From positions 1-34,184 of the forward strand of contig JAJZTR010000005.1 of NCBI GenBank assembly GCA_021848775.1: a stretch of DNA of 34,184 bases, given 5' to 3'. Position numbers and translations under genes: made by a program. Position 1 is the stretch's first letter, and each line of letters begins with the position of its first letter. The notes below the pieces were generated by a model. The model had not been told where the DNA came from. It worked only from the letters and a program-made list of their open reading frames with translations, and ran no database searches. Shown one piece after another: positions 1 to 34,184 of this stretch. The DNA is from Chloroflexota bacterium (GTDB lineage: Bacteria; Chloroflexota; Anaerolineae; Anaerolineales; Anaerolineaceae).

Positions 1-2
1 AT

Positions 3-2693
3 ATGGTGAAACTGAGGGTCGCAACCGGACATAATCCATCTGCTGAAACGGTCTGGTGTGTCTGGCAAATTGAAGGCGACACATCCACAAACCAAACGGA
101 TGCTGTGAAAGTCGCGACCGATCAGACCTCGGACCTGTGGCAAGTGCAATTACCGGCCTTTAATGGTGGTGAAGTCATCCATTACCGCCTCTTCGCGCGC
201 AAAGGGAATCAGCAAGTTGAAAGCGAAGAATTTTCTTTTTCAGTTTTAACTTGGCTGGATGTAATTGCTGTTACATCAGTTGAACAAATGAATGAACGGT
301 TAGTGGTCACGCTTGCTACGGATCGTCCCAATTTATTCATTGGCCTTCAAGCCGAACCTGAACCCGGAGGTACGATTACCTTAAGGCTTTCATCGGTTGA
401 GGTAAACAAGCATTCGGCTTCCAAGCTGCCATTGAACGATCCGCTGATTGCGGAAATAGGCGATCTCCGGATTACCCTTTATAGCAATCCTTTGCGGTTG
501 GTGTTGAAACGGGAAAGTGATAACCTGGTATTAGAGACGATTGAACCCATCCGCATTTTAGCTCGCGCGAATGGAACGGTTCTGCAATGCAAACTCGAAT
601 TTAAAAGTCCTTCGGACGAAGCTTTTTACGGCTTTGGAGAGCGTTTCAACGCCTTTGATCAGCGCGGGAACCGGTTGGACAATTACGTTTATGGTCAATA
701 CACCGATCAGGGAAAACGCTCCTATATTCCGATTCCATTTTTTATTTCCTCGCGAGGATACGCCTATTGGCTAAGGACGGATTGCCAGGCTGAATTTGAC
801 CTGGCAGCTGCACAAACCGACTGCTGGACAGTAACCGGCCTTTTGGATGACCCAATCGCGGGCCTGGAGATGAAGTTCTTTTTCCAGCAGCAACCTCGTT
901 CGATAATCAAAGCCTTTACCGATCTGACCGGAAAACCCAAACTGCCGCCAGCCTGGGTATTCGGACTGTGGATGAGCAGCAACGATTGGAACAGCCAGGC
1001 GGAAATTATCCATCAGTTACATCTGACACAGCAACATCAAATTCCCGCCTCTGTACTGGTGATTGAGGCGTGGAGTGATGAAATCAATTTTTATATTTGG
1101 AACGATGCTCACTACCAACAGAAACCCTCATCTCAGAAATATTCCCTGACAGATTTTCATTTTCCCGCGGAGGGACACTGGCCTGACCCAAAAGCTATGG
1201 TCGATGAACTTCATCAGGCGGATGTGCGATTGGTACTATGGCAAATACCGGTTATCAAACATGGTGAAGCAAGGGAAAACCTGGATAAACGACTGAATAT
1301 AAAGGACCAGGAGTACGCCATCCAACACGGATTTGTCGTTCAGAAAGCCGACGGCAGTCCGCATCGGGTGGAAGCACATATGCCTTGGTTCGCAGGCAGC
1401 CTGGTTCTCGACTTCACCAACCCTGAGGCTGCAGATTGGTGGCTCAAAAAAAGGGAATACCTGCTGACTGAGTTAGGAATAGACGGGTTCAAGACAGATG
1501 GTGGCGAGCATGTTTGGGATCCTGAAACCAGGTTTTATAACGGTATGCGTGGCAGCCGCGGGATCAACACCTACCCAATAGCTTATGAAGGTGCATATCA
1601 GCGCTTTTTAGAAACCCATCGCGGAAAAGATTATGTCCTCTTCAGCCGGGCGGGTTATACCGGTGCTCAGGGAGTTCCCTGCCATTGGGCGGGAGATGAA
1701 AATTCCACCTGGGATGCTTTCCGTGCATCGATACGTGCCATGCTTAATGTAGGTCTATGCGGGGTCCCGTTCATGGGTTGGGATATCGCAGGGTTTGCAG
1801 GACCGATTCCGAGCAGCGAGTTATATCTGCGAGCTACTGCATTCTCGGTTTTTTGCCCGATCATGCAATACCATTCGGATGGAAATGGTCGGCGCATACC
1901 CAGCCGGGACCGGACGCCCTGGAATATCCAAGAACAGACGGGTGACCGGGATGTCATTCCGATCTTCCGTGAATTTGCTAATCTGAGGATGAATCTGCTC
2001 CCCTACATCCTCGGTCTAGCCTGGGAGAGTAGTCAAACTGGTGTGCCGCTGATGCGACCACTGTTCCTTGATTATCCGGACGATGCTGCTTGCCGTGAAT
2101 TCCCATACCAATACATGTTTGGCGATGCGCTGTTGGTTGCCCCTGTCATAGATGAAAATGTCACCCTCTTGCCGGTTTACCTGCCACAGGGTGAATGGCG
2201 CGATTTTTGGACAGGAGAGTACTTTCGGGGACCACGAACAATTGATGTGAAGGTACCTCGTGATCGCATACCCGTGTTCCAGAAAGCAGGGAGTATTGTT
2301 GCACTTCAATTAGGCCATTCAGGAGAATTGGGCAGTCCAATTGGAAACGACACAGAACAGAGCATGCATCTCACGCTACGAATTGTTTGTGGAGTAGAAA
2401 GCAAAGCACCGATCCTGCTTCCCAGGGGGAATAAACCGATATGGATCACAGTGGAAGCCTACGAAGGAGAGGATGCGATAGAGATTCAATTGCCGGCTCT
2501 GCCGCAGGGGGCTGATCTGGTTATACTTTCCCATGACCCAACCTCTGTAGCCATTAACGGTCAACTTTTACCCCGACTGAACCGCGATGATTTCGAAAGA
2601 AGGACCATTGATGGGTGGTGGGTATCCACGAACCAAGAGATTAGAATCCATTTGGCTGAAATTAACCAACCCGCCAGGATCACGATCAGATGA
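3..2693 (+). CDS. GH31 family glycoside hydrolase (alpha-glucosidase / alpha-xylosidase-like)
   Basis: A retaining alpha-glycosidase of family GH31 with 896 residues from the first visible ATG. The nucleophile region reads GIDGFKTDGGEH, with Asp at about residue 499. The acid/base region reads HWAGDENSTW, with Asp at about 565. This spacing is normal for GH31. The FKTDxGE form of the nucleophile motif is closer to alpha-xylosidase/YicI-type enzymes than to WxDMNE-type alpha-glucosidases, so the substrate is open. There is an N-terminal beta-sandwich-like part, then the barrel, then a beta-rich C-terminal part. No signal peptide is visible, so it is probably cytoplasmic. The start lies two bases from the window edge, so no ribosome binding site can be seen and the true start may lie further upstream. 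The gene ends with TGA, and a hairpin at 2776-2803 lies between it and the convergent minus-strand gene. Confidence 0.9.
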   Translation: MVKLRVATGHNPSAETVWCVWQIEGDTSTNQTDAVKVATDQTSDLWQVQLPAFNGGEVIHYRLFARKGNQQVESEEFSFSVLTWLDVIAVTSVEQMNERLVVTLATDRPNLFIGLQAEPEPGGTITLRLSSVEVNKHSASKLPLNDPLIAEIGDLRITLYSNPLRLVLKRESDNLVLETIEPIRILARANGTVLQCKLEFKSPSDEAFYGFGERFNAFDQRGNRLDNYVYGQYTDQGKRSYIPIPFFISSRGYAYWLRTDCQAEFDLAAAQTDCWTVTGLLDDPIAGLEMKFFFQQQPRSIIKAFTDLTGKPKLPPAWVFGLWMSSNDWNSQAEIIHQLHLTQQHQIPASVLVIEAWSDEINFYIWNDAHYQQKPSSQKYSLTDFHFPAEGHWPDPKAMVDELHQADVRLVLWQIPVIKHGEARENLDKRLNIKDQEYAIQHGFVVQKADGSPHRVEAHMPWFAGSLVLDFTNPEAADWWLKKREYLLTELGIDGFKTDGGEHVWDPETRFYNGMRGSRGINTYPIAYEGAYQRFLETHRGKDYVLFSRAGYTGAQGVPCHWAGDENSTWDAFRASIRAMLNVGLCGVPFMGWDIAGFAGPIPSSELYLRATAFSVFCPIMQYHSDGNGRRIPSRDRTPWNIQEQTGDRDVIPIFREFANLRMNLLPYILGLAWESSQTGVPLMRPLFLDYPDDAACREFPYQYMFGDALLVAPVIDENVTLLPVYLPQGEWRDFWTGEYFRGPRTIDVKVPRDRIPVFQKAGSIVALQLGHSGELGSPIGNDTEQSMHLTLRIVCGVESKAPILLPRGNKPIWITVEAYEGEDAIEIQLPALPQGADLVILSHDPTSVAINGQLLPRLNRDDFERRTIDGWWVSTNQEIRIHLAEINQPARITIR

Positions 2694-2775
2694 GGTCACA
2701 ATTAAATCCACCATCATCCTAATTTAGAAAAGATTACAGTGGGGTTGATAGATTTGAAGTTGAACCATTAAAACA

Positions 2776-2803
2776 ACAACCCACCGAAAAATCGGTGGGT
2801 TGT
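2776..2803 (-). terminator. Rho-independent terminator, probably bidirectional
   Basis: A perfect 12-bp inverted repeat (ACAACCCACCGA and its complement) surrounds an AAAA loop. On the minus strand it is followed by TGTTGTTTTAA, so it fits the end of the secreted-protein gene at 2821-3465. It sits between two convergent genes and could also stop transcription from the GH31 gene. Confidence 0.75.
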
Positions 2804-2820
2804 AAATTGAGGATGTGGGT

Positions 2821-3465
2821 CTATGGGATTGTTGTCCAGTGATCATTAAGGCCAAATCCTGGGGCAAACTCATGGAAGTGGGACATTCCTAATGGGTCTT
2901 GGTAGTTTTCCATAACAACCTCAAATGATCCCCAGAGGGACCCTCCCGGTCCTACCCATACAATTTTTGCAAAGTAAGTATAGTGGGCATCTTGCGATCC
3001 ATCACCATCCGAATCATACCAACCCTCGACCTGGTTGGTCAGCCAGCCCATACTGTACCCACCGACGACGCCATTGACTAAACCTCTGTCAAGCTTATCA
3101 TCACCATTGCAATCTACATTGGCGATCCATTCATCACTCCACTTCATCATTAAATTGTCATCAACATAATCGCCAGTTTGACCCCAATATTTGCCATCAA
3201 GCTTTCTATCGGAACTATCATAAGTGCCGTTGAATAAATGGGCTTGATAGTTATAACCGTACTGGTCGTAACCAGTTGTAATAGGATTACCTGACGAATC
3301 CAGGATTGTCCCGTCCTGGATATTTGCACAGCCGGCATTGGAATTTTCCCAGGCTGTTTCATTTCCATTGGCATCTGTTTGGACAGGTTTTGCTGCCATA
3401 ACGGTTGAAGTGCTGACAAGCAACGCACAAATAACCAGGATAAAGATATAAATACTTTTCTTCAT
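2821..3465 (-). CDS. Secreted acidic hypothetical protein with Ca-binding-like loops
   Basis: A 214-residue protein with a clear Sec signal peptide: MKK, a hydrophobic core, and a likely cleavage after VMA-A near residue 25. The mature part is rich in Asp, Gly, Trp and Tyr. It carries two Asp-rich loops, DCNGDDKLDRG and DSDGDGSQD, which resemble dockerin or EF-hand-type calcium loops. A Trp- and Gly-rich tail ends in FGLNDHWTTIP. I do not recognise the family. The start is supported by an AAAGGGG ribosome binding site about 8 bases before ATG. It stands alone, convergent to the GH31 gene, with its terminator at 2776-2803 and a long AT-rich upstream region. An extracellular or wall-associated role follows from the signal peptide only. 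Confidence 0.75.
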   Translation of the reverse strand: MKKSIYIFILVICALLVSTSTVMAAKPVQTDANGNETAWENSNAGCANIQDGTILDSSGNPITTGYDQYGYNYQAHLFNGTYDSSDRKLDGKYWGQTGDYVDDNLMMKWSDEWIANVDCNGDDKLDRGLVNGVVGGYSMGWLTNQVEGWYDSDGDGSQDAHYTYFAKIVWVGPGGSLWGSFEVVMENYQDPLGMSHFHEFAPGFGLNDHWTTIP

Positions 3466-3920
3466 TTTATTTTCCCCTTTCGAACGCTTTCATCTGGATA
3501 AATCATTATTATTCCATGCCTGCGAAAAGATCAGGCTTTGATTGGAATTACTAACACACACTTTAATGGTTATCAAGTTGCTTAAATATATATCCCCACC
3601 TCCTTTTCAACTATTGAATTAATACCTGCTTCGAAATACTGTCCTCCCCCTCCAAACTTATACAATCTTATAATACATACTTTTTATTGATTAAACTATC
3701 GGGTATTTATTATAAAAATATTAGAAATCGTTCGTATCCTGTTAAAAATGTTCCAACAGGAAAGCAAGTGGGATGGGGTAACCTAGAGGTGTTTTCTTTA
3801 TCAGATGTGCCCCAAACACCTATCATTCATTATTGATATTAGGCCGAATTGTTAGGCCGGGTAGAATTCAAGGTGGAAATTAAAAAGGGAAACTATTTCT
3901 AATTATTTACAAACTCAAGT
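3466..3920. other. AT-rich intergenic region
   Basis: About 450 bases without a credible gene. It is clearly more AT-rich than its neighbours and must hold the promoter of the minus-strand secreted-protein gene. An 8-bp inverted repeat (AGGTGTTT...AAACACCT, 3788-3822) with a long loop is present but is too weak to call a terminator. Confidence 0.5.
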
Positions 3921-3949
3921 AGCCGCGCGAGTCACTGACTCGCGCGGCT
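3921..3949. repeat. GC-rich perfect palindrome at the edge of the ParA fragment
   Basis: A 14-bp inverted repeat (AGCCGCGCGAGTCA and its complement) with a single central C. On the plus strand TGGTTTTA follows, so it may act as a terminator. It lies exactly where the ParA-like reading frame loses its P-loop. That makes it a candidate junction or inserted palindromic element. Confidence 0.6.
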
Positions 3950-4166
3950 TGGTTTTAACTGTTGTCCACCTGGCGTACTACTTCGCCCAGCGCAGAGACC
4001 GCGTCCTTGTCGTTGATCTCGACACTCAGGGGCATATAGCCCTGAGCTACGACCAGCTGCGCGGCGATGCCCTGCGAGACATTTTGCTCCAACGCAGGAG
4101 CATCAGCGACGTACGCATCAAAGCCCGCCCGAACCTCTGGATTGTCCCCAACAGCAAATCTCTCGT
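3949..4166 (+). pseudogene. ParA/Soj-type ATPase, N-terminal fragment lacking the P-loop
   Basis: The frame reads VVHLAYYFAQRRDRVLVVDL, then DTQGH, and later RPNLWIVPNSKSL. This matches the part of ParA-family partition ATPases just after the deviant Walker A loop, including the VDLDxQG motif and the PNLWxVPS-like strand. The KGGVGKTT loop that should come directly before is missing and is replaced by the palindrome at 3921-3949. On the other side the frame runs straight into the tRNA-like repeat at 4167. Only about 73 ParA-like residues remain of the roughly 250 usual. It is therefore a remnant, most simply of an integrated plasmid or conjugative element. It could not bind ATP. Confidence 0.7.
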
Positions 4167-4225
4167 GGTGACTCACCAGGGACTCGAATATCGTCCCCTA
4201 AAGGGGACCCTGAACCCAGGATGTA
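4167..4225 (-). repeat. tRNA-3'-end-like repeat, copy R1
   Basis: Read on the minus strand it contains GGGTTCAGGG, a small hairpin TCCCC-TTTA-GGGGA, then TTCGAGTCCCTGGTGAGTCA and CC. The outer CAGGG/CCCTG stem, the TTCGAGT loop and the acceptor-like tail are those of a tRNA T-arm and 3' end, but 19 bases including the hairpin are inserted before TTCGAGT. Its first 42 plus-strand bases match copy R4 at 25838 with one difference. Confidence 0.75.
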
Positions 4226-4287
4226 GGTGACTCACCAGGGACTCGAACGATAACCCCCTGCGGGGGACTATGAGCCCAACCTATTTT
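4226..4287 (-). repeat. tRNA-3'-end-like repeat, copy R2
   Basis: This is a second tandem unit directly after R1. It begins with the same GGTGACTCACCAGGGACTCG (plus strand) and carries a variant inner hairpin CCCCC-TGC-GGGGG. The outer stem is less complete than in R1. Confidence 0.7.
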
Positions 4288-4320
4288 GGTGACTCACCCG
4301 GGATGCGAATATTATTCCCC
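4288..4320 (-). repeat. tRNA-3'-end-like repeat, copy R3 (truncated)
   Basis: This is a third, diverged and shortened unit (plus strand GGTGACTCACCCGGGATGCG). It overlaps the stop codon of the RNB ribonuclease gene at 4312-4314, so that gene's 3' end lies within the array. Confidence 0.55.
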
Positions 4321-5805
4321 TTTTTTCCTGAAATCGATAAATCCTTTTTCCACATTAACCGAAATTAACTGCACACGAACTCTGTCTCCGACGTCCAGAC
4401 CTTCGAACCCATGGACTACCTTCCCCTCAACCGGGACTGAAAGCAACCGAACCCAGGTGCCTTTCTCGGATGCGCCGGTGACAATCGAATCAAACTTTTC
4501 CCCGATTCTAGATTCGAGCATCAGCGCAGCTGCTGATTTTTCAACCTGGCGTTCAACTTTGTTCGCAGCATCTTCTGCCGCGGTGCAGTGGGCAGCCAAA
4601 ACATTCAGTTCCTCAATGGTATAAGGCACCGCTTTCCCATGCAAGGCTGCTTTCAACAAACGTTGGGTGAGCAAATCGGGGTAACGCCGATTCGGGGCAG
4701 TAGAATGTCCATAGTCTTTTACTGCCAGACCAAAATGGCCCGGTACATTCCCGTCTGGGAGCTCCGCAACATATTCGCCAGCGCCCAACAACTTGATCAC
4801 AGCCAAAGACAGGTCCGGGAAGTGCAGCGGATCAGCCGCCTTTTGTTTGACGAGGAATTCCTCCAGCGCTTTAGAATCAGGGAGTTGAGGAAGCTTGTAG
4901 TCAAGATCCGCGGCAATTGCGACAATCCGCTCCCATCGTTTGGGGGTTCGAACCACACGTCGGATCGATGGGAAATTCCTGGTCGAAAGAAAACGGGCGG
5001 TCACGCCATTGGCCGCTATCATGAAATCTTCAATGATCTCTTTCGCGCGATTCTTTTCATCAATATCGAGCGACTGAATATGATCCCCATCAAATACCGG
5101 TCTAGCCTCGACAGTATCCAGGACAAGGGCGCCATGCACATGCCGCAGGTTCTTCAAGCTCTGCGCTGCCCTATCTTGCAGCTTAAGGTTTTCAGCCAAT
5201 CCCTGGACCTCGGTTATAGCTGCGGGGATATTGCCATTCTTTTCCAGCCAGGCCGCCACGCTGTTGTAAGCAAGTTTTGCATGATTATGCACCCAGGCAG
5301 GATAAACATTTGAATCTGCAAGCTCACCGCCGGAGTTGATCAACATTTCAACCACAATGGAAAGGCGATCCTGATTGAAATTAAGGGATGTAATGTCAGT
5401 TGACACCATTTCCGGCAGCATTGGGAAAATCTCGGCGGCTGTATAAACCGAGGTGGTATTATTGCGTGCATGTTGATCGATTGCTGATCCATCTTTGACG
5501 GTATATGCCACATCCGCGATCGCTACAAAAACCTTCACCTGATTCGATTGGGCGGCTTCCGCAAAGGTAAGTTGATCCAGGTCGAGAGAGTCATCGTTGT
5601 CAATGGAAGACCACAGGAGATTTCGCAGATCACGAATCGCATTATGTCCTTCTGCCGAATCGCCGCTGGTTGCTTGACCTGCATTAAGCGACTCGAGTTC
5701 TGCCAGCGCTTCGTCTGAAAAATCAGGCAGAAAACCCCGCTCAAGCATTGCCCGATGAGCAATTTCCTTTAAAATGACGCGGTGGTTGCGGTTATTGGTA
5801 TTCAT
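4312..5805 (-). CDS. RNB-domain 3'-5' exoribonuclease (RNase II/R family, short form)
   Basis: A 497-residue protein of the RNase II/R family, which degrades RNA from the 3' end. The metal-binding acidic motif is SIDNDDSLDLDQL (about residues 67-79). The family signature appears as YGHSTAPNRRYPDL near residue 365. An S1/OB-like C-terminal region, about 430-497, contains GFEGLDVGDRVRVQLISV. It lacks the N-terminal cold-shock domains of full RNase R and is much shorter than the usual 640-800 residues, so it is a compact RNB type. I chose ATG at 5805 because AAGGAT lies 6-7 bases upstream. A longer frame to 5922 would overlap the neighbouring gene and does not look like this family. The stop is inside tRNA-like repeat R3. 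Confidence 0.88.
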   Translation of the reverse strand: MNTNNRNHRVILKEIAHRAMLERGFLPDFSDEALAELESLNAGQATSGDSAEGHNAIRDLRNLLWSSIDNDDSLDLDQLTFAEAAQSNQVKVFVAIADVAYTVKDGSAIDQHARNNTTSVYTAAEIFPMLPEMVSTDITSLNFNQDRLSIVVEMLINSGGELADSNVYPAWVHNHAKLAYNSVAAWLEKNGNIPAAITEVQGLAENLKLQDRAAQSLKNLRHVHGALVLDTVEARPVFDGDHIQSLDIDEKNRAKEIIEDFMIAANGVTARFLSTRNFPSIRRVVRTPKRWERIVAIAADLDYKLPQLPDSKALEEFLVKQKAADPLHFPDLSLAVIKLLGAGEYVAELPDGNVPGHFGLAVKDYGHSTAPNRRYPDLLTQRLLKAALHGKAVPYTIEELNVLAAHCTAAEDAANKVERQVEKSAAALMLESRIGEKFDSIVTGASEKGTWVRLLSVPVEGKVVHGFEGLDVGDRVRVQLISVNVEKGFIDFRKKGE

Positions 5806-5872
5806 CGGATATCCTTCTTGGACTCTAAGTTTGCTGGGTATTTTCTTTGTAAGAAGACCATTACCTTTTTGC

Positions 5873-7351
5873 TCAGTTTTTTTCAAGGTCACAATAAGCC
5901 ACAACGCGGTCGCGACCTGCACGCTTGGCGGCGTACAAAGCTTTGTCAGCTGCGCTTAGGAGTTCATCAACCGTCATTTCATCCTGTGATGCCTCGATCA
6001 TTCCGCTGGACAATGACATGGAACCGAGCAATTGCTCTCCATAACGGATCTGCATTTCTTTTACCTGCGTGTTGATCTTTTCGATGTTCTGGCGGCTGGA
6101 TTCCAGGGATGAATCCAGCAGGATCAGCACGAACTCCTCCCCGCCGTAACGGCAGGCAATATCGCTTTTGCGCACATTCTCGCGCAGGACGCGTCCCAAT
6201 TCACGTAACATTAAATCACCAGCATCATGGCCATAGGTGTCATTTAATTGTTTAAAATGATCGATATCCAGCATCGCGATAGTGGTTTGCTTACCGTCGC
6301 GCCGGGCATGGTTTAACTCACGCGGAAGGGTATCATTCAAATAACGGCGATTGAATAGGCCGGTCAGGGGATCGTGGTTGGCTTGCTCGTGCATGATCTC
6401 GCGTAATTTTAAGTTGGATAAAGATAGCTTTATACCTTCACCTACTGTTACGACTTGTTGCTTCCAGTGGTGCAAGTTATCGAGCTTCATCCCGGTAGGG
6501 ATTTCAACCGAAAGCAACCCCAACATTTCACCCTGGACTACCAGAGGCAAGCACAGGCTCCCTGTCTTTAGCGGTCGAGTGAAATGCCCGCATATTATAC
6601 TGTCGAGTGGATCTGCCGCCTCATGTGCTTGCCCTCGTCTTATTGCCCAACAATCATCTAATTGAAAAAGGGACTCCAACATTGGCTCATTTCCCCAGCT
6701 CGCATAGGTCTCAAGGAAATGACCTGAATCGTGCAAGATTGCGAGACCTCCACTTTGACCGTTAAACAGGTCTCCAACCGCCAGTGAAATGATATGAAAA
6801 GCTTCTTCCTGGGTTTTGCAGGCTTGAAGCAAATCATTCATGTGATTGATCAACCTCATTTCACGGTCACGGTTTTGTAACTGCACGACCAAAGAGGATA
6901 ATTCTTCGTTGGCTTTGTTTAAGGAATCCTTTATCCGCTTGCGTTCGGAGATATCACGGATGTTGCATTGAATCACTTTTTGGTCATTGACCTCATAGAG
7001 GTTAGAGACAAACTCAACGTCGACGCTTTCGCCATTTTTTGTCTCAAGGGGGAGCTCGTCGTAACGGATATACTTCTTTCGCCGCAATTCCCGAAAAGCA
7101 GTTTGGCTGGCAGCAATGTCTTTGAATGGGCCAATTTCCCAAAGAGACTTTCCTATAAATTCATCATAAGAATAGCCCAACATCTCAATGAGGAATGGGT
7201 TGACATCGGTAATTTGGCCTGAGACAGCATCAAGCAGCAATATTCCGTCTTTGGCGGTTTCAAAAAGCCGGCGATATCGCGTTTCAGACTCTCTAAGCAT
7301 GACCTCTGTCTGACTATTATCCTTCTCGATGAACACTTTTGTTTGATCCAT
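5873..7351 (-). CDS. Diguanylate cyclase with PAS and GAF sensor domains
   Basis: A 492-residue signalling protein. The order is a PAS domain (about 15-140, RYRRLFETAKDGILLLDA...RDISERKRI), a coiled linker, a GAF domain (about 165-320), and a GGDEF domain (about 330-490). The active-site motif is GGEEF near residue 403. An inhibitory RxxD site (RKSD) lies five residues before it, so both catalysis and product inhibition are expected. It should make cyclic di-GMP in response to a cytoplasmic signal. There is no transmembrane segment. It lies upstream of the RNB ribonuclease gene on the same strand with about 67 bases between them. The start ATG has only a weak ribosome binding site. Confidence 0.92.
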   Translation of the reverse strand: MDQTKVFIEKDNSQTEVMLRESETRYRRLFETAKDGILLLDAVSGQITDVNPFLIEMLGYSYDEFIGKSLWEIGPFKDIAASQTAFRELRRKKYIRYDELPLETKNGESVDVEFVSNLYEVNDQKVIQCNIRDISERKRIKDSLNKANEELSSLVVQLQNRDREMRLINHMNDLLQACKTQEEAFHIISLAVGDLFNGQSGGLAILHDSGHFLETYASWGNEPMLESLFQLDDCWAIRRGQAHEAADPLDSIICGHFTRPLKTGSLCLPLVVQGEMLGLLSVEIPTGMKLDNLHHWKQQVVTVGEGIKLSLSNLKLREIMHEQANHDPLTGLFNRRYLNDTLPRELNHARRDGKQTTIAMLDIDHFKQLNDTYGHDAGDLMLRELGRVLRENVRKSDIACRYGGEEFVLILLDSSLESSRQNIEKINTQVKEMQIRYGEQLLGSMSLSSGMIEASQDEMTVDELLSAADKALYAAKRAGRDRVVAYCDLEKN

Positions 7352-7723
7352 CTGTCTGACCTCGCTAATTAACCTGCGTGATAAGAGTCTTCATAAGACT
7401 GTTCCATATGACCCGGATGATAGTGCGCGTGGAGCCCAGGAATCAAGGATCAATGTTGCAAGGGTGTAAAGATCACAACAGATTTCATAGGTCATACTCC
7501 ATTCGTGCTGCTATGATCAGGTAGTGCATAATTCCGAAGCTGAAAGCAAAAGATCGTCGTGATTGAGGTGGTTCTGTCTGGGGTTAGATCGCAGTAATGC
7601 GAACGAATACCGGGGATGATGGTAGGCAAAGGGTCGTAATCCTCAAGAAAATATCTCTTCGAGAGTAAATTATTATCCAAAAAAGCGATCTCAGATCTTG
7701 CCATTCGTACGGCAGGCGGATCA
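7352..7723. other. Intergenic region with no recognised gene
   Basis: About 370 bases between the diguanylate cyclase start and the end of the Lys-rich protein gene. A minus-strand frame of 81 codons (7492-7737) overlaps that gene and has no family features, so I do not call it. I see no convincing terminator or repeat here. The promoter of the cyclase must lie at the left end. Confidence 0.4.
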
Positions 7724-8095
7724 CTAGCCGTGCACAATACTTGGATTACGGGCTTCTTGCTTCATCCGTCTGTTATGCGTGCGCAGTCCTTTGGATAACC
7801 GTTTCTTTTCCGGTTTAACCGCCTTTTCCGGTTTGACCGCCATTTCGGGTTTGACAACCTTTTCTGGTTTGACTGACTCTTCCAGCTTGACCGCCTTTTC
7901 CGGTTTGACCAGCTTTTCCGGTTTGACTTCTTTTTCCAGTTTGACCGGCTTTTCCAGTTTGACCGGCTTTTCCGGTTTTACTGACTTTTCCAGTTTGATC
8001 GGCTTTTCCGGTTTGACTGACTTATCGGGTTTGACTGCCTTTTCCGATTTGACCAGCTTTTCCGGTTTGACTGGTGTTACTTTTTTATCTGCCAT
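7724..8095 (-). CDS. Lys-rich hexapeptide-repeat protein (VKPEKx repeats)
   Basis: A 123-residue protein made of a short leader (MADKKVTP), about 15 tandem hexapeptides of the type VKPEKx (variants VKLEK, VKSEK, VKPDK), and a basic tail with RLSKGLRTHNRRMKQEAR. The repeats alternate Lys and Glu with regular Pro. The tail is Arg/Lys-rich and could bind nucleic acid, somewhat like histone H1-type tails. That function is inference. ATG is preceded by AAGAAGGA. The gene starts 11 bases after the eRF1-like gene ends, so the two form an operon under promoter A at 8552-8606. The DNA is an 18-bp tandem repeat and should vary in copy number between strains. Confidence 0.7.
   Translation of the reverse strand: MADKKVTPVKPEKLVKSEKAVKPDKSVKPEKPIKLEKSVKPEKPVKLEKPVKLEKEVKPEKLVKPEKAVKLEESVKPEKVVKPEMAVKPEKAVKPEKKRLSKGLRTHNRRMKQEARNPSIVHG
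7797..8078. repeat. 18-bp tandem repeat within the Lys-rich protein gene
   Basis: About 15 imperfect 18-bp units of the type CTTTTCCGGTTTGACCGC (plus strand), each encoding one VKPEKx hexapeptide. The variants differ by whole codons at the Pro/Leu and last positions. Confidence 0.85.
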
Positions 8096-8106
8096 GGTAT
8101 TCCTTC

Positions 8107-8511
8107 TTATCTTAGAAAATGATCTCGGACTTTGGCTGAAATTTGTTGATCCGTCATCTTATCAACGGTGTCAACTCCAACGATTATTCCTTCGAGGCCT
8201 CCACGGATAAGGTGATTTTTGAATTCCACTTTTGCCTCTCCAGGACCAATTATCCAAATGGCTTCAGCACCACGAATAAAGGAGATGATCCCATCGTAAT
8301 AATTACCCAGGTGATCCCTAAACTGCCGATCTCGTATATCCTCCGCGGTTGAACCCTTGGGAGCATTGGGACCTTTCGTCCGGGTACCCGTTGAAAACCG
8401 CACATGTTTCTCCAGATTCGATCGGATTTCACGGATGACTTCGACCTCATTTTCAATGGTCACGATCACAGCTTTGCGATGATCAATCCACAATCCTACT
8501 TCCCTTTTCAT
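8107..8511 (-). CDS. eRF1/pelota-domain-like small protein (host-attachment-like fold)
   Basis: A 134-residue protein starting MKREVGLWIDHRKAVIV, with RDRQFRDHLGNYYDGII and WIIGPGEAKVEFKNHL in the middle and TVDKMTDQQISAKVRDHF at the end. This pattern belongs to a family of small bacterial proteins related to eRF1/pelota domain 3. Its function is not established; links to ribosome-associated stress responses are suggestions only. I chose the second ATG (8511), which has AGGGAAGG six bases upstream. The ATG at 8529 lacks a good site. Promoter A would start transcription near 8545, giving a leader of about 34 bases. It is the first gene of an operon with the Lys-rich repeat protein. Confidence 0.72.
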   Translation of the reverse strand: MKREVGLWIDHRKAVIVTIENEVEVIREIRSNLEKHVRFSTGTRTKGPNAPKGSTAEDIRDRQFRDHLGNYYDGIISFIRGAEAIWIIGPGEAKVEFKNHLIRGGLEGIIVGVDTVDKMTDQQISAKVRDHFLR

Positions 8512-8551
8512 AAGGACCTTCCCTTCCATCGATAGTTCTCACCCTATTACC

Positions 8552-8606
8552 ATCCTATGCGAAAGGGGCTATTCATGTCCCTAATTAAATCTATAAAAAC
8601 CCTATC
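8552..8606 (-). promoter_or_regulatory. Conserved promoter element, site A
   Basis: Read on the minus strand: -35-like GGGACA (8576-8581), an 18-bp spacer containing AATAGCCCC, and -10-like TAGGAT (8552-8557). Upstream TAG motifs (ATAG at about 8591 and 8602) are spaced about 11 bp. GGTAAT follows the -10. It drives the eRF1-like gene and the Lys-rich gene. Confidence 0.72.
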
Positions 8607-8897
8607 AGAATCTTATTCCGGTTCACCCTCGTGATAAACCTCCCGTTTGATCGTTGTCTTTTTAGGCTGAAAAGATCTCCCAGGTTGTTTTTAAAATCAA
8701 GTTGACCATATCTGAATTTAATCGGTTCAAGAGGATAGAAAAGACCTGGTCAGGGTACCTGGTCAGGTCTTTTGCCGCCGGAAAACTATTCGTTCTTTGT
8801 TGTCGGGCTAATTCGCCAGCCCGCCGGTCGCGGCGACATTTTCCTTTTGTCTGAGCATCACGTCCATTGGATCACCGCAAGGATCGAGATTGCTAAT
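8607..8897. other. Intergenic region between operons
   Basis: About 290 bases lie between site A and the end of the acidic protein gene. The region holds the hairpin at 8739-8772. I see no gene or other repeat in it. Confidence 0.4.
8739..8772 (-). terminator. Hairpin terminator, nested inverted repeat
   Basis: Outer arms AAAAGACCTG and CAGGTCTTTT enclose a second small stem CAGG-GTA-CCTG. On the minus strand TTTTCTATCCTCTT follows. It suits the end of the operon 9820 to 8898, and it is symmetrical enough to work in both directions. Confidence 0.65.
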
Positions 8898-9260
8898 CTA
8901 GCTCCCCCAGGTCGTTTCCGCTAACGATTCGTCCGCAAGCGGCATTGAACGGACAACTTCTTCAACAGGCTCCTCATTGACAATCAATTCGTCCATCGGG
9001 CCAACTGCAGCAATGGTCCCGCCCATCGGAATCTCCTGGTTAGGAGTCTCAAACATCTGAATCTCATCCGGAAGAGGTCCACTCAGCGGTTCCACGGATG
9101 CAACGGTCCCACCCATGGGCGTATCGTTGATAAGAGACTCATCCACCGGGGTTCTGTCGGCAAAAGTATCCGATTTTAATGTCGGGGGGTTGGTGTCTTT
9201 ATCGATTTCCCCAATGATTTCTGAGGTTTCGTCAAGGTTTCTGTAAACCTGGTCTGTCAT
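8898..9260 (-). CDS. Acidic hypothetical protein with two PMGGT repeats
   Basis: A 120-residue, strongly acidic and probably disordered protein. It contains two copies of a short motif, PMGGTVASVEPL and PMGGTIAAVGPM, about 30 residues apart, with Glu/Asp-rich stretches between. It has no signal peptide, membrane segment or recognised domain. Its ATG overlaps the stop of the preceding gene (ATGA), so it is translationally coupled to the membrane-anchored protein 9257-9820. The hairpin at 8739-8772 ends the operon and site B at 9909 starts it. I cannot assign a function. Confidence 0.62.
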   Translation of the reverse strand: MTDQVYRNLDETSEIIGEIDKDTNPPTLKSDTFADRTPVDESLINDTPMGGTVASVEPLSGPLPDEIQMFETPNQEIPMGGTIAAVGPMDELIVNEEPVEEVVRSMPLADESLAETTWGS

Positions 9261-9820
9261 TTCAAATTCTCCTTTACGGCATCTACCTCTTTTCCGAGGA
9301 GTTCCTCAAACAGCGACCGATAATGGATCAAAGCCTGCCTTAAATCTTCAGTATTTGCCTGTTGCTGCTCATTTTTTAGTGCTATTTCGCGAGCAGCGCG
9401 GTAGTTGCTTACTAATCCAGGATAGTTGACTGAGATATCGGCCGCACGCTGCTCAAAATCTGAGACTGGATAGGCGCGAATCTGCATAACTTCCATGATC
9501 AGGCGGTCGGCATTACCAATTGCCTGACCTGGTTCGTCGACAAATTTTGATTGGATTGCAGCCCAATTCGCCAGATAACGCTCACGGTCAGCGGCAGACA
9601 GTGGTTTGATATTCAAACCCGCGACATGCTTCTGGCGTTCATCCAGCTCTGCTTGGGCTTTCTTTTTATTGCCCAAAGCCTGCACTGTGCGATCATATTC
9701 AGTCCCAAAACGGTCTTGGAGCTTTTTCGAACGGTTCCGGCTTGAAAAAGATGAAGCCAATAGCAAGCCAACGATCACCAGCACCGCGACAGCGATGACG
9801 ATTATCAATGTAGAATCCAC
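9257..9820 (-). CDS. Membrane-anchored hypothetical protein with helical cytoplasmic or extracytoplasmic domain
   Basis: A 187-residue protein with one N-terminal membrane segment (about residues 4-24). The remainder is helical, charged and rich in Gln, Glu and Lys, and contains LSAADRERYLANWAAIQSKF and a coiled-coil-like end. Similar short proteins with this layout are common in bacterial genomes as proteins of unknown function. The start is GTG at 9820, chosen for the strong AAGGAGG six bases upstream. It is the first gene of the operon under promoter B, with a leader of about 80 bases. Its stop overlaps the start of the acidic protein gene, so the two products may act together. Confidence 0.72.
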   Translation of the reverse strand: MDSTLIIVIAVAVLVIVGLLLASSFSSRNRSKKLQDRFGTEYDRTVQALGNKKKAQAELDERQKHVAGLNIKPLSAADRERYLANWAAIQSKFVDEPGQAIGNADRLIMEVMQIRAYPVSDFEQRAADISVNYPGLVSNYRAAREIALKNEQQQANTEDLRQALIHYRSLFEELLGKEVDAVKENLK

Positions 9821-9908
9821 AAAAACCTCCTTGATTATTGGTGAAAAACCCCTTTGCCATACTCACCGTACAAAGGGGATCTTCGTTATTGACAAACTTA
9901 CAACTACC

Positions 9909-9964
9909 ATAGTACAAAACCACGGCTATCTTTGTCCCCAAAAATACCTATATTATTCCTATTA
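9909..9964 (-). promoter_or_regulatory. Conserved promoter element, site B
   Basis: Minus strand: GGGACA (9933-9938), an 18-bp spacer with AGATAGCC, and TACTAT (9909-9914). Upstream are ATATAGG and AATAGG, about 11 bp apart, and GGTAGT follows the -10. It drives 9820-8898. Confidence 0.7.
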
Positions 9965-10196
9965 AATGTCAGCAAGAAAAAATCCTATCAGCCTGAAATT
10001 CATTGCTTCTCCAGGGTTCCGCGCCAGGAATTTTTATTTCCCCATCACCGTTCCACTATTGAATTTTCTGGAACGGTTTAATCGTTTTCAACACAGAGCA
10101 ATAAAATTATTGCCTGAGTGCGGTCAGCGACAGGCAATTACCATTGGTCAGACGCCTACATTAATGAGCCGCTTTCCAATATACCATTGGACAGAT
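9965..10196. other. Intergenic region between rhomboid gene and site B
   Basis: About 230 bases with no credible gene. It contains the possible terminator at 10109-10138. The rest shows no recognisable structure. Confidence 0.4.
10109..10138 (-). terminator. Possible terminator of the rhomboid gene
   Basis: An 8-bp inverted repeat (ATTGCCTG/CAGGCAAT) encloses a 14-base loop. On the minus strand it is followed by AATAATTTTATT. The stem is short for its loop, so the call is moderate. Confidence 0.45.
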
Positions 10197-10856
10197 TTAC
10201 GACCGTTTCGATAACGCTGGCGTCCCGCGATTCCCGCCCAGCAGAAAGGTGAATGCTAATCCCGCTATAAATCCACCGATGTGCGCCATGTATGCCACAC
10301 CTCCGGTTTGCGCGGTATCAGCGATCGAGCCAATCCCGCTAAATAGCTGCAGAACGATCCATAACCCAATGACTACCAACGCCGGCAAAGGGATTACGCC
10401 CCTGCCCATCAGTACATTAACTTTCCCCTTCGGGAACATCACGATGTAAGCTCCGAGTACACCGGCGATCGCCCCAGACGCGCCCACGTTTGGCACATTC
10501 GACCCAGCACTAAAAGCCAGCTGTGCGAACATAGCCACAACGCCAGCCAACAGGTAGAAGATGATGAACTTGAGGTGACCAAAACGGTCTTCCACGTTAT
10601 CGCCAAAGATCCACAGGTACAGCATATTGCCACCGAGGTGGAGCCAACCTGCGTGCATAAACATTGAAGTGAAGATCGTCAGAACATCACCTCCGGGATT
10701 CGCAAGAAAACGGCTCGGAATAAAAGCCCATTTTTGGATAAATGCGTCCCCTCCACTTAATTCAACCAGGAAGAAGATGACGTTGATCACGATCAAGGCA
10801 TACGTGACCAGTGGAACTGTTCTGCGAGCGCTATTGTCATCACCAATTGGAAACAT
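10197..10856 (-). CDS. Rhomboid family intramembrane serine protease
   Basis: A 219-residue polytopic membrane protein. The catalytic serine lies in GASGAIAGVLG (Ser about 127). The catalytic histidine lies in YMAHIGGFIAGL (His about 192). WLHLGGNMLYLWIFGDNVED is the usual loop and second-helix region. Rhomboids cut membrane proteins within the bilayer; the substrate here is unknown. The size and the Ser-His dyad indicate an active, single-domain bacterial rhomboid. ATG is preceded by AAGAGGA. It lies within the stress-gene block between a CBS protein and the membrane/acidic pair, and none of the six conserved promoter elements is directly upstream. Confidence 0.92.
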   Translation of the reverse strand: MFPIGDDNSARRTVPLVTYALIVINVIFFLVELSGGDAFIQKWAFIPSRFLANPGGDVLTIFTSMFMHAGWLHLGGNMLYLWIFGDNVEDRFGHLKFIIFYLLAGVVAMFAQLAFSAGSNVPNVGASGAIAGVLGAYIVMFPKGKVNVLMGRGVIPLPALVVIGLWIVLQLFSGIGSIADTAQTGGVAYMAHIGGFIAGLAFTFLLGGNRGTPALSKRS

Positions 10857-10987
10857 AGGGTTTTCCTCTTAAAGGGTGCCACCCAGTTTTTGGCCAGGTG
10901 GCAGATTGCTAGCAGGTAAGCGTAATGAGGTTGTCATCAAAGGTACCAATATCAAAATTTATAAAAGGTCCTTTACCAGGTTCCCTG

Positions 10988-11425
10988 TTACTTCTTACCG
11001 GTTTGTGAAATATCTTTCACAATTTCAGCAGTTTTTTCAGGCTGGTTCACCCGCGTCGCCACATCGGCCTGAGCAATAATTCCGAGGATCTTATTATCGT
11101 CATTCACGATGGGAATACGGCGCAGCTGATGCTCAGACATCATATCCAACGCTCTTTGAATATCGTCATCAGGCCGGCAGGTCACCAGCTTATAAGTCAT
11201 GACCTCTTCTACTTGAACCGATTTGGGATCCAATCCCTGGCCAACAATTCTCAAAGCCAGATCACGATCCGTCACGATGCCGACCAATTTTCGCGTCTCG
11301 TTGTTTTCGATCACAGGTATCGAACCGATGTTTTCACGCTTCATCCATTGGGCTACTTTCATAACCGAGTCAGACGGCCGGCAGCAAATGGGATTTTTTG
11401 TCATTACTGATTCGCATGTATGCAT
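10988..11425 (-). CDS. Two-CBS-domain protein
   Basis: A 145-residue protein with two CBS domains in tandem. The first is about residues 5-60 (VMTKNPICCRPSDSVMKVAQ...GIVTDRDLALRIV). The second is about 70-130 (EEVMTYKLVTCRPDDDIQRA...GIIAQADVATRV). CBS pairs bind adenosyl nucleotides and usually sense energy state. Stand-alone CBS proteins of this size are common near stress genes, and their partners are generally unknown. I chose the internal ATG at 11425, which follows AAGAGGAGAA. A longer frame from 11500 lacks such a site. Confidence 0.88.
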   Translation of the reverse strand: MHTCESVMTKNPICCRPSDSVMKVAQWMKRENIGSIPVIENNETRKLVGIVTDRDLALRIVGQGLDPKSVQVEEVMTYKLVTCRPDDDIQRALDMMSEHQLRRIPIVNDDNKILGIIAQADVATRVNQPEKTAEIVKDISQTGKK

Positions 11426-11640
11426 AGAATTCTCCTCTTTACAAGAACAGGTAACCACTTCCAAAATAAATGGATCCTTATGGATACCTGCTGAATTCAC
11501 AGGTAACTGATCGTTCTACTCATTGAGGTCGTAGTCATTCGGCTGGACCTAAAGACCGGGCAAGGATCATCTCATTCGTGAATTCAATTGAGCCACGAAC
11601 ATTTCACCTAGCCTGGTCTATCGGTCCCAATCCTGGAATT

Positions 11641-11796
11641 CTATATAACCCCAAGCAGCGTCAAGATGACGAGGATGATCGCGATAACGATGAGCGTGTG
11701 AATCCAGCTACCGGTTTTCGGAAAACTTGGAATCGCTCTTCCACCGAAAGCGCCGAGCAGCCATAAGACAAACAGAATGATAATGATAGTCCACAT
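11641..11796 (-). CDS. Small two-helix membrane protein, lmo0937/DUF5670-like
   Basis: A 51-residue protein starting MWTIIIILFVLWLLGAF and ending ILVILTLLGVI. Two hydrophobic helices are separated by a short polar turn with KTGSWIH. This matches the small lmo0937-type (DUF5670) membrane proteins, which have the same length and the WLLG motif. ATG at 11796 is preceded by AAAGGAGAAATATC, a strong ribosome binding site, and the gene ends in TAG. Its role is unknown. It lies in a row of small membrane proteins that are typical companions of stress genes. Confidence 0.75.
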   Translation of the reverse strand: MWTIIIILFVLWLLGAFGGRAIPSFPKTGSWIHTLIVIAIILVILTLLGVI

Positions 11797-11878
11797 GATA
11801 TTTCTCCTTTTACCTTAATTGAATCTTCCCAGGTCATTTACCGGGTGGCATTTGACTAAAGCAGGGAATTAAATGAGA

Positions 11879-12133
11879 TTATCGTCTCCGACGAATTAAA
11901 CGGACGATTGCCAGCAGGATGATGGTACCCAGTAGCGTTACCAGCATGGTCGGAACGGTGATCGCATCGTTGATTGTCCCGACACCAAAGATTGGGCTTA
12001 GGAAGTAACCGGCCAGGAATGCGCCTACGATAGCCACGACGATGTTGATCAACAGGTTTGAGCGGTCATGCATGATTTCAGTCGCCACCCAGCCAATACC
12101 TGCAGCAACGATCAGGTAGATGAGGATGTTCAA
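11879..12133 (-). CDS. GlsB/YeaQ/YmgE family small membrane protein
   Basis: An 84-residue protein with three hydrophobic segments and the family pattern GWVATEIM...NIVVAIVGAFLAGYFL, ending in a basic IRRRR. These transglycosylase-associated proteins are common in stress regulons; their exact activity is not proven. The start is TTG at 12133, chosen because AGGGAGA lies 7 bases upstream and the residues from here fit the family. It lies downstream of the first Dps gene, on the same strand, with about 210 bases between. Confidence 0.85.
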   Translation of the reverse strand: MNILIYLIVAAGIGWVATEIMHDRSNLLINIVVAIVGAFLAGYFLSPIFGVGTINDAITVPTMLVTLLGTIILLAIVRLIRRRR

Positions 12134-12343
12134 ATTTTCTCCCTAGTGTATGTATGGGTCGAGTGGAATGCGGTGTGTGTGATTGTTGCTCCACCTCCTG
12201 CTTGGGAGGGAGGGATGGGAATTTTCCCGCGGATGTCATGAGGGTGAAGCGGGTTCATACCCTTTACGCTTTGGATGCATGCTACCGGCTCGGGTTGTTA
12301 TCTTTCATACATTATTTCCTTCCTGGCTCTCGCCGACAAAAGG

Positions 12344-12856
12344 TCAGGTCTCGAAATATGTACGAAGCTCCCAGGCCATCTTTTCATGTTGAACCAGGAT
12401 TTCCACTAAAAATTGGCGTGTGACTTCGTCTCCATACTCTTCCGAACATTTTTTGGCGCTCTCGCGCAAGCTACGGATTGCGACCTCATGCGCTGCCAAA
12501 AGTTCCTTAATATCAGGGGCATCACCATGAAGATCACCCCACTTGAAGTTGGCGAAAAATTTCTGCAGTCTGTCAACGGCAATTTCGCCCAGCATTCGGA
12601 CCCGCTCAGTGAGCTTTTCTAAAATAAGGTTGAGCTGCCCAGAGTGGGAAGAAAGCAAGCCTCGCTGCTCAACAAAATCCTTCCCCCTCAGGTTCCAATG
12701 GGCAAAGCGGGTATTAATGGTTAGTCCGGTTTCAAGGGGTAGCAGCTTGTTGAGGATTTCTACAACAGCTCGGCGATCATCGCCTTCCAACCCTATGTTC
12801 GGTTGGAGATCAACCTGCAGCATTCTGTTGGTTAGCTCTTTGCGACTCTGTCCCAT
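12344..12856 (-). CDS. Dps-like ferritin protein with altered ferroxidase site
   Basis: A 170-residue protein of the Dps/ferritin-like family. It keeps the first ferroxidase His (FAHWNLRG) and the Glu of TERVRMLGE. The second His of the usual LHxLFE is replaced (QRGLLS in this position), and the Asp before AER is Glu. Iron oxidation is therefore doubtful, while DNA-binding or cage functions could remain. ATG at 12856 is chosen: AAAGGA lies 6 bases upstream, and site C places transcription start near 12887, so the ATG at 12889 would hardly be transcribed. Compare the canonical paralogue at 17828-18409. Confidence 0.82.
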   Translation of the reverse strand: MGQSRKELTNRMLQVDLQPNIGLEGDDRRAVVEILNKLLPLETGLTINTRFAHWNLRGKDFVEQRGLLSSHSGQLNLILEKLTERVRMLGEIAVDRLQKFFANFKWGDLHGDAPDIKELLAAHEVAIRSLRESAKKCSEEYGDEVTRQFLVEILVQHEKMAWELRTYFET

Positions 12857-12893
12857 GGAAATCCTTTCGCCCGATAGCTTTGACTGCATACCT

Positions 12894-12948
12894 ATCCTAT
12901 TTGAAAAGGGCTATCGAAGTCCCTAACACGATCTAAAAAATATCTAAA
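12894..12948 (-). promoter_or_regulatory. Conserved promoter element, site C
   Basis: Minus strand: GGGACT (12918-12923), an 18-bp spacer with CGATAGCCC, and TAGGAT (12894-12899). Upstream TAGA motifs lie about 11 bp apart. It drives the first Dps gene and directly abuts the terminator at 12958-12980. Confidence 0.74.
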
Positions 12949-12957
12949 CAAAAAATA

Positions 12958-12980
12958 GGCGTGAGGATTCAATCCTCGCC
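12958..12980 (-). terminator. Terminator of the AI-2E permease operon
   Basis: The hairpin GGCG(a)GGATTGAATCC(T)... has a GAGGAT-TCA-ATCCTC core and outer GGC/GCC pairs. On the minus strand TATTTTTTGTTT follows, a classical T-tract, and it separates the permease genes from promoter C. Confidence 0.78.
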
Positions 12981-13061
12981 CACTTGATAGCCGATAATAA
13001 TGACTGCTGCTAACTGGCCATCTGACCGTTCCTGCTGTGGTTGGGGAAAGGCGATAAATCC

Positions 13062-14255
13062 TCATTCAGCGGTTTCAGGTCGTGCAATCGTCTGAATAAT
13101 GGGATCGGCTTTCTCAATCAGTTGAGTGAGACGCTCCATGCTGCTGGTCACCGATCGTGGAGGAGGTTCATCCATGGCCTGAATGGTGGTCATGAGGTGT
13201 TCCTGCCGTGCTATAAGGTCCGAAACCAGGGCGGCGGCCCCTGGAGCATGTCGATGGCTAACCAGCCGGCGCCACAGGATTTGACATACCACAGATAATG
13301 GCGGCGCAAAAATGATGCCGATAATGCCAAAAGCGTCTGCCAGAGCAATCATCAAAATGATGGTCAGAATGGGGTTATCCCATTTACGCTTTAACAGCCG
13401 CGGCTTGACCCACACAATCAGGGCAATCATGACGATGAGAGCATAGGAGGCGGTCAACAAACTCATTTGCACACTGGTTAACAATCCAAACAGGAGCGGA
13501 GCAAGGATTGCCAGAGCAGCCCCGACCACGGGAATTAAACTCGCCAGAGCGCCAGCCAGCGCCAGGAGTGCCGGATATGGAGACCCGAGCAGCCAGTAGC
13601 CAAGGCCTAACAGCAACCCGGCCAGGATGCTTTGGATTACCTGACCGCGAATATATCCGCCAAGGTCAGGCTCGACAACCCGCCACACCCCGCGCGCTTG
13701 CTTGCGCTGACCAGACGGCAGCAAAGAAAGCCAGAGTCTTTCGAAGTGGACCTGACTTATGCTCCAGTAGACACTCAGAAAAAAAATAATAATCAGGGCG
13801 CTCACCAGCCCGCCAATGCCCTGCATAAAGCCGAGCAGAGTCGGAAGGACAAGCTCCCCTTGATTGCCGGTTACTTCCTGGAACAGAACACTCGGAGACG
13901 GCAAGGGGGAAATCAGAGATCGTTCGAATGAGGAGCCCCGAAGCCAAAGCGGCAGCGCCCATTCATCCTGAACCGCCATTGACTGAGCAAACACCTGGAT
14001 TTCATTGATTGCGCTTTGACCGGTCAGGACGAGCAAAAGGCCAAAACCGGCCAGGACAACCAGATATAGAATTACCCAGGCCGCACGGACAACAAATTTT
14101 CGTCCGGTCAGGCGATTAATCAACGGACGCACAGTCGCGGCAAGCATGAGCGAGATCACAACATAAATAACTACAATTCGAAATTGCCACAACATCACCA
14201 GAGCCAGCAATGTAGTCATAACTGCCGCACCGTACTTTACCAATTGCCTGTTCAT
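13062..14255 (-). CDS. AI-2E family transporter (PerM-like permease), second copy
   Basis: A 397-residue membrane protein of the AI-2E/PerM family. It has seven to eight hydrophobic segments, an extracytoplasmic-type region in the middle, and the family end GIIFAPPLSVVCQILWRRLV before a hydrophilic tail. Family members export small molecules or act as Na+/H+-coupled carriers; the substrate is unknown here. Its start overlaps the stop of the upstream paralogue by four bases (ATGA), so they are translationally coupled and may form a hetero-oligomer. The terminator at 12958-12980 ends the operon. Confidence 0.88.
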   Translation of the reverse strand: MNRQLVKYGAAVMTTLLALVMLWQFRIVVIYVVISLMLAATVRPLINRLTGRKFVVRAAWVILYLVVLAGFGLLLVLTGQSAINEIQVFAQSMAVQDEWALPLWLRGSSFERSLISPLPSPSVLFQEVTGNQGELVLPTLLGFMQGIGGLVSALIIIFFLSVYWSISQVHFERLWLSLLPSGQRKQARGVWRVVEPDLGGYIRGQVIQSILAGLLLGLGYWLLGSPYPALLALAGALASLIPVVGAALAILAPLLFGLLTSVQMSLLTASYALIVMIALIVWVKPRLLKRKWDNPILTIILMIALADAFGIIGIIFAPPLSVVCQILWRRLVSHRHAPGAAALVSDLIARQEHLMTTIQAMDEPPPRSVTSSMERLTQLIEKADPIIQTIARPETAE

Positions 14256-15529
14256 GGTGTACCTGAAGTTTGTTCTTGAGCCAGCAGCGCATCCAGATCG
14301 GTGGTTATGGCCTCAATTTCATCCATCACATGGTCAATTTGTTTTATCCTGAGGTCCGAACCGCTCCTATCGAGCCGCGCCTGTTTGCGCAAATCCTGGG
14401 CCAGGTCCTGAGCTTCGTAGCGCAGCCGGCTGGCATAATCACGATCAGGTGAGGTTTCCGGCTCCTGCTCTGCAGGATGGAAAACAAACCGATCGAGCAG
14501 CAGCTGAAAAATGGCTGCAGTGGGAATTGCCATGAGCGCGCCAACAATGCCGAACAATGAAGTAAAGGCAAAAATTGCCAGCAGCGAGACGAAAGGATTA
14601 ACACCCACCGCCTTACGCATTACCCGCGGCACGAGAAAAATACTTTCCGTCTGCTGGATAACCAGTGTGGCGACTACGACCCATATCAACTTAGATGGCG
14701 CTATGGATAAGGCAATGATCCCGGCCGGAAAGGCGCCAAGCAGCGGTCCAATCAAAGGAACTGCCTCCAACACCCCTGCCACGAGCGCCAGCACCAGGGC
14801 ATTTGGCAGACCGATCAGCAGATAGGTAATCAGAGACAGAGCTCCAATAACCAGACAAAGCACACCTTGACCGGCAATATAATATCCAACCTTATCTTCT
14901 ATGGCTGAAAACAATTCACCAATGTTTTCGCGCCGGCTTTTTGGAATCAATTGCAATAATGATTGGATCGTTCGCGGGCCGTCAAGTGTCCAGTGAAAGG
15001 CTAACAACAAAACCACTGTAGCCAGAAAGACAGCTTTGGCGGCTCCTGTGATATAGCCTGCCGCCTGGCCGGCGAACACCAGCATCTGCGCTCCTGTTTG
15101 CTCCATGGTTGTTGTTAGGGCTGGCAATGCTGCTGGTAAGAGCGTACTCAGTTGCACAAGCAACGGATTGGGAGAATCAGCCATCCACTGATGAAGGTTC
15201 AGGTAGTAACCCGGCACCGCAGCAACAATTGTTGAGCCCTGCTCAACAATGGACGGAAACACCAAAAGCACGAAGCCAACAATCAGGGCAAGCAGAAGCA
15301 GGTAAACAAGCAGGACTCCTGCGATCCTGTGGACACCTCGCCGATTCAACCAGCTTACGATCGGCCTGATCACCGTGCCTAACATGATGGCAAAAAATAA
15401 GGCAAAGACGACCTGGTAGAACCGGTAAAAAAGCCAGAAGCAGAGTGCAACGGATACGAGCACGATCGTTGCCCACATGACACTTCGAAACGTCCATTGA
15501 TTCGGTTGGTTAGGCGGATTGATTGCCAT
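14252..15529 (-). CDS. AI-2E family transporter (PerM-like permease), first copy
   Basis: A 425-residue permease of the same family as its downstream neighbour. It has an N-terminal pair of membrane helices, a soluble section, then the conserved block LVAGVLEAVPLIGPLLGAFP, and a C-terminal helix pair ending in PTAAIFQLLLDRFVF. A charged tail of about 70 residues follows, with coiled-coil character. It is the first gene of a two-gene operon. The ribosome binding site before ATG is weak. Similarity between the two copies is moderate, so they are an old duplication rather than a recent one. Confidence 0.88.
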   Translation of the reverse strand: MAINPPNQPNQWTFRSVMWATIVLVSVALCFWLFYRFYQVVFALFFAIMLGTVIRPIVSWLNRRGVHRIAGVLLVYLLLLALIVGFVLLVFPSIVEQGSTIVAAVPGYYLNLHQWMADSPNPLLVQLSTLLPAALPALTTTMEQTGAQMLVFAGQAAGYITGAAKAVFLATVVLLLAFHWTLDGPRTIQSLLQLIPKSRRENIGELFSAIEDKVGYYIAGQGVLCLVIGALSLITYLLIGLPNALVLALVAGVLEAVPLIGPLLGAFPAGIIALSIAPSKLIWVVVATLVIQQTESIFLVPRVMRKAVGVNPFVSLLAIFAFTSLFGIVGALMAIPTAAIFQLLLDRFVFHPAEQEPETSPDRDYASRLRYEAQDLAQDLRKQARLDRSGSDLRIKQIDHVMDEIEAITTDLDALLAQEQTSGTP

Positions 15530-15777
15530 ACTCGCCCTAACCTTTCAGTAAATTAGGAGAAAAACAAGATCTGGTCAATACAATCGGTTTCAAATTCACC
15601 TCGCCTGCTTTTTCAACCATTGTTCCGCGAAGCAGTTCTTTTCGGTTTTCCAGATACCATTCATTTATTACGTTCTTACCCATTAATTGGAAAAGTTGCC
15701 CCATTGTCATTCCCAAATCAGCAGGTTATGCCTTAATAAGTGGAAAACATCCTTTTATCTACCGGAAAGGTCAATTC

Positions 15778-15969
15778 TTAGCTCTGAGATAAACCCTTAC
15801 TAGGTTTCTTCTTCCAATCCGAAACCAAATTCGGGACATCCTTACCGCTAACAGTTGGCTGGTTCTCATCAGCCTGCCTGACTGATGAAATCCTTTTTGT
15901 AATGCCGCTTGACATCGGTTTAGATCTGGTCTGACCTGGCTTGCGCTTGCTTACACCCTTACGACCCAT
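15778..15969 (-). CDS. Small basic hypothetical protein
   Basis: A 63-residue, Lys/Arg/Ser-rich protein starting MGRKGVSKRKPGQTRSK and ending WKKKPSKGLSQS. It has no membrane segment or known domain and is probably disordered; nucleic-acid binding is possible. ATG at 15969 is chosen for the strong TAAGGAG site 7-8 bases upstream. The longer frame to 16161 lies over the neighbouring small membrane protein and the hairpin at 16013-16061, so I reject it. I do not know its function. Confidence 0.6.
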   Translation of the reverse strand: MGRKGVSKRKPGQTRSKPMSSGITKRISSVRQADENQPTVSGKDVPNLVSDWKKKPSKGLSQS

Positions 15970-16012
15970 ATCCTTACTCCTTAGATAAAACAGTAAATTA
16001 ATAAGAGTTGTT

Positions 16013-16061
16013 TGCCGGTTATCCCGCGGGATTGCTGTCCGCGCGGGTGAATTAACCGGCA
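16013..16061 (-). terminator. Long two-part hairpin, likely terminator or processing site
   Basis: Outer arms TGCCGGTTA/TTAACCGGCA and inner arms CCCGCG/CGCGGG lie between two small minus-strand genes. On the minus strand ACAACTCTTATTAATTTAC follows, a moderate T content. It may end the 44-residue membrane protein gene or attenuate the basic protein gene. Confidence 0.55.
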
Positions 16062-16063
16062 GC

Positions 16064-16198
16064 TCACTTCTTAACAGCGCTGCCTTTAACAGGCAAGGAT
16101 TTGTGAGCCACTTTTCGCTCTGCTCTAACCATCCGGCTGGCGAACCAGCCGACGACCGCACCAGCAGAGAGCCACACGATGAAATTTACAAGATTCAT
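16064..16198 (-). CDS. Very small single-helix membrane protein
   Basis: A 44-residue protein starting MNLVNFIVWLSAGAVVGWFA, followed by a basic tail (RMVRAERKVAHK...VKK). It has one membrane helix with the GAVVGW pattern also seen at the start of GlsB/YeaQ proteins, so it may be a shortened relative. ATG at 16198 follows GGAGGAATAAC, a very strong ribosome binding site. The stop TGA lies just before the hairpin at 16013-16061. The function is unknown. Confidence 0.65.
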   Translation of the reverse strand: MNLVNFIVWLSAGAVVGWFASRMVRAERKVAHKSLPVKGSAVKK

Positions 16199-16325
16199 GT
16201 TATTCCTCCACCCCTAATCTCTTCTGGATAAGGGAAATCTTTCGGATTGTTCCACATAACCGGCTGTGTCAATCAATGATTGAGAAACCGGTGGTGTGCT
16301 AAATTCACGGTCGACCCGTGTCAGG

Positions 16326-16811
16326 TTATAAGGTATTCGTGTGCTCGGTAGTCGTCGTTTGACTTTCAGCTGAGGGAGCCTGAGTAGTCGTTGTCCGCGT
16401 CTGGCTGACACCTTGTGGCGGTGTATGCTCTGCAACGACCGTCTGCCTGGTGCTTACAGGGCCTCTTGGGCGGTAGAAAAGCACATATACTATTTTCACA
16501 AGGGCCCAACCGATCAGAGCGTAAACGATCATGGCAATCAGGGTGGATACTTCAAGCACCATGCCGCCCGCTGCCGGGGCACCCGTTAAACTGGCGAAGG
16601 GAGCTACGAAAAAGTCGGTAAATGCGTAAAGGAGCGACGCGAATGCATTGGCTGCATTGACTCCGACCAACTTAAAAATAAACCGCAATGCCAGTACACC
16701 CTCGAGCAAACCAACCAGCAGCCAGATCAATTGGGTGACCTTGAAAGTCGTTACCCGACCTTCGCTTCCTTGTTCGTGGGCTGTGGTTCGTACTTCTTTA
16801 TAGTCTGTCAT
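16326..16811 (-). CDS. YggT family membrane protein
   Basis: A 161-residue protein with a short hydrophilic start, two clear hydrophobic hairpins (WLLVGLLEGVLALRFIFKLV and LIAMIVYALIGWALVKIVYV), and the YggT motif FTDFFVAPF between them. The tail of about 50 residues is Thr/Gln-rich, unlike typical YggT, and probably disordered. Its ATG overlaps the stop of the csbD-like gene (ATGA), so the two are coupled. YggT proteins are linked to osmotic tolerance in some bacteria; here the stress role is inferred from the context. Confidence 0.8.
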   Translation of the reverse strand: MTDYKEVRTTAHEQGSEGRVTTFKVTQLIWLLVGLLEGVLALRFIFKLVGVNAANAFASLLYAFTDFFVAPFASLTGAPAAGGMVLEVSTLIAMIVYALIGWALVKIVYVLFYRPRGPVSTRQTVVAEHTPPQGVSQTRTTTTQAPSAESQTTTTEHTNTL

Positions 16812-16999
16812 ATCGTCCTCTTTCTATATTCTTCTTGAGCCTGCTCCCGGGTATAACCGTACTTCTCCTGAAGCATGCCGATAAATTGATCGAACTTACC
16901 GTCGACCTTATCCAGGTCATCGTCGGTGAGTTTGCCCCACCAGATTTTTGCCTGTCCGCGTATTTGTTTCCATTTTCCTTCAAAAACATCATCGTTCAT
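16808..16999 (-). CDS. CsbD family stress protein
   Basis: A 63-residue acidic helical protein with the family pattern FEGKWKQIRGQAKIWWGKLT DDDLDKVDGK, then KYGYTREQAQEEYRKR. CsbD proteins are strongly expressed under general stress in several bacteria, but their biochemical role is unknown. ATG follows AAGGAGAAAAA. It is coupled to the YggT-like gene by a four-base overlap and lies just downstream of the DUF883-like gene. Confidence 0.92.
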   Translation of the reverse strand: MNDDVFEGKWKQIRGQAKIWWGKLTDDDLDKVDGKFDQFIGMLQEKYGYTREQAQEEYRKRTI

Positions 17000-17037
17000 T
17001 TTTTCTCCTTAAGAATGAGTTGCCTAGAATTTCAAGT

Positions 17038-17469
17038 CTACCGAGGAGCCTGCCGGGCAGGTCTGATTAACATTCCCAGCAAGAAACCAGCTACCACGGT
17101 AATCGATAGCGCCACCCAGGGGTATTTGGCTGCCTGCTCACTTAACCCGCCGGGAGCTTTGTCCGCCATCTCCTGAACTTTCGTGTTGTATTGACTCAAT
17201 CCATGACCAATATCCTTTTTCAGCGTTGCTGCTGCTCCAACCATGGACTCTCTTGCATCTCCGGAAAGTTTTCCAAGTTCCCTGCTCATTTTGGAAGCGT
17301 TATCTTCGACCCAGGTAGTAATGCCGGCTTTGGCATGGGTAGTGGCATCAGAAATGTTATCCTCAACATTGCTTACTCGAGCGGCGCTATCTTCTGCCAG
17401 GGCACCAAGATCCTTTTTTACTTTGGCAGCATCCCGCCGGATTTTTCTGTCCAATTTACGATCGTTCAA
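17038..17469 (-). CDS. DUF883/ElaB/YqjD-like membrane-anchored helical protein
   Basis: A 143-residue protein with a long charged helical region (about 1-110) and one C-terminal membrane helix, YPWVALSITVVAGFLLGMLI, followed by a basic tail. This is the layout of the ElaB/YqjD/DUF883 family, whose members tether to the inner membrane and in Escherichia coli bind ribosomes in stationary phase. The start appears to be TTG at 17469, with an AAAGAGAA site upstream. It is upstream of the csbD-like gene with a 38-base gap. The family call rests on architecture and the C-terminal helix, so it is fairly but not fully certain. Confidence 0.72.
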   Translation of the reverse strand: MNDRKLDRKIRRDAAKVKKDLGALAEDSAARVSNVEDNISDATTHAKAGITTWVEDNASKMSRELGKLSGDARESMVGAAATLKKDIGHGLSQYNTKVQEMADKAPGGLSEQAAKYPWVALSITVVAGFLLGMLIRPARQAPR

Positions 17470-17566
17470 CTGTAATTCTCTTTTCTGGCTTTCGCCATGA
17501 TTCTTTCTTGTTAGATCTTTAATCGATAAGGTTTGAAATCAACAATCGGGAATAAGTCCTTCGACT

Positions 17567-17803
17567 TTACCCCTGGCTTGCCTGACTTACAAAGACTGTA
17601 TTGCTGCGCGAACTGTATCCAGCCCAGTAAATTTTTCCATCAACTTTGAACTCGCTCAGGACCACCGACCGGCCAACTTCTCCGATTTGTTCAACATAAA
17701 CTGTTTTGTAATCCGGTACGCGAATGACCTTTACACCGGTTTCTCCCTGTTCATCCTTTCGGCTGAACTGTTCGACAATCTGGGTCATCTGTATTTCATT
17801 CAT
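17567..17803 (-). CDS. Small hypothetical protein downstream of Dps
   Basis: A 78-residue soluble protein with alternating strands: VKVIRVPDYKTVYVEQIG, VVLSEFKVDGKIYWAGYSSR, NTVFVSQ. It has no Cys, signal or membrane segment, and I do not recognise the family. ATG follows GGAGATAGTT, and the gene begins 24 bases after the second Dps gene ends, so it is very likely in the same operon under promoter D. A role together with Dps is inference. Confidence 0.62.
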   Translation of the reverse strand: MNEIQMTQIVEQFSRKDEQGETGVKVIRVPDYKTVYVEQIGEVGRSVVLSEFKVDGKIYWAGYSSRSNTVFVSQASQG

Positions 17804-17827
17804 AACTATCTCCGCATTTGCAGTTGA

Positions 17828-18409
17828 CTATGAGGAAAGGCTCGTAATGTCCGCTGGTAGGTGGGGCATTACACCCAATTTATCGATGGCGACTGGTTCA
17901 ATCTCGAGGTAGGAACGCAGCATCCAGGCCATCTTTTCATGCAGGCGCATAACACTTACGAGCAATTCGAATGTGCCTTCGTCCTCGTACTCCTCATTGC
18001 ATTTTCTGGCATCCTCCCGTAAAAAGCGGATTGCAGCCTCATGATCGGCTAAAAGGATCATGATTTTTGGGACGCTGCCTGGTTGTTCCGCTAATCGCGA
18101 GAATTGGATAAATTCCTGGAGGCTTCCAATGGCAATCCCGCCCAGCATCCGCGACCGCTCTGCAATCTCGTCTGAAATTTCGTTCAATTGTTTATATTGG
18201 GAATCAAATAAGATATGCAGCTCTAAGAAGCCGCTACCACTCACGTTCCAATGGGCGTTCCGGGTCTTTTGGGAGAGTACAGCCTCATTGGCCAGTGTAT
18301 TGTTGAGAATATCCACAACCGAATGACGGACTTCGCTATCCAGACCGATATTTGGCTGGATTTCAACCTGTAAATTCGTTTTGTGGCCATCGTTACGATT
18401 AGGTTCCAT
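17828..18409 (-). CDS. dps: Dps family DNA-binding ferritin-like protein
   Basis: A 193-residue Dps protein with a canonical ferroxidase site: His in NAHWNVSG, His and Asp in LHILFD, and Asp and Glu in SDEIAERSRMLGG. Dps proteins form 12-subunit cages that store iron, remove hydrogen peroxide and bind DNA in stress. The N-terminal extension (about 20 residues, with Arg, Lys and Asn) could contact DNA. ATG at 18409 is chosen because of AAAGGAAAG just upstream. The GTG at 18442 coincides with the transcription start predicted from site D. The gene leads an operon with the small protein at 17567. Confidence 0.9.
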   Translation of the reverse strand: MEPNRNDGHKTNLQVEIQPNIGLDSEVRHSVVDILNNTLANEAVLSQKTRNAHWNVSGSGFLELHILFDSQYKQLNEISDEIAERSRMLGGIAIGSLQEFIQFSRLAEQPGSVPKIMILLADHEAAIRFLREDARKCNEEYEDEGTFELLVSVMRLHEKMAWMLRSYLEIEPVAIDKLGVMPHLPADITSLSS

Positions 18410-18448
18410 TTGCTTTCCTTTCAATAGATGGTTTAATGCCACAATAAC

Positions 18449-18504
18449 ATCCTATTAGAAAAGGGCTATCGACGTCCCTAATACAACCTATATAACTTCT
18501 ATTA
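18449..18504 (-). promoter_or_regulatory. Conserved promoter element, site D
   Basis: Minus strand: GGGACG (18473-18478), an 18-bp spacer with CGATAGCCC, and TAGGAT (18449-18454). Upstream are ATATAGG and AATAG, 11 bp apart, and GTTATT follows. It drives the canonical Dps gene. It is nearly identical to site C from TTAGGGAC through TAGGAT. Confidence 0.76.
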
Positions 18505-18602
18505 AATTCATTACTGCATGGGTCGGTGAATTATTGAAAAGCCTCGAATTTAATAACTTAGTAAAAAGTTGTTCATCCCAGAAGTTACTCGAGCCCGCGG
18601 AA

Positions 18603-19397
18603 TTATGGTTGTGAATTCGATGGCTCTTCGGTACTAATTGTCGCAAAAACGACGGTGTGGTGATCGAACTCGCCGTTCACGTATCTTCCAGCGCAGGTTA
18701 TGAGAGTTAGGTGAGAAAGACCGTCCAGTGCTGGCTGTGGTCCTGTGCCTTCAACTATTCCTGGACCGTAAATCTTTGAAAGGACAGTTGGATCGGTAGA
18801 CTCTTGGATGGAGTAAACCTTAATTTGATCGACAATGAAGCGAATATTGAGTGTGGAATTCTTGACATGAACTATGATCGCGTCACCGGGAGAAAGGTTC
18901 TTTAGGTTGGCAAAGATCTCAGGATTGCCGAGCGGGTCGGTGACGTGCCCTGCAATGGTAGCCGTGCCTGACTCACCCGGTATGCCACCGCCGCGGTACC
19001 AAAATGCCGTGTGCCAGACCGGATCGCCAATTGGACCTTTAGGCGCATCCATTACATTGTCCGCAGTGAGACCCACGCCAAGCACCGGGGCATTGACATT
19101 AAGTACAGGAATCTGAAGCTCGAGCGGCACGTCCACAGGTCCAGATCTCAGGTCAAGGTTTAAATCATAGGAAGAGCCGAGGATGAAGAGCGTGGGTGTC
19201 GGTTCAATGGTTGGTTCGGCTGTTGGTTGAATTGTCGGTTGTGCTGTCGGCTGGATCGTCACTGATAACAAAGAAGACAGGGAGGGCAAAGGGAGCGCCT
19301 TCCCTGTCTCTAAATTTCCACATCCTGCCAGCAATATTACAATTGCGAGGATAGCAGTAAGCCAACCGAGCGAGATGCGGTCTGAGTGATCCATCAT
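18603..19397 (-). CDS. Sortase, predicted lipoprotein
   Basis: A 264-residue sortase-family transpeptidase. The catalytic Cys is in LTLITCAGRY (about 235) and the His is in TIAGHVTDP (about 151). The N-terminus (from 19397) has a hydrophobic stretch ending in LLAGC, a good lipobox with Cys about 26. A PT-rich spacer (QPTIQPTAEPTIEPTPT) follows before the beta-barrel domain, so a lipid anchor is likely; sortases normally use an uncleaved helix. Where an Arg is expected before the last strand, the sequence reads FDHHTVVFA, so the catalytic Arg may be replaced. The start is chosen 22 bases after the DUF3494 gene ends. The ribosome binding site is weak, which suggests coupling. Confidence 0.85.
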   Translation of the reverse strand: MMDHSDRISLGWLTAILAIVILLAGCGNLETGKALPLPSLSSLLSVTIQPTAQPTIQPTAEPTIEPTPTLFILGSSYDLNLDLRSGPVDVPLELQIPVLNVNAPVLGVGLTADNVMDAPKGPIGDPVWHTAFWYRGGGIPGESGTATIAGHVTDPLGNPEIFANLKNLSPGDAIIVHVKNSTLNIRFIVDQIKVYSIQESTDPTVLSKIYGPGIVEGTGPQPALDGLSHLTLITCAGRYVNGEFDHHTVVFATISTEEPSNSQP

Positions 19398-19419
19398 TGC
19401 TCGCGCTACGATTGCCTGA

Positions 19420-20337
19420 TTACTTTGACAGGTAATCGCGGCGCATTGATCGTAAGCCATAGAATAAAGCGACCGCGCTAGCGCCAATTAGGATTACCAG
19501 AATCCAAGGGGAGCTGCCATCCCGAATGGGCCCACCGCCTGTGCTTGGTAGCCCGGCGACAACTGGCAAAAGCGTGGCAGTTGCCTGTGTATTTTCCGAT
19601 GTAGCCGCAGGTGTTTCAGTGCTCGGGGTCGGTTCTTGCGCCAGGCAGCCCGAACCAGTGATGGTGTTGGAATCCAGTGTTACTGCACCCGTTTGCGCCA
19701 GGGCTCGACCATTCAAGCTTGCACCCGTCTGCAGGCTGATGGACGTGAAAGCAAGAATATTTCCTATGAACGAAGTGCCGGTACCGATCGTCGCAGAGCT
19801 GACCACCCGCCACCACACGTTGCAAGGGTCGCCACCCACCACAGATGAACCAGACGATGTGGTAAGAGCAGCTGCTGACTTGAAAATCCAGACCCCTGAA
19901 CCACTGAGGGTGAGTACCCCTGACAGCGCAAAGGCGTCCGCACAATAGACGCCCGGTACCAGGTTTTCGCCAGCAAGATCCTTGGTACCTGGATAGGTCG
20001 TGTCACAGCTTTGATCGAGCGAGGTGAAGGCAGCGGTAGAATCAGCCTGAGCCTGTGCCGCGTTTGCATCCGCAGAATGGAGCGTACCTGGGGGACCAAC
20101 TGTGCCCGGGGGGAACCCTGTCACAGCAGAACCGGGACTCACGCCAAGATTCCCAGGCATGATCGTCGGACCCGTATTGGTCACTGTCTCACCCGCCAGA
20201 ACAGAGTAGGTCCCTGCCGCGCCCAAGGTCGGCGAAGTGGCTGCTAAGGAGCTTGCAATCACATTTGTAAACACTCCTGCCATAGAAAGTGACAGGACCA
20301 GCATAACTGAAATTGCCAATAACATTCTTTTTTGCAT
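19420..20337 (-). CDS. DUF3494 (ice-binding-like) surface protein with LPSTG sorting signal
   Basis: A 305-residue exported protein. It has a signal peptide (about 1-29), then a DUF3494 / ice-binding-like domain (about 30-225) with NLGVSPGSAVTGFPPGTV, LTPGVYC-like LVPGVYCADAFALSG, and SFIGNILAFTSISLQTGAS. A Thr/Ala/Pro-rich linker follows. The C-terminal sorting signal is LPSTG (263-267), a hydrophobic helix, then a basic tail with RRDYLSK. Sortase should therefore link it to the cell wall. DUF3494 proteins include ice-binding adhesins but many have other surface roles. ATG at 20337 follows AGGAGG at 9 bases. It forms an operon with the sortase and is driven by site E. Confidence 0.88.
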   Translation of the reverse strand: MQKRMLLAISVMLVLSLSMAGVFTNVIASSLAATSPTLGAAGTYSVLAGETVTNTGPTIMPGNLGVSPGSAVTGFPPGTVGPPGTLHSADANAAQAQADSTAAFTSLDQSCDTTYPGTKDLAGENLVPGVYCADAFALSGVLTLSGSGVWIFKSAAALTTSSGSSVVGGDPCNVWWRVVSSATIGTGTSFIGNILAFTSISLQTGASLNGRALAQTGAVTLDSNTITGSGCLAQEPTPSTETPAATSENTQATATLLPVVAGLPSTGGGPIRDGSSPWILVILIGASAVALFYGLRSMRRDYLSK

Positions 20338-20424
20338 TTTATACGGCCTCCTACAAATTTCATCCAACCATCAGATGGTAAAAAGGCATACATTTCCAAC
20401 GAGAAAATGCTTTGCGCCAATACC

Positions 20425-20482
20425 ATCGTAATTGAAGGGGGCTATCAACGTCCCTAATACAGCCTATTAAATTCCTATTAAA
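20425..20482 (-). promoter_or_regulatory. Conserved promoter element, site E
   Basis: Minus strand: GGGACG (20449-20454), an 18-bp spacer with TGATAGCCC, and TACGAT (20425-20430). Upstream AATAGG occurs twice, about 11 bp apart, and GGTATT follows. It drives the DUF3494-sortase operon with a leader of about 80 bases. Confidence 0.74.
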
Positions 20483-20522
20483 TAATATCTACCTAAGTCA
20501 ACAAAATCTTCAGGGAAAAACC

Positions 20523-21206
20523 TTAATATATTTTCTTCGAGTGCAGATCGTAGCCCATTCCAGGGACCGTCTCGATTAGTGCGCCATATTCCCCCATTTT
20601 TTTGCGCAGACGGCCAAGATATGTATGTAAATAGTGGTTTGATCCACGATATTCCGAACCCCAGACCTCAGCGATCAACTCATCGTGCGTCACGATGGAG
20701 TCCAGGTGACGGGCAAGCTCAGCCAAAATGGCATATTCTGTTTTGGTCAGATGCAAATCCTTATCGGCAATGAAGACGCGGCGCTCTGCCAGGTCAATGC
20801 GAAAATCGCCAATCTCTATCTTTGTCTCAGATATTTTTGCGGGGACATAAGACCGGCGCAGGAAAGCGCGTACCCGCGCCAGTAATTCTTCCTGCCCAAA
20901 CGGTTTGGTGACGTAGTCATCCGCGCCGGCATCCAGGGCAGCAACTTTGAGGTCTTCTTCCAAACGCGCGCTCAATATGATGATGGGCACATCCGAACGT
21001 GCCCGGATCCAGGCACAAATATCGACCCCCGAAAGTCCTGGCAGCAGCAGGTCAAGTAGAACCAGGTCCACAGGGACTTCCTGAAATAAAGCGATTGCCT
21101 GGTGGCTATCCCCAGCTTCACTGACCGTATATCCACGTTTCACCAGGTTGACCCGCACTAATTTGCGAATACTCGGGTCGTCTTCAACAATTAATATGTT
21201 GCCCAT
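20523..21206 (-). CDS. OmpR/PhoB-family response regulator
   Basis: A 227-residue regulator. The receiver domain has the acidic pair in VEDD, phospho-acceptor Asp about 52 (VLLDLLLPG) and Lys about 101 (VTKPFG). The winged-helix DNA-binding domain (about 130-225) contains LTKTEYAILAELARH and GSNHYLHTYLGRLRKKM. The overall form is KdpE/PhoB-like. ATG at 21206 follows GAGGGG; the longer frame is not supported. It begins 4 bases after the histidine kinase ends, so the two form one operon and a cognate pair. Regulators of this class bind direct repeats at 11-bp steps, the pattern seen upstream in sites A-F, but regulation of those sites is only inferred. Confidence 0.92.
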   Translation of the reverse strand: MGNILIVEDDPSIRKLVRVNLVKRGYTVSEAGDSHQAIALFQEVPVDLVLLDLLLPGLSGVDICAWIRARSDVPIIILSARLEEDLKVAALDAGADDYVTKPFGQEELLARVRAFLRRSYVPAKISETKIEIGDFRIDLAERRVFIADKDLHLTKTEYAILAELARHLDSIVTHDELIAEVWGSEYRGSNHYLHTYLGRLRKKMGEYGALIETVPGMGYDLHSKKIY

Positions 21207-21210
21207 AGAT

Positions 21211-22914
21211 CTACCCCTCAGTTTCCGGATTTCTTTCCTGGATCGACATCGGCACGAGTGGAATCGTAAAACATATCGTTGCCCCAGGTGCAGCTTTTTT
21301 CTTAATCCAGATACGGCCGCCATGGGCTTCGACCAATCCTTTGCAGATCGCCAATCCCAATCCAGCGCCTTGCGCTGCGCTGTTTTCCATGTTTACACCC
21401 CGACGAAACGCCTCGAATACTTTTTTGTATTCGGCCGGTTGAATACCAGGTCCCTGATCGCTGACATTAATCTGCAAAAAATCTTTTCGCACATTGGCTG
21501 AGACGTTGATTTCACTGCCTTTTGGAGCGTAGGTCGAGGCATTCCGGACCAGATTGACAAGTACCTGACCGATCCGCTTTGTGTCTGCTAAAACCAGCGG
21601 CAGCCTGGCTGGCCAGTGAAAGGTTAAGGTATGCCCGTTTGTCAAGATATGCAATTGCGATGAGGTATCCTCAATAATTTCGTGAATGGACTGCGGTTTC
21701 ATTAATATTGGCAGCCTGCCGGCTTCCAGCCGCGATAGATCCAGAAGATGATCTATCAGCTCCTGCAGCCGGTCAGCTTCCTTTTGAATCGTCATAACGA
21801 AATCATGCTGCTCATTTTGATCCCAGGAGACATCCTCAGCCAGCATTGTGGTCGTAAAGCCGATTATGGATGTCAAAGGAGTACGCAGTTCATGTGAAAT
21901 CATCGCCAGGAATTGAGTCTTGATCTCATTGGCTCGCTCAGCCTCATGTCGCAATTCTTCTTCGACCTTAAGTAATTTGAGGTTGTGAAGGGTCACTGCA
22001 GCCTGGTCAACAAGGATATTAAGATGACGGAGTCCGATATGATCGATGGGATGATCATGTTTGAAATAGATCAACAGGCAGCCGAGCCAGTTCCCGGATG
22101 CAACCAACGGAAGGATTGCCAGAGTTTGGATTTGTGCTTCCGCGAGAGTATCGTATATCAGTGGTTGTAGTCGTGGATCGGATTTGTTTCCATTGATTAC
22201 TACAGCCCGATTGGCGTTGACGAGCTCCCAAAAAGCAGTCTCTTCATACAGGTTGGATTCCCCAGGCCAGGGTGATAGATTCGGGCTGGACAGCCAGGCA
22301 GCAACCACCTCCAACCCGCCCGCAGGCCCGACTTTGGGATCATCAAAGAAAAGCACTGTCGCCCGTTCGGCTGGACGCAGTTCATGGGCAGACATCAAGA
22401 TTTTAAGAACTGCTTCAGGTCTATGTGCCAGGCTCATTCTTCGGCTAAGGTCAAACTGTTCACGCGTGCGGTTCAGGGTTTTCCGCAGCGCCAGCTCGAC
22501 ATCCTTCTGGTCCGTGATGTCCATGGCAATGGTAAACAAAAAGTCCGGTTCACCGACTTCATTTTGGACTAAAAAAGTACGCGCAGACATCCAGCGTGTG
22601 GTGCCGTCTGGACGGATAATACGATAAGCCTGTGAGAATGGTTGATCTGAATTGTGCTGCCTGGCAATCATTACCTGCAATCGGTCTTCCGGGTGAACAC
22701 TTTCGATCAGAATCTGAGGATCGGCATACAGGCTCTGGCAGGATCGTCCCCAAACCGTCGCGAAGGCCGGATTTACATAAAGAATATGCTCGGAGTTAAG
22801 ATCGAACACCCAGACCACCTGGTCAATATTTAGCAAAATTTGCTTGAAGGAAGGATTTCCCTCTAACAAATGTCTTATGTTCATTCGAGATTTGTTGTCG
22901 TTAATGGCTGACAT
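21211..22914 (-). CDS. PAS-GAF sensor histidine kinase
   Basis: A 567-residue soluble histidine kinase: PAS (about 20-140), GAF (about 160-315), HisKA with phospho-His about 341 (MISHELRTPLTSIIGF), and an HATPase domain with VLVNLVRNASTYAP, DQGPGIQP and GAGLGLAICKGLVEAHGG. All nucleotide-binding boxes are present, so it should be active. It has no membrane helix; the signal is cytoplasmic. It is directly upstream of its likely partner regulator. The region upstream (22915-23077) carries no obvious conserved promoter element. Confidence 0.93.
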   Translation of the reverse strand: MSAINDNKSRMNIRHLLEGNPSFKQILLNIDQVVWVFDLNSEHILYVNPAFATVWGRSCQSLYADPQILIESVHPEDRLQVMIARQHNSDQPFSQAYRIIRPDGTTRWMSARTFLVQNEVGEPDFLFTIAMDITDQKDVELALRKTLNRTREQFDLSRRMSLAHRPEAVLKILMSAHELRPAERATVLFFDDPKVGPAGGLEVVAAWLSSPNLSPWPGESNLYEETAFWELVNANRAVVINGNKSDPRLQPLIYDTLAEAQIQTLAILPLVASGNWLGCLLIYFKHDHPIDHIGLRHLNILVDQAAVTLHNLKLLKVEEELRHEAERANEIKTQFLAMISHELRTPLTSIIGFTTTMLAEDVSWDQNEQHDFVMTIQKEADRLQELIDHLLDLSRLEAGRLPILMKPQSIHEIIEDTSSQLHILTNGHTLTFHWPARLPLVLADTKRIGQVLVNLVRNASTYAPKGSEINVSANVRKDFLQINVSDQGPGIQPAEYKKVFEAFRRGVNMENSAAQGAGLGLAICKGLVEAHGGRIWIKKKAAPGATICFTIPLVPMSIQERNPETEG

Positions 22915-23134
22915 GGCTATATTTATTATATACGTTTATGACGCCTATATTAAGGATACTGAACGCTTGTCTGGTCAGAAAGAGCTGACAACGTGGAAAT
23001 TGTAATATATTTCAATCGGGGGTAAGATGAAATCATCATCTAGACAACCATCTATAAAAACTCTCGCGTAGATTAATTTGTGTATTTCCAGGATGCGAGG
23101 TTATGGGACTATGGAAATGCCCAAAGAGGAAAAC

Positions 23135-23338
23135 ATGCTTATCAGATATTCATGCAAGGATATGGGATTGAAATGTTCCTATATAGTCAAGGGCGAAAAC
23201 CAGGAAGACGTGATCCAGCAGGCGTTGGCACATGTGCTGGAAAACCACACCCTTGAATTTAATAGGATCCAGTCTCCAGAAGAGATTGAACAGATGGAGA
23301 AGGCGTTGGCCCTTTCCACCCGGATCGTAGCCGGGTAA
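23135..23338 (+). CDS. DUF1059 small protein
   Basis: A 67-residue protein: MLIRYSCKDMGLKCSYIVKG followed by a helix with ENQEDVIQQALAHVLENH. It matches DUF1059, small proteins with a conserved CxDxG/C pattern and a C-terminal helix, whose function is unknown. ATG at 23135 is chosen because AAAGAGGAAAAC precedes it and the family begins here; the frame upstream to 23078 has no site. It is a single plus-strand gene between the divergent histidine kinase and the site F region. Confidence 0.78.
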   Translation: MLIRYSCKDMGLKCSYIVKGENQEDVIQQALAHVLENHTLEFNRIQSPEEIEQMEKALALSTRIVAG

Positions 23339-23409
23339 ACTCGAAATTCAACCAATTCCCAAAAACCAGCTCACGAAGGTTTAATTTTGGAATGACCTTT
23401 CAGAAAATG

Positions 23410-23463
23410 ATAGTTCTTTTATAGGTTTTTGCAGGGACATTGATAGCCTCCTATTCGTAGAAT
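23410..23463 (+). promoter_or_regulatory. Conserved promoter element, site F
   Basis: Plus strand: GGGACA (23434-23439), an 18-bp spacer with TTGATAGCC, and TAGAAT (23458-23463). Upstream ATAG motifs at 23410 and 23421 are 11 bp apart. It is the only copy on the plus strand and points towards the USP pseudogene. Confidence 0.7.
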
Positions 23464-23494
23464 AATTGCTGGGCTGTTATCGGATGGAGAACGG

Positions 23495-23782
23495 ATGTGC
23501 TTGAATTTAAAGGCGAAGCAGCCATTAGGCCAGATGCCTCCTCTGGCATTTGACGTAAATGCGGCCTGTTTTAAGCGCGTGATGAGAGGAAAGGTCGTTG
23601 TTTACAATTTTATAAATAGCTGGCAGGGAAAACCAGTGCAAGCAGCTGAACCGGCGGCCTGCCTGATTTCGAATCGAGCCTCCAATAATACTGGCGCGTA
23701 TTATTCAAAGAGAGAGGCTATCTGGCGTGGTATTAAGACAATTTTTCCCCTGGTCACCTTTACCAGGTTTTCTTGTTCGTAG
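23495..23782 (+). CDS. Doubtful hypothetical protein between site F and the USP pseudogene
   Basis: A 95-codon frame starting ATG with GGAGAA six bases upstream, about 25 bases after the transcription start predicted from site F. Its stop overlaps the ribosome binding site of the USP gene. The product (with AAEPAACLISNRASNNTG) has no known domain or signal. The alternative is that this is simply a 320-base leader of the decayed USP gene. The position is the only argument for it. Confidence 0.3.
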   Translation: MCLNLKAKQPLGQMPPLAFDVNAACFKRVMRGKVVVYNFINSWQGKPVQAAEPAACLISNRASNNTGAYYSKREAIWRGIKTIFPLVTFTRFSCS

Positions 23783-23793
23783 GAGGAAATTCC

Positions 23794-24880
23794 ATGTTTA
23801 ACCGAATCCATGTACCGCTGGATGGATCGACGCTCGCGGAGCGAGCGATTCCTCATGCTGAACAATTTGCCCACATTTTTGGATCGAGCATTGTGCTCTT
23901 GCAGGTCCTCGATCCAACTTCCTTTCACGAAAATCCCAGTGCCGTAGATCCATTGAGTTAGCAGATCCGCAAAGCGGAGGCTGACATGTACATGCAGGGG
24001 ATTGCTGACCGGATTCGTGTGGAGCTGCAAGAAAACCTAAATGATGCTCAGGACGCGCAAGACAAAGGTAAAGAAGCTGTAAAAACGAGTGTCGAATATT
24101 CAATCCGCGAAGGGAAAACGGAGGAAACCATTGTTAATTTTGCCCACAGCGAAGCCATTGACCTGGTGGTAATCAGTACCCATGGATCGGGCGGTTTAAG
24201 CCGCTGGAACATCAGCAGTGTTACGCAAAAAGTGATCAACCTGGTCTATTTGCCTGTGCTGGTTGTACGCGCTTATTGCCAACCTGCAACCTCCGGAGCC
24301 AGGGTGCATTACGGCCGCATCCTGCTGCCGGTTGACAGTTCGCGCCGCGCGGAGATTTCACTTGCCGCAGGAATTGCACTGGCAGGAGGAGAAATACACA
24401 GCGGATTTTTGTCGGAAGGAAATGATCGCTCGATACGCCGTCCCGCACTCCTAAAGTCGCAATCCCAGACAACGCTCGTCCTCACCGCAGTCATCAAGCC
24501 GCCCGAAATCCCCATCCCTGAACCCTACCCCATTGAGATCGAGCAACTCTCCAGCCAATTGATGGATGTCAGCCGTGTGGCGGTTACCAGTTACCTGAAC
24601 AAAATGAAAGTGCGATTACCTGTTGAATGCGAAAGCCGTGTCCTTGAAAACACCAATGTATCCTCAGCAATCCAGGAACTGGCCGACCAGGAGGAAGATA
24701 TCGACCTGGTCGTGTTGTGCGCCCATGGTTACCGGGCAGTTCGCCTGGCCGTATGGAAGTAATGCTCGCAATTACATAGAACATGGCACCAAACCCGTTC
24801 TGGTTATCCAGGATGTGCCGCGTTCCCAGGTTCAGCCGACGGCAGCGGAAATTGCCGCTGAAAAATCGGGGGGTCGCTAA
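23794..24880 (+). pseudogene. Tandem universal stress protein, disrupted by amber codon and frameshift
   Basis: Two USP domains can be read. The first starts MFNRIHVPLDGSTLAERAIP after GTAGGAGGAAATTCC. It is broken at codon 56 by TAG (23959-23961, context DPLS*QIRKAEA, where relatives usually have a sense codon). The frame then continues without change through VVISTHGSGGLSR to the second domain (RILLPVDSSRRAEISLAAG). Near 24732, after CAHGY, the frame shifts: the continuation TGQFAWPYGSNARNYIEHGT and the end ...EKSGGR lie in the +1 frame, as if two bases of an ACAC had been lost. Two independent lesions show a pseudogene. Site F upstream suggests it once belonged to the same regulon as the Dps genes. 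Confidence 0.82.
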
Positions 24881-25067
24881 CAGTGGTGGAGGACGATAGA
24901 ACTCAGACGAGGGAACAGAACGATGGTCCCCCCTTGAATCCTTCTGTCACCAAAACAGAACAGACCCGGGATCTGGTAAATACTCTGGTAAGCTGTTACC
25001 AGCCGGTCGACAGTGAGACACGAGGTCAAAGATCAAAACCCGCCGGATTAGAACGGGATCAGGCAGG

Positions 25068-25777
25068 GCAGATCTGGAGATGCCATTGCTCAATCCTGGG
25101 CCGTCATCAGCGGGGCAGGCGACCCAGAACGCAGCCGCCGAGCTATGTAGTCCGTGGTGGACCGATTGGTTAACCAGCACGACCGGCTGTCGCTTCTCTT
25201 TACACCGCCCTTCAATAAAACGACCAGCGACCCGGGCTACATAAAGGGGTATCTGCCTGGTACCCGTAAGAACGGCGGGTAGTACACGCATGCTGCCATA
25301 AGGACCGCCTGGGCTTATGCCCGCCTTGGAGACGGAAAGCAGGCAGCGGACCTCTTCAATCTTCTCAACCCCATCTTTCATTCCGACAGCGAGGAAAAGG
25401 CCGCTGTTTACCGGGTTGAGCCTTATGTGGTTTGCGCCGATATTTACAGTCAGGCTCCTTATGTGCGCCGCGGTGGGTGGACCTGGTATACAGGTTCAGC
25501 CGCCTGGATGTACCGCCTCGGCCTGGAGACAATCCTCGGGTTCAAGAAAATCGGTGATACACTGCACATTGACCCGGTCATTCCACCTGACTGGGATGGG
25601 TTTGAGATTCGGTATCAATTCGGCGATTCCGTATATCTGATCCAGGTGGACAACTCGGCGCATGTTTCTCAGCATGTCCGGCAAATTATTCTGGATGGGC
25701 AATCGTTGAATGATCGATCCATCCCATTGATAAATGATCATCTCGAGCATCGGGTGGTCGTGGTCCTGGGGGGGTGA
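25068..25777 (+). pseudogene. C-terminal fragment of GH94 / cyclic beta-1,2-glucan synthase-like phosphorylase
   Basis: One frame reads GDAIAQSWAVISGAGDPERS, a TAG, SVVDRLVNQHDRLSLLFTPP, then GYIKGYLPGTRKNGG, a second TAG, YTHAAIRTAWAYARLGDG, and RVEPYVVCADIYS...GGWTWYTGSAAWMYRLGLE. This is the end of the GH94 catalytic domain seen in cellobiose/chitobiose phosphorylases and NdvB-type synthases. Both TAGs stand where relatives have Gln (CAG to TAG). The first two thirds or more of the gene is missing; 24881-25067 shows no GH94 match. It is therefore a decayed remnant, close to the broken USP gene. Confidence 0.78.
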
Positions 25778-25837
25778 AAGTACTGAAATCCCTTAACCTG
25801 CAAAAATAGCCTGCGGGAAATCTAAAACTACATAAGA

Positions 25838-25896
25838 GTGACTCACCAGGGACTCGAATATCATCCCCTAAAGGGGACCGTGACCCATAATTTGTA
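25838..25896 (-). repeat. tRNA-3'-end-like repeat, copy R4
   Basis: Same orientation and 59-bp length as R1 at 4167; the first 42 plus-strand bases differ at one position. It holds the TCCCC-TAAA-GGGGA hairpin and directly abuts the partial tRNA-Lys. Together with R1 it makes a direct repeat about 21.7 kb apart. Confidence 0.75.
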
Positions 25897-25942
25897 GGTG
25901 ACAAACCAGGGACTCGAACCCTGAACCCATTGATTAAGAGTC
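25897..25942 (-). pseudogene. 3' half of tRNA-Lys(CTT), likely integration (att) scar
   Basis: The minus strand reads GACTCTTAATCAATGGGTTC, then AGGGTTCGAGTCCCTGG and TTTGTCACC. This gives the anticodon loop CTCTTAA, the 3' anticodon strand TCAAT, the variable loop, a perfect CAGGG/CCCTG T-stem with TTCGAGT loop, and the 3' acceptor strand. Upstream of the anticodon loop the sequence (TTTCTTGCC) cannot form the 5' anticodon strand ATTGA, and no D-arm or 5' acceptor is present. A break in the anticodon loop is typical of tyrosine-recombinase integration sites. Confidence 0.75.
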
Positions 25943-26509
25943 GGCAAGAAAGGCGTCCAAACCGTATATATGGTGGTCTATCTTCCACATGATCACCATA
26001 TGTGGTGTATATAGTCTATTCGTTCTATATGGTTAAATCGTGGTTGCACCCAAGTTGCACCCGAAATTATGCTCGGGAAGGGATCGGCGAGCTTCTGTCC
26101 AGGAGGTGCTATCGGAATTATTCGACGCCAATAGAAGTGAGAATTAAAAAAATCCGATAATGCGTCCCAGGTAATACATTCACTCTTGGTGAAATCGAGT
26201 GGTGATCGACATATAATAAAATTGGCAACCCATTGAATCTGTTTCTCTATAGATAAAGGCATTTTTCCCATCTTTATTTTCTAGCAAATAAATAGGCGCT
26301 ACCTCATTCGGACTAATTACACTTTTCTCGAATTCCTAGGACCGCAAGTTGAGCAGCGACTGATAAAGCGCAAGGGATTCCACTCTGATGGAAAAGGCGA
26401 ATTTGTTTCGATCTGCCCATTGGATGTATTTTGGAATAATATTAAATCGAATTGTTTGATTTGCGATTGCAATGTCCTTTTACGATGGTATATGTCTGCA
26501 CCAGACAAT
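25943..26509. other. AT-richer region without a certain gene, next to the tRNA scar
   Basis: About 570 bases, visibly richer in A and T than the surroundings. A minus-strand frame of 92 codons (25993-26271, with WRRIIPIAPPGQKLADPFPS) has only a weak start and no known family. A short direct repeat GTTGCACCCAAGTTGCACCC lies at about 26042-26061. It may be the edge of an excised or eroded element. Confidence 0.4.
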
Positions 26510-26950
26510 TTATATTTGTTCGCTTAGATAATTAGTGCCTGCATCAATTTTGGATTGTTCAAACAACTTTTGTGCCGTCTTGCTGATAATTCTCTCTATC
26601 ATTTCTCTAGTGGCTGGACGGACCGAAGGGCCTTTTTCCTCAACAATAAAAATATATGTCTGTTCATCCCTTCCATCCAGAACCAAAGTTATGGGATCGC
26701 CAAGTGCGCGATATATCAAGAGGACGATTAATTGGCAAGTACATAAACTGGTTCCATGGTATTCACAAGTGCAATTATCGTGAAGTGCCCGGGTACTTTG
26801 CAGATCAAAGGATTGAAAGGACCATAAGCCGGCATCGGTAAAAGCTTGTTTCAGAGGCCCAACAAATTTTGAGCACTGAATATCGACAATTTGGAGCGGT
26901 TTTTTACCCTGGTGGTTCATCATCATATATCTCGTTCTAATTCTAGCCAT
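26510..26950 (-). CDS. Hypothetical protein with CxCxYHGTxxCxC motif
   Basis: A 146-residue soluble protein. The centre holds NCTCEYHGTSLCTCQLIVLL, a tight Cys/His cluster suited to metal binding, followed by strand-like LGDPITLVLDGRDEQTYIFI and a C-terminal helix (REMIERIISKTAQKLFEQS). I do not recognise a named family. ATG follows GAGGAAG. It lies 55 bases downstream of the L,D-transpeptidase gene on the same strand. The base composition is lower in GC than its neighbours, which fits the tRNA scar nearby and possible transfer. Confidence 0.6.
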   Translation of the reverse strand: MARIRTRYMMMNHQGKKPLQIVDIQCSKFVGPLKQAFTDAGLWSFQSFDLQSTRALHDNCTCEYHGTSLCTCQLIVLLIYRALGDPITLVLDGRDEQTYIFIVEEKGPSVRPATREMIERIISKTAQKLFEQSKIDAGTNYLSEQI

Positions 26951-27004
26951 CTCACTTACTTCCTCAAAGCGCAGCGTTGCTTAACCGTTAACAAGCTTTT
27001 TTGC

Positions 27005-28072
27005 CTATTTAACGACTTCCACTAGTGTCCCGCCGGGCATCCCTAGGGTCACATCCCCTGGATCATAAGGCACCACCGGTAGTGTCCAGCGGAAAATCCA
27101 TTGCGCGTCCTCGGGACGGCAGTTGACGCAGCCTTGACTCATAGCCTCGCCAAAATTGTTGTGCCAAAACGTCGAGTGGATAGCCACGCCATTACCCTCG
27201 AACAGGGTGGTCCAGCTAACGCCGGCAATATCGTAGCCCCCTCCCGTAGTCCCGCCAGTCATGTGTACCGAAATTAATTTTCTCCAGATGGGGCGAATGC
27301 CTTCTGGTGTCTCCCATTTATCCGTTAGGTTGCCATAGAAATCATTCATCATACCGGTGGAGACTTGAGTGAAGTAAACTTCGTTTTTACCTTCGAAACA
27401 GGATAGGGTTTGGCGAGCTACGTCCACCACTACCCGCTTCTCTTCGCTGTTTGGTGCTATGGGCGCGACATCAGCCTCCTTCAGCGGACGGAAGCCTTCA
27501 GCCCGCGCCCATAACACGTCCCCGAACCCAAACCGCTCGTTAATCCTGTACCAGATTTGACCTTGCTTGTCCGTCTTGATTTGGTCGATCCAGAAAACTT
27601 GGGTGTAATAAACCCTGGGCGTTTCAGTGTTCTGCAGCCATGGTGAACGGGCTGGTGGGTTGCCCAATACGACATCTAAATAAGGAACGCTTACTTCAGC
27701 CCACATTCCAGGCCCTAAAGTACTTTCTGGCAGCTCACTCAAGGTCAAATTGGGGAGATTTTTTACCGGCTGGAGGTAGGGTGCCCAAATATAGCCATCT
27801 GGTGTTTCCACCCAGCGCTGATTCTTCCGCCAGGGCCGACGTCCGACAACTTCCCGCAGCCAGGGAACAATGGTATCGCCATATACCTGCCCAATGGTGT
27901 CACTATCCGAGTCTGGTCGAGCTTTGAGCTCGGTCATGCCAACATTAACACGGCCAAGGCGGTCAGCCTGTGGAAATTCTGGCAGTTCGTATTCGCGAAA
28001 CGCCAGGCTGGTGATGCCAAGCAACGATATTTTTATAAATTCACGCCGGGTAAGGTTACCTGTTATTCGCAT
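27005..28072 (-). CDS. L,D-transpeptidase (YkuD) with N-terminal SH3-like region
   Basis: A 355-residue exported enzyme that forms or changes peptidoglycan cross-links. The N-terminus (LTRREFIKISLLG) resembles a Tat-type or short lipoprotein-free signal. An SH3b-like region follows (about 40-100). The YkuD domain is at about 210-340, with VAIHSTFWHNN (His about 299) and MSQGCVNCRPEDAQW (Cys about 315), the catalytic motif. The start overlaps the DUF2933 gene by 17 bases, so they are co-transcribed. It supports a cell wall with peptidoglycan in this organism, in line with the sortase. Confidence 0.9.
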   Translation of the reverse strand: MRITGNLTRREFIKISLLGITSLAFREYELPEFPQADRLGRVNVGMTELKARPDSDSDTIGQVYGDTIVPWLREVVGRRPWRKNQRWVETPDGYIWAPYLQPVKNLPNLTLSELPESTLGPGMWAEVSVPYLDVVLGNPPARSPWLQNTETPRVYYTQVFWIDQIKTDKQGQIWYRINERFGFGDVLWARAEGFRPLKEADVAPIAPNSEEKRVVVDVARQTLSCFEGKNEVYFTQVSTGMMNDFYGNLTDKWETPEGIRPIWRKLISVHMTGGTTGGGYDIAGVSWTTLFEGNGVAIHSTFWHNNFGEAMSQGCVNCRPEDAQWIFRWTLPVVPYDPGDVTLGMPGGTLVEVVK

Positions 28073-28319
28073 TCTGATTTAATTGTTTAGGTTGTTCGTG
28101 GTGGCTGTGATCTACGCCAGTCGTCCCATGGTTATGGTCTCCCACTCCGTGATCATGCCCCATGAATTTCATCATGAATACATGTGAGAGCGGGCAGACC
28201 AGCACCATTAGGCCGATAAATACCGTACTCAAGGGAAGTTTAAAAACGAATAAGGCCGCAGCCGCTACGGCCAGCACCACAATGGATGCTACTACCACAA
28301 TTCGAGTCGTCTTTGTCAT
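28056..28319 (-). CDS. DUF2933-type small membrane protein, His-rich tail
   Basis: An 87-residue protein with two hydrophobic helices (IVVVASIVVLAVAAAALFV and VFIGLMVLVCPLSHVFMMKF) and a His-rich tail (GHDHGVGDHNHG...DHSHHEQ). The CPLSHxFMMKFMGH pattern is that of DUF2933, found with copper or heavy-metal genes. ATG at 28319 follows GGAGGTTTGG, a strong site; the longer frame to 28472 is not used. It is divergent from the YHS-Lgt-HMA cluster and first in an operon with the L,D-transpeptidase. Confidence 0.78.
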   Translation of the reverse strand: MTKTTRIVVVASIVVLAVAAAALFVFKLPLSTVFIGLMVLVCPLSHVFMMKFMGHDHGVGDHNHGTTGVDHSHHEQPKQLNQNANNR

Positions 28320-28591
28320 CCAAACCTCCAAAGCGAAAATGACTTCAACTCGATGATATTCAGGAATATGCACAAGGTCATCGGCATCTATGCCTGAATA
28401 ATTGCGGGTATTATTGCTTATAGGGGTACCCTTTATCTGGTTTTTCCTCAAATGGGCAATAATACCTATCAACCTGTGCGCTTTACTGCGCTACCATTTA
28501 CCACTTTCCCCTTTTATACTAAAGGCATAAACCAGCGATTTCAGCTGGATCGTCTTTGAAAAATTTTCAAAGGAGGTCAATCTAACTTAAA

Positions 28592-28765
28592 ATGGAAAAA
28601 GATCCTGTTTGCGGGATGAGCGTTGATCCCAAAAGTGCAGCCGGAAAATCGGAGTACCAGGGCAAGACCTATTACTTCTGCTCTCTCGGATGCAAAAGGT
28701 CCTTTGATAGCGATCCGGCGAAGTATGTCGGAAATGCGTCATCAGCTCACACCCACCATCACTAA
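28592..28765 (+). CDS. YHS domain small metal-binding protein
   Basis: A 57-residue protein: MEKDPVCGMSVDPKSAAGKS, then YYFCSLGCKRSFDSDPAKYV and a tail with HTHHH. It carries the full YHS pattern (DPVCGM and FCSxxCKxxF), a small metal-binding domain found in copper and other heavy-metal systems. ATG follows AAAGGAGG about 12 bases upstream. It lies divergent from the DUF2933 gene and starts the plus-strand metal/lipoprotein cluster. Confidence 0.85.
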   Translation: MEKDPVCGMSVDPKSAAGKSEYQGKTYYFCSLGCKRSFDSDPAKYVGNASSAHTHHH

Positions 28766-28853
28766 GAATTTCTCGTTCGTTTCTCTCCTTACTTCCCCGC
28801 AGGCAGCCACACCCCTCCGGTTGACCTGCGGGGACCTATTTTGAAAGCCAGGA

Positions 28854-29639
28854 ATGATTACCGTTTCCATCGACCCCATCATATTTTCTATAGGTCATTT
28901 TGATCTGCGCTGGTACAGCGTGATTGTTATGTTAGCCATCGGAGTGGCTTTTTGGCTGGTTGTAAAAGAGGCTGTCCGAAAAGGTTTTCTCAAAGATTCC
29001 ATCTATGATCTAGCCATCTGGGTGGTCGGCGGGGGTATGATTGGGGCTCGTTTATTCCATGTTATTGACCATTGGCCAGACGTGTTTTCAAAGGATCCGG
29101 GGCGGATTTTCGCCATTTGGGAAGGCGGGTTGGCTATCTGGGGTGGCATTGTCGGTGGTTTGATCACGCTGGCCATTATCGCCTGGCGTAAACATTGGAA
29201 CCTGGCCCGCCTGTTAGACGCCTTCGCACCGGGTGTGGTTTTAGGTCAGGCAATTGGCCGGATTGCTTGCATCGTCACCGGCGATTCGGTAGGGAAGCCT
29301 ACGGAAGGACCGTTTGGATTGGCTTACACCAGCCCGGAGGCCATGGTGCCGAAGCTTGGGGTGTTTTATACACCCACCCCAATTTACGAAATCTTTCTCA
29401 ATGGCGCGATTTTTGTGATTTTATGGCGGCTACGGAAAGCGCAACTTCGGGATGGAGCCTTATTCCTGGTCTATCTCACCTTGTATTCGATCGGCCGTTT
29501 CTTTATTACATTTATGAGCAGCTACCGCGAATTTGCCTTTGGTCTGAACCAGGCTCAGGTCGTCAGCCTGATTGGACTCGCGATTGGCATCCCGTTGCTG
29601 CTGCGCATGGTTTTTATTCAGAAGCGGGCACAGCTTTGA
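28854..29639 (+). CDS. lgt: Prolipoprotein diacylglyceryl transferase
   Basis: A 261-residue membrane enzyme that transfers diacylglyceryl to the lipobox Cys of lipoproteins. The family motifs are GGGMIGARLFHVIDHW, WEGGLAIWGGIVGG, the signature GQAIGRIACIVTGD, and TPTPIYEIF. About seven membrane helices and the normal length suggest it is complete. It is in a cluster with YHS, HMA and DUF2085 genes, so it may be a second, accessory Lgt copy; whether another exists cannot be seen here. Its products could include the predicted lipoprotein sortase at 18603. Confidence 0.93.
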   Translation: MITVSIDPIIFSIGHFDLRWYSVIVMLAIGVAFWLVVKEAVRKGFLKDSIYDLAIWVVGGGMIGARLFHVIDHWPDVFSKDPGRIFAIWEGGLAIWGGIVGGLITLAIIAWRKHWNLARLLDAFAPGVVLGQAIGRIACIVTGDSVGKPTEGPFGLAYTSPEAMVPKLGVFYTPTPIYEIFLNGAIFVILWRLRKAQLRDGALFLVYLTLYSIGRFFITFMSSYREFAFGLNQAQVVSLIGLAIGIPLLLRMVFIQKRAQL

Positions 29640-29720
29640 AAACCAATGCAAATTTGCGTTGGAAGATCAAATCTAGTACACTGACGCTCATCATCTTTGC
29701 GGGTTATTGGAAGGCGGAAC

Positions 29721-30263
29721 ATGAGTGAACCAAAATTAATTGAAATTACTTTGCCGATCCGGGGAATGAACTGCAATGGGTGCGCGTCCACCGTTGAGCG
29801 GGCTATTGGTAAACTTCCGGGTGTCTCGGCAGTAAAAGTCGATTTAAAGACAAACGCTGCTCAAGTTACCTATGATCCGCTAAAAGTTGACCTGCTCGAA
29901 TTTCAATACGCGGTCACTCAAATTGGATATGGCATCCCTACAGAAGAAATCACATTGTCGATCGGAGGCATGAGCTGCGTCTCGTGCTCGTCGCATGTTG
30001 GCAGCGTCCTGGCTGATCTGACCGGCGTTTTGCAGGCAAATGTCAATCTAGATAAAGCCACAGCAGTTGTGACCTATGTTCCGCAGCTAGTCTCAATTGC
30101 TGAGATGGAAAGTGCTGTCGCAAAAGCAGGTTACCAGGCTGCTCCTCTGACGCAGAAAAAATCTACGAGTGATCCCGTTGCAGCCCAAGTGCCTGAGAAA
30201 AATAATTCTACTGACAATGAAAAATTCACCTGGCGGTTTGATACCCTGTTTAAAAGGAAATAA
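29721..30263 (+). CDS. Double heavy-metal-associated (HMA) domain protein
   Basis: A 180-residue protein with two HMA domains: GMNCNGCASTVERAIGKLPG (about 13-75) and GMSCVSCSSHVGSVLADLTG (about 85-150). Each has the CxxC copper(I) site. A short hydrophilic tail follows. There is no P-type ATPase part: it resembles the N-terminal half of a CopA-type pump as a free protein, so it may be a chaperone. ATG at 29721 follows GGAAGGCGG. Its stop is 3 bases before the DUF2085 gene. Confidence 0.88.
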   Translation: MSEPKLIEITLPIRGMNCNGCASTVERAIGKLPGVSAVKVDLKTNAAQVTYDPLKVDLLEFQYAVTQIGYGIPTEEITLSIGGMSCVSCSSHVGSVLADLTGVLQANVNLDKATAVVTYVPQLVSIAEMESAVAKAGYQAAPLTQKKSTSDPVAAQVPEKNNSTDNEKFTWRFDTLFKRK

Positions 30264-30266
30264 TTC

Positions 30267-31043
30267 ATGACCGGGCAATTTGCAGCCAGCACGCCCGTAC
30301 CTCAATCCCGGGTATGGGCCAGGCGTCTGAATCGGTGGGTCTACAAATTCGCAAAATATTGGATCCTCAGTTTCAGCCTGCTGATCGGGCTGTACGTTGG
30401 CCTGCCATTTTTAGCCCCTGTGTTCATGGCCGCGGGATTGGAATTTCCCGCCCGTATCATTTACGGGATTTTTTCTTTCCTGTGTCATCAACTCCCACAG
30501 CGTTCATATTTTTTATTCGGTCAGCAATTCACCTATTCGCTTCCAGAAATTCAAGCGGCATGGCAGGACACCACCAGTTTTTCGCTCCTGCGCCAGTTCA
30601 TTGGCAATCCGCAGATGGGTTGGAAAGTAGCCTGGTCGGACCGAATGGTTTCGATGTACACCAGCATCTTGTTTTTTTCTTGGGTCTGGTATGCGCTGCG
30701 TAAACGAATTGGCGGATTAAGCTGGCAAGGATTGCTGGTTTTTCTGCTGCCCATGGCAATCGATGGGCTCACGCATATGGTCAGCGATATTGCCGGAATA
30801 GGGCAAGGCTTTCGCGATACCAATGCCTGGCTGGCTGCGCTGACGTCCAATTCTTTACCTCCCACATTTTATGCCGGCGACGCCTGGGGATCCTTCAACT
30901 CGATCATGCGACTGATTTCCGGGGTGTTCTTTGGCGCGGGCTTGGTGTGGTTTGGGTACCCGTATTTGAACGAATACTTCGAGGATTTCAAACTCAAAAT
31001 CCAGGAAAAATTCGCCCGGGCAGGTATCTCGCTCGAAAGTTAA
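30267..31043 (+). CDS. DUF2085 membrane protein
   Basis: A 258-residue polytopic membrane protein with the motif FSFLCHQLPQRSYFLFG, the Trp-Ser-Asp-Arg pair AWSDRMVSMY, and LLPMAIDGLTHM. These mark DUF2085, a family found in several phyla, often near metal or redox genes. The CHQxPxRS motif suggests a cofactor or metal site in the membrane. It is translated immediately after the HMA protein, so the two probably work together. The function is unknown. Confidence 0.85.
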   Translation: MTGQFAASTPVPQSRVWARRLNRWVYKFAKYWILSFSLLIGLYVGLPFLAPVFMAAGLEFPARIIYGIFSFLCHQLPQRSYFLFGQQFTYSLPEIQAAWQDTTSFSLLRQFIGNPQMGWKVAWSDRMVSMYTSILFFSWVWYALRKRIGGLSWQGLLVFLLPMAIDGLTHMVSDIAGIGQGFRDTNAWLAALTSNSLPPTFYAGDAWGSFNSIMRLISGVFFGAGLVWFGYPYLNEYFEDFKLKIQEKFARAGISLES

Positions 31044-31050
31044 TTTAATC

Positions 31051-31100
31051 AATTAAAAAGAGGAGCATTCCTGGTCAACGGAATGGTCCTCTTTTTAATT
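31051..31100. terminator. Strong bidirectional terminator
   Basis: A near-perfect 21-base inverted repeat (AATTAAAAAGAGGA-CATTCC and its complement, one mismatch) with an 8-base loop. T-tracts lie at both ends. It lies between the convergent DUF2085 and NarL-type genes. Confidence 0.85.
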
Positions 31101-31123
31101 GGATTTCCGGAAAAGGCGGATTT

Positions 31124-31798
31124 TTAGCCCTCTTCCTCATGGGCAATATCCGGAGGAATCAAACCCATGGAAACTGCCTTCATCACCGCTTCAGTGCGGC
31201 TGTTAGCCTGCATTTTTTCGAAGATCCTTGCAATATGGCCCTGAACGGTACGGTCGCTGATCGCCAACTGTTGGGCGATCGCCCGGTTTGTTTGTCCTTT
31301 GGCAGCCAGTGTCAGCACTTCCATCTCGCGGTCAGAAAGGTTGACGGTAATTGAAGGTCCGGCCGGTGAAGAAAGATAAGCCATCACTTTTGACACAATC
31401 GCCCGGTCCAGCACCGATTTTCCCTGATGAACATCCCGCACTGCCTGAATGATTTCCATCGGCTTGGCGGTCTTGAGTACATAGCCGTTTGCGCCAGCCT
31501 TGAGAACCGCGGTCACGTAGGGATCATCATCATAAGCAGTTAGTACCAGCACTCCTACTGGCCAGCGGTTGGAGCGGATATGGCGGGTAACTTCGATCCC
31601 TGAGGCCTTCGGCATTTGAATATCCAGAATGGCGACGTCTGGTTTGTGTTGATCGATGAGATTTTTTGCTTGCTCCCCGTCATCTGCCTCAGCGACAACT
31701 TCGAAATCATCTTCCAAGTCCAGGAATTGGCGTATACCCGCCCTGACAATTAAGTGATCATCCGCCAAAATCAGGCGTATTTTTTTTGTTCCTGTCAT
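31124..31798 (-). CDS. NarL/LuxR-family response regulator
   Basis: A 224-residue regulator: receiver domain (about 8-125; DD at the start, phospho-Asp about 59 in VAILDIQMP, Lys in YVLKTA) and a LuxR-type helix-turn-helix (about 158-215; LSDREMEVLTLAAKGQTNRA, TVQGHIARIFEKM). ATG follows AAGGATTG. Its partner is probably the NarL-type histidine kinase at 32576-34184, although a methyltransferase gene lies between. Confidence 0.93.
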   Translation of the reverse strand: MTGTKKIRLILADDHLIVRAGIRQFLDLEDDFEVVAEADDGEQAKNLIDQHKPDVAILDIQMPKASGIEVTRHIRSNRWPVGVLVLTAYDDDPYVTAVLKAGANGYVLKTAKPMEIIQAVRDVHQGKSVLDRAIVSKVMAYLSSPAGPSITVNLSDREMEVLTLAAKGQTNRAIAQQLAISDRTVQGHIARIFEKMQANSRTEAVMKAVSMGLIPPDIAHEEEG

Positions 31799-31828
31799 CG
31801 ATTCAATCCTTAATATCGAAATAACTGA

Positions 31829-32479
31829 TTAATTCCGCAGGCCGCGAAAAAAAGAGAGCGGTCCAAAGAAATTTCGCAAGTGTCCAGTTCCTTCCACCTG
31901 ATTAAAACCAGTTTCAACCATTAATTCTGGAATCCGCCCTTTAAAATTATCCGCTGTCCGCTCCAGATGCGACATGTAGGATGCAACAAACCGCATCAGT
32001 CTATCGTGCGGCTTGCCAAAATCGGCGATGTGAAAACTCCCGCCAGGTTTAAGAACCCGATGCACCTCATGAAAAGCCTCAAGTTTTTCAGGCAAGGTTA
32101 AGTGGTGCAGCATCATGCTGGTGATGACCTTGTCGAAGGATTCGTCCGGATAAGGAAGTTCATCTGCCAGACCCGTGTCCCAGCGGATCGAGGCAACGCC
32201 AACTCTGTCTGCCTTTTTTTGGGCAATATCCAAAACCCGAGGATCGCCATCCAGACCAACAACTTCGGCAGCGGGTTGCCGGCGCTGCAGCATGATGGTT
32301 AAGGTGCCGGTACCGCAACCCAAATCTAGAATACGCTCACCAGGCTGTGGGTTGGTCTGTTCGATTAACCGTTTTTTAAAGCCATCCTCACCCATGATGT
32401 ATCGCAGAGTCGGGTCATATAAGGGCGTCAGCCATTTCTGATTTAACGCTGGGATGAAGCGAGGCTTAGGTTCAGTCAT
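31829..32479 (-). CDS. SAM-dependent methyltransferase, class I
   Basis: A 216-residue methyltransferase of the Methyltransf_11/UbiE-like type. The SAM-binding motif ILDLGCGTGTL is near residue 50. VVGLDGDPRV and SFDKVITSMMLHHL are motifs II and III. The substrate cannot be read from the sequence. The gene lies between a response regulator and its likely kinase on the same strand, with a 30-base gap to the regulator, so it is in the same transcription unit and possibly regulated by the same signal. Confidence 0.9.
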   Translation of the reverse strand: MTEPKPRFIPALNQKWLTPLYDPTLRYIMGEDGFKKRLIEQTNPQPGERILDLGCGTGTLTIMLQRRQPAAEVVGLDGDPRVLDIAQKKADRVGVASIRWDTGLADELPYPDESFDKVITSMMLHHLTLPEKLEAFHEVHRVLKPGGSFHIADFGKPHDRLMRFVASYMSHLERTADNFKGRIPELMVETGFNQVEGTGHLRNFFGPLSFFRGLRN

Positions 32480-32575
32480 ACATTTACCTGTACACCCATG
32501 GTATCACTTGGACGGTGCAAACGCCAAGCGCTATACGGCGGGGTGAAAGCAAGCATATTGGCCTATTTCGTGCGA

Positions 32576-34184
32576 TTAATCAATGCTTTTGGCTGATTCG
32601 CCGGCGACTCGGATGATGACCTGTGTACCCTCACCAGGCACCGACCGAATAGTCAGTTTTGCTCCGATGAGTTCGCTACGTTCATATAAGCCGAGCAAAC
32701 CGTAATGTCCCATACGGGCATAATGGAGCGGGTCTGCCGAGGGGTTGAAACCCTGACCATCATCACGGATTTCAAGCACAACGCTTTCTGGTTGGAAAAT
32801 AAGCGTGATCCAGGCATTCTTAGCCTGGGCATGTTGATAGACGTTGCTGAGGGCCGTCTGAGCCATTCGGTACATGGCCATCTCAACCTCTGGCTTTAAT
32901 CGCCGCTCGAATCCTTCTTGTAGAAAATGGATTTGCACCCCCTGCGTTGGTTCATTTTCGTTTTCCTGCATGGCTAGCGCGGTGGCCAAACCTAAATCTT
33001 CGATATATATCGGGCGTAGACCCTGAACCAGGCGGCGCAGATTATTTGTACCCTGTTCGGTCAGATTGACCACCTGATCGAGCGTTTTTTCGACCTTCGG
33101 GTCTTTATTCCAATGCAAGGCGTACTGAGTGTACTGGCCAAGGGCGATCAAGTTCTGCAAGGTTTCATCATGCAATTCGCGAGACAGGCTGCGGCGCTCG
33201 CTCTCCACGCTGGCGGTGATGGCTCCGATATAGCTGTGCAGACTGTTTTGGGCTTCCTTTAGCTGCGCCGCCATTTGAATTAATGTATCCTGCAAGTGGC
33301 GGATTTCCAATACCCCGCCCACTGGCTCTCGAATCGATTCGAAATTACCCTGCGCCAGATCAACTGTTTTTTCTTCCAATGCTTGCATCGGCTGGACAAT
33401 ACGGCGCAGACCAAACCAGATCGCCAGCAAGCTAAGGGCCATGATGGGGATCGCAATCAATGGCGCATTTTGGGTTGCCCGCAGCAGCGGGCTGGCAATA
33501 TCCTCCCAAGATTCCTCGAGCATAAGTGCCCACCCGACCGGCTGAATAGCGCTGGTGGTAATAACATGCTCGCCTGAGGTGGTCGGAAAATAATCGATTC
33601 CTCCCATCCCAGCCAGGGCATCATCCAGACCAGGGTGAGTTGCGAGGTCTTCATTCAGGTCGAGCGATCCCTCGCGGAACAGGATTTCATAGCGGTTGTC
33701 CACGACCAGGACAGTCACCGGACCGGAATTGGAGATGGCGCTCAAGCTTTGTTCCAACATTACCTGCGGAGAGATCAACCCGATGAGAGATGCTCCGCTG
33801 GTTGAATTGACCCAGACGGGAACAAAGTATTCATTCCCAATCGTCATGACGGGCAGGAAAACGGCTTTGCCGGAAGGAAAATTCGAATACTGCCTCTGAA
33901 TTGCAGCAGCCTGCTCCTCATTCAGCCAGGCAGTGATTTGAGGGTTGTTGGTGGAAGCTGTGACGGCTCCGGTTGGTGCAAGAATTGCCGCCCCGCCTTC
34001 AAACACGCTCAACTCGCTTTCAATCTCTTTGAAGGTGGCGGCCTGATTGTCAATTGAAACCAGAACCTTCGCCAGCATTTCCAGAATATCCGTACGGTGG
34101 TCAATCTCTTTTTCAATCCCGGCTGCAGCATATTGCACGGCTCGCAAATTGCGGTTGGCTACCAGGGAGCGCATCGCTTCGTGG
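32576..34184 (-). CDS. NarL-type sensor histidine kinase, 5' end beyond window
   Basis: At least 532 residues. The visible part begins with an extracytoplasmic Cache-like sensor (about 10-225), a membrane helix (LIAIPIMALSLLAIWFGL), HAMP (about 256-310), HisKA_3 with phospho-His about 335 (SRELHDETLQNLIALG), and HATPase with DDGQGFN and GHYGLLGLYERSELIG. The reading frame has no stop up to the window edge, and an ATG at 34174 is internal-looking, so the start and a first membrane helix probably lie outside. It should be the partner of the NarL-type regulator at 31124. Confidence 0.9.
   Translation of the reverse strand, partial: HEAMRSLVANRNLRAVQYAAAGIEKEIDHRTDILEMLAKVLVSIDNQAATFKEIESELSVFEGGAAILAPTGAVTASTNNPQITAWLNEEQAAAIQRQYSNFPSGKAVFLPVMTIGNEYFVPVWVNSTSGASLIGLISPQVMLEQSLSAISNSGPVTVLVVDNRYEILFREGSLDLNEDLATHPGLDDALAGMGGIDYFPTTSGEHVITTSAIQPVGWALMLEESWEDIASPLLRATQNAPLIAIPIMALSLLAIWFGLRRIVQPMQALEEKTVDLAQGNFESIREPVGGVLEIRHLQDTLIQMAAQLKEAQNSLHSYIGAITASVESERRSLSRELHDETLQNLIALGQYTQYALHWNKDPKVEKTLDQVVNLTEQGTNNLRRLVQGLRPIYIEDLGLATALAMQENENEPTQGVQIHFLQEGFERRLKPEVEMAMYRMAQTALSNVYQHAQAKNAWITLIFQPESVVLEIRDDGQGFNPSADPLHYARMGHYGLLGLYERSELIGAKLTIRSVPGEGTQVIIRVAGESAKSID

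Follow-up and report, generated by a model that had tools for sequence, protein, structure and literature searches.

SigB of Bacillus and RpoS of E. coli are alternative sigma factors that run general stress regulons, and the pho box, the operator of PhoB, is placed near the -10 element. The regulon predicted here, in a stretch of 34,184 nucleotides of a Chloroflexota bacterium of the family Anaerolineaceae (contig JAJZTR010000005.1; the window), has similar kinds of targets to the SigB and RpoS regulons (Dps, CsbD, universal stress protein (USP) and small envelope proteins), but unlike them appears to be controlled by a response regulator whose own gene lies within the set. This regulator belongs to the same protein family as PhoB, and an excerpt of PMC4415409 describes the pho box as an operator of 11-nt direct repeats, as in the sites reported here. 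The sites differ from the pho box in their repeat sequence, in having four repeats and in their stress-type targets, and the regulator scored 196.3 bits against the PhoB equivalog model TIGR02154 (NCBIfam), below its cut-off of 296.2. The KdpE structures 4kfc and 4kny were among the top PDB matches to the regulator, and the KdpE operator, given in an excerpt of PMC3264566 as TTTATA-N5-TTTACA, shares the 11-bp period of the sites here and has a similar half-site. Unlike the KdpE operator, the sites here contain four half-sites. R193 of KdpE aligns with H194 of the regulator, which scored 168.1 bits against the KdpE equivalog model NF007820 (NCBIfam; cut-off 325), and no kdp genes were seen among the scanned genes of the window. 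The kind of system, an OmpR/PhoB-type regulon, is already known; the papers searched gave no report of this particular regulon. To our knowledge, the regulons described so far in the Anaerolineae, most of which are uncultured, are few.

Six sites, each consisting of a four-repeat operator and a -10 element, are present in the window where a preliminary description had placed them, its coordinates for A to E being the low ends of minus-strand sites. Sites A (8552..8604, GGGAC starting at 8581), B (9909..9961, 9938), C (12894..12946, 12923), D (18449..18501, 18478) and E (20425..20477, 20454) lie on the minus strand, and site F (23411..23463, 23434) on the plus strand. The common letters that had been reported were borne out: GGGAC and ATAGCC are identical in 6/6 sites, GATAGCC is found in 5/6 and TA..AT in 6/6. 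The upstream TAG motifs likewise occur in all six, at -23 and -12, and the GGGACN hexamer is separated from the -10 by the claimed 18 bp throughout. The search pattern proposed earlier, with N11 before TANNAT, was wrong and gave a single match with 2 mismatches; corrected to N9, it matched all six sites exactly. With the full profile, the six sites scored 64.8-80.8 and the next best place in the window -6.9. When each site was left out of the profile in turn, it ranked 4 or 6, below training sites only.

Each site is oriented towards the genes that follow it, the gene models for the orientation counts being greedy ORF picks. Site A precedes an eRF1-like (so named in the preliminary description) and a Lys-rich ORF (8107-8529 and 7724-8095, minus strand), and site B a membrane-anchored 187-aa and an acidic ORF (9257-9820 and 8898-9260, minus strand), all of them without a Pfam or NCBIfam match. 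Sites C and D precede Dps genes 1 (12344..12889, minus strand) and 2 (17828..18442, minus strand), both encoding a Ferritin domain and matching Dps models below their cut-offs. Site E lies shortly beyond the regulator gene, ahead of the genes for a DUF3494 (ice-binding-like) protein (19420-20367, minus strand) and a sortase (18603-19487, minus strand). Site F precedes an ORF with a Usp domain (23986..24762, plus strand), which is broken or truncated, with 258 aa as against 346-362 aa in its orthologues; in the genomes G462, G452 and G476, the corresponding site is followed by USP or by SDR plus USP.

The operator element measures 52 bp and contains four head-to-tail TnnnATAG-like direct repeats at 11-bp steps, present in every site in a fixed phase relative to the TANNAT -10. 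The self-similarity of the profile peaks at shifts of 11 (0.180) and 22 (0.165), and, counted from the first G of GGGAC, the half-site G stands at -21, -10, +1 and +12. This G was found at the four places, in order, in 92, 96, 97 and 94 of 97 sites, and in 47, 51, 51 and 48 of 51 strong sites from 18 genomes outside the model set. The stretches profiled were picked around model matches or the regulator, and the site counts are therefore a non-random sample. TANNNT was found at a constant distance in 51/51 of the strong sites, for which the search profile already included that distance, and an operator-only profile placed it at the expected distance in 95/101. Head-to-tail half-sites with an 11-bp period are the operator arrangement of the OmpR/PhoB family, and such repeats are as expected for a response regulator of this type.

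A gene for a regulator of this family lies at 20526..21206 on the minus strand (longest ORF 20523-21323), and was not linked to the sites in the preliminary description. Its product matched Response_reg with 107.3 bits and Trans_reg_C with 70.8 bits (cut-offs 30.2 and 26.2), the domain pair of the OmpR/PhoB family. Orthologues were found in 26 other genomes of the family Anaerolineaceae, and D9, D52, S79 and K101, which we take to be the phospho-acceptor aspartate and its partners, are invariant in 25 aligned copies (28 found). Beside it, at 21211..22914 on the minus strand, lies a gene with PAS, GAF, HisKA and HATPase domain matches, encoding the proposed partner histidine kinase; the two genes also adjoin in the 11 islands first examined. 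The only hydrophobic stretch of the kinase is located within the GAF match. No strong site was found upstream of the kinase and regulator genes in the window, where the best place (23042) scored -14.3.

We propose, with a probability of roughly 0.8, that the six sites form the promoters of a single regulon and depend on this regulator as their activator, which would be phosphorylated by the adjacent kinase and recruit the housekeeping polymerase. In response to a presumed stress signal, the soluble PAS-GAF kinase would phosphorylate the regulator, two dimers of which would occupy the four half-sites. About 10 bp separate the end of the last half-site from the TANNAT -10, so that the bound regulator is predicted to lie on or beside the -35 region. 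There it would contact RNA polymerase with its housekeeping sigma factor, like PhoB at pho boxes, and the genes so induced (Dps, USP, DUF3494/sortase and others) would serve to protect DNA, proteins and the envelope.

Since the sites cover the -35 region, with two half-sites overlapping or following the -35 hexamer, the regulator might instead bind them as a repressor, or both repress and activate. We regard this as improbable, although it is the strongest of the alternatives: the rigid -10 phase and the poor -35 would fit activation better, as a steric block should tolerate variable placement. Less probable still is an alternative sigma factor, for example of the ECF type, that reads GGGAC as its -35 and TANNAT as its -10, with the upstream TAG repeats being secondary. 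GGGAC and the -10 are indeed the best-conserved parts of the sites, at a near-constant distance, and the genome contains 10 sigma-70 region-2 places. Of 97 sites, however, 92 and 96 keep the G of the two upstream repeats, which goes beyond what a sigma factor needs; TANNAT resembles the housekeeping -10; and no cognate sigma gene is linked to the motif, 0/10 of the region-2 places being on this contig and 10 elsewhere in the genome. We rejected an alternative sigma factor as the sole explanation on the basis of the four-repeat conservation and the lack of a sigma gene on the contig. That lack, taken by itself, is compatible with a sigma factor encoded at a distance from the motif.

Control by the response regulator is also supported by its distribution. 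Among 147 genomes of the family, 26 contained the regulator and sites, 1 the regulator only, 4 sites only and 116 neither (Fisher p 1.4e-23, uncorrected for kinship and overstating the evidence because related genomes are not independent). Runs with >40 genomes used stricter filters and 34 scored candidates per genome, and smaller runs up to 150. Contig breaks account for two of the five exceptions, and in the sites-only genomes G480, G525 and G555 the regulator is possibly on a missing contig piece. In 11/11 of the islands first examined, the regulator gene and the next Dps gene have a site between them, and of 45 model matches at E<1e-3 in 11 genomes with the regulator, 39 are on the regulator's own contig. 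A contig search for the regulator gave, among the 80 loci retained, 3 close orthologues and one homologue at 57% (on the same contig as that of G826); the model found sites in the 3 close orthologues only, and a half-operator profile also in the 57% homologue. Among distant homologues at 56-63%, five had a site 51-194 bp beyond the regulator gene, where TANNNT kept its phase, and for seven homologues at 47-51% no site was found past the regulator gene. The site of the G573 homologue was marginal (7.1 with the short profile, 0.7 with the longer one). At 19 paralogue loci (15 scanned first, all 19 in a later scan), the short profile gave 7.4 (L056) and 9.3 (L073), exceeding this weakest homologue site, and the longer profile nothing above 1.7. 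The suggestion of the preliminary description that one regulator or an alternative sigma factor controls this stress/surface gene set thus stands in its first part, strongly supported by co-occurrence and adjacency with the response regulator; its second part is not favoured. That another DNA-binding protein of the island binds the sites, with the two-component pair as a linked passenger, is very unlikely: linkage alone does not prove binding and no regulator was detected in four genomes that have sites, but outside the family the regulator gene and site stay paired while most other island genes are unmatched nearby, and regulators of the OmpR/PhoB-type family usually bind 11-bp direct repeats.

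The motif is specific to this locus within the genome. The pattern GGGACNNNNATAGCC occurred 6 times in the 2.73-Mb genome, all inside the window, and its reversed control 0 times; a 68-position model also gave 6 sites at E<=0.1, the six being among its 38 training sites, from which two weak places (G460 22056, G439 17687) were left out before building. With all copies in the window, the motif is not evenly distributed, and the even density that the preliminary description had named as evidence against its proposal was not found. Chance was rejected as the source of the six sites, as were mobile-element repeats, because most sites precede different genes and their flanking sequences differ. Across the phylum, the short core was at chance level (148/301 genomes matched, with reversed-control counts of similar size), and only long patterns or profiles were therefore used for comparison. 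An exact short-core match is also present in G176 (L010). Allowing <=3 mismatches, the long pattern matched 3 of 151 genomes of the order, namely G000 (six), G168 (one, adjoining its regulator) and G331 (one, put down to chance); its reversed control gave four matches, in four genomes.

The predicted targets include Dps, USP, RRM, CsbD, DUF3494 and GGDEF genes, and judging from this gene content the set may be a general stress regulon. The common operator links unnamed genes (that for the 187-aa membrane protein, the acidic ORF and the Lys-rich ORF) to a single regulon, and the regulator, operator, targets and promoter phase, all testable, were obtained from sequence alone. We tentatively suggest, at somewhat less than even odds, that this is the core general-stress switch in part of the class Anaerolineae. 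In this reading, a two-component system whose sensor is soluble, rather than an alternative sigma factor, would drive a stress gene set on a portable island through a rigid four-half-site operator that co-evolved with the regulator across families of the class. If true, a stress regulon with a content like that of SigB and RpoS would here answer to a two-component system encoded among its own genes.

The preliminary description had placed six copies of a promoter-like element in the window, and all six positions were borne out: sites A (8552), B (9909), C (12894), D (18449) and E (20425) on the minus strand, and site F (23410) on the plus strand. Each comprises four 11-bp TnnnATAG-like repeats and a -10 element, a candidate operator-promoter, and matches TAG N8 TAG N9 GGGAC N4 ATAGCC N9 TANNAT with no mismatch. 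In a window scan with their own profile, the six scored 64.8–80.8 and the next-best place -6.9. The genome-wide motif search proposed in the same description was carried out on the source genome, G000 (2.73 Mb in 253 contigs; 92% complete). It gave six occurrences of the core, always on the window's contig, with none in the reversed control, so the even spread over the genome that the description had named as refuting its inference was not seen. Six sites at E ≤ 0.1 were also returned in G000 by a 68-position model whose training set was these six plus 32 other sites. By eye, the -10 of sites A–E is followed by a start codon and, like it, a sequence resembling a ribosome-binding site.

Between sites E and F, the minus strand encodes an OmpR/PhoB-type response regulator (20526–21206; receiver and Trans_reg_C domains), the proposed binder of the sites, and a histidine kinase (21211–22914; PAS, GAF, HisKA and HATPase domains). 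The sole hydrophobic stretch of the kinase falls within its GAF match, which argues for a probably cytosolic protein. Site A precedes the ORF that the preliminary description named eRF1-like and a Lys-rich ORF, and site B a membrane-anchored and an acidic ORF; these four had no Pfam or NCBIfam match. Sites C and D each precede a Dps gene, site E DUF3494 and sortase genes, and site F a USP gene. The USP ORF (23986–24762) encodes 258 aa, compared with 346–362 aa in orthologues, and more USP-like sequence follows in a different frame, so that either the gene is broken or the sequence contains an error. The Lys-rich ORF after site A (7724–8095) encodes a 123-aa Lys/Pro/Glu/Val repeat protein with KPEK-like units and no family match, which has a 93-aa relative at the equivalent place in genome G462.

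When 42 stretches from 31 genomes, 778 kb in all, were scanned, strong sites numbered 97 and came from 29 genomes; 18 genomes outside the model training contributed 51 of the sites. Counted from the first G of GGGAC, G was present at positions -21, -10, +1 and +12 in 92, 96, 97 and 94 of the 97, and profile self-similarity was highest at shifts of 11 (0.180) and 22 (0.165), compared with 0.104 at 10 and 0.108 at 12. With an operator-only profile, lacking the -10, 101 sites were found, against zero in shuffled stretches; of the 101, 95 had TANNNT at the common distance, four had it one base nearer and two had it at neither place. The rigid phase is therefore not an artefact of the search. Of the 97 sites, 5 lay inside gene models, versus 79% of random positions. 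The downstream gene was co-oriented at 93 of 97 sites (random, 52%), opposite at three and missing at one; site F was counted as opposite because of a spurious ORF. The median distance from site to gene was 75 bp. Dps was the next gene at 39 of the 93 co-oriented sites; Pfam also identified SDR, RRM_1 and CsbD among the genes following sites, and Fe/Mn SOD, glucoamylase and DUF5670 at 216–474 bp after them.

Among 61 Anaerolineaceae genomes, the regulator was found in at least 11 (G000 included) at 73–100% identity, the remaining matches listed being at most 45% identical. Stretches around the regulator from the other ten genomes were scanned with the six-site profile. Sites were present in 11/11 regions, scoring 15.9–69.1 outside G000 except for two weak ones (2.3 and 1.7), and the order regulator gene, site, next Dps gene was kept in all 11. 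In eight, the site nearest Dps lies after the regulator and directly ahead of Dps, with one opposite gene intervening in G452; in G456 and G463, Dps comes after a small RRM gene that has a site of its own. In the window, site E leads into DUF3494–sortase and site D into Dps. Sites in G456, G460 and G463 are followed by genes for small RNA-binding proteins of the RRM_1 family (L079 8367–8654, L080 1207–1539, L089 266–538). Close-set divergent sites, the minus-facing one weak, were seen in G542 (L168/L169), G545 (L171) and G552 (L172). These three genomes have a site ahead of a second, larger histidine kinase (846–997 aa), perhaps a feed-forward loop.

Across 147 family genomes (regulator E ≤ 1e-60, sites E ≤ 0.01, Dps E ≤ 1e-25), the regulator occurred in 27 and sites in 30: both in 26, regulator only in one, sites only in four and neither in 116 (Fisher p 1.4e-23, uncorrected for kinship). 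In the regulator-only genome, G374, the regulator is truncated by a contig end; by comparison with G497, its Dps contig starts six bases beyond the expected -10, so the site falls in the contig break. As for the sites-only genomes, G476 has pieces of the same island on 3–7 kb contigs, without the kinase–regulator piece. In G480, 169 bases of contig remain upstream of the site, and the contigs of G555 and G525 measure 4.7 and 6.1 kb, the G525 site being weak; in these three the regulator possibly lies on a missing assembly piece. Dps was found in 30 genomes, namely all 27 with the regulator, G476, and the regulator-free G104 and G482. No site was found around Dps in the latter two (short profile at best 6.2, past the gene; longer profile -1.6). 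In G104, a FUR-family regulator gene immediately precedes Dps (L279 1347–1793), which suggests other regulation of Dps there and a swap of control.

A search of 396 Anaerolineae genomes (E ≤ 1e-58) gave 15 regulator matches, three in the family and 12 outside. In all five homologues at 56–63% identity, a site stood 51–194 bp beyond the regulator match and TANNNT kept its phase. Short-profile scores were 21.8 (G863), 22.7 (G826), 7.1 (G573), 11.8 (G628) and 12.1 (G814); in the same order of genomes, 0, 0, 6, 1 and 0 of 2000 shuffles of the 260–300 bp at that place attained the observed score. The seven homologues at 47–51% identity scored at best 2.4, and 19 paralogue loci at most 4.2, except L056 (7.4) and L073 (9.3, at a place before the gene). 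With these two scoring above it, the G573 site is of marginal score, and its support comes from place and phase. AG was kept at four of four repeat places in G863 and three in G814; the upstream two repeats are shifted one base nearer in G573 and G628, and the G826 site lacks the first. A CsbD gene (Pfam) follows the site in G573, and a CsbD-like ORF, recognized by eye with no Pfam match, that in G863. In L274–L277 (G826, G573, G628 and G814), a second small receiver protein precedes the regulator homologue, as does a kinase in three of the four, a gene order resembling a phosphorelay.

Regulators of the OmpR/PhoB family recognize half-sites arranged head to tail; in the pho box these are two 11-nt repeats (PMC4415409). 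The KdpE operator, given as TTTATA-N5-TTTACA (PMC3264566), is close to the TnnnATAG repeat, and the top PDB matches of the regulator were RegX3 and KdpE. Alignment of the recognition regions of the regulator and KdpE (SNHYLHTYLGRLRKK versus HSHYLRIYMGHLRQK) places H194 and R201 opposite R193 and R200, which KdpE was found to need (PMC3264566). The regulator scores below both the PhoB and KdpE cut-offs and is assigned to the broad family only; by analogy, it most likely works like them. A modelled PhoB dimer touches polymerase subunits, sigma included (PMC3348028). The analysis establishes the operator, the phase it keeps and its link to the regulator. As the most likely mechanism, we infer that a signal would reach the kinase, D52 of the regulator would be phosphorylated, two regulator dimers would occupy the four repeats, and contact with polymerase at the poor -35 (GGGACN) would lead to transcription of the gene set. 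A comparable regulon was not found described in the open literature, most subscription journals lying outside that search. What appears to be new is this member of an already known kind of system, together with its operator.

Follow-up and report, generated by a model that had tools for sequence, protein, structure and literature searches.

The window analysed in the present study, i.e. the whole stretch of 34,184 nt, constitutes contig C52 in the 2.73-Mb genome of a Chloroflexota (Anaerolineae) bacterium and probably encodes a stress-regulated surface-display unit, in which a protein of the ice-binding type (DUF3494) is paired with a dedicated sortase. The gene order, the domains and motifs, the conserved pairing of the two genes and a common promoter element are all read from the sequence. 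More tentatively, the pair may exemplify a display cassette of the Anaerolineae, made up of an ice-binding LPXTG protein and a lipoprotein-type sortase that dispenses with the catalytic arginine, which is fused into one protein in some lineages and in two genera has been drawn into an undescribed Dps stress regulon under a Pho-like two-component system; we lean slightly away from this wider reading.

The DUF3494 gene lies on the minus strand at 19420–20337, with an ATG start codon at 20335–20337, an AGGAGG sequence upstream and the stop codon at 19420–19422. The ORF matches the Pfam family Ice_binding (PF11999) over the full length of the profile (positions 1–208, E 3e-47, 161 bits against a gathering score of 28.7) and is the sole PF11999 match in the genome. 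The initial annotation had described a surface protein that ends in LPSTG, a hydrophobic helix and a basic tail, and the translation and the structure model agree with that description: the 305-residue protein has a C-terminal Pro/Thr linker followed by the LPSTG motif (19537–19551, minus strand), a predicted helix at residues 278–303 and an RRDYLSK tail. With an N-terminal export signal, recognized by eye, it has the features of an LPXTG wall-anchored protein, and most of the DUF3494 proteins that are paired with a sortase have kept LP-x-TGG-x-P or a close variant. A scan of the genome with the LPXTG_anchor model did not discriminate, since the model matched in all 14 control genomes as well. 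By DUF3494 sequence, the relatives of the protein are mostly from Anaerolineales/Chloroflexota metagenome genomes.

A structure model of the DUF3494 protein, built from 15 sequences, had a mean pLDDT of 82, with values above 90 across most of the domain. It has the β-solenoid fold, superimposing on AnpIBP (7bwy) with a Z score of 33.1 and an rmsd of 1.1 over 194 aligned residues (44% identity) and on EfcIBP with a Z score of 32.2. AnpIBP binds ice via its B-face, and the substitutions S153Y and T156Y drop its activity to 17% (PMC7277481). The AnpIBP stretch S153-S-A-T156-L-G158 corresponds to SSATIG in the window protein, whose counterpart of S153 does not vary among the 15 relatives. The displayed β-solenoid therefore most likely binds ice or the ice–water interface, as judged from the fold of the model and the ice-face residues, and on these grounds ice binding is better supported than a general role in adhesion.

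The next gene had been called a sortase in the initial annotation, and the domain and fold searches bear this out. It occupies 18603–19397 on the minus strand and begins 22 nt downstream of the DUF3494 gene; the most likely start is the ATG at 19395–19397, with the stop at 18603, a TTG at 19487 being judged unlikely as a start. The product matches PF04203 (E 4e-16, 59 bits against a cut-off of 26.6), and its model, of moderate confidence (pLDDT 72), gives Z scores of 14–16 with SrtC, SrtA and SrtF structures, reaching 16 with SrtC1. The catalytic histidine (18945–18947) and cysteine (18693–18695) are both present. The S. aureus enzyme SrtA requires a His–Cys–Arg triad (PMC5148588); in the window sortase the arginine position (residue 277 of the 294-aa ORF) is a histidine, encoded by CAC at 18657–18659 on the minus strand. 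Across 16 orthologues this position is histidine in eight, the present genome included, arginine in seven and phenylalanine in one, and on the sortase tree, which has modest support, some five changes are needed among the three states. The sequence also contains a lipobox cysteine (LAGC, 19320–19322, minus strand), and with a cysteine at the same place in 13 of the 16 orthologues (it is missing in G003, G172 and G180) the enzyme is predicted to be a lipoprotein in those 13. Such a lipid anchor would place the sortase on the same face of the membrane as the usual N-terminal membrane helix. A limited literature search combining sortase and lipobox returned no lipoprotein sortase in the titles or abstracts of the matches listed.

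Conservation of the gene pair had been proposed as one check on the initial reading, and its absence as a refuting result; the pair proved to be conserved. Among the 147 genomes of the family to which this genome belongs, 16 have a DUF3494 gene and 12 have a sortase of the window type, which lies directly downstream of DUF3494 in all 12. In the class as a whole, sampled evenly with 396 genomes, five more contained a close relative of the sortase: in three (G479, G376 and G280, the first two loci being the same as L012 and L019) it lies within approx. 1.5 kb of DUF3494, and in the other two (G278:C116 and G378:C54, loci L162 and L163) DUF3494 and sortase are joined in a single open frame (546 and 657 residues, respectively). 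These frames run from DUF3494 through a Pro/Thr linker and a VPATGG or VPGTGG motif, with no membrane helix after the motif, into the sortase. G052 (L140) and G147 (L141) also have single frames that lead from DUF3494 through a Pro/Thr linker and an LPXTG-like motif, here to a terminal sortase-like domain that belongs to a different subfamily; a comparable long frame is present in G170. Gene fusion is classical evidence of a functional link, and the dedication of the sortase to DUF3494, as the initial annotation had it, is well supported by the family-wide adjacency and the fusions elsewhere. On Saccharibacteria contigs (L016 and L022), DUF3494 proteins with LPNTG ends adjoin sortases of another type. 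A limited literature search for DUF3494 together with sortase found no paper.

Upstream of the pair, at 20423–20483 on the minus strand, lies site E (matrix score 69.7), in which four direct repeats of 11 bp are followed by a −10-like box. That this site precedes the DUF3494 and sortase genes was correctly noted at the outset, and its 28-nt core recurs before Dps2 at 18464–18491, where none is expected by chance. The same element is found on the minus strand before Dps2 (18447–18507, score 71.1), Dps1 (12892–12952, 65.8), ORF 9257–9820 (9907–9967, 54.4) and ORF 8107–8529 (8550–8610, 66.2), and on the plus strand upstream of an interrupted Usp (universal stress protein) gene (23405–23465, 53.4), so that the window holds six copies, each before its own unit; taken as a 71-nt element, there are five copies plus one inverted. 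The single stress-type operon originally envisaged is thus not what we find: DUF3494 and the sortase make up a two-gene unit, Dps2 has a site of its own, and the arrangement is a regulon of separate units. The consensus reads.tTTtATAGa.aTTTTATAGgTT.TaTTaGGGACATaGATAGC, then 10 nt, then TA..AT, and within the 61-nt element a G is conserved at positions 9, 20, 31 and 42 and TAnnAT at 54–59. The autocorrelation of information rises only slightly at lag 11 (0.12), so that it is on these conserved columns that the 11-bp period rests. A Pho box is laid out as direct 11-bp repeats followed by a −10 box, and the present element, in which the repeats likewise end shortly before a −10 box, has a similar layout.

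An iterated matrix, applied to 561 kb of island loci, identified 89 distinct sites, against none in 219 kb of control loci or in 1.68 Mb of sequence from three island shuffles; since the island loci had served to train the matrix, these zero counts in the controls are the independent part of the evidence. In this genome the site core, with up to two mismatches allowed, has six occurrences in the window and two outside it, and the latter two do not score with the full matrix. Two weak matches on contig C49 were discarded because they fail the full matrix, as do the pattern matches in G143, G154 and G157 and one of the two in G184, all genomes without the regulator described below.

Directly upstream of DUF3494, on the minus strand, are the genes for a response regulator of the PhoB/OmpR type (20523–21323, PF00072 and PF00486), which is the candidate binder of the element, and for a PAS-GAF histidine kinase (21211–22914), its presumed partner, whose domains would allow an internal cue. 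The regulator scores 195.8 bits against the NCBIfam PhoB model TIGR02154, below the cut-off of 296.2; we suggest that it works like PhoB and make no claim that it is the PhoB phosphate regulator. Its orthologues (69–91% identity) occur in 26 of the 147 family genomes, this one included, and a strict site pattern occurs in 23, with 18 genomes having both (Fisher p 7e-13, a value inflated by the shared descent of the island, with which regulator and sites may have been inherited together; p 0.21 for a reversed-pattern control). With the matrix, sites were found in all 26 regulator genomes, the matrix having been used on these and the pattern search on the genomes without the regulator. Some of the sites are on contigs other than that of the regulator in G013, G160, G182, G183, G185 and G186. 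One clear genome, G007, a 300-contig assembly, has sites and no regulator that we could find, and outside the family the regulator of G519 (62% identity) has a weak site of 28 bits just downstream. The adjacent PhoB-like regulator apparently runs the element, as far as co-occurrence and promoter architecture indicate.

Co-regulation of the DUF3494 protein with Dps was a further part of the initial proposal. Dps2 (17828–18442, minus strand), a Dps-type ferritin-like protein, and Dps1 (12344–12889, minus strand) both match PF00210, the match of Dps2 to the Dps model being below cut-off, and the true start of Dps1 is probably further in, since its listed start runs into the region of the promoter element. 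The proposal stands in so far as one promoter element is common to DUF3494 and Dps, but this control is limited to two genera: in six genomes of genera g1 and g8 (G000, G003, G168, G169, G172 and G180) the pair is part of the island and is preceded by a site, either close by or up to approx. 0.5 kb away. In G007 the contig ends within DUF3494; G182 and G183 have the regulator, with the pair on another contig without a site; and G141, G146 and G162 have the pair without regulator or site. The pair is thus more widespread than the site in the genomes searched, which suggests an independent cassette that the stress regulator took on in two genera. The stress island is found again, with reshuffled content, in many genera of the family (L068/L069, L070, L122, L133 and L137); its recurring members are the kinase–regulator pair, Dps copies, YGGT, CBS, an AI-2E transporter pair, a rhomboid and ORFs 8107 and 9257.

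Some other features of the window were also noted. The Usp gene at 23794–24762 has an in-frame TAG at 23959–23961, where G003 has TGG, as well as a frameshift towards the 3′ end, and is either a decayed gene or the product of a sequence error in this MAG. A gene for a repetitive protein, made of 18-bp tandem repeats (7724–8095), lies in the unit behind a regulon site and is kept in G003. At 4157–4319 and 25827–25928, repeats approx. 60 bases apart contain GTGACTCACCAGGGACTCGAA, similar on the opposite strand to the T-arm of a tRNA; ARAGORN found no tRNA in the window, including at the GTGACTCACCAGGGACTCGAA repeats, and an Rfam scan of the window gave no matches.

Three alternative explanations bear on different parts of this reading. 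The DUF3494 domain could be a surface adhesin or a structural wall protein with a ligand other than ice, a role that surface display would suit; DUF3494 members also occur in many genomes without a known cold habitat. We regard this as rather unlikely in view of the very close fold, the 42–45% identity with proven ice binders and the retained ice-face serine and threonine residues; several related genomes also come, judging by their record titles, from cold or peat sites (Chersky, fen and palsa), which is anecdotal. For the sortase, the histidine in place of arginine raises the prospect that the enzyme of this genome is inactive or crippled, in which case the DUF3494 protein would remain in the membrane or owe its anchoring to either of the two further sortases of the genome. 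The sister genomes G003 and G007 have sortases with arginine, and two other sortases of this genome, on contigs C4 and C107, retain it. However, the reading frame is intact, seven further orthologues have the same histidine, and the G146 and G141 sortases, both with histidine, differ by a dN of 0.03 and a dS of 0.20, which indicates purifying selection on the gene in this form and led us to reject a pseudogene status for the sortase group. An inactive enzyme is accordingly improbable in our estimate, and anchoring of DUF3494 by its neighbour is plausible; with histidine at the arginine position, processing of the LPSTG protein by this sortase is not secure.

The third alternative concerns the element, which might be bound by another factor or be an unusual sigma-factor promoter (GGGACA approx. 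18 bp before TAnnAT), with the regulator merely a co-traveller on the island. Few parts of the element are as well conserved as GGGAC, and the island is inherited as a block, yet four direct repeats with an 11-bp period suit a PhoB-type regulator, the presence of sites follows the regulator even when the two are on different contigs, and among the window genes compared no other DNA-binding gene recurs with the sites. We therefore consider this third alternative unlikely.

Taking the stress-regulated display unit as the preferred reading, we propose that the PAS/GAF kinase reads a signal and passes it to the PhoB-like regulator, which would bind the four 11-bp repeats just upstream of the −10 box and switch on the DUF3494–sortase unit, both Dps genes and three other units. 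The DUF3494 protein would be secreted, with its C-terminal helix retaining it in the membrane, and the dedicated sortase, placed on the external face of the membrane via its N-terminal lipid, would cleave it at LPSTG and attach it to the cell wall, where it may protect or tether the cell at ice. This offers a testable case of an ice-binding protein that is displayed by a dedicated wall-anchoring enzyme rather than freely secreted. A group of sortases that are mostly lipid-anchored and often have histidine for arginine would challenge the standard His–Cys–Arg rule, and the promoter element, for which we have 89 sites and can name a candidate regulator, marks out a stress regulon of mostly uncultured bacteria that has apparently not been described before.

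Among known systems, the DUF3494 protein has the whole β-solenoid domain in common with the type 1 DUF3494 ice-binding proteins AnpIBP (7bwx), EfcIBP (6eio) and that of Ca. Cryosericum (9lhn), with 42–45% identity to the first two over approx. 195 residues and the ice-face Ser/Thr of AnpIBP conserved; unlike all three, it has an LPXTG sorting signal and its own sortase. The ice adhesin of Marinomonas primoryensis, of the MpIBP type, likewise displays an ice-binding domain on the cell surface, but it is a giant repeat protein with another ice-binding fold and no sortase anchoring. The window sortase has the β-barrel with catalytic histidine and cysteine of the class F enzymes (NF033748; SrtF, 5uus) and of the sortase A/C fold, and class F is its best NCBIfam match (E 2e-23), although at 82.5 bits it has about half of the cut-off score of 166, is predicted to be a lipoprotein instead of having an N-terminal membrane helix and, unlike class F, has the arginine replaced by histidine in half of its orthologues. 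Finally, the regulatory part resembles PhoB/PhoR and the Pho box in its PhoB-like regulator and in 11-bp direct repeats approx. 10 bp before the −10 box, whereas the repeat sequence is another one (TTTATAGG) and is present four times, the targets are Dps, Usp and DUF3494 genes, and the kinase is of the PAS-GAF type.
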